64,000 nucleotides of DNA from Paenibacillus amylolyticus. GTDB taxonomy: Bacteria; Bacillota; Bacilli; Paenibacillales; Paenibacillaceae. Within the stretch, counting starts at the first letter, position 1, and each line of letters starts with the position of its first letter. The DNA is taken from NCBI RefSeq assembly GCF_029689945.1, contig NZ_CP121451.1:4278001-4342000 (forward strand). Direction: 5' to 3'. The notes under the pieces are model-generated. The model saw nothing but the letters and a program-made list of their open reading frames with translations, was not told the origin of the DNA and made no database searches. The translations under genes and the position numbers were made by a program. Positions 1 to 64,000 of the stretch are shown here, piece after piece.

Positions 1-642
1 CTGTCCACCTGCCCGATGAAAACTTGACTTAAAGTCAGATTCAGTTTACGTAGTTCTTTTTTATCCACTCCTCACTTATTTCAGTGTTTGTAAGAGTTTC
101 CGGGAGAATATGGCCATCCATAATGATGGTTCGTGGCTCTTTTTCCGATGAAATATGATAGCCTAACAAATCGGCGGTTAGCGGTTGATACTCTTTTTTA
201 ACATCACACTAATATCCCCACTCTGTTCCATGACTGCAAATTCGACATCTGCAACGCGAAACACATCTTTTTTACGAAGCTGCTCCAGGAATTCATCAAT
301 CGTCAGCCGTTCTTTCTTTAATGCTTTTTCATTCAGTGCCCCATTTTCAATGAGAATGGTTGAACTCCCGTCCACAATGTCCCGAAGTTTTTTACTTTTC
401 AACGTTAAATACTCGGCTCCTGCCGATACCAGTACCCATACAAACACCGCTAAAAATCCCAAATACCACTTGGTATCTGTATCCAATGAAATGTAACCCA
501 CCAAATTTCCCAAAGTGATACCCGTTATGTACTCAAACAACGATAATTCAGATATTTGCCGTTTACCTAAAATTTTGGTGATGATAAACAGCATCGTTAC
601 AGCAGATAACGTCCGTAGTACAACCTCTAACCATTCTGGCAT
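1..642 (-). CDS. YetF-like DUF421 membrane protein, 3' end outside window, two frameshifts
   Basis: Starts at the ATG at 642 (MPEWLEVVLRTLSAV). The N-terminal half has three hydrophobic segments (about residues 8-26, 35-52, 58-78) with the GKRQISELSLFEYI signature of DUF421/YetF proteins; the C-terminal cytoplasmic part follows. The open frame stops at 178, but homology resumes at once in the next frame (QPLTADLLGYHISSEKEP...) and shifts again near 57-62 (KKELRKLNLTLSQVFIGQVD). Both breaks sit on a run of six A (minus strand) where seven would keep the frame, so a normal protein of about 230 residues is probably encoded and runs off the window. The molecular function of the family is unknown; it is a membrane protein often linked to sporulation or envelope. 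Family call is strong, integrity is inferred. Confidence 0.8.
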
Positions 643-775
643 GCGATGTGTTCCTTTCTTTACTGAAGAATGTAATGGGTGACTGTCTGTTTACTTTGAA
701 GGTTAGAATTACCACAGGTTTCAGAATGTATTCAAGCCGTGTGAATATCACAGTTGATGAGCTTGTACCGATATA

Positions 776-802
776 ACAAAAACAGCCGCCAAAATAGCGA
801 CT
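776..802 (-). terminator. Intrinsic terminator of the siderophore-binding protein gene
   Basis: On the minus strand AGTCGC and GCGGCT form a 6-bp stem (one G-U pair) followed by GTTTTTGTT. It lies directly downstream of the 884-1876 gene. The same hairpin recurs at 13065, 48123 and 61984. Confidence 0.65.
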
Positions 803-883
803 GCAATAGGAATATTTGGATTTTGGGATGAAGAATTAAAAGGATGGCTAATGAGCTACCAGCATGTATGATGCAAGATTAAA

Positions 884-1876
884 TCACTCGTTTACGCCCA
901 GCTTTTCTAACACAAGATCAATTGATTTCTCTTTAATATGGGGAGCATCGCTAATGATCCAGTGAGGTACGGTATACACTTGTTTCTTCTTCATTGCCTT
1001 CATGTTGTTCCAGATCGAACTTTGAGTTAATTCCTCATATATCTTTTTAGCTTCTTGATCTTCGCCACGCACAGGGCGCCCAACTTGAATAAATATATGA
1101 TCTGGATTTAGCTCAGGCAGCTGTTCAATTGAAATATTCTCGAAATTTTGGATCGAATCGGTTTGAGGCAAATATTGTAGGCCTGTATCTTGAGATAGCG
1201 TCGCTCCCAAGGATTGAGTTGAGCTGTAAATTCGAAGGACCTTAGGCATTACACGCATATAGAGGACAGTTTCAGCAGGATCAATTTTTGAGGTAAGCAT
1301 TTGTTTTGAAGCAGCTGCCTTTTGATCATACTGAGCTAACCATTCCTCCGCCTCCTTCGTTTTGCCAAGCATGCTTCCGAGTTCCTGCAAAGATTTACGC
1401 CAATCATCCGTTTCATTTGTAAGGATTGTGGGTGCAATTTTGGTCAACTGGTCATAAATCTCTCTTCGGCTCTCCCAACCGATAATTAAATCCGGATTGC
1501 TCTGAGAGAGTACTTCAAGATTGGGCTTATCTCCAAGATCAATCACACCCTCTAATGCATCTTTTTCCAAATACTCAAGGTTCGTCTCTCCCATAAAGTT
1601 TGTCCTCGCATAGGGTTTGATGTCCAAGGCTAAGAGAAAATCAGCTAGTTGCCAATTTAATACTGCAATCTTTTTGGGCTCCCCAATGATCGTTGTTTCC
1701 CCTGCTTTATTCAGGATAGATATGGAATGATCGGGTGCGCTTTCTTCACTATGACTTGCATTAGAATCACTCTGCGTAACGCTTGTACTTTCCCCTATAC
1801 CACAACCATTAAGGAAAAGAGTACTAATTAGCAGTAGAAGTAAAGTAACTCTGAAGTATTTTTTTATATGTAACAA
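884..1876 (-). CDS. Iron-siderophore ABC transporter substrate-binding lipoprotein
   Basis: About 330 residues. The start is taken as TTG at 1876, behind a GGGGG ribosome site, giving MLHIKKYFRVTLLLLLISTLF with lipobox LNGC (Cys25); the open frame extends further upstream but without signal-peptide character. The mature part has the Fe-siderophore-binding (FecB/periplasmic-binding type 2) pattern: a conserved start (KIAVLNWQLADFLLALDIKP), the interlobe PDLIIGWESR segment and a C-terminal QVYTVPHWI region. It should bind a ferric siderophore outside the membrane and pass it to a FecCD/FhuC transporter that is not in this window. A Fur box at 1917-1931 precedes it, so iron repression is likely. 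The divergent MerR gene shares this intergenic region. Confidence 0.88.
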   Translation of the reverse strand: MLHIKKYFRVTLLLLLISTLFLNGCGIGESTSVTQSDSNASHSEESAPDHSISILNKAGETTIIGEPKKIAVLNWQLADFLLALDIKPYARTNFMGETNLEYLEKDALEGVIDLGDKPNLEVLSQSNPDLIIGWESRREIYDQLTKIAPTILTNETDDWRKSLQELGSMLGKTKEAEEWLAQYDQKAAASKQMLTSKIDPAETVLYMRVMPKVLRIYSSTQSLGATLSQDTGLQYLPQTDSIQNFENISIEQLPELNPDHIFIQVGRPVRGEDQEAKKIYEELTQSSIWNNMKAMKKKQVYTVPHWIISDAPHIKEKSIDLVLEKLGVNE

Positions 1877-1916
1877 AAGTCGTTCCCCCTGTTTATATAG
1901 AATGCACACATTATAA

Positions 1917-1931
1917 TGATAATAATAATCA
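1917..1931. promoter_or_regulatory. Fur box
   Basis: TGATAATAATAATCA matches the 15-base Fur consensus TGATAATNATTATCA at 13 of 14 defined positions. It lies between the divergent siderophore-binding protein and MerR genes, about 40 bases upstream of the former. Confidence 0.8.
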
Positions 1932-2008
1932 TTGTCAATTAGAGAGGGTAGTTGTATTGAGTCTCTCCTAACAGGAGATGATATACTACAATGACAGAGG
2001 TGAAAGTT

Positions 2009-3049
2009 ATGGAGCATAAACAAAATGAGCGATCACATATACAAACATTAAAACAAGAAACAGCAGACTCCGTTTTATTCTCCATTGGAGAGACTGCGCA
2101 AATGATAGATTCTACAGTAAAAACGGTTCGTTATTATGATGACATACAATTAGTAAAAGCATCCTTTATTAATAACCGCGGGTACCGCTTTTACACAACA
2201 GAGGCCATATGGCGTCTACAGCTTGTTAAAACACTTCGTGAACTAAGATTCGGAATCGATGATATCAAGAAGCTGCTTTCCGGGGAAATATCGTTGGAGA
2301 CCTCCCTGGATTGGCAAATAGAAACGTTACAAACGGAGGTTCAAGCACTGAATGGCATGATTGCGATATTGAGTAATGCCAGAAGTGTAGCTAATGATTA
2401 CAGCAAGGATTCCCAGACGAACCCCTCCCCTTTCCTTTCGCACATTCATGAATTAGTTCATGTCCAGAAGCAAAATCAACAAAACAGACAGCAATTTGTA
2501 TTAACCAAAATAGAAGAAATCGGATTTATGTCAGACATTCCAGCAGAATGGCAAGAGGCTTTTTTCCATTACTTCAACAAGTACATTCTTCATCCGGAAG
2601 ATTTGTCTGCCAAGCAACTCATGGCATGGAAGGAGTTAAAAGAGCTGATTAGCTCCCCTGAATTTATAGCTGATCTCCAAAGTGTGGAGTTTCTGTTCGT
2701 TAACATCGCTCAGCATGCAAATTACGAGACCAAGGAATGGGGCCGGCTTATGCAGCGTATTCAGAAACGATTAAGTACGGCCTTGAAAAACAACTACGAA
2801 CCTCATAGCAGCTATGTTCAAGCTATTGTTGAGGATGCATTACAGCTATACTCCCATTCTAATGCGGGGTCTAACAGCCAGGAGATTCTTCAAATGATCG
2901 AAGTCCATATAGACAAGCTCGAAACCAAAAATTTCAAACGATCTGTTATGCTTTGCTCCAACCTTAGTCCAGAGTTTGAACAATTGTCCCAAAGAGACCA
3001 CTTATTATTTCGGGGATTACGATGGAAGCTTCAGCAGATTAACCTGTAA
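2009..3049 (+). CDS. MerR-family transcriptional regulator with long C-terminal domain
   Basis: Start chosen at ATG 2009, seven bases after AGAGGTGA; an in-frame ATG at 1991 is possible but worse spaced. The N-terminal part (about residues 25-95) is a MerR winged helix-turn-helix: SIGETAQMIDSTVKTVRYYDDIQLV, then the wing NNRGYRFYTTEAIWRLQ and the coiled-coil entry. The remaining 230 residues are helical, rich in Gln and charged residues, and resemble the effector region of multidrug-type MerR proteins without a recognisable metal-binding cysteine cluster. It is transcribed divergently from a Fur-boxed siderophore-binding protein, so it may regulate that gene or itself; the ligand is unknown. 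A long-stem hairpin follows the gene. Confidence 0.82.
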   Translation: MEHKQNERSHIQTLKQETADSVLFSIGETAQMIDSTVKTVRYYDDIQLVKASFINNRGYRFYTTEAIWRLQLVKTLRELRFGIDDIKKLLSGEISLETSLDWQIETLQTEVQALNGMIAILSNARSVANDYSKDSQTNPSPFLSHIHELVHVQKQNQQNRQQFVLTKIEEIGFMSDIPAEWQEAFFHYFNKYILHPEDLSAKQLMAWKELKELISSPEFIADLQSVEFLFVNIAQHANYETKEWGRLMQRIQKRLSTALKNNYEPHSSYVQAIVEDALQLYSHSNAGSNSQEILQMIEVHIDKLETKNFKRSVMLCSNLSPEFEQLSQRDHLLFRGLRWKLQQINL

Positions 3050-3059
3050 AAAACCATAG

Positions 3060-3141
3060 AAAAGCCAGTCACCTTCAACTGAACACCATGGGTCAGAACA
3101 ACATCTGACAACTCGGTAGCGGTTTGGAGTGACTGGCTTTT
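3060..3141. terminator. Long-stem hairpin between convergent genes
   Basis: AAAAGCCAGTCAC (3060-3072) and GTGACTGGCTTTT (3129-3141) are perfect 13-bp arms. Inside the 56-base loop GTCAG/CTGAC forms a second small stem. The position between the convergent MerR and hydrolase genes, with A/T ends on both sides, suggests a bidirectional terminator. Confidence 0.55.
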
Positions 3142-3159
3142 AACTTCCAGCTTATTAGC

Positions 3160-4594
3160 TTACTTCTCGCCTTTTTCTAACGTAAACAGCGTATGCTCGC
3201 CTATATTTTGATCAAGCAGCTTCAGTGGCTCCTGCTTCAAAAAATGATTAAAGAAATCCAGCGTGTATGCATTGATAATCGGATACGATTCCTTTAAGCT
3301 TATGCCTCCCATCCATTCAAATAATGGCGAGGTCAGATACAGATCGGAGAAGCCCATATGCGACATATTACGAAGTGTCAGCCAGTAATTTCCGCCATCT
3401 ATAATATGATCATACCGTTTGAACAAATCTGTCAAAGAGGCAGTGAGTGCAGGATCTTGAATATATTGCTCAAAATATCTGGATTGATCCGCACTCATCA
3501 TAAGAAACGGTTTGTTCAAGCCCTCCTCAGGCACTCGCAGCTTACCATAAAGCACACCATCCATATTCAAAGCTACCTTGATTCGAGGATCGGACATTAA
3601 CATTTGTGTACTTGTTGCCCCGCCAAAGGAATGCCCAAACATTCCGATACGCTGCAAATCCATACGGCCTGTAAAACGGTGATCTGGATCATGAGCAGCC
3701 AGTTTTTCGACCTGATCTACAACAAATTTGGCGTCCGCTACCCATATTTCATTGGTTTGATCCATCATCTCGACCGTCTCATCCTGACCTGGAGTAAAAT
3801 ATGCGACCGTACCGTCGGAAAATTGGGAAACCGTACTGTTATAGGTATGGTTAATACCTACGACAATATAGCCGTGACTGGCAATTTCCTCGATTTGAAA
3901 TGTGTTTTGATTTTTGTGACCATTCAAGCCATGAGAAAAAATCAAAACAGGGTAAGCTGCTTCCTCATCTGAGATGTCCACATCCTCAAGGGAATGTGTT
4001 TTTACATAGCTTATACTGTTAAATAACTGCTTTGGCATACCTAAAAGTCGGTGATAGCCTTCTGCCAATAATGCCCCGTCTTGTACGTATGGGCTTATTT
4101 CTCCCTTTGAATCTTTCTCAGCAGGAGTACCAAATTTGTATCTTAAGTTTACGCTTATCCCCATCCTCTGGAGTAAACGTTTCCTCTCTTGTTGCGTCTG
4201 TCCACTCATAAGATGTGGTTCCTACCTTATAAATTCCTGTTGGCTCGGAAAAAGCAAAAACTGGCAACAGTAGTGGCAGTGCTACAGCTACAAAAGCATA
4301 AATGACAGCTGCGATCATTCCAATGATCCTTTTCATTACGCTTGGTATAGAGCTTTTTGGCAGTGTAGACCATGGGAGTCTAGCTCGCATAAGCATATAG
4401 AGAGGTACAACAGCCAGGGCGTAAGCAGGAATGAGCTGCCAACGCATGCCTTCCAGTATTCCTTGCAGAAGAATGACAATAACCGATATGCCAAGGCTAA
4501 TAATTAAGCCTCGCTCCTTTTTCCCTTTTCCAATCAAAATCCATCCGAGAACCGCAATATTCCACAGAATGACGATAGTCTCCAGATTTCTCAT
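3160..4594 (-). CDS. Membrane-anchored PAF-acetylhydrolase/lipase-like alpha/beta hydrolase, frameshifted
   Basis: Two frames form one gene. The first (4594 to about 4122) starts at ATG with AAGGAG upstream and encodes four hydrophobic segments (residues about 7-22, 29-46, 54-70, 88-116) ending in RKLKIQIWY. The second continues PAEKDSKGEISPYVQDG, then YPVLIFSHGLNGHKNQ (oxyanion region) and the nucleophile elbow GHSFGG, followed by NMDGVLYGKL and a C-terminal HMGFSD likely carrying the catalytic His. The arrangement matches PAF-AH/lipase-like hydrolases that cleave short acyl esters, here tethered to the membrane with the catalytic domain probably outside. The break near 4122-4130 (one extra base or two lost C) is probably a sequence error. 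Substrate unknown. Confidence 0.75.
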
Positions 4595-4693
4595 ATACCC
4601 AGCTCCTTTGTCGTGATACCTAACTACTTAAGAGCAAGTATATGGTCTCCTGTAAAGGGAGACTCAAGTCTCTGTTTTGAGCGATCAGTCCGG

Positions 4694-5083
4694 CTATCCT
4701 TGAATGGTATAAGCAGAATCATACTGAACTCGCGCCTCTACGACTTGAGTGTAATGTTCTCTTCCCCACTGCCTTAACTCTTTCATCGGCTGAAGCAGGG
4801 TTTCCCCTAATATTGTTAGAGAATACTCGACAGTTATAGGTACTGTAGGTGTAATATGTCGTTGAACCAAACCATCACGCTCCAGCTTGCGTACCGTTTG
4901 GGTAAGCATTTTTTTAGATATTCCCTCAACCCTCCGCAGTATTTCTCCATATCTGATTTTACCGTTTTCCATAGCATATATAACAAGTGCAGTCCACTTG
5001 TCAGAGATAATGTCAAGAACTTTGCTATAGCCGCAATTGGATAACGAAATATCTGATTGTTTCATTTTTGCTGAATGTGCCAT
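4694..5083 (-). CDS. HxlR-family transcriptional regulator
   Basis: 129 residues, ATG at 5083 seven bases after AGGAGGGG. The protein is a compact winged helix typical of HxlR/YodB: LDIISDKWTALVIYAMENGKIRYGEILRRVEGISKKMLTQTVRKLERDGLVQR. Cysteine 17 in the LSNCGYSK segment sits where the redox-active N-terminal Cys of YodB-type regulators lies, which would fit sensing of electrophiles or disulfide stress. The gene is divergent from the lactonase at 5221, the usual target arrangement for HxlR proteins. A perfect 12-bp palindrome (5120-5131) between them is the likely operator. Confidence 0.88.
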   Translation of the reverse strand: MAHSAKMKQSDISLSNCGYSKVLDIISDKWTALVIYAMENGKIRYGEILRRVEGISKKMLTQTVRKLERDGLVQRHITPTVPITVEYSLTILGETLLQPMKELRQWGREHYTQVVEARVQYDSAYTIQG

Positions 5084-5119
5084 ACTGTTCCCCTCCTATG
5101 CACGCTGAAGTTCCCAGGA

Positions 5120-5131
5120 CACTTTAAAGTG
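5120..5131. promoter_or_regulatory. Palindromic operator candidate for HxlR regulator
   Basis: CACTTTAAAGTG is a perfect palindrome in the 137-base gap between the divergent HxlR and lactonase genes. HxlR/YodB-family sites are short AT-centred palindromes of this kind. Binding is inferred. Confidence 0.55.
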
Positions 5132-5220
5132 CCTACTTATATCATTTTATTTTTTGGATTACTGTATGTCTATACCAGGGGTTGCCCTGTACTATATTCC
5201 TTTGAAGGCAGGTAAATATC

Positions 5221-6096
5221 ATGACAAACATCATTAACAAGCGTCCCAAGTTATATGTATTGGATAACGGTCGAATGAGCATGGACAAAAACTGGATCAT
5301 CTCCATGCATAATCCGGCAACCATCCATAATCCGAATGCCCAGACACAATTTGTTGAATTTCCAATCTATACGGTACTGATTGATCATCCTGAAGGTAAA
5401 ATTTTATTTGATACCGCCTGCAACCCGAATTCGATGGGCGCTCAAGGGCGTTGGGCACAGTCGACCCAACTGTCGTCTCCATGGGCAGCAAGCGAGGAAT
5501 GTTACCTGCATAATCGTCTGGAGCAGCTAAGGGTTAGACCGGAGGATATCAAGTATGTCGTTGCCTCCCACTTGCATCTGGACCATGCAGGATGCCTCGA
5601 GTTGTTCACGAATGCGACCATTATCGTGCATGAGGATGAATTTAATGGTGCGCTGCAGACCTACGCCCGAAATGAGAAGGAAGGAGCCTATGTGTGGGCT
5701 GATATTGATGCATGGATCAAGAACCAGCTGCAATGGAAAACAATCAAACCGGGAGAAGACAATCTGGAATTGGTAGATGGGATCAAAATTCTGAATTTCG
5801 GAAGCGGTCATGCATGGGGAATGTTAGGTCTTCAGATCGATATGCCGGATACCGGTGGAATCATTTTAGCTTCCGATGCCATCTATACTGCGGAAAGCTT
5901 TGGTCCTCCGGTCAAGCCACCTGGAATAATCTATGATCTGATCGGCTACCGGAACACCGTGGAGAAAATTCGCACTCTGGCCTCTCCCACGAATTCCCAA
6001 GTTTGGTTCGGACATGATGCGGATCAATTCAGCAGCTTGAGAAATCTACTGAAGGATATTATGAATAAATCAGGCTTTGATCTGATTTACGTTTGA
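5221..6096 (+). CDS. N-acyl homoserine lactonase-type metallo-beta-lactamase-fold hydrolase
   Basis: 291 residues. The full dinuclear zinc set of AHL lactonases is visible: H117-L-H119-L-D121-H122 (SHLHLDHAG), H197 (GSGHAWG), D219 (ASDAIY) and H265 (FGHDAD). Overall length and order match AttM/AiiB-type lactonases (about 260-290 residues) better than the shorter AiiA. The expected reaction is hydrolysis of the lactone ring of acyl-homoserine lactones, which would quench Gram-negative quorum signals, or a related lactone. No signal peptide, so cytoplasmic. It is divergent from an HxlR regulator and probably controlled by it. Other lactonase activities of the superfamily cannot be excluded from sequence. 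Confidence 0.85.
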   Translation: MTNIINKRPKLYVLDNGRMSMDKNWIISMHNPATIHNPNAQTQFVEFPIYTVLIDHPEGKILFDTACNPNSMGAQGRWAQSTQLSSPWAASEECYLHNRLEQLRVRPEDIKYVVASHLHLDHAGCLELFTNATIIVHEDEFNGALQTYARNEKEGAYVWADIDAWIKNQLQWKTIKPGEDNLELVDGIKILNFGSGHAWGMLGLQIDMPDTGGIILASDAIYTAESFGPPVKPPGIIYDLIGYRNTVEKIRTLASPTNSQVWFGHDADQFSSLRNLLKDIMNKSGFDLIYV

Positions 6097-6121
6097 GTGA
6101 CACAACGGATCCTTTTATCAA

Positions 6122-6147
6122 AAAGCAGCTCCGTCAGGAGCTGCCTC
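6122..6147 (-). terminator. Intrinsic terminator of the GH43 gene
   Basis: GCAGCTCC (6125-6132) and GGAGCTGC (6137-6144) form an 8-bp stem with a GTCA loop. Read on the minus strand it is followed by TTTTTGATAAAAGG, so it ends the GH43 transcript; it may also stop the convergent lactonase transcript. Confidence 0.75.
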
Positions 6148-6196
6148 ATGTTATGCCTTATTTTGTAATTGTATTTGTTTCCGTTAACCTGCCAGT

Positions 6197-7195
6197 TTAC
6201 TCAGCATCCGGATAAGGATTGATCTTCTGAATTGTTCCGTCTTCGTTGTATTTCAGCTCGGAATATTTAACGCAGCGCTTGTGGTTGACGCCTTCCGACA
6301 AGGAGCTGTCGTGATAGAACAGATACCACTTGTCTTCAACTTGCACAATGGAGTGGTGGGTTGTCCAACCGATAACTGGAGAGAGAATCTCGCCCTTGTA
6401 CGTGAATGGTCCCATCGGGTTCTTGCCGATCGCATATACGAGTTTATGCGTGCTGCCCGTAGAGTAGGACAGGTAGTAATACCCGTTATATTTATGCATC
6501 CATGGGCCTTCAAAATATCTCCGTTCCTCATCCCCCGCCAGAATCGGATTCCCGTCTTCATCGACAATCGATATCTCGGCAGGCTTGCCCTGAAAGGACA
6601 GCATGTCGTCGCTAAGCAGTGCAACTTGCGGTCCAAGCGCCGGCTGGTCAGGAGCAGGTCCTTCTGCATCTGGCACGAAGCTGCCGGTCTGCCATTTCTC
6701 CAGCTGGCCACCCCAGAGTCCGCCGAAATAGATGTATGACTGATTGTCGTCATCCACCAGTACAGCCGGATCGATACTGAAGCTTCCTTCCATATAATTT
6801 GGCTGCGGTGTGAACGGACCTGCCGGAGACTCTGATGTTGCCACACCCAGACGGAAGATGCCGTCATGGTCCCGTGCCGGGAAGAACAGATAATAAGTAT
6901 TGTTCTTATAAGCGGCATCAGGTGCCCAGAGCTGCTTGGAGGCCCACGGAATATCTCTTAGATGCAGCGCTTCACCGTGATCGACCACCGGGGAATCGAA
7001 GTTGTCCATCGAGAGAATGTGATAGTCTTCCATTTTATACTGGTCACCGTTATCGTTGCTCGGCTCATCATGATCGAGGTCATGGGAAGGATAGATATAG
7101 ATTTTGCCCTCGTATACATGGGCGGACGGGTCCGCAGTGAAGATGTGGGTTACGAGTGGCTCGTGGGGCTTAGGTAGTTGTTGTTGTTGATTCAT
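6197..7195 (-). CDS. Glycoside hydrolase family 43 protein (beta-xylosidase/arabinofuranosidase type)
   Basis: 332 residues, ATG at 7195 after AAAGGAG. A five-bladed beta-propeller of family 43 with the three expected acidic residues: D22 in TADPSAH (base), D142 in SIDPAV (pKa modulator) and E229 in YFEGPWMHK (acid). No signal peptide, so a cytoplasmic enzyme that removes xylose or arabinose from imported oligosaccharides. The protein is a single-domain form lacking a C-terminal beta-sandwich. An imperfect cre-like site (7281-7294) lies upstream, fitting carbon catabolite control. It stands alone between the lactonase and ilvD. Exact sugar specificity cannot be told. Confidence 0.88.
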   Translation of the reverse strand: MNQQQQLPKPHEPLVTHIFTADPSAHVYEGKIYIYPSHDLDHDEPSNDNGDQYKMEDYHILSMDNFDSPVVDHGEALHLRDIPWASKQLWAPDAAYKNNTYYLFFPARDHDGIFRLGVATSESPAGPFTPQPNYMEGSFSIDPAVLVDDDNQSYIYFGGLWGGQLEKWQTGSFVPDAEGPAPDQPALGPQVALLSDDMLSFQGKPAEISIVDEDGNPILAGDEERRYFEGPWMHKYNGYYYLSYSTGSTHKLVYAIGKNPMGPFTYKGEILSPVIGWTTHHSIVQVEDKWYLFYHDSSLSEGVNHKRCVKYSELKYNEDGTIQKINPYPDAE

Positions 7196-7280
7196 AAGGC
7201 ATCTCCTTTGGTATTGGAATAATAGAATTACGGGGTTGAATTAATTCATTGAATGCATCGTACCCTCTCTCAGTAATTAA

Positions 7281-7294
7281 AGCAAGCGCTTACA
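7281..7294 (-). promoter_or_regulatory. cre-like (CcpA) site upstream of GH43 gene
   Basis: On the minus strand TGTAAGCGCTTGCT fits the cre consensus TGWAANCGNTNWCA at 12 of 14 positions, about 90 bases before the GH43 start. Confidence 0.5.
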
Positions 7295-7436
7295 ATATAT
7301 GATGTAATTTTACCCTACCCGCTAGTTTTTTCCTATACACATACTAAAGGTCTTCCCCGAAAAATGTATAATTCCCACATAGAAATTAACTCTGTTTTTA
7401 ATCGCAATATCTATATCGTTCATGTATTAGATAGCA

Positions 7437-7469
7437 ACAAAAAGACGCCCCGCATAGCAAAGCGTCTTT
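7437..7469 (-). terminator. Intrinsic terminator of ilvD
   Basis: AAAGACGC (7441-7448) pairs with GCGTCTTT (7462-7469). On the minus strand the stem is followed by TTTTTGTTGC. It lies about 40 bases after the ilvD stop. Confidence 0.75.
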
Positions 7470-7506
7470 GAAGAAATACTTATTAAAATTATCAATTGTA
7501 TCTGGT

Positions 7507-9196
7507 CTATTCGATCAAATCGGTTACTGCCCCTTTGGAAGCAGAGGAAACTAATCTAGCATATTTGCCGAGTACACCGGATTTTACTTTCAGCGGAGGT
7601 TGTACCCACGCTTTCGCTCGAGCAGCTAACTCTTCTTCTGACACCTCAACCTTCATCTCCTGGATGTCACTGTTTATAGTGATAATATCCCCATTTTGCA
7701 GCAAACCGATCGGTCCGCCGACTTGTGCTTCAGGGGATACGTGACCGACTACAAATCCATGTGAACCACCTGAGAATCGACCATCTGTGATAGAGCAACT
7801 TTCCCGCCCAGTCCTTTACCTACGATGAGTGCTGTAACGGAAAGCATCTCCGGCATACCTGGTCCACCCTTCGGACCACAGTAACGTATGACCACGACGT
7901 CGCCTTCTTTAATTTCATCATTCATAATCGCTACGGTAGCCTCATCTTCGCTATCATACACCTTGGTCGGGCCAGAGAACTGTTGTATCTTCATGCCTGA
8001 CATTTTGGCAACAGCGCCTTCAGGAGCGAGGTTTCCGCGAAGTACAACCAATGGTCCATCTGGCTTCAGCGGATTATCGAGTGGCCGTATAATCTCTTGA
8101 TTATTCGGGAGTGGAGCAGATTCCGCTAAATTCTCCGCCAACGTTTTACCTGTTACCGTGAGGCAATCCCCATGAAGTAATCCCTCAGCAAGCAATAGCT
8201 TCATTACCCCTGAAACGCCACCGATATCATTCAAATCCTGCATTACATATTGACCACTCGGCTTCAGATCCGCCAAATGAGGAACACGCAAGCGAATGCG
8301 CTCAAAATCATCCAGGGTTAAATCGACTTCTACCGAGTGCGCAATAGCTAACAGATGGAGAAATGCGTTAGTTGATCCCCCAAAGCCATAACAACGGTGA
8401 TCGCATTCTCGAATGCTTTCTTCGTCATAATGTCTCTTGGATAGATCTCTTGTTCAAGCAGGGAGATAACCTGTTTACCGGCTGCTTCGCATTCCTTGGC
8501 TTTATCCGCTGAAATCGCTGATGTCGAAGAAGAACCAGGTAAACACATCCCCATTGCTTCTGCAGCTGCGGCCATCGTATTCGCGGTATACATGCCTCCG
8601 CAAGCGCCTGGACCCGGGCAAACACTGCATTCGACCTTATGCAACTGTTCATCTGTTATTTTGCCATCTTGATATTGACCAACGGCTTCAAATGCGGAAA
8701 CGATATCCACTTTTTTACCATCAAGATTACCTGGTTGAATGGTTCCTCCATATACATAAACGGAAGGAATGTTCATGCGTCCAATGGCCATCAGACATGC
8801 AGGTGTATTCTTGTCACAGCCACCAATCGCAACAACGCCGTCAAAACGCTCGGCTCCGGTCACAATTTCAATTGAATCAGCGATCGCTTCCCGACTTGGC
8901 AGTGAGAATAACATCCCGCCATGCCCCATTGAAATCCCATCTGAAACGGTAATCGTATTAAAAATCAGTGGAGCACCGCCGTTATCGCGTGCGCCCTGCT
9001 TAGCTTTTACCGCTAAATCATTAATGTGCATATTACACGGTGTTACCTCACTCCACGTACTTGCTATTCCAATCATAGGCTTTTTAAAATCCTCATCCTG
9101 AAAACCAACTGCACGCAGCATCGCTCTGTTCGGTACCCGGTTAGCACCTTCACTGATTACCTTGCTTCGAATACGAAGATCTTTTTTATTCTCCAT
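7507..9196 (-). CDS. ilvD: Dihydroxy-acid dehydratase, two frameshifts
   Basis: Catalyses 2,3-dihydroxy-acid to 2-keto-acid dehydration in valine, leucine and isoleucine synthesis, using an Fe-S cluster. Start ATG 9196 ([17 protein letters not shown]). Cluster and signature motifs are clear: [27 protein letters not shown] and LPGSSSTSA in the first frame; the second carries [12 protein letters not shown] and [12 protein letters not shown]; the third ends [19 protein letters not shown]. Frames join as [15 protein letters not shown] near 8377-8381 (five C where six are needed) and as [20 protein letters not shown] near 7790 (one base lost), giving about 562 residues, the family length. A GntR regulator lies 17 bases upstream in the same direction. 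Both lesions look like sequence errors. Confidence 0.9.
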
Positions 9197-9213
9197 GTTT
9201 TTTACGCCTCATT

Positions 9214-9879
9214 TCAAAGTATTTCGTACAGTTCCTGCATCGGTCGGATAAAATTTTGTTTCATTAATATGTGAGCATCATCGCTATTTTTGCCTTCAAA
9301 AGCTTGAATAATCAAATCATGCTCTTCGACTGAAGCCAGTGTAGCCGTAATAGGTTGTTTCAAAAACACATACTTAAATCGCCTAATGTGAATCTGGAGA
9401 GAGGCATTAAATGTGGCCACATAAGGATTATCTGAGAGCTCCACAATATAATTATGAAATTGCTCATCCACCTCCATAGCCTGATAAACTTGTCCATTTT
9501 TAATGGAACTGGCAAATTCCAAATTTATGGATCTTAGTTTTTCGATCTGTTCTTGAACAATCATTTGGGCGGTGATTTCAGCAGCTAAAGCCTGAAGAGC
9601 TGCCATCGTGGAATACATCTTGAAAATATCGTTTTTCTCAATATTCGTTACTTTTGTTTCTTTGCCTGGATGCATGGACACGAGGCCTTGAACTTCGAGT
9701 AACTGAAATGCCTCCCGAATCGGTGTCCGGCTGACTCCAAGCGATTCAGCCAATTCCGCATCCATAAGCTTTTCACCTGGTTGCAGTGTTCCATCAATAA
9801 TCCATCGCTGAATCTGAGATAACGCTCTTTCTTTTGCAGACATACGGGCGGGTAAAGCAAAATCCTTAGGAATTGGCAT
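9214..9879 (-). CDS. GntR-family regulator, FCD (FadR-like) subfamily
   Basis: 221 residues. The N-terminal winged helix (residues about 12-75) reads RALSQIQRWIIDGTLQPGEKLMDAELAESLGVSRTPIREAFQLLEVQGLV, a textbook GntR domain. The remainder is the all-helical FCD ligand domain with the metal-site pattern D...H in MEVDEQFHNYIVELS and later EEHDLIIQAF. It is 17 bases upstream of ilvD and probably co-transcribed. FCD regulators generally bind carboxylic acids, so a branched-chain keto acid or a sugar acid is a reasonable effector, but this is inference. An inverted repeat at 9911-9926 just upstream may be its own operator. Confidence 0.88.
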   Translation of the reverse strand: MPIPKDFALPARMSAKERALSQIQRWIIDGTLQPGEKLMDAELAESLGVSRTPIREAFQLLEVQGLVSMHPGKETKVTNIEKNDIFKMYSTMAALQALAAEITAQMIVQEQIEKLRSINLEFASSIKNGQVYQAMEVDEQFHNYIVELSDNPYVATFNASLQIHIRRFKYVFLKQPITATLASVEEHDLIIQAFEGKNSDDAHILMKQNFIRPMQELYEIL

Positions 9880-9910
9880 GGTATTTCATCCTCATTACAA
9901 TTATTCTTAT

Positions 9911-9926
9911 ATGCAATATATCGCAT
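9911..9926. promoter_or_regulatory. Inverted repeat, likely GntR operator
   Basis: ATGCAATATATCGCAT is a 16-base dyad with one mismatched pair (ATGC...GCAT arms), 32 bases upstream of the GntR start. Position and form suit autoregulation. Confidence 0.45.
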
Positions 9927-10029
9927 ACACGATTGTGAAGCAATTATTATTTCATTTTATTACTCACTCCAATTACTCACTCCATTAAGTTTACCCGGAT
10001 AACTAGCTGTTTTAACGGAAGTTTGAGAC

Positions 10030-10065
10030 AAAAAATAAAGACTCCCATAAGTATTGTAGGAGTCT
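10030..10065 (-). terminator. Intrinsic terminator after the luciferase-like gene
   Basis: AGACTCC (10039-10045) pairs with GGAGTCT (10059-10065); on the minus strand the stem runs into TTTATTTTTTG. It ends the DoxX-pirin-MarR-LLM operon. Confidence 0.7.
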
Positions 10066-10130
10066 TGTTCTAACTTGTGCGTTACCTCATTGATTTTATA
10101 GTCGCCGGGAATGGATGAACCATCGCAACA

Positions 10131-11202
10131 TTAGATTTGTGTATGTTTTTTAACAGCGGGTATAATGATTGTTGCTAGTAGTTCAATGTTCTTTTTAATC
10201 TGATCCATACTAACGCCACCTGCATCGATCTCGGCTAAGAATCGTTGTTGACCATACAACTCGTATTGATACAACATTTTTTCAATAATTTGCTGAGGAG
10301 AGCCGACCATGAGTGCATCTCGATAATCGGTAGCAGCCAAGAATTGTTGCTTAGGAAAACCACTGCCTCTCAATTGAACGGTAATTATTAATATATGGGT
10401 AGTATTCGCTTAAGGCTGTTTGGCTATCTTTAGCTACGTACATGACACTCGTTGTGGAGATGGGTAATCCTGCAATATCAAAGCCTGCACTTCGTGCAGC
10501 TTCACGGTAACGATCTACAGCAATTTTAAATGCTGTTGACGGTCCAGCAAGTGTCGTTAGCATCATGGGTATCCCTGCTAAACCTGCTTTAATCGGACTT
10601 GCTGGTGGTCCTCCTACTGCACGCCATATCGGCATTTTCCCATGTAATGGTTGGGGAATGATTTCGGCATGATGTAGTGGTGCCCGGAATTCCCCTTGCC
10701 ATGTCACACGCTCTTCTTCGTTAATCTTCAGCAGTAAAGCCAAATTCTGTTCAAACAATTCTTCATAGTTACTCATATCAAAACCTAATAACTCATATGC
10801 ACCTAGACGTGAACCACGTCCTGCAACAATCTCCGCACGTCCATTTGAAATCAGATCCAACGTTGCAAAATCTTCATATACCCGAACCGGATCGGATGTA
10901 CTCAGGACTGTTGCTGAACTGGCGATTTTTATGGTTTTGGTTGCTTGAGCAATTGCTCCAAGGATCACGGTATGTGCCTGGGTTGCAAATAACGGCTGAT
11001 GACTCTCCCCGACTGCGAATACATCAAGTCCTGCTTCTTCCGCCAGTTGGGCAGTTTCAATTAATTCATTAATCCGTTGCTGTGCAGAGATGCGGTGGCC
11101 TGTTAATGGATTGCTTAAATGATCTCCAATGGAATAGAGACCGATCTCCATCCCTTTTTCTTGGTGAATACGATATTGTTCCATGTTTGTCTGTAATTCC
11201 AT
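10131..11202 (-). CDS. LLM-class flavin-dependent oxidoreductase, frameshifted
   Basis: Luciferase-like monooxygenase fold. The first frame (11202 to about 10375) contains MEIGLYSIGDHL, IETAQLAEEAGLDVFAVGESH, KTIKIASSATVLSTSDPVRVYEDFATLDLISNGRAEIVAGRGS and PIWRAVGGPPASPIKAG, all usual for FMN- or F420-type TIM-barrel monooxygenases. The second frame continues LRGSGFPKQQFLAATDYRDALMVGSPQQIIEKMLYQYELYG to the stop at 10131. The frames join at YRSLRGSG with one extra base (or two lost) near 10373-10377. The total of about 355 residues matches the family. It is the last gene of an operon with a MarR regulator, pirin and DoxX, which points to stress or quinone detoxification. Substrate unknown. 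Confidence 0.82.
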
Positions 11203-11249
11203 ATGAGTTCCATGGAGGCCTGGAAACCAAAAGTTGATTTCATCTCAAT

Positions 11250-11702
11250 TCATTCATTGATCTTACTGGCACCTAGTCCAAGCTTCTTGAGTAGATCGGT
11301 TAACTGTATTTTTTCTTCATTGGTAATCGAAGACAGATTTTTGGATATCACCTCAACGTGTTGAGGAAAGATCTCTTTAAATACATTTTGGCCTTGATCC
11401 GTAATGACGACAATGGAAGATCGACGGTCTGTTGGACTGGGTTCGCGCTTTACTAATTCTTTCTTTTCAAGCTTATCCACGACATATGTGATGCTCCCGC
11501 TAGGGATCGAAAATTTCTCACTTATACTTTGGACCGTATGTGGTCCTTTATTGTAGAGGAGTTCCAGAACCATAAAGTTCTCATTACTAATGCCGTATCG
11601 TTCTATATCTTTTACAACGTCATCAAAAACAGTTTTACTAGCCTTTACCCACACACGGAAAAGCCGTAAATCGATCTGACTTTGTTCATCTCCCTGAAAC
11701 AT
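11250..11702 (-). CDS. MarR-family transcriptional regulator
   Basis: 150 residues, ATG at 11702 after AGGAGGTC. A MarR winged helix: ENFMVLELLYNKGPHTVQSISEKFSIPSGSITYVVDKLEKKELVKREPSPTDRRSSIVVITDQGQNVFKEIFPQH, with the DRR wing motif. It lies between pirin and the luciferase-like gene in one minus-strand operon. Its likely operator is the perfect 18-bp inverted repeat at 12925-12970, which overlaps the doxX promoter region; that arrangement, plus the neighbours, resembles MhqR-type control of quinone and electrophile defence in Bacillus. No cysteine is conserved enough to call a redox switch. Confidence 0.88.
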   Translation of the reverse strand: MFQGDEQSQIDLRLFRVWVKASKTVFDDVVKDIERYGISNENFMVLELLYNKGPHTVQSISEKFSIPSGSITYVVDKLEKKELVKREPSPTDRRSSIVVITDQGQNVFKEIFPQHVEVISKNLSSITNEEKIQLTDLLKKLGLGASKINE

Positions 11703-11741
11703 GTACAGGACCTCCTATTAGTTACCTTCCATTCGTAACAG

Positions 11742-12518
11742 TTAACTTGGTTTACTGTATAAAGGATAATCAACTTCAGTCGGAACTTCAATAAGCAACA
11801 TTCTAAGGTCCTGATCATGAGCTTGTATGGCTACTCTCTCCTCTTGCTCTGATTGAACGATAATAAAATCCTTATGTGAGAAATGAGTTGCTTTCATGGT
11901 GTCTGACAAAAGAGTACCCTCTCCTCTAATGGCTAAACTTGCCAATGTACGACCCAAGGAAAGGCGATGAGTGTATACTGTTCCCTGAGGAATAAGTACA
12001 TCCCACATCTGAGCATCAGTCACGATTTGCATGGGAGAATTGTTTCCTAAGAGTGTTTTAAATTGGACGCCATCGATATTCTCTAACGCAAACTGATTAG
12101 AATCAAATAGCGAATAAGTAGGTGCACGTTTAACGGCTTGGCTTAGATGTGGTTCAAACCAAATTTGAAAGCCTTCAGCCGGCTCCATAAACGCCTCAGC
12201 ATGTTGCACACCAGAGCCTGTTTGCATGAGCTGGGCTCCTCCCTCTTGTACAACACTTTCCGTCCCCAGTGTATCCCGATGATATCCCTTACCATTAATC
12301 ACATAAGTGATGATTTCGAAGCCTTGATGTGGATGGAACCCGATTTCTGCTGGTCCCTGAGAATGAGCCCAAGCCCAGTAAAACAGGGGTCCTAGTCGAG
12401 TAATGATGGAGCCTTCTCCAGAAAAACCAATTGGTTTTTGTTCTTTGATATTACCACCATCAAACTGCCCACTCGCTTGATCTTTGGGTTTAATAATTTG
12501 GATTCCCACTATGCTCAC
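11742..12518 (-). CDS. Pirin-family bicupin protein (YhhW/quercetinase type)
   Basis: 258 residues. The N-terminal cupin carries the pirin metal pattern: FYWAWAHSQGPAEIGFHPHQGFEIITYVINGKGYHRDTLGTESVVQEGGAQLMQTGSGVQHAE, supplying His-x-His and a downstream His for Fe(II) or another metal. The C-terminal cupin is weaker (SLGRTLASLAIRGEGTLLSD). Bacterial pirins such as YhhW have quercetin 2,3-dioxygenase activity in vitro; the physiological role is usually stress related. Located between doxX and marR, in one operon preceded by a large dyad operator. Cytoplasmic, no signal peptide. Confidence 0.88.
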   Translation of the reverse strand: MSIVGIQIIKPKDQASGQFDGGNIKEQKPIGFSGEGSIITRLGPLFYWAWAHSQGPAEIGFHPHQGFEIITYVINGKGYHRDTLGTESVVQEGGAQLMQTGSGVQHAEAFMEPAEGFQIWFEPHLSQAVKRAPTYSLFDSNQFALENIDGVQFKTLLGNNSPMQIVTDAQMWDVLIPQGTVYTHRLSLGRTLASLAIRGEGTLLSDTMKATHFSHKDFIIVQSEQEERVAIQAHDQDLRMLLIEVPTEVDYPLYSKPS

Positions 12519-12538
12519 TCCTTCGTTTCATGGACCAT

Positions 12539-12895
12539 TCACACAAACAAAGATCCGTAATTGATTAGTAATACGACCAATCCCAGAATGAACAAAATGA
12601 TCGGCATGAACATTTGTTTCAATGGATCCTTTATTTTAATGTGGGTCAAGATCGCACCGATCATCGTTACCACGATGAGTAAACTACCCCATGCAGCCAA
12701 ACCATCAATCCATATCCCTGCAATAACCAAACCTGCTGTAATGACTTCCACCAACCCTGTAAATACTCGGAATGCGCCAGGATACCCATAGTGCTTAAAT
12801 CCTTCCACCATCTGCTTGGACCCAAACTTCATCAACCCAAACATAAGAAAACCCAACCCTAAAATCACTTGCAACACAATGGACAGAACACTCAT
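12539..12895 (-). CDS. DoxX-family membrane protein
   Basis: 118 residues with four hydrophobic helices (about 4-20, 45-62, 69-86, 95-113). The first helix reads LGFLMFGLMKFGSKQMVEGFKHYGYP and the second RVFTGLVEVITAGLVIAG, typical of small DoxX proteins. ATG at 12895 after AAGGAG. First gene of the operon doxX-pirin-marR-LLM. In Bacillus subtilis small DoxX proteins are induced by quinones and catechols through MarR- or HxlR-type repressors, which fits the dyad operator and MarR gene here. The biochemical role of DoxX is not settled. Confidence 0.85.
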   Translation of the reverse strand: MSVLSIVLQVILGLGFLMFGLMKFGSKQMVEGFKHYGYPGAFRVFTGLVEVITAGLVIAGIWIDGLAAWGSLLIVVTMIGAILTHIKIKDPLKQMFMPIILFILGLVVLLINYGSLFV

Positions 12896-12924
12896 AAATT
12901 CAATCTCCTTTTTATCCTATTATT

Positions 12925-12970
12925 ATATATCCTAATGTTAGGGCAAATATAGCCTAACATTAGGATATAT
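12925..12970. promoter_or_regulatory. Perfect 18-bp inverted repeat, likely MarR operator of doxX operon
   Basis: ATATATCCTAATGTTAGG at 12925-12942 is repeated in perfect inverted form at 12953-12970 with a 10-base spacer. On the minus strand a TTGACA -35 element (12979-12974) sits at its edge, so a bound dimer would cover the promoter. The ends are only 30 bases from the doxX start. Confidence 0.75.
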
Positions 12971-13000
12971 GTGTGTCAACAAAATTTTTTCGCAACTAAA

Positions 13001-13027
13001 AACCTTCTCTCCGAAGGAAAGAAGGTT
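13001..13027 (-). terminator. Second hairpin terminator after the ferredoxin reductase gene
   Basis: AACCTTCT (13001-13008) pairs with AGAAGGTT (13020-13027); on the minus strand it is followed by TTTAGTTG. It separates the reductase transcript from the doxX promoter. Confidence 0.5.
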
Positions 13028-13064
13028 AGAGTGACCGAGCTCGGGGCAAGAACTTGTCATATAA

Positions 13065-13089
13065 CAAAAAAGCCGCTCAAATAGCGACT
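13065..13089 (-). terminator. Intrinsic terminator of the ferredoxin-NADP reductase gene
   Basis: Minus strand AGTCGCT, then GAGCGGCTTTTTTG: a 7-bp stem with U run, near-identical to hairpins at 776, 48123 and 61984. Confidence 0.7.
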
Positions 13090-13239
13090 TTGTTTAGATT
13101 TACGTACATATGATGGTCATTAATCTAAGCAAACACGAGAGAGGATGTTGGCCCGGGTGTTCATGCGTTTGTTTTTGTTGGCCCCTCCATGGCCCGTTGC
13201 GGTTATGCACTCTCATTCATATACGGTTTGCAGGCCCCG

Positions 13240-14277
13240 CTATTCATTGGCTACGCCAAGCGCTTTATTCCGCTCTTTAAACCTCTCGTTATGTGATGAT
13301 ACATAAGCCATTCTCGGCGCTTCGGGATCTAAATATCGTTTGGCGCTGTTAAGGGCTAGAGCTGCATCCGTGAATGCCCCTGCAATCAGGTTAAGCTTGC
13401 TGTCGTAATTGGCAAAGTCGCCTGCTCCGAAAATGCCCGGCAAGTTGGTCTCAAGTTTTGGGCTGACGAATATGTTCCAATCGTCCATATCCAGTTCCCA
13501 ATCCTTGATGCCTGTAAAATCGGATTTCAGTCCGTGGTTGACGATGACCTCGTCAACTTCTAGCTCGTGCGTTTCTCCTGATTCGATATGGGCAATCGTC
13601 ACCCGTTCAATTGCCTTTCCATTGCCGCTATATAATTGCGTAACTTCATATGGCGTAAGCACATCGGCGGAGGACTCCTTCATTCGAACAACGTTTTTTT
13701 CGTGTCCGCCAAAGTGATCCCGTCGATGTACAACCGTCACCTGAGCAGCGATAGACACCAGCTCGTTCGCCCAATCGACAGCGGAATTTCCCCCTCCCGA
13801 AATAAGCACTCGTTTCCCTCTAAATGGCTCCAGTTCCTGTACCGTATAATGCAGATTGGACACCTCGTACCGCTCAGCCCCTTCCAGTTCCAGCTTCGCC
13901 ATTCGCAGAATGCCGCGACCAATCGCCAGAATGACTGTGCGTGTCCAGTGTTTCTCTCCTGTTGCCGCCTCCAGAATGTATGTCGAATCCGCTTGTTTCT
14001 CCAATCCGACAATGTGCTGGCCGAATACAATCGTTGGGTCGAACGTTCTTGCCTGCTCCGTTAATTGGGCGATTAACTTTTCGCATAGGATTGGGGTAAA
14101 TCCGCCAACATCCCAGATCATTTTCTCGGGATAAATGAGCATCCGTCCTCCCAGCTCGTCTTTCGCTTCTATTAACTTCGTCTTCAAATCACGCATTCCA
14201 CTATAAAAAGCAGTATACATTCCCGCAGGGCCACCGCCGATAATTGTCACATCGTATAATTCAAGCTGCTCATTCAA
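13240..14277 (-). CDS. Type 2 ferredoxin/flavodoxin-NADP+ reductase (thioredoxin-reductase-like)
   Basis: 345 residues. N-terminal FAD site [25 protein letters not shown] site [23 protein letters not shown] followed by VVHRRD, and C-terminal FAD contact [32 protein letters not shown]. No CxxC redox motif, which separates it from thioredoxin reductase and places it with YumC-type ferredoxin-NADP reductases. It would transfer electrons between NADPH and a ferredoxin or flavodoxin. A perfect Fur box (14321-14335) lies 45 bases upstream and the next genes are a siderophore activator and siderophore-binding protein, so a role in iron-limited metabolism or in reductive iron release from siderophores is likely. 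Confidence 0.88.
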
Positions 14278-14320
14278 TTGAAGTCCTCCTCCTGCCGGCG
14301 TATGTACATGTCCGCACTTA

Positions 14321-14335
14321 TGATAATCATTATCA
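14321..14335. promoter_or_regulatory. Fur box (perfect)
   Basis: TGATAATCATTATCA equals the Fur consensus at every defined position, 45 bases upstream of the reductase start. Confidence 0.88.
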
Positions 14336-14439
14336 ATATCATTTTAGCTTCGACAGTGTGACAATAACAATGGACAAAACCGACGGTTGCTTTATACAAA
14401 ACGGAGAGTGCTGAGCCTTTGGTTGCGAGGAAAACAAAC

Positions 14440-16041
14440 TTATGCTAACGATCGCAGGATATCATCTATCTTTTTGCCGTTAGAAATAATGCCGTTATTC
14501 ATCCAAGTTAGAAAATCCACCTCATATACGCGGTTGTTTCTTACAGCGGGAAGATCGAGCCACTCTGCCTGCTCCAGCAGGGCCCTTTCCTTCCCTTCTT
14601 CCTGGCTATGCCACTTATCAAAAGTAATGAACAGATGGTCCGCGGTTAACGCACTCAGTTCCTCTACAGAGAGAGTGAACATACCCGGCCTATTCGATTT
14701 TGAGGCTATACCTACTGCGGAATGGGCGCGTAAGCCAACATCACCGTAGAGCACCGTTGAAACAAAACCTTGTCCTTCTTCCGTATATTGGATGATTCGG
14801 TCCGCCGAGATACGTAAAAAAGCGACGGTTTCACCTTTCATAAGCTGATTCAGCGTGTGGCTTGCGTTCCGTGCTTTGAGTGCATAATTTGCAATCGCAT
14901 CGTCGGCCAACTCCATCCGGCCAAAATAATCGGCGACGGTACGCAGCAGCGTACGCCAATTCGTGGTCTGCTCTCGCAGGATGCACGTGTTGGATATACG
15001 TCGGCATTGAGAATATTGTTGTTGCTTGTAACGATCCACAAGCAAGATCAGATCCGGCTTATAGTCAGTAAGCTCGTCAAAGTTGCCGCTATTCTCGTCG
15101 AACGTCGGAATGTCGTTTAAACCTAGATAATCTTGTTTTCCCCATTTCTCATGTCTATACTGGACGATCGGCTGCATACCGAGTGCAACGAGAAAATCCT
15201 CCAAATAGGGCGCCACTACTCTAAGCTCTCCCTTGCGGCTTCGGCGGTATTGTCCGGGCGAGATGCCTACCGTCTGCTTGAAACGACGACTGAAATAATA
15301 TTCATTGTTAAATCCTGCATTGAGCGCAATATCGAGCAGCCTGTCATCAGCGCAAGCCAGCCACTTCTTGGCTTGACTAATCCGTACTTCATTCAAGTAC
15401 TGAAGCGGTACTTGACCCGTAACCTCTTTGAACAGACGAGTATACTTCCAGCGTTCAATGCCTGCAATGGAAGCCAGCTCCTCGACGGTCAGAAGCTCAC
15501 GGTAATATTCATGGATGTGCCGTATACTGCGCTCTACCCCGTGACGATTGATATCCGTGCCTTTATCTTCAGTTGCAGGTGCATTTTGGCGGAATATAAA
15601 GAGCAGCAGCTCTTGGAATTTAACATATCGTTGGAACAGCTCAAGCTCGCCTGTCACTTCGCTAAGTTCATATAATTCATTAAGCAGCTCCATCACCTTC
15701 GCGAAGGGTGTGCAGGCAAGCTCTTGCTTGTCCGGAAGCAAACTTGAAGCTTCATCATTGCTGATCGTTGTGAAGCACACTCGGTAATAGCTGCAGTTTA
15801 TGAGCTGTTGATCAATAGAGAAAGCTCTGCCAGCACCCTGTAAATAACATTTTCCCTGACCGGTTCCATTCGTAATAAAAAAGAGTTCAGAACCTTCTTT
15901 GTCGCTTCGGTTTCGATCTCCGTCTTCGCCGTCCCAGTCACTCGTCTCTACTTGTTCGCCCACTACAAAGAAGCGGATCGATCGTAGCACATATTGAACT
16001 GAAGGAGCGTTCCACGCTTGTTTGCCCTCTTCAATATCCAT
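14440..16041 (-). CDS. Btr-like AraC activator fused to a siderophore-binding domain
   Basis: 533 residues. An N-terminal cupin-like region is followed by an AraC double helix-turn-helix (about residues 170-275: LLTVEELASIAGIERWKYTRLFKEVTGQVPLQYLNEVRISQAKKWLA and the second IALNAGFNNEYYFSRRFKQTVGISPGQYRR). The C-terminal 260 residues are a FeuA-like periplasmic-binding domain without signal peptide (VVAPYLEDFLVALGMQPIVQYRHEKWGKQDYL, DHLFITFDKWH). This is the architecture of Bacillus Btr, which senses cytoplasmic ferric or apo siderophore and activates uptake genes. The binding domain is closely similar in its opening to the lipoprotein at 16150. A near-consensus Fur box (16066-16080) precedes it. 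Confidence 0.88.
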   Translation of the reverse strand: MDIEEGKQAWNAPSVQYVLRSIRFFVVGEQVETSDWDGEDGDRNRSDKEGSELFFITNGTGQGKCYLQGAGRAFSIDQQLINCSYYRVCFTTISNDEASSLLPDKQELACTPFAKVMELLNELYELSEVTGELELFQRYVKFQELLLFIFRQNAPATEDKGTDINRHGVERSIRHIHEYYRELLTVEELASIAGIERWKYTRLFKEVTGQVPLQYLNEVRISQAKKWLACADDRLLDIALNAGFNNEYYFSRRFKQTVGISPGQYRRSRKGELRVVAPYLEDFLVALGMQPIVQYRHEKWGKQDYLGLNDIPTFDENSGNFDELTDYKPDLILLVDRYKQQQYSQCRRISNTCILREQTTNWRTLLRTVADYFGRMELADDAIANYALKARNASHTLNQLMKGETVAFLRISADRIIQYTEEGQGFVSTVLYGDVGLRAHSAVGIASKSNRPGMFTLSVEELSALTADHLFITFDKWHSQEEGKERALLEQAEWLDLPAVRNNRVYEVDFLTWMNNGIISNGKKIDDILRSLA

Positions 16042-16065
16042 TCTTACTATCCATCGCCTTTCAAT

Positions 16066-16080
16066 TGATATTCATTCTCA
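16066..16080. promoter_or_regulatory. Fur box (near consensus)
   Basis: TGATATTCATTCTCA matches 12 of 14 defined Fur positions, 25 bases upstream of the Btr-like gene. Confidence 0.65.
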
Positions 16081-16092
16081 ATGTATATAGTG

Positions 16093-16141
16093 TAAATTAA
16101 AAAGAGCCGCCCTTCAACCTTCGTTGAAAAGTGACTCTTCC
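16093..16141 (-). terminator. Intrinsic terminator of the 16150 gene
   Basis: On the minus strand AAGAGTCAC...GTTGAA folds back on TTCAAC...GGCTCTT with a short CTTC-type loop and is followed by TTTTTAATTT. Lies just after the binding-protein stop. Confidence 0.65.
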
Positions 16142-16149
16142 CTGCTCCG

Positions 16150-17154
16150 TTATGGGGCAAGCAATTGAAGCAAATCATCCATCTTCAGCCCGTTGGCTGT
16201 AATGGCTCCCGTCTGCCAATACGATCTCTCAACCGGATATACATGGCCGTTCTTAAATGCAGGAACCGTCTGCCATAACGAATTAGACTTCATTTCTTCA
16301 AGCGCTTTTGCGTTACTCTCTTCCTCCCATGTTCCGTTGGACGGCAGCAAAATAATATGGTCCGCGTCAAGTTCCGGAATAACCTCATTCGACAAGACAA
16401 TGTTGCCCTCCGTCATCGCCTCGGCGAACGCGGGGGCCTTCAGTCCAAGTTCCTTATACAAGATTTCTCCGACAAACGTGTTATGGATGCCGAAAATATT
16501 AATCGATTTGTCCGCGACGTTCATCCGCAGAACAACAATCTTCTCATCGCCGATCGCTGAGTTCAACTTTGCTTTTACATCGGCAATGCGAGCATCATAA
16601 TCGGCAATAACCTGCTCTGCCTTCTCGCTGAGACCAAGCAAATCAGCAATTAAGGTCAATGTTTTGCGCGAATCCGAAAGTACGTCGTCCGGCAAGCGAA
16701 ACGTCGGAGCAACCTTGGAATAAAGCTCGTATTGTTCTGCATAGACCTCTCCGGCGCCGATGATTAAGTCTGGCTCGGCCACAAGCAAAGCCTCGATATT
16801 TCCGGTCACGTCGAATAACGGCACGTCCAGCTTCAAATAATCCTGCTTGCCCCACATCGGGTTATAATATTGCACAATAGGCGTTACCCCAAGCGCAACC
16901 AAATAATCTTCACGATAAAGAGCCGAGACTCTCTTCGGATTGGTCGGAATCTCTACCTCTCCGTAGCCATCGGTTACAACGCGTGTTTCCGTCTGAGATG
17001 GAGCTTCGCTGGTGGCTGCGGTTGACTGTCCAGCCTGATCGGTAGACACCGTAGCCGCACCTTGTTCGCTTGCCGATGCGCAACCTGTCACCGTAATCAT
17101 GGCTGCCGCTATAAGCGAAATCCACCTGATTTTCATAAATACTGATCTTGCCAT
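16150..17154 (-). CDS. Iron-siderophore substrate-binding lipoprotein (FeuA-like)
   Basis: About 334 residues from ATG 17154 (MARSVFMKIRWISLIAAAM), with lipobox VTGC. The open frame begins at 17226 but the extra residues overlap the Fur operator, so the later start is preferred. A low-complexity Ser/Thr/Gln linker follows the Cys, then the siderophore-binding fold: RVSALYREDYLVALGVTPIVQYYNPMWGKQDYL, AEPDLIIGAGEVYAEQYELYSKVAPTF, and the C-terminal GHVYPVERSYWQTGAITANGLKMDDLL. It should deliver a catecholate-type siderophore to a permease not in this window. Its opening segment (PIVQY...WGKQDYL) closely resembles the ligand domain of the adjacent Btr-like activator, suggesting both recognise the same siderophore. 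Confidence 0.9.
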   Translation of the reverse strand: MARSVFMKIRWISLIAAAMITVTGCASASEQGAATVSTDQAGQSTAATSEAPSQTETRVVTDGYGEVEIPTNPKRVSALYREDYLVALGVTPIVQYYNPMWGKQDYLKLDVPLFDVTGNIEALLVAEPDLIIGAGEVYAEQYELYSKVAPTFRLPDDVLSDSRKTLTLIADLLGLSEKAEQVIADYDARIADVKAKLNSAIGDEKIVVLRMNVADKSINIFGIHNTFVGEILYKELGLKAPAFAEAMTEGNIVLSNEVIPELDADHIILLPSNGTWEEESNAKALEEMKSNSLWQTVPAFKNGHVYPVERSYWQTGAITANGLKMDDLLQLLAP

Positions 17155-17205
17155 GTCTGCCTTCACTCCCGTAAGTTTTATGTATTGTAGCAAAAATAAT
17201 TCATT

Positions 17206-17230
17206 CATAATGATAATCATTATCATTATG
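17206..17230. promoter_or_regulatory. Extended Fur operator, perfect 25-base palindrome
   Basis: A core TGATAATCATTATCA (17211-17225) sits inside arms of 12 bases that mirror perfectly around a central C. The length allows overlapping Fur dimers, as in strongly repressed iron genes. It is about 55 bases upstream of the binding-protein start. The rest of 17231-17511 shows no gene that can be supported. Confidence 0.9.
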
Positions 17231-17511
17231 CTTGAGTAGATTTTACCCCATATCGGATTGCATGCTCAATATACATTCTATAAGATCGGCTTTATACAAA
17301 CTCGTCATTTCTCTGTTCACATACAAGAAAGTGTTTCTTTTAACATTGCAGATTGATGTCACCATTTTGAAAAATTTTTATCACGTCATTCGACGAGTAT
17401 AGCTCTAACGGGTCTTGTAAATAAAACAGAACAGACTTAAGTCCAGTACCTCTTCCACCCGCAGCCAAGGGCTGTTATCCGTCCTGGGCCAGGTGTGTAT
17501 TCGATCCTCAA

Positions 17512-17540
17512 TTGGTATATTTTTTGAGGTAAAATATGAT
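17512..17540 (+). promoter_or_regulatory. SigA-type promoter of the DJ-1-like gene
   Basis: TTGGTA, 17-base spacer, TATGAT; 23 bases before the GTG start at 17564. Confidence 0.55.
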
Positions 17541-17563
17541 GTAGTTGGAAGGGGAACGAGGAA

Positions 17564-18913
17564 GTGAAAGTTTTGCTGCGCATTTTGATGTATGGTTTTG
17601 TCGTTATCTTAATAGTGGGAGGAGCAGGTGCGGCCGGGTTCATTCATACAAGCAACGCTGGAATGTCTTTATATGACCAGAGTAATTCTCCTGCACTGGA
17701 TCAGGTAAAGATACCTGCTTATGATGCCAACAAGCCTACAGTAGCTGTCTTACTGTCTAATGAAGTAACGGAAGTTTTTGATTTTCTGGTTCCGTATGAG
17801 ATGTTTGCTCTCACAGGAAAGTACAATGTATTCAGTGTTGCTCCGGATTCGGAAATCAAATCGTTAACCGGAGGATTGGATGTCATTCCCCATTATTCGT
17901 TTGCGGATATGGACCAACTGCTTGGGAAAAGTCCAGATATTATCGTGATTCCTTTTATGCCGATCCTGGATGAGCAAAAATATGCTCCCGTCCGTGAATG
18001 GATTCGCAAGCATTCCAGTGAACAAACGATTCTATTATCCATATGTAATGGTGCAGAGAATCTGGCCGATACGGGACTGTTGAACGGTAAAAGTGCTGCG
18101 ACACACTGGGGTGACATTCAACGGTTGATCAAAAGTTATCCGGAAATCCAGTGGGTACAAGATCAGCGTTATGTTCCCCAGGGTAACATCGTCTCTTCAG
18201 CTGGTCTTACATCCGGAATGGATGCGACTCTGTATGTCATATCTCAGCAGTTCGGCGAGGCAGCTGCGAAACAGGTAGCGGATGAACTCCATTATCCTTC
18301 CTACCATTATGTCATTGAGCCGAAAATGGAACCTTTCACGGCAGGATTGAGTGATATTACATACATTTTGAATCAATCCTATCAATGGAATAAGGCTAAG
18401 GCAGGCGTACTGTTATATCCAGGTGCAGATGAATTGGATTTGTCCGCTGCCTTTGATACGTATGGAGCATCTGGAACAACGACGACTTTAACGATATCAC
18501 GTGAACATGAACCGGTTGTAACCAAGCATGGCTTGAATTTGGTTGCGCGTTACCAGATGAACGATGTTCCCTCGCTATCCAAGATGATTGTTGTTGGCCC
18601 TCATGCCGAGACTATAGCTGCTGAGGATATCAGACAATGGAAAGAACTGAACAACGATGCGGAATTGCTAATGTTACACAAGAATATGCAGGAAAGATTT
18701 GCAATGGACCCAGCGTTTGAAGATTTATCTAAACAAGAAGATGTCATGACTGCCCAATTTGCAGCCAAGCGTCTCGAATATCGTGCAACAGACCATTTAA
18801 AACTGGAAGGAGCTTCTTTCTCCAAGGAATCATTTGGAGTACCCGTTATCCTTGTGCTGCTTTCACTGCTGGCAGGTTATTTCCTGGATCGGCGATTATT
18901 TGTTAAAAAATAA
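17564..18913 (+). CDS. Membrane-anchored tandem DJ-1/PfpI-like protein
   Basis: 449 residues, GTG start behind AACGAGGAA. A transmembrane helix at about residues 5-27 is followed by a DJ-1/PfpI domain (57-240): VAVLLSNEVTEVFDFLVPYEMF, PDIIVIPFMP and the nucleophile elbow LLSICNGAENLADTGLL with Cys161, then GKSAATHWGDI. A second, degenerate copy (about 275-360: AGVLLYPGADELDLSAAFDTYGA) has no elbow Cys. A C-terminal helix (about 424-443) ends in basic DRRLFVKK. The two helices would place the DJ-1 part outside the membrane, which is unusual because family members are mostly cytoplasmic. GlxA-type regulators share the first domain but have an AraC C-terminus, absent here. Function unknown. Confidence 0.75.
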   Translation: MKVLLRILMYGFVVILIVGGAGAAGFIHTSNAGMSLYDQSNSPALDQVKIPAYDANKPTVAVLLSNEVTEVFDFLVPYEMFALTGKYNVFSVAPDSEIKSLTGGLDVIPHYSFADMDQLLGKSPDIIVIPFMPILDEQKYAPVREWIRKHSSEQTILLSICNGAENLADTGLLNGKSAATHWGDIQRLIKSYPEIQWVQDQRYVPQGNIVSSAGLTSGMDATLYVISQQFGEAAAKQVADELHYPSYHYVIEPKMEPFTAGLSDITYILNQSYQWNKAKAGVLLYPGADELDLSAAFDTYGASGTTTTLTISREHEPVVTKHGLNLVARYQMNDVPSLSKMIVVGPHAETIAAEDIRQWKELNNDAELLMLHKNMQERFAMDPAFEDLSKQEDVMTAQFAAKRLEYRATDHLKLEGASFSKESFGVPVILVLLSLLAGYFLDRRLFVKK

Positions 18914-18993
18914 AATGAAAGTTGATTTGATGTAATCCTTCTTAGGTATACATCTAAATTGGTAATGGGATTATATTCAAAGGGAGTGAAAAT

Positions 18994-19494
18994 ATGACAA
19001 ATGCTTCAGGCGCAACATCAAAAAAGAAGGCAAGAATTCTAGTGACAGGGATGTCGGGTACAGGTAAATCAACGGTTTTGAGGGAACTTGCTCATAGGGG
19101 GCATAGAATTATCGACACGGATTATGATGGTTGGAGCAGTAATGTGGATGGTTCTGGGTGGTTATGGCACGAGGATCGAATCGATGAGCTGCTCACTGAG
19201 CATAGCAATGGTACTTTATTCGTTTCGGGTTGTGTATCCAATCAGAGAAAGTTTTACCCGATGTTTGATGCGATAGTGTTGTTAAGTGCCCCCCTGGAAG
19301 TAATCCTTGAACGTGTAGCTACCCGTAAGACCAATGATTATGGAAAGACTGTCGAAGAACGAGAAGAAATTACACAATACGTCGCTAGTGTTGAACCACT
19401 CTTACGTGCTGGGGCTACTGCTGAGATCGACACCAGGAAGCCGCTTGAAGAGGTTGTAACCGAGCTTGAGCTCATTGCCAACTCAACTCGCTGA
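18994..19494 (+). CDS. Small P-loop kinase-like ATPase
   Basis: 166 residues, ATG after AAAGGGAGTG. Walker A GMSGTGKST (residues 19-27) close to the N-terminus, DTDYDGW like the acceptor loop of shikimate or gluconate kinases, and VILERVATRKTNDYGKT as a lid region with basic residues. The size and order suit the nucleotide/small-molecule kinase group (AAA_18-type annotation). It is 80 bases downstream of the DJ-1-like gene, and a strong terminator follows, so the two are probably one transcript. Substrate cannot be told. Confidence 0.75.
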   Translation: MTNASGATSKKKARILVTGMSGTGKSTVLRELAHRGHRIIDTDYDGWSSNVDGSGWLWHEDRIDELLTEHSNGTLFVSGCVSNQRKFYPMFDAIVLLSAPLEVILERVATRKTNDYGKTVEEREEITQYVASVEPLLRAGATAEIDTRKPLEEVVTELELIANSTR

Positions 19495-19546
19495 TCACTT
19501 CTTCGCACTAGAGTGTTTGATGACATTTCTCTATATTTACTTTGAT

Positions 19547-19595
19547 ACTATATATGGATAAATGTGTCTTTATCCATATATAGTGCTCGTATTTT
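19547..19595 (+). terminator. Strong intrinsic terminator
   Basis: ACTATATATGGATAAA (19547-19562) and its perfect 16-base complement (19569-19584) enclose a 6-base loop and are followed shortly by ATTTTTTCTCATTTT. Ends the DJ-1/kinase transcript. Confidence 0.8.
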
Positions 19596-19698
19596 TTCTC
19601 ATTTTATATGGTTAAATATGCTACATTAGATTATCTTCTGATTTCGCCCTGCCACGGGCACCCTTGCCCTTGAGTAACAAGTTCTTGTCGTTCTGGCA

Positions 19699-20619
19699 TC
19701 AAGCCAACCATTCTGAATAGCTGCCATCAACATTGACCCGGGCTGTTCGTTCGATTCCATCTGCTATGATTTCAAACAGTTGCGGCGGCATATCATGTCC
19801 CATGCCTTCTAGTAACATGAACTCTGAGCCAGAGATGGCTTGCGCCGTATCTTTACCACATGCCGGGACAAACATCGGGTCGTCCATACCATGAATAATT
19901 AATGCTGGAACAGTTACCTTTGCCAGTTGTGCACGACGGTCGCCAGAAACAGCAATGGCTGCGATTTGCCGCCCGATACTTCCCGGGTCATAGGCTCGCT
20001 GAACTTCCTCACGAATGAGTGAACGATACTCATTCGCATCAAACGGATAGCCCGTGCCGGTAATGCGTTTGGCTAAAACAAGGCTATGAGCCAAATAGCC
20101 TTCCTCATCCTCCATCGGATTCGGCGCAGGCCGAGTCATCAACGACATGACTTCCGGGGATGTTGGTGGAAGGTCGGGATTTCCTGTTGTCGACATAATG
20201 GAAGTAAGGGACATTACCCGCTCCGGGTAACTGCTGGCTGCGAGCTGGGCAATCATGCCGCCCATCGAGCGTCCAACGACATGTGCCTTTTTGATCCCAA
20301 GGGCATCGAGTAGTCCAATCGCATCGTCAGCCATATCATGAAGTGTATATGGAATATCTGGAAGTTGTCCGGACATCAGGGTTTTTGCGAGTGCTTCGAA
20401 ATCTAACGTAGGGTGATGACTAAAGTGTGTAGATAGACCCGTATCACGATTGTCAAAGCGAATAACTCTAAATCCTCTAGCTACCAACATCTCACAAAAT
20501 GGAATGGTCCAACGGATCATTTGGGTTCCAAGCCCGGCAATCAGTAGAATGGTTTCGTCATTGTCGTTGCCATAGCTGTCATAGGCGAGATCAATACCGT
20601 TTACTTTCAGGATTTTCAT
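19699..20619 (-). CDS. Alpha/beta-fold hydrolase
   Basis: 306 residues. IAYDSYGNDNDETILLIAGLGTQMIRW (oxyanion loop), RVIRFDNRDTGLSTHF, nucleophile elbow VVGRSMGGMIAQ, acid in HGMDDPMF and His in GMGHDMP: a complete catalytic triad of the haloalkane dehalogenase/epoxide hydrolase/esterase class. Cytoplasmic. Its start overlaps the end of the upstream DUF2239 gene by 29 bases, so they are translationally coupled. The promoter region of that gene carries a paired TACCCGGGTA operator. Substrate unknown. Confidence 0.88.
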   Translation of the reverse strand: MKILKVNGIDLAYDSYGNDNDETILLIAGLGTQMIRWTIPFCEMLVARGFRVIRFDNRDTGLSTHFSHHPTLDFEALAKTLMSGQLPDIPYTLHDMADDAIGLLDALGIKKAHVVGRSMGGMIAQLAASSYPERVMSLTSIMSTTGNPDLPPTSPEVMSLMTRPAPNPMEDEEGYLAHSLVLAKRITGTGYPFDANEYRSLIREEVQRAYDPGSIGRQIAAIAVSGDRRAQLAKVTVPALIIHGMDDPMFVPACGKDTAQAISGSEFMLLEGMGHDMPPQLFEIIADGIERTARVNVDGSYSEWLA

Positions 20620-21235
20620 TGTTCTTCTCTCCTTCTTTTATAAATGCATTTTTGGCTAATGTCTTGATATGGTCTCTGATATCGGGTCCCCAATCGTCAA
20701 TCAATTGATAGAAACGATCCTGATTCCCGGCATATAGTGCTCTCAAGGCCTCCTCATGCTGAGGGAAATCACCCGCCATAGCCGTCATAAAATGATAACT
20801 GGCTTCTTGTGCCGCTCGAACCTTACTCTCATTTTTCCCGGAACGACGAGCTTCATCGACCAGTTTTCGTAAGGTTACAGAGGCCCCACCCGGTTGGGAT
20901 TTGAGCCAATCCCATTGTCGCGGAAGCAAAGTAACCTCACCAGATACCACCCCTAGCTTGGGACGACCCACCCGTCTGGTAGGTTGCTGGCTTTCTTCTT
21001 CAGGGGGTACTTGGTCAGCGGGGTTATTCAGCCGTTGAAGTACATCAACGGTTTTTCCACGAAAATCAATATCGATCGGTTTTCCCGTCAAATTGTTAAA
21101 AATAAGCAATTGAGCGAGTTCATCTTCATCCAGGCTATCCTTTACAAAAGACACAACGTCCTGCAATGTGCCTTGGGCAATGCACTTTCCCCCTGCAAAG
21201 GCAGTGCAGGTTATTTGTGATAGTTCAGTCTGCAT
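20591..21235 (-). CDS. DUF2239 family protein
   Basis: About 214 residues from ATG 21235 (AAGGAGG six bases upstream; an in-frame ATG at 21256 has no such site). N-terminal domain TCTAFAGGKCIAQGTLQDVVSF...LLIFNNLTGKPIDIDFRG, then a short PEEESQQPTRRVGRPKLGVV linker and a conserved LLPRQWDWLKSQPGGASVTLRKLVDEARR block, the hallmarks of DUF2239. The tail (RALYAGNQDRFYQLIDDWGPDIRDHI) resembles TetR-linked accessory proteins that sense growth or stress. Role unknown; coupled to the downstream hydrolase. Confidence 0.82.
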   Translation of the reverse strand: MQTELSQITCTAFAGGKCIAQGTLQDVVSFVKDSLDEDELAQLLIFNNLTGKPIDIDFRGKTVDVLQRLNNPADQVPPEEESQQPTRRVGRPKLGVVSGEVTLLPRQWDWLKSQPGGASVTLRKLVDEARRSGKNESKVRAAQEASYHFMTAMAGDFPQHEEALRALYAGNQDRFYQLIDDWGPDIRDHIKTLAKNAFIKEGEKNNENPESKRY

Positions 21236-21268
21236 GTTATACCTCCTTCTGTACATCTTCTTTGTTGA

Positions 21269-21312
21269 TTATACCCGGGTAAAAATAAAATATCAATATT
21301 ACCCGGGTATAA
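21269..21312. promoter_or_regulatory. Paired TACCCGGGTA operator
   Basis: TTATACCCGGGTAA (21269-21282) and TTACCCGGGTATAA (21299-21312) form an inverted pair; each also contains the 10-base palindrome TACCCGGGTA. Centre-to-centre distance is 30 bases (three helical turns). Typical of a TetR-type repressor site covering the promoter of the DUF2239-hydrolase operon; no TetR gene is adjacent. Confidence 0.7.
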
Positions 21313-21422
21313 TTATTCAATCTTGTGAATTTAACAGATGATTTCTAGAGCTCATCCATATTTTTTATATCATCTAGCATTCCTGTTGTGTCGAATAATT
21401 CGGTTGGTTTTATACGCACCAA

Positions 21423-21459
21423 AGAGCCTCCGCCCGGTATCTAACCGTGCGGAGGCTCT
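21423..21459 (-). terminator. Terminator of the polysaccharide locus
   Basis: AGAGCCTCCGC and GCGGAGGCTCT are perfect 11-bp arms with a 15-base loop; on the minus strand a short TTTGG follows. Lies 58 bases after the GH172 stop. Confidence 0.7.
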
Positions 21460-21516
21460 ATGCATACCAGTCTGCCAATGACTGGATCAGTCATGAATCT
21501 TTGTTATACCGTTCCT

Positions 21517-23421
21517 CTAGTTCATCGCATATACCCAATAATGGAATTCATTCCATGCTCTGGCCTCTCCGTCCTGAATGAATTCGATTCGGATGTGCAG
21601 CTCCTTCTTGCCTCTGGTATAGGATTCAGGGATTACAAACTCATCCTCCAGCCATCGTTTATAGGGATTTCGGTCCGCCGTGTACCACGTTCTTTCTGTT
21701 ACTTTCACCCCATCTACATGAACGAAGGCCCGTTGTCTGCCTGTGATCTGATCACATCGCCGCCGCAGCCTTACACCTTTGTTGTCCTCCTTGATGAGGA
21801 TTGTGAATTCGCTATAACCATCTGTCTCATGACCTCTGTCACGAATTATGATATCGTCTTGGTCGCCTTCATAAGCTGAATCCAGAGTATAGTAACCGCG
21901 GCTGCCTTCTGTTTTGTAATCATGGTCCCTCTCCGATATCGGATCGCCAATATCCATTTCGTCCGTCAGTACCATTCCTGGTTCGTCCACACCATAGTAG
22001 AACAGAATGCCTGAATGTTCGAGATACTGGTTGTTATACTCGCCTGCTTCGATACCAAATACAAGCTCCGTCTGAAACGGATACCAGTCACCGCTGCACA
22101 TTCTGACCATGGACCATGGGTTGTCAGGGATTCCGTCATAGGCGCTGGATGGATTACATTCGGGCGGCGTGGGAAACCCCCAACCATAACATACCCAGCT
22201 CTCGGAACCGTCGCTTTCAACTTGTGGTGTCGCATTGCCGTCAATGTGGATACGGACATCGCCTTCACAGCTGATTGTACCCGGTTTAAGGGTAAAACCT
22301 GTTACGTGCCCAGCTACCATGTGTCCTCTTCCCTTGAGCTGACCGATGATGCTGTCCGACCCTAGTGTTGCCTTGCGTTCATAATATTTCGATGTGCGAA
22401 AATAACCGGTTCGACCCTTCTCATAAACAGCGTTTCGCTCTTCTGTAAATTCAATGTGTAATTCGGATAACAATACGTCATGGTTTCCTTTGTTCACCAG
22501 TTCAATCACCGCATGCTCCCAGTACGGCATGGAGAAATAGTTATAGAATGATCCGTCCCCTCTTCTTCCATGCGAGAGTACGCCGACAGGATTGAATCCA
22601 AGCTCGTTGCCGAAGAATACACCTATGGGGCACCAAATATCCGGTTGCTCATGTTTATCCCAGCTTGCTTTGATCCAGAGGTGTTGCAGGTCTTCGGATG
22701 TAAAGGAGTGGGGATCGAACGCAGCGCTTATCGAGGCGATACTGCCTTGACCCACCTCTTCCAGAATGGTTCGTTTCTCTCCTGCTTTAACGGCCAGCAT
22801 TTCGTAATATCGGGATTTGTATCTCACGGCTGTTTTGGGATCTTCACCAACCCGAGACCACATTTCGATCAGCGGGGCATAGTTTTCTTTTCCCGTGAAC
22901 GTAGATATTTGATCAGAGTCATCATAGGAATGATAAACGACATGGCCCCACCCGCCATCCCCTTTGGCTGCTCCTTTCAGTTGAATATCCGAAGTGATTC
23001 TGCATGATTTCTCAAAGGGCATAGGGACATAACTTCGAACAACGCGTATCGGTCCACGCCCATTGTCCTCGGGGCCAAGATAAGCGTCTGCCAGCGGAGT
23101 TACGAAAGGAAATTTACTTCCGAATTCGGAGGCCTTGATCACATATTGGGGTGTATCTTCGCCGTCAAAATAAAAGGAAAAGGTCGGTTCCGGACTTTCG
23201 GGATAACGGTGTTGGACAAAATTATAGATCCAGCCTGGGCCGCAATAATCAAAAATGACCCATTCCTCTCTGTCCTTATAAAGCCACCAGTCCCAGTCTG
23301 CATTTCGTCCCTGCTTGTCGATGCTTCCTTCATAGTGAACCTGCACGCCGTCTTTTAATACAGGAAGCAAGTCGAACTTCTCCATATTGCTTATCCCTTT
23401 AGGCTGTAAATGAGTCGTCAT
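21517..23421 (-). CDS. DUF2961 glycoside hydrolase (GH172)
   Basis: 634 residues. The N-terminal part has the DUF2961 pattern: NADWDWWLYKDREEWVIFDYCGPGWIYNFVQHRYPES, FSFYFDGEDTPQYVIKASEFGS, then DGSFYNYFSMPYWEHAVIELVNKG; the C-terminal half is a second jelly-roll with YYGVDEPGM and YTLDSAYEGDQDDIIIRDRGHE. GH172 enzymes act on difructose anhydride or on alpha-D-arabinofuranosides/fucofuranosides. No signal peptide, so intracellular. Start 23421 has GGAGG ten bases upstream; ATG 23385 is an alternative. Last gene of the polysaccharide operon, after fucI: release of a sugar that FucI can use (L-fucose or D-arabinose are both FucI substrates) is a reasonable inference. Confidence 0.82.
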   Translation of the reverse strand: MTTHLQPKGISNMEKFDLLPVLKDGVQVHYEGSIDKQGRNADWDWWLYKDREEWVIFDYCGPGWIYNFVQHRYPESPEPTFSFYFDGEDTPQYVIKASEFGSKFPFVTPLADAYLGPEDNGRGPIRVVRSYVPMPFEKSCRITSDIQLKGAAKGDGGWGHVVYHSYDDSDQISTFTGKENYAPLIEMWSRVGEDPKTAVRYKSRYYEMLAVKAGEKRTILEEVGQGSIASISAAFDPHSFTSEDLQHLWIKASWDKHEQPDIWCPIGVFFGNELGFNPVGVLSHGRRGDGSFYNYFSMPYWEHAVIELVNKGNHDVLLSELHIEFTEERNAVYEKGRTGYFRTSKYYERKATLGSDSIIGQLKGRGHMVAGHVTGFTLKPGTISCEGDVRIHIDGNATPQVESDGSESWVCYGWGFPTPPECNPSSAYDGIPDNPWSMVRMCSGDWYPFQTELVFGIEAGEYNNQYLEHSGILFYYGVDEPGMVLTDEMDIGDPISERDHDYKTEGSRGYYTLDSAYEGDQDDIIIRDRGHETDGYSEFTILIKEDNKGVRLRRRCDQITGRQRAFVHVDGVKVTERTWYTADRNPYKRWLEDEFVIPESYTRGKKELHIRIEFIQDGEARAWNEFHYWVYAMN

Positions 23422-23498
23422 ATGTCTGCAACCTCCGAGCCATGAATGAATACCTGTCCATATTCACAAAGCATTCTCAATCCTGTCATCCTCTCTGC

Positions 23499-25289
23499 TT
23501 AGCCATATAAAGGGCCATATGCAGCACAAGCACGATAGTCTGCACCCTCATGATCTTTTGTGCCAAATGCTGACCAGGCGCTAGGCCGGAAAATGCGCTT
23601 TGCTTCAACATTGTGCATGTTAACCGGAATGCGGAGTATGCTCGCAAGTGTAATCAAGTCACCTCCGATATGGCCATAGCTTACAGCACAATGGTTCGAA
23701 CCCCAGGCTTCCATCACGCTGTAGACGTCATCAAATATCGGATCACCTGCTACCCGATTCGGGACAAACCATGTCGTTGGCCACGTTGGCGTCGTTCGCA
23801 GATCCAGTCGTTCATGCACGTCCTCCGGCAGCTCCAACGTATACCCTTCCGCAAGCTGAAGCACCGGCCCCAGCCCGGCTATGAGGTTAATGCGTGCCAT
23901 GGTGACGGGCATCCCCCCACGGGTTGTATAATTGGTAGAATAGCCTCCGCCTGCAAATTGGTCCATATAGGTTGGTCGCCAGCTAACCGCATTGAGACAG
24001 GCATGAACGTCCTGTTCATCAATCTCCCAGTGAGGCTTCATCACGGGCTGACCGTCGCGAAGCTGCTCTCCCGTTCCATCAAGCGCCGCCGGTCCAGAAT
24101 TGATCAGATGTATGAACCCTGCCGCAGCCAGACCATCCGGCTGCCAGTCTGTTACGCGTTTCACGGCTTCCGGGCTCCAAAATGCACGAACATCCGCAAA
24201 AATCTGGGCAGTATGCGACAAATAGTGATTGAACAACATGGTGATGGCGTTCAGATTGTCGTTCTCGGTGGCGACCATGTAGGGTTCGCGAGTGCCATTC
24301 CAGTCGAATGAACTGCACAGAATAGCCTCCAGTACATCTGCACTGGGAAGGTGATCGGTCCATTCACGCTGTCCCTGAAACCCGGAAGCAATGGCATTAT
24401 AACCATACGCCTCTTCTTCGTATCCCATTTCGGCCAGTTTGGGATTGCCTATCATCAGATCACGCACAATCAACGTCATGCGAATGGAAGTTTTCCAGTT
24501 CTCCTTTTTGCTCTCCGGATCAATTTGAAGCGATTCCGGGTTGGGATCTGGCCCTTCCTTGCAATGAAGATCGGCCCAAGCCATAGCAGAGCGGAATTCC
24601 TGCTCGTCATAGATATGTTTCTCCAGCCTGCGCGTAACCTCAGTCATATCCACATAGGCGTTGCGCATGCCCAGATAACGCTGGTAGAAATCTTCATCTA
24701 CAATACAACCTGCGATGCCCATGGAGACGGAACCGATCGACAGATAGGATTTTCCTCGCAGCAGTGCAGCAGCCAGACCTGCACGGGTGAACCGGACCAG
24801 TTGATCCCGGACATCCTCTGGCAGTTTGCGTTCCTCCAGATTCTGAATATGTCTGCCATAGATTTTGAAAATGGGCAGACCTTTCTGGTTATGCGCCGCA
24901 TGCAGCGCGGCCAGGTAGACCGCACCGGGCCGTTCGGTGCCATTGAATCCCCAGACGGCGTGCGGCAAGGTTGGGTCGGTTTCCATCGTTTCAAGTGGAT
25001 AACACCAACCGTTTGCTACCGTGACCAGGACGCCGACACCTTCCTTCCTGAATTGCTCGGCACAACGGGCCGCTTCGCTCATTCCGGAGATGCATGTATC
25101 AAAGATGACAACCTGCACGGGGGAGCCGTCCGGGTTTCGGAGAACGGAGGTAATCGCAGCAGCAGCTTCGTGCGCCAGTTCCATCGTGCTTTCAGCCAGC
25201 GCAGCCTTTACAAGCTTGCGGCGATCCACGATGGGGCGAATGCCGATCTTTGGAAATCCGCTCTCATAACGATGCTTCATATCCGTCAT
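23499..25289 (-). CDS. fucI: L-fucose isomerase
   Basis: 596 residues, collinear with E. coli FucI (591). [14 protein letters not shown] at the N-terminus, [57 protein letters not shown], the active-site region [17 protein letters not shown] with [11 protein letters not shown], and the C-terminal [26 protein letters not shown] and [11 protein letters not shown] are all present. It converts L-fucose to L-fuculose (and D-arabinose to D-ribulose) in the cytoplasm with Mn2+. Fuculokinase and aldolase genes are not in the window. Intact frame, directly downstream of the GH78 gene in the operon. Confidence 0.95.
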
Positions 25290-25314
25290 CTGTATTTCCC
25301 CTTTTCTGCATATT

Positions 25315-28030
25315 TTATTGGATCGTATGGATCGGGATGGAGAAGATGTGTTGTCCCGGGTTCAATGTGTGAGAACGGCGTAGATTCACGGCATTTACCA
25401 TATCAGCAGGCACGACAAACGTGGCTGTGGTTCCTTCAGGGATCGTCACCTCCATATGAAGACCTGCCTCGTCTTTTTCCACGCTACTGCAATGAGCCCA
25501 TGTGCCGTCCTGAGCGAAGCGCTCACCCTTTCCAACTTCGAGGGGATCATCGGCTCAATCCATATTTTTTCGTAACCGGGAGAGTCGGGCCTAATACCAG
25601 CCAGTCGCGTGTAAAAAGAAACACTGATGCCCCCGAACATGGCGTGGTCATGGGAATGCATGCCACCTTTCTCGCTCCATTGCTCCCAGAGCGTCGTAGC
25701 TCCGCGCTCAATCTGGTATCCGAACCCGGGATATTCCTTCTTGCTCAGAAGCTCATAGGCAACATCGATGTATCCGTAGTCCGCCAGCACGTCAATCAGA
25801 TATCTGGTGCCATAGATACCGGTATGAAGATGACCGCCATGTTCCTCAATAGCTTCCACTAGCCGCTTTGCAGCTGAGGGCCGCTCTTTGACCGGCACCA
25901 TGCCAAAAGCGAGCGGCAGCAGCTGAGCAGTCTGGGAACCGCTACTGTAAACGCCGTTCCCCACGTCCCAATGGCGATGAAAGGCCTGGTTGATATCCCG
26001 AGCCAGCTTCGAATAATGTTCATGATCTGCGCTCATGTCCAGGATCATCGCCGTTTCGGCAACAATGGACGTGATTTTGTAGTAAATACTTGTATTCACC
26101 AGTTCGACTTCGTGGAAGTAGTTCTCCCAACCATCATCATTGGGAGGACACCAGTCCCCAAAGCCATCCTTCACCTGATGGTCTGGCCACTCCTGATGCA
26201 GATGGTCAATATATGCTTTCATGGACGGATAACGCTGGCGCAAGATATCCAGATCGTTATAATGCTGGTAGAGACGCCAAGGAAGAAAGACTTTGTCTCC
26301 GCTCCAGTCCGGGTTGGTCGTGCTTTCTTCAATATCTCCGAGCCATTTGCGATAGTAATTCTGCATATTGGAATGGTGCATGCCGGCTTCCTCCACAACA
26401 GCGGAATCCATGAGACAAGGCGTACGTTCATCTCGCTGACAGCAGTCCGTGGGTATGCTGACCAGATTGTTGAGGTACGACCATCGAATATTGCTGTAGA
26501 GCTGATTGAGTCCTTCATCCGAACTTTCAAAGCTGCCTGCCGGCTCTACATCTGCATGAATGGGAATGGCCTGAATGGAGAGATGATCTGCCTCACCGCT
26601 GACTTCCACATAACGGAACCCGTGATACGTGAAGCGAGGTTCATAACGTTCTTCCGTCTCCCCACGGAGAATGTATGTGTCGGTTGCTTTGGCATTTCGA
26701 TTCGTCCAGGGATCAATGTTGCCTTGTTCATCGACCAGCTCGCTGTATCTCAGCATCACTTGACTGCCTTCCGGGCCTGTTACCTGAATGCGAACCCACC
26801 CTGCCATGTTCTGACCAAAATCGTATACGTCCACACCTGGACGTGGCCTTAGAACAGCGATGGGCTCGACCGGGTTGTGAGGTACAACAGGAGGTTGTAT
26901 GTTCGCTTCAAGCTTGCCGACAGGTGGTTCGGCAGTTACTGCCCTCGACCACTTTCCGTTTTCAAGAAATCCCGGTTGATCCCAACCGATGTGCTCCTGT
27001 CGTGCATCATAGGACTCTCCGTCATAGATATCATTGGAACGTATCGGGCTTGACGCGAATGACCAAGATTCATCGGTTATAATCGTACGCTTGCTGCCAT
27101 CCTCAAACTGGAGGTCCAATTGCATGATAAAGGCTTTATCCTGATTCCATTTCCATCCCCACCGTGAATAATTGAAATGGTAACCATTCCCGAGCCACAC
27201 GCCGAGTACGTTATCTTTGTCTTGAAGCAGATGGGTCACGTCATAGGTGTCATAGAGCATTCTGCGGGAATATGGCGAATTGGCTGGAGCCAGAACTCGG
27301 TTATCTGCCCGGTTCCCGTTGATGCAGAGCTCATACCAACCTACCGAATAGATGCGCAATCTGGCTTCAACTGCGGACGACGGCAATTCAAATGTTTTGC
27401 GAAACAGAGGGCTGTCAACAGGTATGGGTGCCTCACAGATCGACAGCATATTTTCCGCAAGCACAAGCCCATTCCCCGAAGGGCTAATTGTATCTGTGGT
27501 AAAATGAGTCGTCTGCGGATCATAAAAGCGGTTGGAGTACAGCACGCAGCCATCACTCCCGCTGAGCTTTAGATCACGGAAGGTTGCCTTTTGCCCGACT
27601 GTCGTCCGGAATGCAATCGTTCCTTCATAATCCGCTGCCATGCAGCGATGCGTGTAATGTTCATCAATGGATACCTGCCATTCTCCGGCTTCCGTACTTA
27701 TCTTGAGTGATAGACGTGGAGGAAGTGTGTGCAGTGCAGGTAAAACCATCTTCCCAGAACCTGGCGTACGTCTTCTTCAACGCGGTATATGCACACGTGT
27801 GTCTGCTGTGCATCTTCTTCAGGCTCAAGCAGTTCAATACCACAGTGATTGCCTTCGTCGCGATAACCGAACAGAAATGCTGCACCGCCTTCTTCCACGC
27901 TGAGAATGACCTCCACCTGATATGAAATCCAGTCATGAGGCTGGACTACGGGGCGTGTAATCCACTGGGCACACCATTCGTCAGATCCTGATTTTTCCTT
28001 CAATTCCGCCATATTCTCCATGGATGTCAT
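25315..28030 (-). CDS. GH78 alpha-L-rhamnosidase, two frameshifts
   Basis: About 905 residues after mending. Start ATG 28030 with GGAAGGAG. N-terminal beta-sandwich to about residue 100, then the rhamnosidase N domain ([66 protein letters not shown]), the Bac_rhamnosid middle domain ([28 protein letters not shown]) and the six-hairpin catalytic barrel with [18 protein letters not shown] and [18 protein letters not shown]. Frames join near 27751 ([11 protein letters not shown]; one A lost) and near 25474-25478 ([12 protein letters not shown]; five T where six are needed), after which the protein runs on to IHTIQ and a stop at 25315. Cleaves terminal alpha-L-rhamnose, cytoplasmic. Both lesions fit sequencing error. 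Confidence 0.85.
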
Positions 28031-28051
28031 GTTGTCGCTCCTTCCTGTCAG

Positions 28052-31000
28052 TCAGCACGATTTACTTGTGATGGGCACGCCACTTCGGGATATCTCAAAC
28101 GCATTCCAGGCACTTACCGTAAGGCCGTCCAGCATTACGTCAGGCCCGATTTCAAACGGGATGCGTCTTTCTTCTCCCGCAAGCAGTCCAAAATCATTGT
28201 CATCCAGATAACAACTCCACTCGTCTGGAAAATGGTGAATCATCACTCGAATCGCAGGCACGTTTCCCAGGTTACGAATGACAATGAAGCCGTTCTGGTC
28301 CTGGGTCTCGACAGACCATTCAAGCGTAGTCTGCGGAAGTTCACGCAGCGGTGCATCGGAGAGTTCGGCGTACAATGCAAATGCCTGCTTGGCCTCATCG
28401 CCAGGGTATTCGTTTGCTTGATGGCGGTGCTCCCTCTCAAACGTGATCAGCTCTGGGGTCTTCGGCTGGGCATTGAACCAATACCACTGATCGGACAAGA
28501 GGTTGCCATTGCTCTCATGAAGCGTGACGACAATCAGGAACGGCCGAATGGCTGATTCTTCCAGCAACTCGACTTCCAGTTGATCAATGCAGTACGCCTG
28601 CCCGGTCTTCACGGTTAGAGCCGGATAATTCCACTTCATCACCTCGGTTAATTGGCTGTCGTACATCGAGACTTGGATAGCTGCATGGATCAGGACGTTA
28701 CGCGAATCGTTCACGACATGCAGTGTTGCGCGGAATGTCTCATCCGGCTGCCACGCATCCAGTTTGGCGCAGGTGATGAAGGCATTTTGCGGACGTGAAG
28801 CCTGTTTGGCACGATAATAGGAAAGCTTGGCTGTTCCGTAATAATCGACCACCGCCCACGAATGTCCGGGAAAACAATCCGTGAATTTGTAGTACCAGAA
28901 GCCGCTCTTATCTCTTCCTGTTCCCGCCCTCTGTACATCAGCGGTCAGTCGAATCGCATCACCTTGAGCAGTCTGAGAATAAGTGATGTAGTCCTGCCAG
29001 TTGCGGATCGGTCCGTACGCCGCGTAGCGCATGACTTTAATGACATCCTTCAGACCGAACTGGTGAAAATGCGCTTTCCAGCCCCTGCTATCTTCCGTTG
29101 GAGGAAATGACGCCAACGCTTCTTCCGGCATATAGCGCAGACAGCTTGAAACATTGGTCTGACTTGGAATGCCGAATTCGCCGTAAAATACCGATGGCAT
29201 CGCTAACGTTGCCTCATCCAGGGATTCACCACCGTGATATACGTTCCAATTATGCACACTTCCGCCCCATGGATCGGTTCGATGGAACGGACGGGACGGA
29301 TCGTATTCGCGGCATCTTTTTCCGACCAAAAATAATCCTTCATCTGCACCGCCATGATTGCCGTTCTCATTGCCTCCCCCCACATGATCAAGGAAGGGTG
29401 GTTTCTGAGCCGTTTCACTGAAATGGTGGTCTGGCGGTCAATAACGCCAAGGTCCGTCAGTGGTGAATCGGGTGGACCCCAGCATAGCGGGAATTCCTGA
29501 TAGACCATTATGCCTTTTTCATCACACAGATCATAAAATTCGTCACTTTCCACCAAGCCACCGCCCCAGGCTCGGAGCATCTGCACATTTCCCCTGCGGG
29601 CGAGCTCCAGCAGTCGTTCATACTGTCCTTCCTGATGGTCAAGCATGGCATCAGGCCAACACCAGTTCGCGCCTTTGATGAACATGGGCTCGCCGTTGAT
29701 GACAAACTGCCAGCGATATTCCGTTTCCGGTGCTGCATCGTTCATAGGACGCATTTCAATCGTACGGATGCCAAAAGACGTGTGAGCTTCGCCAACGTTA
29801 ATGGGTTCAGCATTGAATCCGGATAACACAAGCTCATAGAGAGGTTGTTCCCCGTAACCCGCCGGCCACCAAACCTCGGGATCCGTCAGTTTGATCACGG
29901 TACTGAATTTGCTGCGACCATAGGGCACTTCAATGGAATACGTAAAATGGGTATCCCTCTGGCAAATTGTCTGGCTATCGGGATCAAATGAACCCACACC
30001 CGTTTTCGATTTCTTCGACCGGATACAGCCTTTGATGGATAATTCCACTTGCTCAATGAGACTGCTCTCCGCCGTAAACTCCAAGTGAAGCACAGCTTCA
30101 TCCGAGGTGTGGGACAGGGTTACAACATACGGATCAAGCAAAGCGATGTCCGGTTCGGCCACCACCCGTACATCCTTCCAGATGCCGAGTGATATCAGGT
30201 GCCCATAATGCCAGCCAAAGCCCGGACTGGGCTTCGTCAGGCCGTTCCAGCTTTGAGGTGCAGGGTCCAGTCGAACAACCACCACATTGGATTTATCACG
30301 TCGAACCAAGTCTGTAATGTCATGAATCGGGCCGCCAAACATGCCCTGATGATGTCCCAGTGATGCGCCATTGAGAAATACGGTGCCCGAGTAGTCGATC
30401 CCTTCGAATTGCAGGGAAAGGCGGCCTCCGACCCATTCTTCAGGCAGTTCAAATGACGTAGCAAACCACCATTCCTTGCATTCGACGCGTGTCCTGCGGA
30501 ACCATACGGGGTCTCTTCAGGCATGCCGTGATTCTCCAGTTCATCGATCGTGTTGGTATTCCAGTGGGGATCTTCGAGCAGTCCTTGATCAACCAGCGCT
30601 TTTTGCACCGTTGTGGGCACGCTGACTTCCAGCCAATCGCTCCGATCGTGATCCGGTGCGTACCAGCGTTCCCGCATGCCTTCACTTGCCTGGGCTTTTC
30701 GTCCAAACCAGCCTGTCGCAGGCGCCGGATCTCCATGATCAGCTGCCGCGCCTCCCTTCATACGCCAGATTCCGGACAAAAGTAATGTGTCTTTGGAGGC
30801 AGAATTGCAATCGTTGTGGTGATTGGCATATGTGAAATCAAGTGATGGCTCTGCATCGGCAGGGCGGGATGCTATTGAAATGTGCACTTTGTCTGTCGTA
30901 CAGCGGATTGGAATGCGGCTGTCCATCTCCACCCATGCATCCCCATGCAGCGAGGAGCGGGCGTAGGCCTCGTCCTGAACTTCATCCAGAAAGCGTTTAC

Positions 31001-31079
31001 TTTCATCTGAACGGTAATATGAGATGTCTGTCATCGCGCTAACTCTCCATTCTTGATCAGTTTCGCTTTGCATGTGCAC
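28052..31079 (-). CDS. GH2 glycosidase (beta-mannosidase/glucuronidase type), two frameshifts
   Basis: About 1009 residues after mending. Starts GTG 31079 immediately at the stop of the upstream GH78-like gene (TGA-GTG coupling). N-terminal sugar-binding domain with DWLEVSVPTTVQKALVDQGLLEDPHWNTN, typical of beta-mannosidase-like GH2; then FEGIDYSGTVFLNGASLGHHQGMF, immunoglobulin domain, and TIM barrel with FIKGANWCWPDAML, MLRAWGGGLVESDEFYDLCDEKGIMVYQEF and the acid/base motif NHPSLIMWGGGNEN. Frames join near 30500 (YGFRRTRVECKEWWF; one A lost on the plus strand) and at 29376-29381 (six C where seven are needed, within MWGGGNEN). Probably removes a beta-linked hexose or uronate from oligosaccharides in the cytoplasm. 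Confidence 0.83.
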
Positions 31080-34000
31080 TCATAATGTCCTGTGTACCAG
31101 TACTGGTTGGTATCCTTCAGGTGCTTCCAATACAATTGCAACTTCTGTCGGAGCACATACCTCCAAATAAAACGTGGGCTCGCTACCTTCCTCTTCCCAA
31201 ATCTCCCATTTCACGTCGATCCTTCCGTTGCCAGGAAGAGGCACAGCTCCTTTTGCCCATTGCAGATGGCCAGGTTGGGGGGCAACCTTAACTTGTGTCC
31301 AACCGTCTGCAATCGGGCGAACCCCGAGCACGGATGTTCCCAAAAAGTAACCTGGTGCTGCCGACCAGGCGTGGCAATGACTGCGTGTCAGGTATTTCGG
31401 ATGAGGCCGATTCTCGGCAAATCCCGGATACATCTCCCAGCAAGTGGTCGCCTCATGTTTCACCATTTCCCCAAACTTCTCTCTCATGTCCCGGAGCATT
31501 AGATCCGTCTTGCCGTGCATCACCAGCGCTTCATAATAGAAGAACGTCATGAACGGACTTCCTATGGCTACAAAATCTTCAGGTGGCGATGTTAAATACG
31601 CGTTGAGCTTCTCCTGTCGCTCATCAGCTGCAATGCCGGTGACCAGCGCCATCACCTGCGTCTGCATACTATAGGTGCTGGAAAGAGAGCCATCGGCATG
31701 GATGCAGTCCATATAAGCCTGCCGATCCTCATTCCATAGATAACTGTTTATGGCATGGGCTACTCTTTCTGATGTGGAACAGTAGTACGGGCTGTCTTCT
31801 GCGCAGCCTGCCAATTCGGCCAATTGGGCGGCATCTGCCAGCGTGCGCGCAAATATCGCATTCTGATGGGTGACCGTTCCGTCGTTCGGCTGCTCCAATG
31901 GTGCCCAGTCCAGCAGATTCCAGGCTTCAATGAACAATAGTCCTCTGGCATCGATATGTGAAATATAGTGATCAAGCGTGAACTTTACCTTTGGCCAGAT
32001 TTTCGCTGCAAAGTCCCTGCTACCTGTATGATGAACATATTCAAGGCAAGCGGTGACCCAGAAAAACGTCCAGTTCGGAATTACGCTGCTCCAGCCGCTG
32101 GGCACCTGATTCACATAGAGCGGCGATTGCCGGCTTGATCCCGGAACAAGCTGCAGACCATGTTTTACAATATCCGTTGCACCGAATAGATAGTAGTTCA
32201 CGAGTGCTTCATTACGGCTGTCGCCAACCCAAAATACCTGTTCATACGTGGGACAATCCACAAATGTATCTTCCATGCACAGTAAGGTGGTATGCTTGCT
32301 GATCTCCCAAATGTCATTCAGCATTGCGTCCGAACTATGGAATCGGCCGATCTCTGCCACCGGATAGTTGCTTTGCACAAGACTTATGCCAAACAGTCGT
32401 ACTGGTCTCGCATTCCCATGTATGGTAAGCATGAGATAACGAAGTCCGCGCCGAATTGGCGATTCGTAGCGTTGTCTGCCTTCGCGGCATACGTAGCGAA
32501 GCGTATTATCCACCCCAAAGGTATCCTGTCGCCAGTCGCCGTCCATATACTCGAAGCCATACGCGTCGATGACGGTGCCTTCCCCCGCATCGACCTCGAA
32601 TCGCAGATAGCCCGACCATTCGCGGCCAAAGTCCAGAATCAGCTCTATGCTCCTTCCGCCAGAGCCTGTCGGCACGATTGCCGGCTTCCGATTGGCGACG
32701 CATACCAGCTGCAAGTCCACAGGAACGGGACGCGTCTGCTCCTGCATCTTCCAGATGCTGGACGCAAAGATTGAAGCTTCCGAGCTAAGCCTCTCGGGGA
32801 ATGGCTTCATCCAGCCGCGGATTGAAGCAAGCTCAGGGACGGAAGCCAAGCTGCGGCATCGCAGATATACATCGGCATCCGGAAATGATTTCTCGTCCAG
32901 AGGCTGACTACCGCCAAAGCCCTGATATGCACGGATGGGATCACGATCCGGCTGGTGGTCGATATGCACGAGGGTGGCAAACGGACCAATCAGGACAAAC
33001 GGTGTGTTGCCCATTGGTGCATCATCGAATGGCGATACAACCGTAAACGGAACATCGCAGTCGATTCCAAAGTGCAACCCTCCGCCATGATCCTGCCCTG
33101 CCAGCTCGATTAGCAGCAGATTCTCTCCCTGCCGCAACCTAACTCGCTGAAGCCTGCGCGGCCGTTCTCCCTCCATATCTGATGCAGGGTAATATGAGCC
33201 GTTAAGCGTGATGCCGCGCAGAGCATGGAACGCGCTGAAAAATCCGACAACTGCTTCGGCTTCGCCACTTGCCCGAATGACCGCTGCGACATAACCGGCA
33301 AAGGATACCGGATTGGCGTGCATCCGACTTGTCGGCTCCATCGCTTCGCGTACATCGAGCACATGCGTCCAGGACACGAGAGATGCTTCTTTCAATGATT
33401 CCACTCGCACAGGCCATACTTCTTGCTCCGTCAGTTCCGGAATATCACTTGCGACCAAGCATTCCCATGGCGCATCGCCAGGCGTGCCGATGATGCGGGC
33501 AGGAGTCCAAATGCCATGCTCTTCGAGCGGCAAGGTGCCAACTTCTTGCCAACGATCATTCCAGCAGCGCGCATCCATCTGTTCGGCAAAGCCAAGCTGA
33601 CAGGACATGCGTGCCGCCCTTCGTTCATATCCATCATGCAGAGCGGTCTGCCAGGATGCATCCGTACCCACGATGAGTTCTTTTCCCAGGTAACTCCCAT
33701 CAGCCTCATAGCGAACGGACTCCAGTTGAGCGAGAAGCCCGCCCCTTCCCGGCAGATACGCAAACGTAGCTACACCATAGCTGATAACAAGTACAGCCAG
33801 CATATTACGACCGGAATGCAGCAGATGGCCCACTTCATGCACGTGATAGTTAAGTTCAAAAGGCCAAGAGCGATTGGGTCCTCTTCCGCACAGCACTCCG
33901 TTGACATATAACACATATCGGGCATCTGCTGTGATGGTTACCTCAGCGCTTCCATGGTCCCCATGATGCCATTCGAATTCCCGGCGAAAACAACGCCATT

Positions 34001-34130
34001 CGTTGCGCGGCCAGTCCTCGCCTTCTCCCCAGATCCATGAGGCACGCCACGTGAATGTTTCCGTCTGAACAGTGCTTCCTTTCCGTTCCGTCGGCAGATC
34101 CCTCCCGCCAGTCGATAAAATGTGATCCAC
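31080..34130 (-). CDS. Bacterial alpha-L-rhamnosidase-like protein (GH78 type, six-hairpin fold)
   Basis: 1016 residues, GTG start at 34130 with GGGAG upstream. The N domain WRASWIWGEGEDWPRNEWRCFRREFE...ITADARYVLYVNGVLCGRGPNRSWPFELNYH is the substrate-binding beta-sandwich seen in GH78 and related proteins. The middle domain includes ELILDFGREWSGYLRFEVDAGEGTVIDAYGFE, and the (alpha/alpha)6 barrel contains CMEDTFVDCPTYEQVFWVGDSRNEA, WNLLDWAPLEQPND and TCWEMYPGF. This differs enough from the gene at 25315 that the two probably act on different linkages. No signal peptide. Intact frame; translationally coupled to the GH2 gene. Confidence 0.82.
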   Translation of the reverse strand: MDHILSTGGRDLPTERKGSTVQTETFTWRASWIWGEGEDWPRNEWRCFRREFEWHHGDHGSAEVTITADARYVLYVNGVLCGRGPNRSWPFELNYHVHEVGHLLHSGRNMLAVLVISYGVATFAYLPGRGGLLAQLESVRYEADGSYLGKELIVGTDASWQTALHDGYERRAARMSCQLGFAEQMDARCWNDRWQEVGTLPLEEHGIWTPARIIGTPGDAPWECLVASDIPELTEQEVWPVRVESLKEASLVSWTHVLDVREAMEPTSRMHANPVSFAGYVAAVIRASGEAEAVVGFFSAFHALRGITLNGSYYPASDMEGERPRRLQRVRLRQGENLLLIELAGQDHGGGLHFGIDCDVPFTVVSPFDDAPMGNTPFVLIGPFATLVHIDHQPDRDPIRAYQGFGGSQPLDEKSFPDADVYLRCRSLASVPELASIRGWMKPFPERLSSEASIFASSIWKMQEQTRPVPVDLQLVCVANRKPAIVPTGSGGRSIELILDFGREWSGYLRFEVDAGEGTVIDAYGFEYMDGDWRQDTFGVDNTLRYVCREGRQRYESPIRRGLRYLMLTIHGNARPVRLFGISLVQSNYPVAEIGRFHSSDAMLNDIWEISKHTTLLCMEDTFVDCPTYEQVFWVGDSRNEALVNYYLFGATDIVKHGLQLVPGSSRQSPLYVNQVPSGWSSVIPNWTFFWVTACLEYVHHTGSRDFAAKIWPKVKFTLDHYISHIDARGLLFIEAWNLLDWAPLEQPNDGTVTHQNAIFARTLADAAQLAELAGCAEDSPYYCSTSERVAHAINSYLWNEDRQAYMDCIHADGSLSSTYSMQTQVMALVTGIAADERQEKLNAYLTSPPEDFVAIGSPFMTFFYYEALVMHGKTDLMLRDMREKFGEMVKHEATTCWEMYPGFAENRPHPKYLTRSHCHAWSAAPGYFLGTSVLGVRPIADGWTQVKVAPQPGHLQWAKGAVPLPGNGRIDVKWEIWEEEGSEPTFYLEVCAPTEVAIVLEAPEGYQPVLVHRTL

Positions 34131-34164
34131 GGCTGTATCAACTCCCGTTTGACTGAATGTTTTA

Positions 34165-34200
34165 AAAGAAAAGGAGCTAAAACTTCACAGCTTTAGCCCC
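34165..34200 (-). terminator. Intrinsic terminator/attenuator after the binding-protein gene
   Basis: On the minus strand GGGGCTAAA...TTTTAGCTCC forms a 10-bp stem and is followed by TTTTCTTTT. It sits between the sugar-binding protein and the first GH78-like gene, an arrangement that keeps ABC component expression above that of the hydrolases. Confidence 0.75.
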
Positions 34201-34235
34201 TCTTCGTGACGCTTGTCGTTGCGAGCGAAGTCGTA

Positions 34236-35983
34236 TTACAGCCCGTGAGCTTGACGAAGCCGCTGTACTTCGGCGTTATACCAGGCGGTAAACTCATCTG
34301 CTCCTGCTTTTTGAATGCCGCAAGTGCCGCCTGTTTATTTGCTTCGAATGCCTGTTCATCCTTGGAAAGAATTACTTTGGCCGCTTCGCGCGCTGCCAGT
34401 TCTTTAAGTTCTGCTTCCTGTTTCTTCAATTTGTCGTCCAAGGTTACGCCTGGAACGGTGTTCCGCTGTACGATCTCCTCGTCCGTCATGCCGTCCATCC
34501 AGCTGGTGAACGTATTGAGTTTGCCTTGATCGATCAAATTTTTGAATACCTCTCCCGAGTAAGAAGCGCCATAGTGTTCTGCAAAATCTTTTTCAAGCGG
34601 GGTGGCCGCTTTGGACAGCGCCTCCTCCGAGGTAAAGAGGTCGACCGGCATTTTGTCATCGGGATTGACCATGTCACCGCCCAGACCGATGATGTTGCGA
34701 TCCAGTGAAAGTCCGGTGGCTTCGTATGGAGCTCCGCCTGCTGCTTTCAATGCGAGTGTTTCGTCCGTAAGTGTCGGTTTGCCGTCTACCATCTTCCAGT
34801 GCTTGCCTTCTACGCCGTTATACATGGTGCGTGCACCTTCATAGGAGTAGATATAATTGAGGAATTCCATCGCTTTTTCAGGATGTTTGGACGTTTTGGA
34901 TATGCTGTAGGCTTTATCCTGCCATCCAAGTGGATTGACTGCACCCGTCCAGGCCAGTTTGCCGGCAGGCACAACCAGATATCCTTTGCCATCCTTGGCA
35001 TGCTGTGCATTGAAATCTCCCATCGCCCAGGTGGCGGGGCCAACAACGATCTGTCCTGCAGTTGCCTTAGCCATGTAGTCATTGTTCTTCATCGTCAGGG
35101 AATCCGGATCGAGCAATCCTCTGCGTTGAGCCTTATTATAGAAGTTAAGGGCAGTCCAGAAGTTGGAGGACTCGTCAGTCAAGTTGCTGATGAAATCGCT
35201 GCCGCCAACTTTGGCTGCAGTCAGGTCGCTTGTCGTGCCTACATTCTCGGTAAAGATGATTGGCGGAATCGTATAAGGCCATAATCCCCAATCTTGCCAC
35301 ATGGACACGCCGTACACTTTTTTGCCGTCTTCGGTCTGCGGGTGCTTTTCCACAATTTTTCCTACAACGTCCAGCAAGTCATCCATTGTGGCCATTTCCG
35401 GGGTGCCAATTTCCTTATACCAGTCCCAACGAATCGTCGGGCCTATGGTGATTGGTGCAATGGAAGTACCCGGTTTGGATTGCACTTGGGGAGGCAGGAA
35501 ATACAGGTTTCCGGTGCCGTTGCTCCAGTTCTTTTTGCTGTATTCGACCACTGTACCGATGTTCGCCGTAATGTCTTTGCCGGATGTAGCGAGCAGATCA
35601 TCGAGCGGAACGATTAGATCCCCTTCAATCAGTTGTTTTTGATATTTGTTCACGTCGGTACGTACCAGATCGGGCAGATCGCCGCCAGCAAGCAACACAT
35701 TGAATTTGTTTTCGTCTGCTTCAACGTATTCAATTTTGACACCGATCTTCTCGGCAATAGCCTGGGCCACTTCGTTGTTCTGCTGCGTATTCCACTTGGA
35801 GCCGGTTTCCATGATGAGCACTCGCAGCGTCACGAGGTCTTTGTCCGAGCCGGTATCTGATGAACCGGTTTCGCCCGTGCTGGTCTGGCCCGTTCCCGAG
35901 CCGCTGCCCGTACAGGCTGCCAGCAGCAAGGACGTCATCATGAGCAGTGCAATTACTTGGCGGAACGACTTTTTAGTTCTCAT
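34236..35983 (-). CDS. Extracellular solute-binding lipoprotein of a sugar ABC transporter, frameshifted at the C-terminus
   Basis: About 582 residues. Signal peptide and lipobox MRTKKSFRQVIALLMMTSLLLAAC followed by a Gly/Ser/Thr linker. The body is an LplA-type family 1 binding protein: LVTLRVLIMETGSKWN, IGVKIEYVEADENKFNVLLAGGDLPDLVRTD, and NPEKAMEFLNYIYSYEG-type C lobe (here SKHPEKAMEFLNYIYSYEGARTMYNGVEGKHWKM). The open frame continues to 34193, but with one base restored in the T run 34308-34312 it ends AAFKKAGADEFTAWYNAEVQRLRQ and stops at 34236, the usual family ending. Works with the two permeases upstream to import oligosaccharides; the ATPase (MsmK/UgpC type) is encoded elsewhere. Confidence 0.88.
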
Positions 35984-36061
35984 GTCATAACCCTCCTGTT
36001 TCTTCTTCTATAATTATCGGCAATTGCCGGATAATCCGGTGTGGTTGCACCTTTTACAGTC

Positions 36062-36982
36062 TTAACCCTTGACGGCTCCCATCATAATGCCTTTGACAAA
36101 ATACCGCTGCAGCATCGGATACACCAGGACAATAGGCAGCGTGACAAGCATCGTAATGGTCATTCGAATGGACTGCGGTGTGAGCGTTCGGACAACATCG
36201 CCGCGGGTCAACTCATCTGTCGTCATGTTGGACAGGTTACTCGACTGGTTCAGGAAGTTGTAGAGTACCAGTTGCAACGTTTGCAGCTTCGGATTTTCCA
36301 CCAGGAAAAAGTTGTCGAACCAGGTATTCCACTGACCTACGGCGGAGAATACGGCAATGGTGGCGATAATTGGCATCGACAGCGGGAAAATAATGCTGCG
36401 ATAGATCCGGAAGTACCCGGCCCCATCGATCTTCGCCGATTCCTCCAGGGATGCGGGTAGCTGTTCGATGAACGTTTTGATTAAAATGATGTTAAAGCCC
36501 GACATCGCGCTTGGAATGATATACAGCAGGAAGTTGTTCTGCAATCCATACGTTTTCATCGTCAGATACCATGGGATAAAGCCTGCATTGAAGTACATTG
36601 TGATCAGTACAAAACGGTATATGATTTTGCGGAATGGCATCTCTTCTTTGGTAATGAGATAAGCAAAGAAGGAACAGCTGAACACCGTAATTAACGTTCC
36701 GAGCACGGTCCGGGAGACACTGACAATGGCAGCATCCATGATGCCCGGCAATTTCACCGTCGCTTGGTATGCTTCAAGGGAGAAGCCGGCTGGCCAGAAA
36801 TATACCCCTTTCTGAACCTCGATGGGATCGCTGATCGAATAGATGAAGATATAATAGAACGGATAGATGGTGATGATGACAAGCAAGGACAGTACGATGT
36901 AATTAAAAAGGGTGAACGTAAGGTCTTTCCAGTCGGTATGGCGGACGGGACGAAGCGTCTGTCCTGCGGGTTGTGTGCGCAT
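36062..36982 (-). CDS. Carbohydrate ABC transporter permease, LplC type
   Basis: 306 residues, ATG 36982 after AAAGGAG. Six hydrophobic segments; the EAA loop reads SAKIDGAGYFRIYRSIIFPLSMPIIATIAVFSAVGQWNTWFDN, typical of CUT1/YtcP-LplC permeases. The N-terminus (LTFTLFNYIVLSLLVIITIYPFYYIFIYSISDP) and the conserved C-terminal LVYPMLQRYFVKGIMMGAVKG are intact. It pairs with the permease at 37008 and the binding protein at 34236. Membrane located. Confidence 0.92.
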   Translation of the reverse strand: MRTQPAGQTLRPVRHTDWKDLTFTLFNYIVLSLLVIITIYPFYYIFIYSISDPIEVQKGVYFWPAGFSLEAYQATVKLPGIMDAAIVSVSRTVLGTLITVFSCSFFAYLITKEEMPFRKIIYRFVLITMYFNAGFIPWYLTMKTYGLQNNFLLYIIPSAMSGFNIILIKTFIEQLPASLEESAKIDGAGYFRIYRSIIFPLSMPIIATIAVFSAVGQWNTWFDNFFLVENPKLQTLQLVLYNFLNQSSNLSNMTTDELTRGDVVRTLTPQSIRMTITMLVTLPIVLVYPMLQRYFVKGIMMGAVKG

Positions 36983-37007
36983 GTTTGTTTTGCTCCTTTC
37001 CCTGGGG

Positions 37008-37949
37008 TCAGACGATGCCTTGACCGCGAACTTTCTTGGATAGAATGTTGACGCTGAAGAGCAGCAGAACGCTAATTACGGTTTTGAAAATGCCCACAGC
37101 CGTCGAGTACGAGTAGTCACCTGTCACCAATCCGAGCCGGTACACGTAGAGATCAAGCACTTCGATCCGGTCTGCAATCATGACGTTGCTGAATACGAGA
37201 TATTGCTCAAACCCTGCGGACAGCAGGTTGCTGACGGAGAGCAGCAAAAGCACAATGAAGGTCGGCATGATGCTTGGCAACGTAATGTGCCAGATCGTAC
37301 GCATGCGCCCGGCGCCGTCCACCTTGGCTGCATCGTACTGTTCGCTGTCGATGCCAACGATGGCAGCCAGATAGATGATGGCGCTCCATCCTGCGGACTT
37401 CCACAGCAGCAGCAAGGTTTGCACCGTCCATACCCGGTCATAGTTACCGAGAATATCCACGGGTGGACTGCCGATTCCCGTTTTCATCATGATTGAATTG
37501 ACGGCTCCCTCCGTACTGAACATGCTGAATGCGAGGGAAAATACGATGATCCAGCTGATATAATTCGGCAGTGTAGAGACGGTCTGCACCAGCCTTTTGA
37601 ACCAGCCGGAGCGGACTTCCGAGATCAGTATGGCAAGCAGCATCGGTACAGGGGCGGTTGCAATGGACAGCAAGCTTAGTGCCAGCGTGTTAGCAAGTAC
37701 GGGCCCCATCCGTGAATCATCCAACATGTTGCGAAAATTTTCCAGCCCTAGAAAAGGAGTTTGTTGAAGCGGAATGCCTGGTTTGTAATCAAAGAATGCG
37801 TAGATCCATCCGAATAAAGGTACGTAGCTGAAGGCCAGCGTAAACAGTACAAATGGTGTGGCCAGAAGCAGGAGGTGTATGCCGTCCTTGCGATTCAGCT
37901 TGCCGGTCCTTTGGGTTACGGCTCTGTTCAGGGTCTTGGTACGTTGCAT
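37008..37949 (-). CDS. Carbohydrate ABC transporter permease, LplB type
   Basis: 313 residues, ATG 37949 after AAAGGAG. GIHLLLLATPFVLFTLAFSYVPLFGWIYAFFDYKPGIPL at the N-terminus, six membrane segments and the EAA loop YDAAKVDGAGRMRTIWHITLPSIMPTFIVLLLLSV. First gene of the transporter-hydrolase operon. Upstream (37950-38203) lie a cre-like site and repeated TTCAAG elements, the probable control region for CcpA and the adjacent YesN-type regulator. Confidence 0.92.
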   Translation of the reverse strand: MQRTKTLNRAVTQRTGKLNRKDGIHLLLLATPFVLFTLAFSYVPLFGWIYAFFDYKPGIPLQQTPFLGLENFRNMLDDSRMGPVLANTLALSLLSIATAPVPMLLAILISEVRSGWFKRLVQTVSTLPNYISWIIVFSLAFSMFSTEGAVNSIMMKTGIGSPPVDILGNYDRVWTVQTLLLLWKSAGWSAIIYLAAIVGIDSEQYDAAKVDGAGRMRTIWHITLPSIMPTFIVLLLLSVSNLLSAGFEQYLVFSNVMIADRIEVLDLYVYRLGLVTGDYSYSTAVGIFKTVISVLLLFSVNILSKKVRGQGIV

Positions 37950-37996
37950 ATGAATTTCTCCTTTGTACGTTTGCTTTCCGTATTGGCTTATTCATA

Positions 37997-38010
37997 TGAT
38001 AACGCTTTCT
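37997..38010 (-). promoter_or_regulatory. cre-like site of the transporter operon
   Basis: On the minus strand AGAAAGCGTTATCA fits TGWAANCGNTNWCA at 13 of 14 positions, about 50 bases before the first permease start. Confidence 0.6.
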
Positions 38011-38018
38011 TTATCTCC

Positions 38019-38103
38019 CTTGAATGAAAGATCTCCGGATCTGCTTGAAAAAACAAAGCTGCCCCGCGAGCCGACTTGAACAATTTTGAGGCTCCGCTTG
38101 AAC
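38019..38103 (-). promoter_or_regulatory. Repeated TTCAAG elements upstream of transporter operon
   Basis: Minus-strand GTTCAAG at 38103-38097 and 38081-38075 (22 bases apart), with TTTCAAG at 38050 and ATTCAAG at 38025. Same orientation relative to the gene as the GTTCAAC repeats before 43314. Likely AraC/YesN-type binding sites. Confidence 0.45.
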
Positions 38104-38203
38104 GAATAGACAGTGCACCAATATGAAAAAAACGCCCTCATGTGCTGCCTTTCGGCGAAGCTCACGAGAGCATGGATCATTCGAAGCCGCAGCTCCTCTT
38201 CTA

Positions 38204-40022
38204 TCATCGATGTACAGGCAAGGTAACGATGGCCTCAGCGCCCTGATCGGCCGGAACAAAACGAATGCCGAACTGCGGTCCATAATACAAACGAATCCGT
38301 TTATTGACGTTATTCAGTCCGATTCCGCTCCCGCCAACAGTAGATTTGGGCGATTCCCCCTTGGCCAGCTTTTCGTTTAACTCTAAGATGCTCTCTGCAT
38401 CCATTCCAACGCCGGAATCGGTGACCCTCAGTATCAGACGTTCCTGGTCGACCGAGGCCGTAATTCCGATCTGGATGGCAAAATCTTCGCTCTGTCTGCC
38501 GGAAGCAATGGAATTTTCCAGCAGCGGCTGCAGGATAAAACGCGGCACCTGACAATCCATCCACGCTTCATTCACGTCCATTGTAAATGTAATATTATTA
38601 TTGAATCGCATGTTAATGATCTTCAGATAATTGTCCAAATACGACAGTTCGTCCCGCAGAGAACACATGGAGTCTTTGCTGGAGAATACGGGGCGCAAAA
38701 TATTGCCCAGTGCTACAATCGTATTTACGATGTTGTCCGCCTTCACAATGACAGCCATCCAGCGGATCATGTTCAAGGTGTTGTACAGGAAATGCGGATT
38801 AATCTGATACTGTAATGCCTCCAGTTCCAGCTCCCTTTTTTCTCCTGAATCTCATTGTTTTTGTCCACCAGTTCTACCATGCTGAGCGACATCTCATTAA
38901 AGCGGCGGATGACCGTGCCCAGCTCATTATTCGGAACGTGATCGACGGTAACCCCGAGTTCACCTCGGCTCATGTCTTTCATTTTGCTGGACAATTGGTT
39001 GAGCGGTTTAATGATTTTGCGAAGCCAGAAATAGGAGGCTATAAATATCGCGAACACACTAATCGTGAACACGAGTACAAGCATTCGTTGAACGCCCAGA
39101 ATCTGGTCAGCGTACTGACTGAGTGGAATTTCCTTCAGCAGGTACCACCCGCCGTCATGGAGTTTGTAATATACAACCTGCATGCTGCGTCCGGCCTTTT
39201 CGTCATCCAGGCTTCCATAGGCACCGTCCGTCAGCTCCGCTCCTGGTGTGAAGTGACTCTGCGTCCCTACCCGATCCGCCTCACTGGCCGAAATGATTGT
39301 TCCGTCAGCGCTGGCGATATACATGTCGCCTTCTTCACTGTTCAGCGCCGTAGCATAGATGGATGATAAATACCGTTCATCGATATTAAAAATCAGCGTG
39401 GCGCTTGTAGTTGGATCATAGATGGCACGCGTGCCACGCATCAGGCTGATCAGATAACCATCGTCTTCTCCGGTCAGATAGGGATTGTAGAATGATTTTT
39501 TGATCCCGGAATGGATAACCAGATGAGGGTACTGTTCGAGCGTTTGACGGAAGGGCTCGGAAGTAAAGAAACTCTGCTGCCATGCGTCCCGATCGTAAAC
39601 GAGGGTCCGCTTCTGACTACCTCCTACTGCCCCGAGATTATCCGCCGTAATATAAATCGAGTCAATATAGTTGTAGTTGTCGATGAAATCGGCAATGACC
39701 CGCTGCACGTCGTTTTTCGATTCGAGAAATTCCTCTTCCGTCTTCTCCGAAATTTTGTACAAAAACTGCTGAATGTGATCATCCCGCAGAAAAAGCATGG
39801 ACAGGCGATCGATCTCTTTCACCAGGCCGCCTATGTTATGGTCAAGCTGTTGGAATTGCTGGTAGAGCAACCGTTCGTTCTGGATTTTGATCATGTTCTG
39901 CATAAAGGAATAAATAAAATAAGAAGCCCCGCCAGTACGGCGAGGCTGATGACCATAATATAGAGAATAAGCTGTGTTCGGAGCTGTCTGGAGACAAACA
40001 GGGATTTGACGGATGTTCTCAT
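38204..40022 (-). CDS. YesM-type sensor histidine kinase, two frameshifts
   Basis: About 606 residues. The true start is ATG 40022, which overlaps the stop of the response regulator (ATGA) and gives MRTSVKSLFVSRQLRTQLIL followed by a membrane helix YIMVISLAVLAGLLILFI. A large extracellular sensor domain follows (about 40-300), then a second helix (MLVLVFTISVFAIFIASYFWL), HAMP (KIIKPLNQLSSKMKDMSRGELGV), and the His_kinase domain LEALQYQINPHFLYNTLNMIRWM with ATPase box FILQPLLENSI, VTDSGVGMD, GGSGIGLNNVNKRIRLYYG. One base is lost near 39913 (within TTTATT-type sequence) and one in the T run 38836-38841. It should sense an extracellular sugar and phosphorylate the YesN regulator. Confidence 0.87.
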
Positions 40023-41637
40023 TCATGGCACCCTCTGTCTTTGAGCGTCGTTTGGCGCCGGTATTCGTTCGGATTAAGACCCGTAATTCTTTTGAATACT
40101 TTGCTAAAATACGTATACTCGGGTGAAAAGCCGACCAGAGCTGGCACATCGGAAGAGCGCAGTTGATTTTGGGCAAGCAGGTCCTTGGCGCGTTCAATCC
40201 GATAACGGTTCACATAATCAATATAAGTGATCTGCAGCTCTCTTCGGAACAGGTTGCTGAGATACCCCATGCTTAGACCTACATGGTCTGCAACCATCTG
40301 GAGACTGATGTTTTCGGTATAATGACGTTTGATGTATTCAATGGCGCGGGTAATCTCATCACTCATTTGTAAGCGCTTGCGAATTAAATCAACCAACGTG
40401 TCAATATAGATAACGACCTGGTCAAGCATATCCGGCATCGTGTCACAGATTTCCAACTGTTCGGTCATGCTAAGCAGCAGCGTTTTTCATTGTTATGATC
40501 ATATACATTCGTATTAATCCATTGCACAAACTGGTAAATCGTAATCTCCATGGATTTTCGTTCTTCGTTCATGCCGCGTTCAATCTCATCCAGGAATTCG
40601 TCGTATTCTTTCTGTTTGAGCGAAGGAAGCAATTCCCGAAGAGGTGTATGGCTTCGAAGCCGTTCAAGTCGTTCAAGCACGCCCGAAATGTCGGCACGCC
40701 CTGCTCCTTGATGATGTTGTCCGGGGCCGGTGATGAATTTACGCTGCAATGCGCGTTGTGCCTCGGCATATTGTCTCGGCAGCGAGCCATATCCCCCGTT
40801 GATGCTGCTGATCCCGAAGGAAACAGTACTGTTGAAATAATGACGAATTGTATCCTGAACATGTTCGAGCAACTGACGAAGTTCCTGCACGATGGATTGT
40901 TCGGACAATATATCGGCATAATGCAATACTAGCGCGTAATGCCGGTCATTAATCTGAACGGCCTCTCCCCTTTTATAACCGGACATGATCTCGCTTAAAA
41001 TGTTTAACAGCGACATCTTGACCAAGTGACCGTGTTCATCCCGAAAACGTTCCTTGAGCGAGGCATACCGGTCCACTTCCATTACGCACACGACGAGACG
41101 AACGGGCGAAAGGCGCAGACCGCTCTCCGAGACGAATCTGGCGAATTCCTGCGTCGAGAAGATGCGATAGAACATAAAATCTTTAAACATCTTTTCCTTC
41201 ACAAGCTCCATATCCGGGGACGCCGTCCCAGTCCTTTGCGATTGAGGCGGGGTGTGCTGCTGATCCAGCTCTTCCCTGACCCCTGTTAGTACCTGCTCAA
41301 TCTCTTCTTCGGTCATGGTTAGTTTAAGAATATAACTGGACACATCCAGTGTCAGTGCTTTGCGAGCCAATTCAAATTCTTCCAGACATGACAGCACAAT
41401 GACGCGTGTATGTTTGTCTTGCTTGCGGATGTTGGAGATCAGCTCCATTCCATCCATTCTGGGCATACTGATGTCGGTAATGACCACGTCGGGTTTCTCG
41501 CGTTCATAATAATCCCATGCGGCCAGGCCATCCGGGAAATCGGCCGTAACCTCCAAGCCGAATTTGCTCCATTCGACGGAATTCTTGAGTCCGATGCGAA
41601 CAAGCATTTCATCCTCTACGATCATCACCTTATACAT
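40019..41637 (-). CDS. YesN-type response regulator with AraC output, frameshifted
   Basis: About 539 residues after mending. Receiver MYKVMIVEDEMLVRIGLKNSVEW with phospho-acceptor D55 (VVITDISMPRMDG) and a conserved Lys in SYILKLTM; a 250-residue central region; then AraC double HTH: AIEYIKRHYTENISLQMVADHVGLSMGYLSNLFRRELQITYIDYVNRYRIERAKDLL and PALVGFSPEYTYFSKVFKRITGLNPNEYRR. Frames join at NEKTLLLSMTEQLE, where the T run 40483-40487 has five bases instead of six. Three bases after the GH140 stop and overlapping the kinase by ATGA, so GH140-regulator-kinase form one operon. It likely activates the transporter operon and the secreted glycosidase. Confidence 0.87.
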
Positions 41638-41640
41638 GCA

Positions 41641-43002
41641 TTAGACCCCCTTCAAAATCAATATCCAGTCATTCCCTCTTCCGCTGGTTGGGGCTGCAAA
41701 ACGTTTAATGCCTTGATTCGGTATTGTAGAATCTGAACCTGAACCTGAATCTGGAGAAACCTTGGTTGTAACTCCTGTTCTGGGGCAAAACCACAGGGCA
41801 TTTGTTTTCTTGCCCTCAATATACCCCATGACGACGTCGACGTACAAGCCATTTGGCAGATAAATGTAAGCGTTATATTTACTCTGTGCAGCAACGGCAT
41901 GATTTGCACCTGCACGGTTCTGATGAATCAGGTTCGAATGGGGTCTCCAATCCGGGCCCAGCTCCCCTTCGAGCAATGCACGCACATGGCGCATCTGCTC
42001 TGCACCCGGACGATGCAGTGCTTCCCGCCAGGGCATAATGAAATAATCCCCTTGGCTGTTCGATTCCATGAGATCATGCGGGCCTTGGTACATTGACCAT
42101 ATGGAATGGTGTCCATACGTATGACCCAGCGCACCGGCAAATAACGCGTAATACGCAGCCTTCCTCACATCCGCCGCATCAAAATAGCCTTGTTCACCCC
42201 GAAAGCCGACAGGGATATCCTCGTAACATGGCTCGGCATCCAGCGTGGGTTTTGCCGGTTTACGCTCATAATCTTGCTGCACACGTCTATCATTGGTAAT
42301 CTCCCGCTCCCCGTGTCCGGATTGAATCATGTTGAAATCAAGCCATGACTCATCATGAAGTTGGCGAGAAGATGAATCGCATCCCGGCGGATGGAACGTC
42401 ATAAGCTGCCGGGCACCACCTTGTTTCAGCCCCTGTGCCATGGACGTGACAATGTCGAAATGACGCTTCGTCTCCAGAGGACGATCTCCCCCAGTACCCA
42501 GATAATCTGAGGATATTCAGCGTATCGCTCTCCCAGCCATTTTCCGTAATCCAATGCCGTTTCCGGGAAAATATTTCCGGACCCTTCCCCCACTTTTGGT
42601 TGAACTTGTCACCCCAAGTCGGAAGCAGCGCAACATACAGCCCAAGGCTGCCTGCAAGCTTCAGCAGGGCGTCCACATGATCCCAATAGGAGTAAGGTCC
42701 ATCGCAATCCGGACGGATTGGTTCAGGTTGACCGTTCTCATCCATATGAAAAGGCAGTCTGCCTTGAGCATTGCCCGTTGTGGTACCGCTGAACTCGGCC
42801 AGCAGCACGGTTTGAATAACCGTGAATCGTTGGTCGGCCCTTGTACGAAGGTACAGTTCACTCTCTTCCCGGTTCAAGCGATGCAGAAGTTCCCAAGCCG
42901 TGTCACCGAGCCAGAAAAAGGGACTCCTTCCGATGTTTCCAGATAGCGACCGTTGTCGGAAACCCGAAGCGCGGTGATGGCAGAGTGTGGATTGGTTGAC
43001 AT
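41641..43002 (-). CDS. GH140-type apiosidase-like glycosidase (DUF4038), three frameshifts
   Basis: About 454 residues after mending. Start ATG 43002 after GGGAGGG: MSTNPHSAITALRVSDNGRYLETSEG, then (one T restored at 42915-42919) VPFFWLGDTAWELLHRLNREESELYLRTRADQRFTVIQTVLLAEF. The frame then gives [48 protein letters not shown]...IIWVLGGDRPLE after restoring one base near 42563 and one at 42488-42492, then ARQLMTFHPPGCDSSSRQLHDESWLDFNMIQSGH and a C-terminal beta domain. This is the DUF4038/GH140 pattern; characterised members release apiose from rhamnogalacturonan II. No signal peptide. First gene of the operon with the YesN/YesM pair. Apiose specificity is inference. Confidence 0.78.
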
Positions 43003-43113
43003 GTTATTAGACCCTCCCTATTTTTACAGTTCCATGGGCATTGCTATGACGAACATTTTCATGTTTCTGACGAAACACTCTCTAATAAAAGCATAAAATG
43101 CACATTTGTATTC

Positions 43114-43128
43114 GTAAAGGGCCTTTAC
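43114..43128. promoter_or_regulatory. 15-base palindrome in the divergent control region
   Basis: GTAAAGGGCCTTTAC mirrors perfectly around its central base. It lies 112 bases upstream of the GH140 start and 186 upstream of the secreted glycosidase. No known regulator can be assigned. Confidence 0.4.
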
Positions 43129-43139
43129 CAAGCAGAATC

Positions 43140-43187
43140 GTTCAACCCGGCTTCGTTTTGTTCAACCTCAGTCGTTATTTTTTCAAC
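43140..43187 (+). promoter_or_regulatory. Three phased GTTCAAC repeats
   Basis: GTTCAACC at 43140, GTTCAACC at 43160 and TTTCAAC at 43181: direct repeats 20 and 21 bases apart, two helical turns, 127-174 bases before the secreted glycosidase start. Matches the form of AraC/YesN operator arrays. Confidence 0.55.
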
Positions 43188-43220
43188 TGTTTCCATGGAT
43201 AATTCAAATCTGACTTATAT

Positions 43221-43234
43221 TGTAAACGCTATCA
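43221..43234 (+). promoter_or_regulatory. cre site (perfect consensus)
   Basis: TGTAAACGCTATCA agrees with TGWAANCGNTNWCA at all positions, 80 bases upstream of the secreted glycosidase, so CcpA repression is likely. Confidence 0.8.
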
Positions 43235-43313
43235 TTTTAAGTGCCGCAAGTCGACTGACTTAAACCACCTCATGGAGTAACCCTTGCGGTAAACCATGAA
43301 AAGGAGAGCTGAG

Positions 43314-46300
43314 ATGAAAAGTAGATCCGGTCGTTTAGCTTCACGATGGGCAATTCCGTTCCTTATATCCACCATGCTCGCTTCGTTTGTTCCCGCTCCT
43401 TCCCTCATTTACGCGAATCAGAACGAGAGCCAGAATCTGAACCGTACCAGTCACACAATTACGATGGATACGAGTGATGTGATTCAGGATGATTTTCTCG
43501 GCGTCGGCGTCAACACCATTCCTACGGCCCTCATGCCCGGGCAAACTCAATACGGCTATTCGGAAGCCCACTGGGAGGTAGACAACAAGCGAATTCAGAC
43601 CATTCAGCCCAAGGTGGCCAGAGTGTGGTTTCAGATCGACTGGATGGAACCCGCGAAAGGAACCTATACATGGGACAGTGCCAAAATGAAAGCTTTCTAC
43701 AAATATCTCGACGCCTTCAAGGCTGCCGGAACCGAAATTGAGCTGAACTTTGGTTGGAAAGTCGGATCGACTGTGCATGACTGGTTTACAATACCGGGCA
43801 TTGACCCATGGACGAGTGCGCCAGCTGATTTGGATGCTTATGCCGCTTCTGCCTCTGCCCTGCTTGAGGAATTGATACTGAACCGCGGTTACGACAACGT
43901 GAAGTATTTGACGTTTTATAACGAACCGAACGGCAGTTGGGACTTTGAGGCTCCCGGTGATCAGAAAGCCTATTATGCCGAAATGGTGAATAAAACGAGT
44001 GCCAGGCTGACTGCGGATGGTCTACGCGATCTGATCGAAATCTGGGGTCCTGAAGAGACGGGCGCTCCGGCCTGGATTGAGTACATGAAACAACATGCGG
44101 ATGATGCCATCGATGGATACAGCTTCCATGTATATGGGGAATCGTATGAAGGGCTCGGCAATGCCTTCGCGCTGCGGAAAGGGTATGTTGGCGACAAGCC
44201 GCTCCATCTGACCGAGTTCGGGTGGGCAGATGATCAGGCGAGCAATTGGGATGCGGGATATGCGAACTCGGTCATCCAAACGGCCAATATGGGTGTGAAA
44301 TCAGCCCTCATGTGGCAGTTAAACGGGGTTTGGACCAATGATCCTACCGGCGGAACGAACGGGACATATACGATGTGGGATGCGCTCGTACTGGGGCTGA
44401 CCCCTCGCAAAACATTTTATATCGCAGGCATGCTGAATCGTTATATTCCCGAGCATAGCGAGGTTCTGGCTGTGGACACGGGCGGTTCAAACGATGTACG
44501 CGCTGCGGCGTTCAGAGGCGACGACGGTAACTATACCGTGCTTGTGGAGACCAAAGCCGGCACGGAAAAAGAAATCAAGCTTGATTTTGGCGATACTGCG
44601 GTGAATCAAGCGTTCCGCAAATTTGTATACAACAACGATATTGTTCAAGAAGCCAACGCGGTTCTTCCTCCGGTTGCAGCAACTTTTCCAGGAGGGACTT
44701 CATTGACGGACAGCAACGTGGATGGAGATTACAATGTAATCATTTACACAACCCGGCCTGCCGAGACCCAGATCAAGCTGGATGAAGTTAATCCTACTGT
44801 TCGCTCAGGTGACTCCATCACGCTTGGGGCAGAAGTAATCGATAATACCGGAAGTGTGACCTGGAGCGTGGTCGGACAGAACAACGGCACCATTAACAGC
44901 AGCAGCGGCGTATATCAGGCACCTCAGGTGACGGATGAAACGCTGATTGCGGTTCGTGCGACCAGTACGGCCGATCCATCGGCTTATGGTGTCGCCCTCG
45001 TACGCGTTCTGCCTTCGTCACAGGCGGGTAAAGTTGAAGTGCCAACATTCAGCCTGGATCGGCACATATTCCCTAGCTCCGAGATGCTCTATTTGGAGAC
45101 AACGACCAGCGGAGCGCAAATTCGGTACACGACAGACGGCAGCGAGCCTACAGCCCAGTCCTCCCTGTATGTGAGGCCTATTGTTCTGAACGAAGGTTCG
45201 CTTGCGCTCTACAAAGCCAAAGCATTTAAAGATGGCTTGCAACCATCCGGCACGGTGTCCTCCCTGTATCAGATCGGACAAATCAGCAGCGCCCCGGACG
45301 GGTATAAGCTGTGCATGATCGAAAACGGCGGAGAGTGTTATTTTCAGGGTAAAGCGGTTGTCGCTTACGGTGCAGACGGATTATTTAATTATTCCATTCA
45401 GGAAAACGGCGTTGCCTGTACAAGCGCCATTCTGGGCGATCCGATTCCGGGTGTAGACAAACGTTGCTTTGTTAACCCCGAGATACCGGATGAGCTTCCT
45501 GTGGTCACGTTCTTCAACGCTGGCTTTGAAAAACCGGCTACCACATCGGCCAGACCGGGACCCATGACCAACGGATGGGTGTTCGACAGCCGTTCGGGCG
45601 TGCAGCATAACAACGGTCCATTCCAGGCTACTGCTGCACCTCAAGGTGTACAGACAGGTTATCTGAAAACGGATGGTGGCGTCTCCGGCACGATAAGGCA
45701 GTCGATCCATTTCAAGCCGGGAACATACCAAATGTCGTTCAAGGCGGCCAAACGCACCAGCTTTGGCGGCACGCAGTCCTTTGACATCTACTTCGATGAT
45801 CAGGTCATTGGCTCGTATCGGCCTGAATCCGGCAATTTCCAAACTTTCCGAACAGAGCCCTTCGAGACCGCTGGGGCAAACACACGATCAAATTTGTAGC
45901 CACAACGACTGAAGGTGACAATACGGCTTTTATCGATGATGTACGCATTACGTTACCACAGACGCCGGAAGACCCTTATATCACCAATTCGAGCTTTGAG
46001 TCACCTGGAGTTACTGATCCGTCTGGTACGGTGAGCGGCATAACTGCTGGATGGAGCTTCAATGATCAGGCGGGGATATTGCGGAATGGCAGCAGCATGA
46101 CTCCTACTCCAGCACCTGCCGGGGTTCAGGCTGCCTTTGTTCGAACTCAGGATGGCGTTCATGGTTCATTTCAACAGTCGCTGACGTTTCCAGCAGGCAG
46201 CTGACGTCATGAACCTGAAAGCTGCCGCTTAGAATGCAGGGCAAGCTCAACCGGTGCAGATTGAAGTGGATGGGCAAACGGTCGCAACGATTACACCGTC

Positions 46301-46915
46301 CGGCAGCACCTACGAATCCTTCACTACGGATTGGTTTACCGTTGAACCTGGATCGCATACGATTCTATTTTCCGCAACAGGGACAGGCACAGGTGCAACG
46401 TTTATTGATCAGGTTTCCATAGAAAAGGTTGCCGTTCCTGACTATGCCGCTCTGCAACATGGTGGATTCGAAAGTCCGACCATCACTTCCCAGAACGGAG
46501 TAGCGGTGACAAGCGGTGACGGCTGGAGCTTCAAAAACAATGCAGGCCGAATTCGCAATGGCAGTGTGTTCGGTGCTTCCGACGCACCGGAAGGCACGCA
46601 AGCTGCGTATTTGCAGACCCTGAATGGCAAGCAGGGCGAGTTCAGCCAATCGCTGATTTTCCCAGCAGGCCACTACGCCATTCAATTTCAGTCTGCGAAG
46701 CGGAGCAGTTTTGGGGACAACAGTCCTTTGATGTCTACATGGATGATCAGTTGCTCGGTTCATTTATACCGACAAGCGGTGCTTATGCCGAGTTCACCAC
46801 GAACTCCTTTCAGCTCAACAAGCCGGGAAAACATCAAATTCGGTTTGTGGCAACTTCGGGAACCGGGGACAACACAGCTTTCGTGGATGATATCGTGATT
46901 ACTGCTCTTCCATAG
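43314..46915 (+). CDS. Secreted modular clan GH-A glycosidase with Ig-like, CHB_HEX_C and three tandem C-terminal modules, frameshifted
   Basis: About 1200 residues. Start ATG 43314, six bases after AGGAGA; signal peptide to about residue 34. The catalytic TIM barrel has acid/base E204 (LTFYNEPNGSWDF) and nucleophile E301 (LHLTEFGWADD), as in clan GH-A (GH39/GH5-like). Then an Ig-like domain (RSGDSITLGAEVIDNTGSV), a chitobiase C-terminal-like domain (SGAQIRYTTDGSEPT), a Cys-containing module (GECYFQGKAVVAYGADGLFNY...GVDKRCF) and three repeats of about 145 residues (NAGFEKP..., NSSFESP..., HGGFESP..., each with GW-[VS]-F, QSxxFxxGxY and NTAFxDD). Lesions: one G lost at 45873-45876; a shift plus an in-frame TAG at 46200-46240; one G lost at 46713-46716, after which it ends DDIVITALP. 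Probably secreted to depolymerise the glycan imported by the divergent locus. Confidence 0.78.
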
Positions 46916-47092
46916 AAACATAAGCACCAATTCATTACCTTCCATTAGGATAAGGAGAATCGTAACCACGTGCTCGGTGAGCTGTATCTTAAATTGTTGG
47001 AGGCTATCTAACGATTGGAGGTGCAGTTCAGAGCGGGTGGTTTTTGACATTCCTCACATCCACTCTGTTCGCCTGGTGACGAAGGCCGTCGA

Positions 47093-47121
47093 TTGACCTG
47101 TTCTATGAAAGAAACTATACT
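47093..47121 (+). promoter_or_regulatory. SigA-type promoter of the Rrf2 gene
   Basis: TTGACC, 17-base spacer, TATACT, 24 bases before the TTG start. Confidence 0.7.
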
Positions 47122-47144
47122 ATTCAGCAAAGAAGGTGAGTAGA

Positions 47145-47690
47145 TTGAAACAAATAAGTAGTCGCTTTTCGATGGCCGTCCATATTCTTTCCATGATCGC
47201 GCTGGACCCGCTTTACAGTACAGGCGATCGAATTGCGCGTAGCATCAATAGTAACCCTGTAGTCATTAGAAGGATCATGGCCCAGCTCAAGAAAGCGGGT
47301 TATATCGATACAAAACCAGGAGTTGCAGGGGCCTCTCTTCTGATATCTCCTGAAGAATTAACGCTACTGGATATCTTCCAAGCAGTCGAATCGGTGGACG
47401 GAGACCAGCTTTTTAAAATCCACAAGGATACGGACCCCAATTGTTCTGTAGGAATGAACATTGAATCCATCCTATTACCCCAATTCTCTAATGCACAGAA
47501 GGCTATGGAGCATGAACTTGCTTCTGTTACCCTAGCTCGAATTGTGGAGCAACTACGGGTAAGGAACATACAAAATAAAGCTGCTCCTCTAATGGAGCAG
47601 CTTTATTTTGTATGTATTGATGTTGCACCAATTCAGACAGAAGCTGCCTTAGGCTCAACATATTCAATAAAACTGCCATCTGGATGTTGA
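47145..47690 (+). CDS. Rrf2-family transcriptional regulator, 3' end uncertain
   Basis: Start TTG 47145 (MKQISSRFSMAVHILSMIAL) behind AAGGTGAG. The winged helix reads STGDRIARSINSNPVVIRRIMAQLKKAGYIDTKPGVAGASLLISPEELTLLDIFQAVE, close to YwnA-type Rrf2 proteins that lack the Fe-S cysteine triad; C in DPNCSVGMNIE may act as a redox residue. The open frame continues through a perfect 17-bp terminator hairpin into the convergent VOC gene, so its last 45 residues are suspect; a single-base shift before 47560 would give a natural stop at 47562 just ahead of the hairpin. The function is likely stress or electrophile sensing, with the neighbouring VOC protein a possible target. Confidence 0.8.
   Translation: MKQISSRFSMAVHILSMIALDPLYSTGDRIARSINSNPVVIRRIMAQLKKAGYIDTKPGVAGASLLISPEELTLLDIFQAVESVDGDQLFKIHKDTDPNCSVGMNIESILLPQFSNAQKAMEHELASVTLARIVEQLRVRNIQNKAAPLMEQLYFVCIDVAPIQTEAALGSTYSIKLPSGC
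47571..47610. terminator. Bidirectional intrinsic terminator
   Basis: CAAAATAAAGCTGCTCC and its perfect complement enclose the loop TCTAAT. A/T-rich ends on both sides serve the convergent Rrf2 and VOC genes. Confidence 0.8.
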
Positions 47691-47995
47691 ACAAAAACGC
47701 TTGGACCAATAGGACCATGCTGATCTCTAACGATAAGGGTATTTTGTTTTGTTAATTCTGCCTTCAATTCGTCCATGGAATCGACATACACCACTGCTCG
47801 AAGTGATCTGGCGGGCTCCAAAGCCTCTTGACTTCCAGATACAATGACGTAAGGATATACTGTGGCTAAAGATAAGCCAGCCTCGGGAATATTCCACGTA
47901 CGATCCATAGTTCGATTAGCAAGAGATTCATAATATGCAACGGTTAATTCCAGTTGCTCGGTAAAAACGGGTATAAAATGATTTATGATCTTCAT
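47633..47995 (-). CDS. VOC-family (glyoxalase/bleomycin-resistance-like) protein
   Basis: 120 residues from ATG 47995 with GGAGG six bases upstream (an in-frame codon at 48007 overlaps that site). MKIINHFIPVFTEQLELTVAYYESLANRTMDRTWNIPEAGLSLATV and the closing FVQHPDGSFIEYVEP give the paired beta-alpha-beta-beta-beta modules of VOC enzymes. The metal ligand set cannot be completed from sequence alone. It is convergent with the Rrf2 gene and may be a resistance or detoxification protein. Confidence 0.8.
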   Translation of the reverse strand: MKIINHFIPVFTEQLELTVAYYESLANRTMDRTWNIPEAGLSLATVYPYVIVSGSQEALEPARSLRAVVYVDSMDELKAELTKQNTLIVRDQHGPIGPSVFVQHPDGSFIEYVEPKAASV

Positions 47996-48122
47996 GATAA
48001 CCTCCAAGATTGATTTTTTAAATATAACTATAATGGTTATAACTTATTTAGTTATATATAAACATTCTGACTTTGTCAAGCTTTCAACAAAGATTAACAC
48101 GGTCAAAACGTGGTCAATAAAA

Positions 48123-48148
48123 TAAAAAAAGCCGCTAAAAAAGCGACT
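48123..48148 (-). terminator. Intrinsic terminator of the nitroreductase operon
   Basis: Minus strand AGTCGCT, loop TTTTT, AGCGGCTTTTTTTATT. Third copy of the hairpin also seen at 776, 13065 and 61984. Confidence 0.75.
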
Positions 48149-48163
48149 TCAATGAAAACCACC

Positions 48164-48649
48164 CTATAGAAGTTCAAAATGGAGTTGAGTTTCAGGTAAA
48201 TCAGCAGTCCCTTTCAACTGAGTTGCACCGTATCCCAATTCTAGAACCGCAGCAATACGTTCGTTACTTAGTACACCAAACGCTTCAGTACGGCTCGGGT
48301 CATACATCCAGTCATGCAAGGTACAGCGCATACCCAGACTCTGCTCATATGCCAGCAAGCGGAAATTTTGAATTAGGCAGCAGACAGCTGCAAAGTCCTC
48401 TTCCCGCTTATGTTGATCCGCCTCTTCTTTCACCAAGACTAGAAGATACGCAGGGGCGTGCTCCTGTAATCCCTGCATGATGTCCCCATACGGATTATCA
48501 ACAAAGATAAATCGCCACGGCTCTCGGAGTCCATCATTTGGCGCCCATACAGCATGATTGAGCAACTCAAGGATTAGATCCTGCGATACCGGTTGATTCA
48601 AAAACTTAATCGGACCGCCCATGTCTCCTTCCAGATCTGACAATTTCAT
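48164..48649 (-). CDS. Nitroreductase-family protein
   Basis: 161 residues, ATG after GGGAGG. PVSQDLILELLNHAVWAPNDGLREPWRFIFVD is the FMN-phosphate-side signature, and LIQNFRLLAYEQSLGMRCTLHDWM the second conserved helix. Short for the family (usual 180-220) with a trimmed N-terminus, but homologues of this size exist. Located 16 bases after a second nitroreductase; both follow a MarR gene. Would reduce quinones, nitro compounds or flavin-linked iron chelates with NAD(P)H; substrate unknown. Confidence 0.8.
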   Translation of the reverse strand: MKLSDLEGDMGGPIKFLNQPVSQDLILELLNHAVWAPNDGLREPWRFIFVDNPYGDIMQGLQEHAPAYLLVLVKEEADQHKREEDFAAVCCLIQNFRLLAYEQSLGMRCTLHDWMYDPSRTEAFGVLSNERIAAVLELGYGATQLKGTADLPETQLHFELL

Positions 48650-48665
48650 TTTTACAACCTCCCTC

Positions 48666-49250
48666 TTATGTAGATTGACCTCGTAATACGGTCCACCTCT
48701 GCTCGGCTGGCGTTCTTTTCCGACTTCTTGGTGCCTTGTCGAAATACCCTATATGAAGAATGCCAACAAATCTTTCATCCTCACGCAGGCCGATTCCTCT
48801 GAAAAATCCTTCATGCTGGATTATGGACTCTGTATCCCATAGCATTCCTAGCCCTCGTTCCCAACCCAGCAGTTGGAAGCTCTGCATCATCCCGCAGGCA
48901 GCCGCATAATTGCGGTCATTGGTCAGACGATCCGGTCCTGTAGTCGACATCACAATGACGTGCGCAGGAATATAGGTAAATCTCTTTTTAAAAACATCCA
49001 GAAGTTTCCCCGGAATCAGCTTGCCGAGCTTGCTCTGGGACATCTGTTCGAGCATGCAGTCCACCAACCGTTTGCGTGCTTCTGGAGTTCCTGCATACAC
49101 AACCCTCCACGAGCCAGCCTCACCAATTGGTTGAAGCCGATTAGCCTTACGCAGCAATTCAACAACTAACTCCTGGTCCACCGGTGTAGAATTACATTTA
49201 CGAATGCTTCTGCGCGCTCTGATCAATTCCGCCAGACTCACATGCTTCAC
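48666..49250 (-). CDS. Nitroreductase-family protein
   Basis: 194 residues from GTG 49250, which overlaps the MarR stop (GTGA). LAELIRARRSIRKCNSTPVDQELVVELLRKANRLQPIGEAGSWRVVYAG contains the RRSIR FMN-binding motif, and AAACGMMQSFQLLGWERGLGMLWDTESI the second conserved helix; the C-terminal FVGILHIGYFDKAPRSRKRTP closes the fold. The gene is coupled to the MarR regulator upstream and the second nitroreductase downstream. A perfect Fur box lies before the operon. Confidence 0.85.
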   Translation of the reverse strand: MKHVSLAELIRARRSIRKCNSTPVDQELVVELLRKANRLQPIGEAGSWRVVYAGTPEARKRLVDCMLEQMSQSKLGKLIPGKLLDVFKKRFTYIPAHVIVMSTTGPDRLTNDRNYAAACGMMQSFQLLGWERGLGMLWDTESIIQHEGFFRGIGLREDERFVGILHIGYFDKAPRSRKRTPAEQRWTVLRGQST

Positions 49251-49744
49251 TCTCCTTCGTTCGATCTGGATTCAATATTGATGCTACTGTCTTGAAGAAA
49301 TTGATGGATTACGTTTAGCTCTGTTTCCGAATATTTGTCGAGCGTACGATAGAAACGTTCCGCCTCATGTACATGCAGACGTTCATGCAGTTCAAAGATT
49401 TTCTTGCCTTGCGGTGACAACCGGAAATAACTCTCCTTCTTGTTGTCATTCATTTTTGTGCGTTTGACGAATCCTTCTTCCAGCAGTTTGTTGCCAATTT
49501 TGGTGATGCTAGCTTTGGATAAATTCATGGCTTCGGCAATACCTGTGTTGTTAATAGGCTCATGCTTGCCTATGCAATCTATCATATGAACCGCGGTCAA
49601 ATGCTGAGGGATTTTCTCGATGCTTTCTCGCTGGGCGATACTTAGGAACTGCTCAATTTCAGTATCCTTGTGGTTCTCATATACATGTAAAAGGCGGATA
49701 AATTGGTCATGAAGTAATTGTTTTGTTCGATCTTTTGAAGTCAT
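49247..49744 (-). CDS. MarR-family transcriptional regulator
   Basis: 165 residues. Winged helix: PQHLTAVHMIDCIGKHEPINNTGIAEAMNLSKASITKIGNKLLEEGFVKRTKMNDNKKESYFRLSPQGKKIFELHERLH, with the wing NDNKKES. First gene of the operon with two nitroreductases, coupled by GTGA. Two dyads resembling GTTTAC-N2-GTAAAC lie upstream (49763-49776 and 49821-49846), the likely autoregulatory operators, and a perfect Fur box is 110 bases upstream. Suggests double control by a small molecule and by iron. Confidence 0.87.
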   Translation of the reverse strand: MTSKDRTKQLLHDQFIRLLHVYENHKDTEIEQFLSIAQRESIEKIPQHLTAVHMIDCIGKHEPINNTGIAEAMNLSKASITKIGNKLLEEGFVKRTKMNDNKKESYFRLSPQGKKIFELHERLHVHEAERFYRTLDKYSETELNVIHQFLQDSSINIESRSNEGE

Positions 49745-49762
49745 CTTGTGATCGCTCCTTAT

Positions 49763-49776
49763 TTACTTGTAAACAA
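49763..49776. promoter_or_regulatory. Operator-like dyad next to the MarR start
   Basis: TTTACTTGTAAACA carries the half-sites TTTAC and GTAAA and resembles the centre of the longer dyad at 49821. Confidence 0.45.
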
Positions 49777-49820
49777 AAATAATGTTTGAATAATAAAGTG
49801 TTTATGTAAGGTTTATTATT

Positions 49821-49846
49821 TATATTGTTTACTGGTGAACAATATA
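49821..49846. promoter_or_regulatory. Inverted repeat, likely MarR operator
   Basis: TATATTGTT and AACAATATA are perfect 9-base arms around TACTGGTG; the inner GTTTAC/GTGAAC half-sites continue the symmetry. Confidence 0.6.
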
Positions 49847-49853
49847 ACATAGG

Positions 49854-49868
49854 TGATAATGATTATCA
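49854..49868. promoter_or_regulatory. Fur box (perfect)
   Basis: TGATAATGATTATCA matches all defined positions. It lies 110 bases upstream of the MarR start and 8 bases from its operator. The next plus-strand gene starts 236 bases away, so the minus-strand operon is the better target. The rest of 49869-50104 holds no gene I can support. Confidence 0.8.
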
Positions 49869-50104
49869 ACTGTATTCTTTGATATTACAATTTCACTCTA
49901 CATCCCCGACAGAGACCTGCTCTATTGTCTATGATGAAATCAATCATTTCAGTATGAGTAGCCAAAATTGAATCTCTCATATTTCTTCAGTCATTTCTAT
50001 AACATGACACACTGTTGTCCAATTAAGGGTTGTATAGTGAAAGCGGAGGACGGAGAACCGAGGGAAATATCCATTTTAAAAACAAAAGGAGAATTCGAAA
50101 TATT

Positions 50105-50410
50105 ATGGACTTTAACGAAGCAGTTGAACGTTCCGTTCGGCTTAGAGAGCAGTATCACAATCTGGAAAGACAATTTCATCAAACTGAATGGACTGTGGAA
50201 GAAGATGCGTTAGCCTTTTTGACAGACGCGGGGTTGGTTGGCCGACTGACCATGTCTCAGCAAGGGCGTTGGCCGGCGAACCAAAGCAATTCCGAACTGG
50301 AACACAAGCTGGGAGAATGCATGTGGTGGCTGATCGTTCTGGCAGAACGAATGAATATCGATCCTCGTGAAGCATTTGAACAATTTTTATTAACAACTGA
50401 AAAAAACTAG
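50105..50410 (+). CDS. MazG-like family protein
   Basis: 101 residues from ATG 50105; AAAGGAG lies 13 bases upstream, and the longer open frame from 50030 crosses that site and is not preferred. MDFNEAVERSVRLREQYHNLERQFHQTEWTVEEDALAFLTDAGLVGRLTM and ELEHKLGECMWWLIVLAERMNIDPREAFEQFL give the helical, acidic EExxE-poor pattern of short MazG-like pyrophosphohydrolase relatives. Catalytic glutamates are only partly apparent, so nucleotide hydrolysis is uncertain. Stands alone; a terminator hairpin follows. Confidence 0.7.
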   Translation: MDFNEAVERSVRLREQYHNLERQFHQTEWTVEEDALAFLTDAGLVGRLTMSQQGRWPANQSNSELEHKLGECMWWLIVLAERMNIDPREAFEQFLLTTEKN

Positions 50411-50490
50411 GAAACCAAGACTGAAAAGGCAGGACCCCTTCTGGCAACAGAAGGTTGTGACCGGGGTAAAATATCAATTCGAATGAACAA

Positions 50491-50525
50491 AACAACCGTT
50501 GATCATCATCAGATCAACGGTTGTT
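50491..50525. terminator. Bidirectional intrinsic terminator
   Basis: AACAACCGTTGATC and its perfect 14-base complement enclose ATCATCA, between the MazG-like gene and the convergent GH16 gene. Confidence 0.75.
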
Positions 50526-50547
50526 CATTGTGGAAAAAGCTGTTTTA

Positions 50548-52595
50548 TTACTGTTCTTTATACACGCGTACATAATCCACTTGCATGGTCGCCGGGATAT
50601 CAGATGCGTCCGGAGTACGGCCACCGTCAAAGTTTCCGCCGATTGCCAGGTTCATAATGAGATAAAACGGCTCATCGAAGGGTGCATTCGGATTATTCGG
50701 TGCAGCTGCGGAAAACCACTGCTGGTTAGTGACTTTATAATAAAACTTGCCGTCTACATACCATTTGATATTGTCCTCTTCCCAGACTACCGAGTATACA
50801 TGATAATCATTGGCAAACGTTTGCCCTGCCGGGAAGTGATAATCGCCGCCCGAATACTGGTTGCCGGGCCATTGTCCACCAAAGTGAATAGTACCGCTTA
50901 CTGATCCAGGCAGACGGCCTCTCGCTTCCATTACATCAATTTCACCTGAAGCAGCCCAAGTGCCGTATACCGAGTCTTGTGGAAGCATCCACAGTGCTGG
51001 CCATACACCGTCACCTGTAGGAAGCTTGGCACGAAAATCAACCCTGCCGTACTTCAAGGACAGTTTATCCTTGGTGTTAATCTTTCCTGAAGAATACTGT
51101 GCATATCGATTCGGGTCTTGCGGGAAAGATTTGCTGTCGTTCATGGCTTTGATATTCAGCTTCCCGTCCTGTACATATACATTTTGGGTGCTGTTCGTGT
51201 AGTGCTGCAGCTCTGCATTCCCCCATCCCCATGTACCGGGATCGTTGTTGAGATAATAGCCTGTTTCATAGTTCCATTTGCTTGTATCCAGCGCAGTTCC
51301 GTTAAACTCATCCTGCCAGATGAGGTTCATGCCCGCGATTGCAGGATTGGTTGGCGTTCCGATGGAGATATCCTCTTGGTCGGATACATCCGGACGCGGA
51401 GCATTGGGATTGCCGATAAAGGTATAGTTGACGAAGTTGTTGCCAATACTTCCGCCCGCCTGACCGTTCAGTGGATAGCCGATACGAATCTGCATATTCT
51501 CTTGGATCGGCTGGAACCACAGGCCATAGACGTAATCGGCCCAGTATCCGAACTGATTGGCATCGGACATGTTGTTGTACCCATTACCGGAGTATACAAA
51601 TTTGCTCTGGCTGGAGTTACTCAAATCCACCCATTGTCCATTGATGTTAATTTGGTATACAAAATTACCCAGTTCCTTGGCGATTGGTGCTCCCCATCAA
51701 TTTTCGGAAGTGGGACCCCGATGGAACCATTGGCATCTGCTGTGAAGGTTGTTCCTTCGTATGGCGTAATGACATATGAATTTCGTGTAGGTTCATTAAA
51801 CGTAATGGTATAAACGAGATTAGCCGAAGAAGTCTTGGATTCTAATTTGACATTGATCGACTCCGTTACGTTAAACCAGTATCCACCGCCGCCATCCGTG
51901 AATTGGCCAAAATTTTGATCATAGATCCAGCCGCTGGCTGCGTTATTGTCAATATCGATCCAGGTGCTGCTGTTAACAGGTTTGACATATACCTTCAGAT
52001 CATCTGCAACAGCTTCATACGTGACCGCAGGATTATTGTTGAATGTTGGATATGTAAAGCCTGCACCACCGGTGAAGCTTGCTGTAATCTGTGGACCTTG
52101 TGTTGCATTCATCGCTGTAATGGTTGTTTTGTTGATGTTTTGGAATACAAGCTGATACTCCAGCTTCACACCGTTCGCTTTGGAGTACAGTTGAATCTCG
52201 GTTGTTGCGGAGAGGGTGAACCAATAGCCATTGAACCCGCCATCGCTCCAGTGCCCCCAGTTTTGGTTATAGATATAACCGCCTGCCTGGTCGATATCAA
52301 CCCAGTTGTTGCCCACTTTTACATTAACGCCTACATCACTGTAAACATCATTCCATGTCGCGGAGCCGCCATTGAACTTAGGCATAACAAATCCGTAGCT
52401 GGCCTTGCCAACCCCTGATTTTGAAATGACAGGTCCGTCTGCTGGTGAGAAGTACTCCATTGAGGTTACGGTAGTTCCTGCCGCCTGAACCTTTGACGCT
52501 GGCAGTATGCCGATACTGGCCAGCATCACAACCACAAGGAACATACCGAATGCCTTTTTCATCCATCGTTTCTCCGTAAAATGAGATGGTTTCAT
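50548..52595 (-). CDS. Secreted GH16 endo-beta-glucanase (laminarinase), frameshifted
   Basis: About 682 residues. Start ATG 52595 (AGGAGG seven bases upstream; the ATG at 52598 is too close). Signal peptide KKAFGMFLVVVMLASIGILPASKVQA. Two related beta-sandwich modules follow, each with a WIDID/WVDID strand and a GYIYNQNWGHWSDGG or GWIYDQNFGQFTDGG loop (about 45-170 and 175-290), then a third variant (INGQWVDLSNSSQSKFVYSG). The catalytic domain begins LIWQDEFNGTALDTSKWN and carries the GH16 active site GEIDVMEARG plus DYHVYSVVWEEDNIKWYVDGK. It would cleave beta-1,3- or mixed-linkage glucan outside the cell. One G is missing at 51692-51695 (IDGGAPIAKELGN). A cre-like site precedes it and the regulator pair lies upstream. 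Confidence 0.88.
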
Positions 52596-52647
52596 CATTG
52601 CCCTCCTTTAATAGAATAATAGATTCTCCCCATCCATGCGTATTAAG

Positions 52648-52661
52648 GTAATCGCTTACAT
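52648..52661 (-). promoter_or_regulatory. cre-like site of the GH16 gene
   Basis: Minus strand TGTAAGCGATTACC fits TGWAANCGNTNWCA at 13 of 14 positions, 53 bases upstream of the laminarinase start. Confidence 0.6.
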
Positions 52662-52747
52662 GAGGGATATCTTTATTCTATCGAATAGGTTAATTTGCTG
52701 AAAAGGTACAATTGTTTTTGTCGTATCCCATTTTTTTGGGTTTTGAC

Positions 52748-54289
52748 TCAATCTGCCTTCTGCCGCATCATCTGTCGATACTCTGTCGGTTGGATCTGCA
52801 TCACAAGTCGGAACGCGCGTGTAAAGCTTTTGTAGCTCTCATAGCCTACCATAGCAGCAACCTCAACGATTTTAAGATCGGTTTCGGCGAGAAGCCGCCG
52901 CGCTTTATCCAGACGCACATCTCGCAGGTATTCAGCAAAGCCTTTACCAATATTCTTCTTAAACAGATTGGAGAAATAAGCATAATTAAGCGATACATGA
53001 TTGGATACCATCGCGAGATCCAGCGGTTTGTGGTAACTCTCGTGAATATAACGTATGGCTTCATTGAGATCCTGCGAATGGCGATAGCTGCATTTATAGT
53101 CATAATAGAACTGATTCAGCCGAAGCAGCTGCTGTTGCAGTGCCTGCATATAATCACGCATCCCTGGATAATCAAAGAGATTACGCAATGATTCAAGGTC
53201 CAGCTCTTCCTCCCCCATATAAGGACGAATAACTCGTTCGTATTCCTCCATCATCTGAACGGTGGCGGCGCAGAGCTGTTGGGTATAGCGAATAGGATAA
53301 CGTTGCAGCACCTTTTTGTGAAATATTGCAGAAATACCCTGCGTCATGGTTCCACTGTTGTCCGTTCCAATCGACTGGAACAGTTCATACAAGTCATCAT
53401 AGGGAAGTTGCCACTGCTGCTCCATATGCTCAATATGGGATGGGAAGATACTGGATTGCTCAGGAAACAGGTAACTGTGGCGATAGAGCTCAAGCAGTTG
53501 GGTATAGCTGTCGGGTAGTTTTTTTAACCCCTGAATCGGGTTGGTCATGGCTGTTATGGCATCAATCCTTCCTTCCTTGAGCGCTGCAGGCAGAACACTT
53601 GGATCTATGGACGCATCCACCGCAAGGATCAGATATGGGCGGTGTTGCAGGCAAACACAGCCTTGTCTGCCAAACACATGATAAGCCATGGCTTCCATGC
53701 TATGGACGCTGCTGGCTCCGGGCTGGCTCGTGCAAGCGTCTTCCCGCAGCAGGGCCAGGCGATAATTTCGCCATAACGCATCATTTTGTTCCTCGATCTG
53801 AACAATCCATGCGTCATCACTTAACGCACCTTGCATAAACATTCTTAATTCTTTGCGATCCGTCTCTTGGGCAAGACGGGATACATGCTGCATATTATGC
53901 GCAAGTGCCTGCCGGATCTGAATCTCTTTCCATACATGCTCGAGGGAATTTTGCAGATCCTCTCGTTTCACAGGTTTTAGCAAGTATCCCTTTGCCCCAA
54001 GCCCGATCGCTTTTTGGGCATATGTAAAATCACTATAACCGCTGATAATAAGGTATTCCACATCCATGGATTCCTCTCTCGTATGAGCCATCAGTGCCAA
54101 CCCATCCATATCCGGCATTCTGATATCGGTAATCAAGATGTGTATGCAATGCTGCCGCAACAGGCTCAGCGCCTCCATCCCGCTCGCGGCAGAGTATATG
54201 TTGTTCAGCTCCAGAGGGAATTGATGCAGCATGGCCTGCAGGCCGTCACGAATGTGTTTTTGATCGTCCACAATCAGGATATTCATCAT
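52748..54289 (-). CDS. YesN-type response regulator with AraC output
   Basis: 513 residues, intact. Receiver MMNILIVDDQKHIRDGLQAML with D55 in ILITDIRMPDMDG and Lys in KGYLLKPVKREDL; central region of about 250 residues; AraC HTH pair AIRYIHESYHKPLDLAMVSNHVSLNYAYFSNLFKKNIGKGFAEYLRDVRLDKARRLLAE and VAAMVGYESYKSFTRAFRLVMQIQPTEYRQ. Three bases after the kinase stop, so co-translated. The laminarinase gene 150 bases downstream is the obvious target. Confidence 0.93.
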   Translation of the reverse strand: MMNILIVDDQKHIRDGLQAMLHQFPLELNNIYSAASGMEALSLLRQHCIHILITDIRMPDMDGLALMAHTREESMDVEYLIISGYSDFTYAQKAIGLGAKGYLLKPVKREDLQNSLEHVWKEIQIRQALAHNMQHVSRLAQETDRKELRMFMQGALSDDAWIVQIEEQNDALWRNYRLALLREDACTSQPGASSVHSMEAMAYHVFGRQGCVCLQHRPYLILAVDASIDPSVLPAALKEGRIDAITAMTNPIQGLKKLPDSYTQLLELYRHSYLFPEQSSIFPSHIEHMEQQWQLPYDDLYELFQSIGTDNSGTMTQGISAIFHKKVLQRYPIRYTQQLCAATVQMMEEYERVIRPYMGEEELDLESLRNLFDYPGMRDYMQALQQQLLRLNQFYYDYKCSYRHSQDLNEAIRYIHESYHKPLDLAMVSNHVSLNYAYFSNLFKKNIGKGFAEYLRDVRLDKARRLLAETDLKIVEVAAMVGYESYKSFTRAFRLVMQIQPTEYRQMMRQKAD

Positions 54290-54292
54290 GCT

Positions 54293-56129
54293 CTACCACC
54301 CTCCAAGATTTTCATTTTCCCAAGGCAAACGTATCGTCACGCAGGTATATGCACCTTGCACACTATCAATCCAAACCCCGCAATCCTTGCCATAATGGAG
54401 CTGCAACCGCTTATTTACATTTTCCAAACCAAGTCCGCTCTTGCTGGTAACCACCGGCGTATCCGATTCGCTCCGCAATACGGTTTGAAGACGGTGTAAC
54501 ATCTCAGGCTCTAACCCCTCTCCATCATCTCTTATGTTAAGGAAAAGCAGACGGTTATCCTCCAATGAAAAGGTAATCTCTATGGATAGCCTGCCGCCTG
54601 AAGGTGCCCCGTGATGAACTGCATTTTCCACGATGGGCTGCATACACATCTTGGGAATGGCGTAGCGAAGGATCTCCTGAGGAAGATCCGCCTTTATAAC
54701 GATACTTCCACCTTCCATAAAGTTGATAAATTCAATATAACTTTGGATATTGGCAATCTCCTCACGTAAAGCAACGGTATCGCTGCGCCACTGCATACTG
54801 TAGCGTAGCTGGGAGCCGAGCGACACCAATGATTGGGCTATGGCAGGCTGCCTCTGTACCTCCGCGACCATTCGAATGGATTCCAGTGCGTTATATAAAA
54901 AATGGGAGTTGATCTGCGAATGCAGAGAGTGCAACTGTGCGTTTTTGGCTATTAACTGCTTATCCACGACCTGTGTCATCAGACGTTTGACCTCATGTAA
55001 CATTTTATTATAATTCACCGCCACCTCATCAATTTCATCTCCTCTTCGTTTTCATCAAGGCCGGTATCAATCATGGCATCCAGCTCGCCTTTCCGTACCT
55101 GACGCATGGATACCAGTACACTGTCCAACCGCCGGAAAATACGCCGCGTCGTTTGGGATACGAGTAACATCATCAGCAGCAATACACATAAAGTAATCGT
55201 TACCACAAATGCATACCAGCTGCGCGGCCCTTTCATCAATGTCTGATGAGAAGCAATATCGACCACATAAGTGTTCAATGGAGCGATGTATCGATACAAT
55301 GCATAGTAACTCTCATCTCCTACCTTAACCTGAAGCGGGCTTTCCTGCGTCGATATATCGAGTTGACGATGAATACTGCCGAGGATCTCCTTCAGCCCCT
55401 GCCCGTATTTCTCCGAAAACTCATGCTGGGGATTGTAAACATATTGGAGAGAATCACTTGCGTTCATCAACACCGAAAAGAAGTCCCCTTGTTCTCCTGT
55501 AGCAGGTCGCTGAAAAACAGGCTGTGCGGGACGCGCACTTCCATAATACTGGGACGTTTTTGTTCCTGCCCTTGAAGGCGTACCAGACGATAGTAGGATA
55601 AGGTGTGCTCACCATCCCTGAAAGAAAATAAGCGGTAAGCTGCACCACCTTCATCCCGAAGCTTTATCCAATAATCCTGCGGCGAAAATTTCTTGTAATG
55701 ATAGATTTCAGGCCAGATTTCGTACAAGTTTGGGTTATCGACGTAAAAGCTAAGCTCACTGATCATCGCATTGCTTTGAATGATATTGAGCATTTGCTCG
55801 TATTGGTTTTGCTTGAACTTTACCAGCCGCAGTCCATCCACAATCATGTTGGAATGAATAAAATCCACAAATGATTTTTGAGTCAGGGCTGTATTGGAAA
55901 CGTTCTCAATCATGTCCATCCTTCTGCGCAATTGTTCATTCAGCCATGAAACGTGACTGTTGCCCGTTGCCATGGCGTCCTTATATAGCTGATTTTCTTG
56001 CATACGGATATACACAAAGGATATCAAAATAACAGGTATGGCAATCATCAGGCTAAATGCCAGAAACAGCTTTTGGGATATACGGGCATTGCGATAAAGC
56101 TTCTTCAATCTTGTCAGCAGGTATTTCAT
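54293..56129 (-). CDS. YesM-type sensor histidine kinase, two frameshifts
   Basis: About 612 residues from ATG 56129 (MKYLLTRLKKLYRNARISQK). First helix KLFLAFSLMIAIPVILISFVYI, extracellular sensor of roughly 250 residues, second helix WYAFVVTITLCVLLLMMLLVS, HAMP-like RRIFRRLDSVLVSMRQVRKGELDAM, then LHSLHSQINSHFLYNALESIRMVAEVQ with the phospho-acceptor His, MCMQPIVENAVHHGA, NIRDDGEGLE and KSGLGLENVNKRLQLHYG. One G is lost at 55485-55488 (ENKGDFFSVLMNASD) and one base near 55040 (EEGDEIDEVAVNYNKML). Pairs with the YesN regulator 3 bases downstream; the adjacent binding protein may present the ligand. Confidence 0.87.
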
Positions 56130-56203
56130 TCGAGTGTATTCACCACCTTGGTTATGCCCTATATTACCAGTTAGCTGGTACGTAACCATATAATAGAAAA
56201 TGG

Positions 56204-57861
56204 TTATCTGCCTATCTTGGCTTTCCGCAGTTCCAGTTCAGTCTGGCGATATTCCATCACGTGGTTAAAGCCGTAATTCACACGACGTATGAGAAAGTTT
56301 TCGAAAATTTTGTCAAAAGCAGCTTCATCCTTCGCTGTAATTAGTTCTGGCAGCACCTCTTCCCAATGCTGAGAAATACGTGACCAGGCTAACGCTATGT
56401 CGGAATCACCTACAGGGTCCAGTCCCTTGTAGATGCCGCTGTCCAGAACGGCCTGTTGGTTAGCGAACGTCTCCATTTGCTCAATGGATGGGGTATGCTC
56501 TGGTCTCCACGGATTAACGAAAGCAGGGTTTCGCAGCATCCAGTAGGTATCCATAATGCCATATTCCTTTTCCAGCCGCTCCCGATCTGTGTCATACAAC
56601 TGGACCATTGCCGCTGTCAACTGCGGTTTGCCGTTCTCCATCGTCCAGGTTTCACCTTCTTTGCCCAAAAATAAATCCCTTTGGCCTTCTTCGCTGGCCA
56701 GATAGGTCAAAAATCGGATAGCACGTTCAGGGTTTTTCGTGGATCTGCTGATCATCGTAACCATCCAGCCATCCATGCTGCCGGGGAACAGGGTGGCGGA
56801 TTCTCCCCTGCTGTTCCGGGGGCCATCTACAGCAATATAGGTTGAACTCTGGTTCGCAAGGGCTTCCAATTTTGTGTTGAGGTCTGATATGTCTGTCCAT
56901 TCCCGAATCATCATAAAATATTGGGCATGGTTGGTTTTATCCTGCACCTGTGCACTGGAGTCGACCAGAAAATCAACATTAATCAGGCCTTGCTCGTAAG
57001 CGGTACGAAATGTTTTCAGCCACTCGATATAATCGGGATCTGTCATTCGGTCGTATACCTTACCGTTCTGTTCATGGGGGATCGCAAGCAGATTTTGCAA
57101 ATACTCAGTCATGCCATAGGAGGCATTCCCCTGTGCCCAAAATGGACTGATCAGTTGGCCTTTATAAACCGAATATTGATTCTTCAGCAAGTGCAGTGCA
57201 TCCAGAAAACCTTTCGGTGTGCTAAGGTCCGGTTTGCCCATTGACTCATACAGATCTTTACGTACGAGAAAGGTTTGGTTCGCTCCCGTCAAGCCGGTTG
57301 AACGCATCTGTTCGGGACTGTATGCATCATTGGGAATGACATAGGTGTGGCCGTCTTCCTGTCGATACCATTGTAGAGCACCATCACCTGCTACCTTGAA
57401 AAAGTAAGGATCATACTGGTTGGCGAGCTCATCCAGGGCATAGATGAGATTACTCTCCCGGAGTTTGTTAACGGCACTCTCCCAGGAGCCGATGGTTATC
57501 AGATCCGGCAGACTACCGGTCGTCAACATCCGTGATAACATCTCGCTTGGTTCAACAGCGGGTACTTCAAATTCGATATGAACCCCTGTTTTTTCGGTGA
57601 CATATTTGGAAGTTAGGCTCTCCCCCAAGTGTGCCCGTACCATTTGGCTCCAACGAACCAGGTTAGATTCACGGGGGTGGTATCCAGCTTCCATGACGGT
57701 TCTTCCATATTCTGCTTCAAGCTCTGTATCTGCTCCGTGAAGTGAGCCTTTGTTGAAGCATCCCCATCTTCCGATTGCTCTGACTCAGAACATGCAGTCA
57801 AACCTGACATCAGACACATCATCAATACAGCTACAATAAAAGGACTTCGAAACATGAACAT
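56204..57861 (-). CDS. Extracellular solute-binding lipoprotein, orphan of permeases, frameshifted
   Basis: About 552 residues. ATG 57861 after AAAGGAGG; signal with lipobox LTAC. Body: TPVNLTWFVGAKWYGHTWGESLTSKYVTEKTGVHIEFEVPAVEPSEMLSRMLTTGSLPDLITIG, an LplA-type family 1 binding protein, with NPERAIRFLTYLASEEGQRDLFLGKEGETWTMENGKPQ in the C lobe. The frame breaks at 57622-57626 (five C where six are needed). Unlike the protein at 34236 it has no permease genes beside it; instead it is followed by the kinase and regulator. It may act as a ligand-presenting co-sensor or share permeases encoded elsewhere. Confidence 0.85.
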
Positions 57862-57979
57862 CTAAGCGCCTCCTTTCTATACTGGCATCTCTTATCCCAT
57901 CTGCATCAGCATTCATAGGAGTCGTGGTACAACCGATTTTACTACCCTTGGATTAAAATGGAAATGGTTTCTGATAATA

Positions 57980-58008
57980 AGGCCGCCGATCCTGTTGATC
58001 GGCGGCCT
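57980..58008 (-). terminator. Strong GC-rich hairpin after the aldo/keto reductase gene
   Basis: AGGCCGCCGATC and its perfect 12-base complement enclose CTGTT, 10 bases after the reductase stop. Minus strand continues TTATTATC; the plus strand CTTTTGATTTT. Confidence 0.65.
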
Positions 58009-58017
58009 CTTTTGATT

Positions 58018-58884
58018 TTATGGACAAGTGAATAGCTTCATAAAGTTGACGTATATCGGATTAACCATGAGACCCGTCGGGCTTACGGAGTATCTTTTTC
58101 CCGTGTCCAAGCGGCGAATTTGTTCCATTTCCTCTACGTTCAGCTCAAAGTCGAATAGATCACTGTTCTCTTTGATTCTTTGAGGATTGGATGATTTGGG
58201 GATTACAATAATACCGCGCTCCAGATGCCAGCGCAAAATGATTTGTGCAACCGACTTGCGATGACGAAGAGCAATGGCAACTAGCTCTGGGTGCTCCAGC
58301 AGCGCTTTGCTCCCTTGTCCCAGCGGGCCCCAAGCCTCATGCAGAATCTGATTCTGAACCATATAATGCTGCAATTCGCGTTGTTGGAATTCCGGGTGTG
58401 TCTCGATCTGATTCACCATCGGCAAAATCCGGGCATGTTTCTTGAGGTGCTCCAAATGCTCGATCTCGAAATTAGCTACACCTATGACTTTGATCCGGCC
58501 TTCGTCGTACAACTCTTCCATCGCTTTCCAGGCATCCACATAATGGGCACTGGCAAAATGAATTAAGTACATATCAAGATACGTTACGTTCAATCTTTGG
58601 CAAGTTTGCTCGAATGATTTTCTCGTCGCCTGATACCCGAGATCCGTCGTCCATGCTTTCGAGGTGATGAAGAATTGCTCTCGAGGAATGTCACTTTTTT
58701 GAATGACTCGTCCTAGCGCGGCTTCATTACCGTAAATTTTCGCTGTATCGAAATGGCGGTATCCGACGCGTATCGCCTCTTCAACCGTGTTTTCGAAAGA
58801 TTCCCCTTTCTTGAGCTTGTATAGTCCGAATCCGAGTTGCGGAATCTCGACTCCGTTCGAAGCCTGGATGGCAGGTTTCATCAA
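58018..58884 (-). CDS. Aldo/keto reductase
   Basis: 288 residues. The catalytic tetrad is visible: D46 and Y51 (HFDTAKIYGNE), K76 (FFITSKAWTT) and H109 (DMYLIHFAS). Substrate-side VIGVANFEIEHLEHL, then QIETHPEFQQRELQHYMVQNQILHEAWGPLGQG, and the NADPH phosphate motif IVIPKSSNPQRIKENSDLFDFEL. Cytoplasmic NADPH-dependent reductase of aldehydes or 2,5-diketo-gluconate-type substrates. Coupled by ATGA to the upstream ArsR gene and therefore probably controlled by it. Confidence 0.92.
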   Translation of the reverse strand: MMKPAIQASNGVEIPQLGFGLYKLKKGESFENTVEEAIRVGYRHFDTAKIYGNEAALGRVIQKSDIPREQFFITSKAWTTDLGYQATRKSFEQTCQRLNVTYLDMYLIHFASAHYVDAWKAMEELYDEGRIKVIGVANFEIEHLEHLKKHARILPMVNQIETHPEFQQRELQHYMVQNQILHEAWGPLGQGSKALLEHPELVAIALRHRKSVAQIILRWHLERGIIVIPKSSNPQRIKENSDLFDFELNVEEMEQIRRLDTGKRYSVSPTGLMVNPIYVNFMKLFTCP

Positions 58885-59171
58885 AGGTCCTCCCCCTCAC
58901 AATGTTCAAAGAGCTTATCAATTTCGTTCACCAAGTGTCTCAACGACATCAGCTTACTCCCGGCGTCCAGATGATAAAAGTTACGGGTTCCTTCTTTGCG
59001 AACGCTGATAATCTGCGCGTCTTTCAATATTTTCAGATGATGCGATACAGCTGGCCGGGAGAGGTGCGTTTGCATCCGAATTTCACCCACACGCATGCCC
59101 AATTTCTGCGGCCCTTGAATCAAGGCCATCAAAATCGCCTGCCGAGTCTCGTCTCCGATTGCATTCAGCAC
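58881..59171 (-). CDS. ArsR-family winged-helix regulator
   Basis: 96 residues from GTG 59171 (MLNAIGDETRQAILMALIQG). HTH VGEIRMQTHLSRPAVSHHLKILKDAQIISVRKEGTRNFYHLD is characteristic of ArsR/SmtB proteins, but the metal-binding CxC motif is absent, so it is not a classical metal sensor. Upstream in-frame codons reach back about 25 residues without a good start. Ends in an ATGA overlap with the aldo/keto reductase gene. The region 59172-59395 before it shows nothing further that I can support. Confidence 0.85.
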   Translation of the reverse strand: MLNAIGDETRQAILMALIQGPQKLGMRVGEIRMQTHLSRPAVSHHLKILKDAQIISVRKEGTRNFYHLDAGSKLMSLRHLVNEIDKLFEHCEGEDL

Positions 59172-59394
59172 CTTCTGATTGTTCTTAAATTCGATTGCAA
59201 TTGTATTTAAAAATTCCTGTTCTACGGAAATCTCCCCTTTTCGTTGAACCGTTTAATTCTTTTGACGAATATAAGATACCACGATCTGAAACACAGCAAT
59301 ACTTCGGGAAAGAAAATCCAGACCCTGTTTTTCCCAGTTCAACGGGAATTTCCGCATTTTATGTGGCTCGATATGCCAATTCGAAAAATTAGGG

Positions 59395-59431
59395 ACAAAA
59401 AAACCGTCCTTTGAACTTCAAAGGACGGTTT
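59395..59431 (-). terminator. Intrinsic terminator of the uvrX operon
   Basis: AAACCGTCCTTTGAA and its perfect 15-base complement are separated by one base; the minus strand continues with TTTTTTTGTCCC. About 90 bases downstream of the last gene of the cassette. Confidence 0.8.
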
Positions 59432-59519
59432 ACCCAAATCGGGAGAAGAAAACAATGGTTATAGCTGTATTATGTCCACCCTGTGTCTTTATATACCGTA
59501 TCCCGCTTTAATTATATGT

Positions 59520-59888
59520 TCATGTTGTCATATCGGTGATATCAACACTCATATGTTCAGTCAGCATTAAGGTTACATCCACTTTCACTTTGGTCCACAA
59601 TAGAGTCATTTTATGAAGGTAACCTCTTACCGAATAATCTACTGTTAAACTCAGCTGAGATCTCTTTTCATCTATGATTTTGATATGATGCTGCTTTAAA
59701 CTTTGTTTTAATTTGTACATCTCTACGGCAATTTTCTTTTGGGTACCGTCCAGATAGTCAATATACACCGATTTCATCTTAAAGTTTGAAGCGTATATTT
59801 TATGCTTATCTACTTCCAGCGCACCTAACAGATAAGGGAGCTCTACCACCCTCTTCACAAGTAAAAGTTCTTCAGAAGTCTGCCTCAA
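59520..59888 (-). CDS. Hypothetical protein of the UvrX-YolD cassette
   Basis: 122 residues from TTG 59888, eight bases after AGGAGG; an ATG at 59909 lies upstream of that ribosome site and is less likely. The sequence (LLLVKRVVELPYLLGALEVDKHKIYASNFKMKSVYIDYLDGTQKKIAVEMYKLKQSL...) is basic, alternates beta and alpha segments and has no motif I recognise. It overlaps the stop of the YolD-like gene and is third in a LexA-controlled operon, so a role in damage tolerance is inferred only from context. Confidence 0.7.
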   Translation of the reverse strand: MRQTSEELLLVKRVVELPYLLGALEVDKHKIYASNFKMKSVYIDYLDGTQKKIAVEMYKLKQSLKQHHIKIIDEKRSQLSLTVDYSVRGYLHKMTLLWTKVKVDVTLMLTEHMSVDITDMTT

Positions 59889-59889
59889 G

Positions 59890-60237
59890 TTACACGCCTC
59901 CTTCTTCAAGTTTTACAGCGACCAATTGATCAAAATCGACCCATTCAAATCCATTCTCCATTTCAATTTTGATTTTCTTTCCAAAGGTACTGACGGATGT
60001 GACGATCCCATGTATATACCGATTGCCTGACTCATGAAATATTTCAATGGTGGCTGGCAACGTGTAATTGAGCGACATTTCTATATGTTGAGCCATAATC
60101 TCCCACTCATCTTCATGGAGTATAGGTTTGGTTTGAACATGAATGTGAGTACGATGCTGTATAATTCGTTCCTTGTGTTGTGGGAGCATCATGCGGCTCG
60201 ATTCCCATAATCCATTGGCCTCCAGTTTTTTGCTCAT
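59890..60237 (-). CDS. YolD-like family protein
   Basis: 115 residues, start overlaps the polymerase stop (ATGA). Pattern LEANGLWESSRMMLPQHKERIIQHRTH and DEWEIMAQHIEMSLNYTLPATIEIFHESGNRYIHGIVTSVS, KIKIEMENGFEWVDFDQLVAVKL matches YolD proteins, which are almost always encoded next to Y-family polymerases in Bacillales and are thought to act with them, possibly as UmuD-like partners. Second gene of the cassette. Confidence 0.87.
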   Translation of the reverse strand: MSKKLEANGLWESSRMMLPQHKERIIQHRTHIHVQTKPILHEDEWEIMAQHIEMSLNYTLPATIEIFHESGNRYIHGIVTSVSTFGKKIKIEMENGFEWVDFDQLVAVKLEEGGV

Positions 60238-61474
60238 TTGTAATGCCCCCCAATTTTAGATGCTCGATCGATCGCTTGACCTGCAGCCGTAATGGAGCTT
60301 GCTCGCAGAATGGAAATGTCGCCAAATCGATCCTTAATGTCGTCCATTACCTGATCAATGGCTCGTTTCTGCTCTTGATCATCAAAGAAAGAGAGTTGAT
60401 ATGTATCCGCGTTGGATAATTGAGATAGGGATACGCCTACACGGCGCACCGGTTGCCCATCCCAGTGTTGATGGAATATGCGTTTGGCGATCTTGCACAC
60501 ATCAACGGTTATGTTTGTAGGATCAGACAGTTTAACTTGCCTGTGAAAACCCGTTGGGTGGTCAAAATCTGCTCCCGATACACTCACAGATATGACACTG
60601 CCCATCAGCCCTTTTTTGCGGGCTCTTCTACACACTTCTGTACAGATATCGAGGATAACGACTTCGATCTCCCAAGCCTCTTTGAAATCTCTAGGCAGGG
60701 TCATTCCGTTGCCGATATCCTTTTGTGTACTGTGTGTGTTGACCGTTACCGGTGAATTGTCGAGTCCATTGGCGACTCTCCAGATGACTTCTCCATTAAC
60801 ACCCCACTTGCTTCTTAGTTTGGAAAGAGGCGTAGTCGCCAGGTCTTTATGGTTCGGATGCCCATTTTCCACAGATGTTTTTCCATCCTCGACCCAATCC
60901 CCCACATATCACGGATGGGCTTATCTCCAATGTGAAGATGTAATTCCTCTTTCTTTAAGTGAAAAATGCCACCCTCCGCTTTTTTGGCAATCATATCGCA
61001 GCACAACTTACTGATAATTTTGTTCTCGCCAATGCCCGCTCGGGCGTAAACCCCTGTTTCATTATAGATTTTGTCTTGAATTTGTTTGGCCAGATCGATA
61101 GGATCGTCACCGAATAGATGCATAGACCCTGTAACATCAGCAAATAATTCGTCTATACTGTATGGCTCAACCAGATCGGTGAATTCCTCAATAATGGACA
61201 TGATTTGGGTCGAAACTTCAATGTATTCTTGCATGTGTGGTTTCACAATGATCAGTTCAGGGCACTTCTGAAGAGACTGCCAGAGTGGTTCCGCGGTAGA
61301 TACACCTTTAGCTTTGGCTAACGGACAAGCGGCAAGGATAATGCCAGAGCGTCTTGCTGGATCGCCTGCAACGGCGAGTGGTCTATGTTTGTATTGGGGC
61401 ATTTTTGCCTTTTCGACTGAAGCATAAAAGCTCTGCATATCAATGAGCATGATGGTTCGCTGCTTAGTCCACAC
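60234..61474 (-). CDS. UvrX-type Y-family DNA polymerase, frameshifted
   Basis: About 414 residues from GTG 61474, eight bases after AGGAG. Palm catalytic residues: TIMLIDMQSFYASVEKA (first Asp) and EPYSIDELFADVTGS (Asp-Glu pair). Thumb and little-finger parts follow: GIGENKIISKLCCDMIAKKAEGGIF, DMWGIGSRMEKHLWKMGIRTI, then after one base restored at 60846-60848 KDLATTPLSKLRSKWGVNGEVIWRVANGLDNSPV and VGVSLSQLSNADTYQLSFF, which contains a beta-clamp-like QLSFF. Translesion synthesis during the SOS response. Two LexA boxes lie upstream. Matches UvrX/YqjW in length and order. Confidence 0.9.
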
Positions 61475-61496
61475 TGAAATCACTCCTGTACATTTA

Positions 61497-61510
61497 AGAA
61501 CGTATGTTTG
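61497..61510. promoter_or_regulatory. Second, weaker LexA-type site
   Basis: AGAACGTATGTTTG keeps GAAC-N4-GTT of the SOS box CGAAC-N4-GTTCG, 23 bases upstream of the UvrX start. Confidence 0.5.
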
Positions 61511-61524
61511 TATATATTATAAAC

Positions 61525-61538
61525 CGAACACATGTTCT
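61525..61538. promoter_or_regulatory. LexA (SOS) box
   Basis: CGAACACATGTTCT matches the Bacillus SOS box at 9 of 10 defined positions. On the minus strand it fills the spacer between TTGCAT and TTTATA promoter elements, so LexA would block the polymerase directly. Confidence 0.85.
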
Positions 61539-61605
61539 TTATGCAAGAGGTAAATATTTATATTAGGCATACGACAAAATGACGGATTCAGATCATACCA
61601 GGTTG

Positions 61606-61965
61606 TGTCTTCAAACTCAGGCATCAATACGTTGAAGGATGTCAGGGTACAACATCTTGAAGTCCAGGCTCGCTGATCCTGGCGAATTGTCGAGGCGATT
61701 TTCTAAGGAACCGAGGACGTCTTATTTAGCCTTCGAGTCCTCCTTTTATTTTGTAAGGAACCTGAGACACGTTATTTACCGAATTCACCTAACAAACACG
61801 CTGTAAACAGCTGGTTATTCTAATATAGCGTGTTTCAGATTCCTTAGATTGCTGCGGGCGCTTCAAATCGCTGAATAAGACGTTACAGGTTCGTTAGAGC
61901 TCCCGCTCCATGCTCTGCTCCAGACACCGTCAGTTACGTTCCGGCTTTCGGCAGGTTTGAAGACA
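61606..61965. repeat. Nested inverted-repeat intergenic element
   Basis: TGTCTTCAAAC (61606-61616) and its exact inverse GTTTGAAGACA (61955-61965) bracket 360 bases without a gene. Inside are four related copies of a TAAGGAACC-type motif: two forward (61704-61740, 61754-61777) and two inverted (61822-61846, 61870-61897), so the block folds into two nested stems. No coding frame is plausible. Resembles dispersed palindromic repeats or MITEs. Confidence 0.6.
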
Positions 61966-61983
61966 TGCTCTAGGTCACAACAA

Positions 61984-62010
61984 CAAAAAAAGCCGCTAAA
62001 ATAGCGACTT
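61984..62010 (-). terminator. Intrinsic terminator of the GNAT gene
   Basis: Minus strand AGTCGCT, loop ATTTT, AGCGGCTTTTTTTG; fourth copy of the shared hairpin. Confidence 0.75.
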
Positions 62011-62031
62011 CAATGGAAATACTTTTATCCT

Positions 62032-62472
62032 TTATGACATTTCCAGATGCAATAGCGGGAACGGATTCCCAGAGCCATCGAATTCGGAGCGTCCGATCTG
62101 AACAAACCCCATTTTGCTATAGAATTGCGCAGCTCCAGGGTTCTGTTCGTTGACATCCACCTTTAGATGGTGTCCTTTGATCTTGATGGTATGTTCAATT
62201 AGCAGACGCCCAACTCCCTGTCCATGCTGACTTGGATCGACGAACAACATCTCAATAAAGTTATCCTGCAACCCGATAAAACCGACAGGCTGATGTTCTT
62301 TATCTAGAGTTTCCCACACCTCGACTTGCCGTTCCTGTAATACCTTGCCTACCACATCCCGATAGAATTGAATGTGTTGCTCCTCCAAAAAGGTATGTGT
62401 TGCTCGAACAGCTCTCTCCCAAATCTGAACCAGTCGTTCCTGATCTTGTTCCCGGTATGACACGATATGCAT
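62032..62472 (-). CDS. GNAT-family N-acetyltransferase
   Basis: 146 residues. Motif A for acetyl-CoA binding: EMLFVDPSQHGQGVGRLLIEHTI (Q-x-x-G-x-G type); preceded by VWETLDKEHQPVGFIGLQDNFI and followed by LKVDVNEQNPGAAQFYSKMGFVQIGR, the motif B pattern YxKxGF. Similar to YjaB/YhbS-like acetyltransferases. Substrate unknown. A MITE-like element lies immediately upstream (62494-62658) and may carry or disrupt its promoter. Confidence 0.88.
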   Translation of the reverse strand: MHIVSYREQDQERLVQIWERAVRATHTFLEEQHIQFYRDVVGKVLQERQVEVWETLDKEHQPVGFIGLQDNFIEMLFVDPSQHGQGVGRLLIEHTIKIKGHHLKVDVNEQNPGAAQFYSKMGFVQIGRSEFDGSGNPFPLLHLEMS

Positions 62473-62493
62473 CCCATTCTCTCCATTCTCTCT

Positions 62494-62658
62494 TTAGGGC
62501 GTGTCTCAAAACTCGCTGAAGTGCATCTTTCACCCCCTTTCGCCCCCGCTGCGTCACTTTCCCTTGACGTGCCCCGGCACGCCTGCAGAAAACTTTCTTG
62601 CTTGGAACGAAAATTCGGCAAAATCTGCTCCCTTCGGAGTTTTCAGACACGCCCTAAT
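62494..62658. mobile_element. MITE-like element, 165 bp with 21-bp terminal inverted repeats
   Basis: TTAGGGCGTGTCTCAAAACTC (left) and its inverse (right, 62638-62658) agree at 20 of 21 positions. The ends begin with TA on both sides, which fits TA target duplication as in IS630/mariner-type elements. No transposase; any open frame across it is a read-through artefact. It sits between the GNAT and DUF4180 genes. Confidence 0.7.
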
Positions 62659-62667
62659 TAACTTGAA

Positions 62668-63036
62668 TCACTGTTTCTGGCTTAGCTTTTCAATAGCCAG
62701 TTTTTCCTCTGTTACGAAGAATATATCGTTCCCATTGTTGCTTTCATAGATAAAATCTCGAAGACTTTTGCTGGTATAACCGGAAAAATCACCGATGATC
62801 GCAATTTTGGTCTGGTAATTGATGAACTTTTGCAACACTTCACCTGCCAACCGTGTTTTCAGATCAAAAAATACTTCACTGACAGCAGATTTGTTAACTA
62901 TAATCCGATGACAATCGGCCTCATATCGAACCGTAGCCATAAGATCGATAGCGGATTGAACATCGGTAATTAATTGTTCATCAATCGTAACGTAAGCAAT
63001 AGATACTCCATTTTCGTTTATTTTTCTGATATTCAT
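62668..63036 (-). CDS. DUF4180 family protein
   Basis: 122 residues from ATG 63036 after GGGAGAAA; the open frame reaches back to 63162 but overlaps the GNAT gene. MNIRKINENGVSIAYVTIDEQLITDVQSAIDLMATVRYEADCHRIIVNKSAVSEVFFDLKTRLAGEVLQKFINYQTKIAIIGDFSGYTSKSL is the DUF4180 pattern: an alpha/beta fold resembling STAS-like proteins (a two-beta-alpha repeat, with a loop FFDLKTRLAGE). Function unknown. Follows a GNAT gene by 13 bases and is probably co-transcribed. Confidence 0.85.
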   Translation of the reverse strand: MNIRKINENGVSIAYVTIDEQLITDVQSAIDLMATVRYEADCHRIIVNKSAVSEVFFDLKTRLAGEVLQKFINYQTKIAIIGDFSGYTSKSLRDFIYESNNGNDIFFVTEEKLAIEKLSQKQ

Positions 63037-63049
63037 GTCTTTTTCTCCC

Positions 63050-63471
63050 TCATTCCTTATATTGTAGAACCCAATATCTTGATCCAGGCTCACCTTCTTC
63101 GACGACAGCCTTCCAACCTTGCTTTTTATAAAATGTGAGTGCTTTATCATTATCAGAGACACATTTTAATGTGACTGGCGTTCCCAATACGGCCACGGAT
63201 TGCTGGAGTAACTGTTTTCCCACCCCTTTGCCGGCAGCACTCGGGTGCACAAACAGATTATGAATAAAGCGGTCAGGTACATATAGTGACGCAAATCCAA
63301 GCACTTGATTGTTTTCCTCTGCCAAAAGAATCTGTTCTTCCGATGTATCCCGGTCAAAATCGTCTAGTCTCATCTCATCGGCATCGGCCCAGTGAAAGCT
63401 CTCCGCCGGGAATCCAGATAAATATGTCTTAATTGTGGATAGTCTGCAATACTCGCTTCTCTAATGATCAT
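63050..63471 (-). CDS. GNAT-family N-acetyltransferase, frameshifted
   Basis: About 141 residues from ATG 63471: MIIREASIADYPQLRHIYLDSRRESFHWADADEMRLDDFDRDTSEEQILLAEENNQVLGFASLYVPDRFIHNLFVHPSAAGKGVGKQLLQQSV, with the acetyl-CoA loop AAGKGVGKQL and motif B KALTFYKKQGWKAV. The first 23 codons are in another frame; restoring one base near 63403 joins them at RRESFHW. The family and the motif are clear; substrate unknown. Together with DUF4180 it forms a two-gene unit. Confidence 0.82.
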
Positions 63472-63510
63472 CCGATCAATCCCCGTTTCTCTGTTTCATC
63501 CATGTCGTTG

Positions 63511-64000
63511 TTATCTGGAGCCGACCTTTACCATTTGTTTGGCCTGCACACGACCTGCCTGTAACAAGTCATCACTGAACTTCGCATCACTAACTGCCCG
63601 TGCCAGTGCAACGGTACCTACCATACTGCTTACCAACGCATAACCATCAGCTGTATTCATGCCAGCCATCGTTGTAATAAACGCGATAAAACGTTGCAAC
63701 TCCTGCGTGTAAGCTTGTCGAATATCCTCCGATAGTTGGGAGATCTCTCCCGATAAAGCGGGTAAGATACAACCGACTTCCGTCTGATCTCGATGCAGGG
63801 AACTTAAATAAAAATCAATGACAGCTTCAATCGAGGTCTGCTCTTCCTCTTTGTTTTTGTCTGCAATTTTCTGCAGCATTTCAATGGTGTCACTAATGGC
63901 GAAATGACAGGTCTCCATCACAAGCTGATCCTTATTATCAAAATGGGAGTAAAATCCCCCATGTGTCAGTCCAGCACCTTTCATAATATGTGGGAGACTA
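63511..64000 (-). CDS. TetR-family transcriptional regulator, 5' end outside window
   Basis: The visible part starts within the DNA-binding domain (SLPHIMKGAGLTHGGFYSHFDNKDQLVMETCHFAI, the recognition helix and following turn of TetR) and continues with a helical C-terminal domain (GCILPALSGEISQLSEDIRQAYTQELQRFIAFITTMAG). The first about 35 residues lie beyond 64000. Likely a repressor of an efflux or oxidoreductase gene; the target is not visible. Confidence 0.85.
   Translation of the reverse strand, partial: SLPHIMKGAGLTHGGFYSHFDNKDQLVMETCHFAISDTIEMLQKIADKNKEEEQTSIEAVIDFYLSSLHRDQTEVGCILPALSGEISQLSEDIRQAYTQELQRFIAFITTMAGMNTADGYALVSSMVGTVALARAVSDAKFSDDLLQAGRVQAKQMVKVGSR

Follow-up and report, generated by a model that had tools for sequence, protein, structure and literature searches.

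Which glycan is taken apart by the eleven-gene locus on the minus strand at 21517-43002 of our window, the whole 64-kb stretch of Paenibacillus amylolyticus DNA that was analysed? The original prediction described a one-direction gene set from GH140 to GH172, forming a locus that senses, imports and degrades its substrate, and matched its enzymes to the sugars of rhamnogalacturonan II (RG-II). In our analysis the organisation of the locus is borne out, and the match to RG-II is not. The locus is likely a regulated import-then-digest system for a rhamnose-rich glycan, conserved in Paenibacillus and its kin. RG-II is one candidate of several, and a plant or microbial rhamnose-rich polymer with an apiose-like furanose fits the gene content.

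Gene content and conservation of the locus

We assigned families using Pfam and NCBIfam profiles together with comparison to solved structures. All eleven predicted genes are present in the expected order and range: GH140, a response regulator, a sensor kinase, two permeases and a lipoprotein binding protein, followed by an enzyme run of RhaB-type GH78, GH2, GH78, FucI and a DUF2961 protein. The features of the locus and of the adjoining divergent region are as follows.

43296..46859, plus strand: secreted clan GH-A glycoside hydrolase, broken in the window (signal peptide, fold)
43221..43234, no strand: perfect cre-type site in the intergenic region that separates the divergent secreted gene from GH140 (consensus match)
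43140..43165, no strand: two TTGAAC direct repeats at 20-bp spacing, conserved in all 8 genomes and a candidate regulator site
41641..43002, minus strand: GH140 (PF13204 apiosidase domain and PF12904), frameshifted, no signal peptide seen (Pfam, PDB comparison, tree)
40019..41637, minus strand: YesN-type response regulator (receiver, GGDEF_2-like, AraC HTH; Pfam), frameshifted
38204..40022, minus strand: YesM-type sensor kinase (dCache below cut-off, HAMP, His_kinase, HATPase; Pfam), frameshifted
38076..38103, minus strand: two GTTCAAG direct repeats at 22-bp spacing, ahead of the LplB-like gene (both copies in 7 of 8 genomes)
37997..38010, no strand: cre-like site ahead of the LplB-like gene, with a single mismatch (7 of 8 genomes)
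37008..37949, minus strand: LplB-like ABC permease (PF00528)
36062..36982, minus strand: LplC-like ABC permease (PF00528)
34193..35983, minus strand: lipoprotein substrate-binding protein (lipobox by eye; PF01547), frame shifted near its end
31080..34130, minus strand: RhaB-type GH78 alpha-L-rhamnosidase, 1016 aa (PF17389, PF21557; PDB 2okx, 1030 bits)
28052..31079, minus strand: GH2, beta-mannosidase-like, frameshifted (best PDB match 5n6u beta-mannosidase, 186 bits)
25446..28030, minus strand: GH78 alpha-L-rhamnosidase, frameshifted (best PDB match 6i60, 507 bits)
23499..25289, minus strand: FucI, L-fucose / D-arabinose isomerase (NF008220, 957 bits; PDB 3a9r D-arabinose isomerase, 864 bits)
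21517..23421, minus strand: DUF2961 protein composed of an N-terminal part, a GH172-type double jelly roll and a CBM35/6-like domain at the C-terminus; accessory, present in 5 of 8 genomes

The locus occurs in identical order in 8 of the 119 genomes searched (the source genome counted among them), all of one genus, and the grouping is therefore not due to chance. Orthologues of the secreted enzyme (at least 87% identical), GH140 (at least 78%) and the locus FucI (at least 86%) are found in these same eight genomes and in none of the others at those levels, and the DUF2961 gene is found in five of the eight. The locus core also appears in named loci of Cohnella, Saccharibacillus and other Paenibacillus. 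When the neighbourhoods of 45 named loci were read by tblastn, ten (L041, L042, L045, L046, L049-L053 and L079) showed either the sensor/transporter core or this enzyme run within the sequence examined, and the other 35 showed neither, including five labelled Paenibacillus (L043, L044, L047, L048 and L075). In four of the loci (L045, L051, L052 and L079), one from P. phyllosphaerae and three from Cohnella, the secreted gene sits inside the same gene run. As a separate observation, core genes are located on other contigs in the genomes of L043 and L044 (G097 and G101).

Several genes of the window have interrupted reading frames. GH140, GH2, GH78 and the divergent secreted gene are split or stop-bearing, as are the genes of the response regulator and the kinase. 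The binding-protein gene leaves its frame near the end, with 559 of its 582 residues aligning to the copy in the relative G016, and a separate frame check scored that gene as unbroken (a flag on LplB in this check is attributed to an over-long start in G016, and the check sets aside one spurious long join and one short overlapping hit). Altogether 7 of the 12 locus genes are broken or shifted, against 2 of the 10 judged outside it, which speaks for a decaying pseudogene cluster. Genes outside the locus are broken as well, however (7510-9196 and 47636-48079, with eight unbroken), and we therefore consider assembly error more likely than decay and rejected decay as the main reading. The genome's completeness estimate (95.8%, versus 99-100% in most relatives listed) also argues against decay, as do single-frame copies of all locus genes, mostly more than 90% identical, in three relatives (G016, G023 and G040); decay thus seems highly improbable. 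Single breaks occur near the FucI end in G069 and near the GH140 start in G020. The locus represents a conserved set of 11-12 genes that is single-frame in several relatives.

Regulation, import and the divergent secreted enzyme

The YesM-type kinase would sense a sugar or the loaded binding protein, the AraC-type regulator would turn on both promoters, and CcpA would repress both on better carbon sources. The cre-type site upstream of GH140 is palindromic, is kept in all eight genomes and is the sole perfect match in the window to TGWNANCGNTNWCA, which we take to be the cre consensus. When the G016 region was shuffled with its dinucleotides preserved, 51 of 2000 shuffles reached two copies of TTGAAC; for GTTCAAG, which is a single copy in G036, the figure was 36 of 2000. 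The direct repeats are weak evidence for a regulator site when taken alone. There is no ATPase gene within the locus alongside the permeases and the binding protein; the lipoprotein would bind oligosaccharides and import would proceed via a shared ATPase.

The original prediction overlooked the secreted gene, which is divergent from GH140 and present in all eight locus genomes. Its product comprises a signal peptide, a catalytic domain (about residues 30-490 in the G016 copy), CHB_HEX_C/Fn3_assoc and then repeated modules. The catalytic part has a (beta/alpha)8 fold with a side beta-sandwich and Glu residues near strands 4 and 7, as in clan GH-A (GH30-GH39-like); across 48 sequences of the family, one of the two expected Glu is invariant and the other nearly so. 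For the G016 copy, Pfam gives no catalytic glycosidase domain at E values up to 0.1, the best PDB match by phmmer has E 0.018, and the fold matches shown are 10-18% identical, in lists where the absence of other GH families was not taken as evidence. PF11790 is matched by two of five homologues, the better at 1.2e-5. The prediction that no hydrolase carries a signal peptide holds for the cluster hydrolases, judged from their N-termini by eye, but fails for the locus as a whole because the divergent gene encodes a secreted hydrolase. From the absence of visible signal peptides, we infer that the cluster hydrolases are cytoplasmic.

Putative intracellular enzymes and candidate substrates

Enzymes of family GH140 act on apiosides. 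The single-frame G016 orthologue of the locus protein matches PF13204 at 377 bits (cut-off 26.5) and is 43% identical to 8t9w over 442 aa and 33% identical to 3kzs/5msy over 454 aa; close homologues bear the GH140 name at NCBI. Aligned by eye, the Asp of the GGD motif and the Glu of the D-x-EP-x-YE stretch, presumably the GH140 catalytic carboxylates, are present. In a tree of 34 rows (24 picked from the 120 homologues listed, with PDB rows as partial stretches), a 100/100 split groups GH140 with the solved enzymes and separates them from a second DUF4038 clade, which is linked to AptA. Because it shares their side of the split, it does not fall outright outside the characterised apiosidases, the placement that the original prediction had named as counting against its pectin reading. 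It does lie outside the 8-row subgroup (91/87) of 8t9w and 3kzs/5msy, in a small group of its own; 3kzs has a long branch. We regard it as a predicted apiosidase-family protein.

Rhamnose use fits the locus, since it contains two GH78 enzymes and RhaA is present in all eight genomes. The protein labelled GH78-like in the original prediction is indeed GH78, and can be refined to RhaB-type: it matches 2okx, which we take to be RhaB of Bacillus sp. GL1, over residues 27-1008. The difference from that system is that the locus proteins include neither a gellan lyase nor a GH88 enzyme.

FucI scores above both equivalog cut-offs (NF008220, 957 versus 775; TIGR01089, 912 versus 850), forms its own clade, and is a paralogue apart from the genome's second FucI (G000:C1:4027395), which has its own kinase. 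We rejected FucI as proof of a fucose target, given its ambiguous substrate and the second copy with a kinase elsewhere; the locus enzyme may serve D-arabinose. None of the locus enzymes is known to supply FucI with its sugar. Within the genus, the epimerase-like gene of the Cohnella/f7 FucI operon is matched only distantly: at best 31% (G009), and at E values no better than 3.9e-7 among the matches listed for locus genomes. The Cohnella/f7 FucI pathway is therefore not transferable to this locus.

The reading that the substrate is RG-II or its side chains A and B, with imported fragments losing apiose to GH140 and rhamnose to the GH78s while FucI handles L-fucose or L-galactose, appears unlikely. 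The clade of GH140 and the NCBI naming of its homologues, the pairing of two GH78s with FucI, GH31 and GH95 genes just upstream of the orthologous sensor-transporter genes in G092, and a weak GH88-type match (64 bits) about 8.6 kb past the secreted gene in G016 are all consistent with it. The families specific to RG-II are GH137-139 and GH141-143, but all twelve locus proteins fall outside them, and Pfam identified no uronidase, lyase, unsaturated-uronyl hydrolase or fucosidase among the twelve. GH88/105-type genes lie elsewhere in the genome, the nearest about 105 kb off (G000), both GH95 genes of G000 are outside the locus, and the GH2 is beta-mannosidase-like. AptA belongs to the known D-apiose pathway, and no AptA match of at least 48% occurs among the matches listed for the eight locus genomes (a 40% homologue is present in G040 and in G069; the matches of G000 itself rank below those listed, the best at E 2.4e-12). 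This negative concerns the AptA pathway, as oxidative apiose pathways may be present; DUF1537 kinases are present in all eight genomes and hence uninformative. The predicted correspondence to the sugars of RG-II is not supported, given these absences and a FucI that does not point to fucose in particular. Another alternative, in which the substrate is not a polymer but small plant glycosides (apiosyl- or rhamnosyl-flavonoids, saponins), is very doubtful. GH78 enzymes act on such compounds, and the apioside activity of GH140 would suit them; the lipoprotein-dependent importer and the size of the secreted hydrolase, with its several modules at the C-terminus, argue for a polymer. Other genomes of the genus carry a different DUF4038 clade beside AptA, AptB and AplK, and this separate PTS-linked set would suit small apiosides better.

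A glycan containing D-arabinofuranose or fructofuranose, from which the DUF2961 protein would free D-arabinose for FucI acting as D-arabinose isomerase, is also quite improbable. The protein has the DUF2961 domain and double jelly-roll fold of GH172, so the earlier GH172 label stands in that respect; it belongs, however, to a divergent clade of multi-domain proteins (634 aa here), and the label predicts no sugar. Its E386 and E407 are invariant in 45 sequences and align to the EGD/EGE and TED motifs of solved enzymes, in which the catalytic roles of the Glu pair are described (PMC8605356). Trp267 and Asp292 of the minus-1 subsite of alphaFFase1 (PMC8605356) are replaced by Ile383 and Ser408, aligned by spacing to the Glu pair. 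Three of the eight locus genomes lack the DUF2961 gene and retain FucI, and GH183 is found in none of the eight. We rejected the GH172 label as proof of a D-arabinan target on the basis of the divergent clade, the 5 of 8 occurrence and the absence of GH183. The D-arabinan PUL42 of Dysgonomonas gadei and a Microbacterium arabinogalactanolyticum cluster resemble the locus in that DUF2961/GH172 genes are accompanied by a gene of the fucose-isomerase type or a putative isomerase; the Microbacterium cluster further shares a putative ABC importer and exo-enzymes that lack a signal sequence (PMC10115798, PMC10509167). Compared with these systems, our locus has a DUF2961 protein of another clade, additional rhamnosidases and GH140, no GH183 in its eight genomes and no GH116 among its twelve proteins.

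Proposed route and related systems

Our preferred reading remains import and digestion of a rhamnose-rich glycan. The secreted enzyme would make the first cuts in a rhamnose-containing heteroglycan, and GH78, GH2 and GH140 would trim the imported oligosaccharides inside the cell. L-rhamnose would enter the genome's RhaA pathway, and FucI would isomerise another product, either L-fucose, D-arabinose or L-galactose.

The locus resembles YesMN/LplABC-type loci of Bacillus and Paenibacillus in its sensor kinase, AraC-type regulator, LplB/LplC-like permeases and lipoprotein; exo-enzymes without a signal peptide are common to both. The enzyme combination and the divergent secreted clan GH-A enzyme set it apart. 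With the RG-II polysaccharide utilisation loci of Bacteroides thetaiotaomicron it shares rhamnosidases and a GH140 of the same broad clade (5msy is presumably BT1012), whereas its proteins include no SusCD, RG-II-specific families or uronate enzymes, and it has ABC import, YesMN-type regulation and a GH140 without visible signal peptide. If RG-II were the target, the locus would be an ABC-based counterpart to the Bacteroides systems.

We found no published description of this gene set in the open-access literature, with most subscription journals outside the scope of the search. The locus probably holds new enzyme families. More tentatively, it could represent a Gram-positive, import-first route for a complex glycan that bears rhamnose and apiose and lies outside known degradation systems. 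In that case the secreted clan GH-A enzyme would found a new GH family, the specificity of the DUF2961 clade would be new and of furanosidase type, and the dedicated FucI would serve a sugar rarer than L-fucose. For these two uncharacterised clades, the secreted clan GH-A enzymes and the long DUF2961 proteins, the genetic context makes substrates testable. Homologues of the secreted enzyme also occur in Actinobacteria.

Gene content, frames and conservation of the locus

The run of genes at 21517-43002, together with the divergent gene that faces it, is a real and conserved import-and-digest locus. The genes named in the original prediction are present on the minus strand, and their family assignments were mostly right; the DUF2961 protein, labelled GH172, belongs to a divergent clade.

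Genes of the locus, with the minus-strand run listed from its 5' end
43296-46859, plus strand: divergent gene for a secreted clan GH-A hydrolase
21517-43002, minus strand, in this order:
GH140, the first gene
response regulator (receiver and AraC-type HTH)
sensor kinase (HAMP/His_kinase; dCache match under cut-off)
two permeases (BPD_transp_1)
lipoprotein binding protein (SBP_bac_1)
1016-aa GH78 (match to RhaB, PDB 2okx, over residues 27-1008, 1030 bits)
GH2 (closest solved structures: beta-mannosidases)
second GH78 (best match 6i60)
FucI (957 bits for NF008220, cut-off 775)
DUF2961 protein, the last gene

The locus is followed by genes for a DUF2239 protein and an alpha/beta hydrolase (19699-21256); neither was found among the conserved genes when stretches from the relatives were compared.

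In the window, seven of the twelve genes, the divergent one counted, have broken or shifted frames. Those for GH140, the response regulator, the kinase, GH2, GH78 and the secreted hydrolase are broken; the binding protein is shifted at its end in one comparison and passed as unbroken in a second. All locus genes form single frames in G016, G023 and G040; G069 has a break near the end of FucI and G020 one near the start of GH140. Outside the locus, two genes (7510-9196 and 47636-48079) are broken and eight unbroken relative to the syntenic parts of G016, which suggests indel errors throughout this assembly. We left a spurious join and a short overlapping hit out of this comparison and attribute a flagged LplB row to a start that is over-long in G016. 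We read the breaks in the window as mostly assembly error and took the G016 copy for analysis.

Among the 119 genomes searched (the window's own included, 72 from the genus), eight carry orthologues of the secreted enzyme (at least 87%), GH140 (at least 78%) and the locus FucI (at least 86%): the window's own genome, G016, G020, G023, G036, G040, G044 and G069. Gene order is identical in all eight, and the DUF2961 gene is found in five. The parts of the locus also occur, spread over several contigs, in G092, G097, G099 and G101, which belong to another family (f7). Of 45 named loci retrieved with the DUF2961 profile, ten show the core within the bases examined; they come from Paenibacillus, Cohnella and Saccharibacillus. 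The same gene run encloses the secreted gene in three Cohnella loci and in P. phyllosphaerae.

Putative regulatory sites

Judged from its upstream sequences, the locus is probably catabolite-regulated. A palindromic, perfect match to the cre consensus lies at 43221-43234, between the secreted gene and GH140. The window contains no other (mononucleotide-shuffled versions of it averaged 0.58 matches, counting both strands), and the site is kept in all eight genomes. A one-mismatch cre-like site precedes the LplB-like gene in seven of the eight. Both the divergent intergenic region (8/8) and the stretch before LplB (7/8) also carry paired GTTCAA-type direct repeats with a spacing of 20 or 22 bp. 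Since 51 and 36 of 2000 shuffles of these respective G016 regions also reached two repeats, the argument for them is their conservation, not their number.

Sugar specificity and the substrate

The G016 GH140 is 43% identical to 8t9w, which its depositors named an apiosidase, and 33% identical to 3kzs/5msy (BT1012). Its two carboxylates align with those of the solved enzymes, and close homologues of the locus protein are named GH140 in NCBI. The tree puts both solved enzymes in a subgroup that does not include the window copy, so family membership is firm and specificity is not. A second DUF4038 clade, 25-31% identical to the locus GH140, is linked in other genomes of the genus to AptA, part of the known D-apiose pathway: of the 12 same-genus genomes with an AptA match of at least 48%, 11 have a gene of this clade within about 10 kb of it. 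Five such loci from five other genomes of the genus (L165-L169), picked for the closeness of the two genes, all contain AptA (48-50%), AptB, AplK and a 487-503-aa isomerase-like gene; the set also includes a PTS EIIC-type gene, confirmed in one of the five, and some have a GH1-type gene. These look like D-apiose-type loci for PTS-driven apioside use, with the isomerase-like protein a candidate FucI/AraA-like D-apiose isomerase (the one protein tested scored 25.6 bits for Fucose_iso_C, below the 29.3 cut-off). Full-length AptA matches of at least 48% occur in 22 of the 119 genomes, including f7 genome G099, with one partial match in G015. No match at that level was seen in any of the eight locus genomes, a 40% homologue being present in G040 and G069; if the locus GH140 frees D-apiose, the cell would need a route other than AptA, for example an oxidative one.

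The genome has another FucI (G000:C1:4027395), 60% identical to that of the locus and accompanied by a LacI regulator, an FGGY kinase and what looks by eye like a class II aldolase with a broken frame. The locus FucI groups, with 100/100 support, with its counterparts in the four f7 genomes and two Cohnella loci, where a conserved operon (L046, L050; L119, L120, L121, L122) encodes Gfo/Idh, Zn-ADH, FGGY kinase, GPI-type, 2-hydroxyacid dehydrogenase, 3-epimerase-like and PTE-family lactonase-like proteins, a 330-aa protein without a Pfam match and no recognised aldolase. By its gene content, this operon would fit L-fucose no better than a pentose such as D-arabinose, but its epimerase-like gene lacks a close counterpart in the genus of the window. 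DUF4185 (GH183) genes lie about 55-60 kb from the operon on the same contigs in two f7 genomes (G092:C20:11193-18252, G097:C37:9302-10240).

RG-II (rhamnogalacturonan-II), first suggested as the substrate, is not favoured; we consider it unlikely. GH140, rhamnosidases and FucI in one locus do fit it, as do the GH95 and GH31 genes adjoining the orthologous sensor-transporter genes in G092 and a weak GH88-type match 8.6 kb past the locus in G016. However, the twelve locus proteins include no uronate enzyme, no fucosidase and no member of an RG-II-specific family; the GH2 is beta-mannosidase-like, and the lack of an AptA match of at least 48% in the locus genomes also speaks against RG-II. GH183 is found in none of the eight locus genomes and in two of the four f7 genomes. 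RhaA is present in all 12 genomes searched for it, so rhamnose can be used.

New parts and their relatives

What is new in the locus is the family of the secreted enzyme, together with the divergent clade of DUF2961 proteins. The long DUF2961 clade is widespread and uncharacterised, with relatives in Bacteroidota, Planctomycetia, Lentisphaerae, Hydrogenedentes, Clostridia-type and Verrucomicrobia records (L054-L063, L071), some adjoining TonB-receptor, GH5, sulfatase or KDPG-aldolase-type genes. On contig C2 of G092 (L144, L138), a metallo-beta-lactamase-fold gene accompanies GH31 and GH95 upstream of the sensor-transporter genes, and its homologues are likewise upstream in G097, G099 and G101. 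Directly 3' of a second secreted GH-A homologue in G099, an 806-aa protein (L137:6459-8879) has a weak GH106 match.
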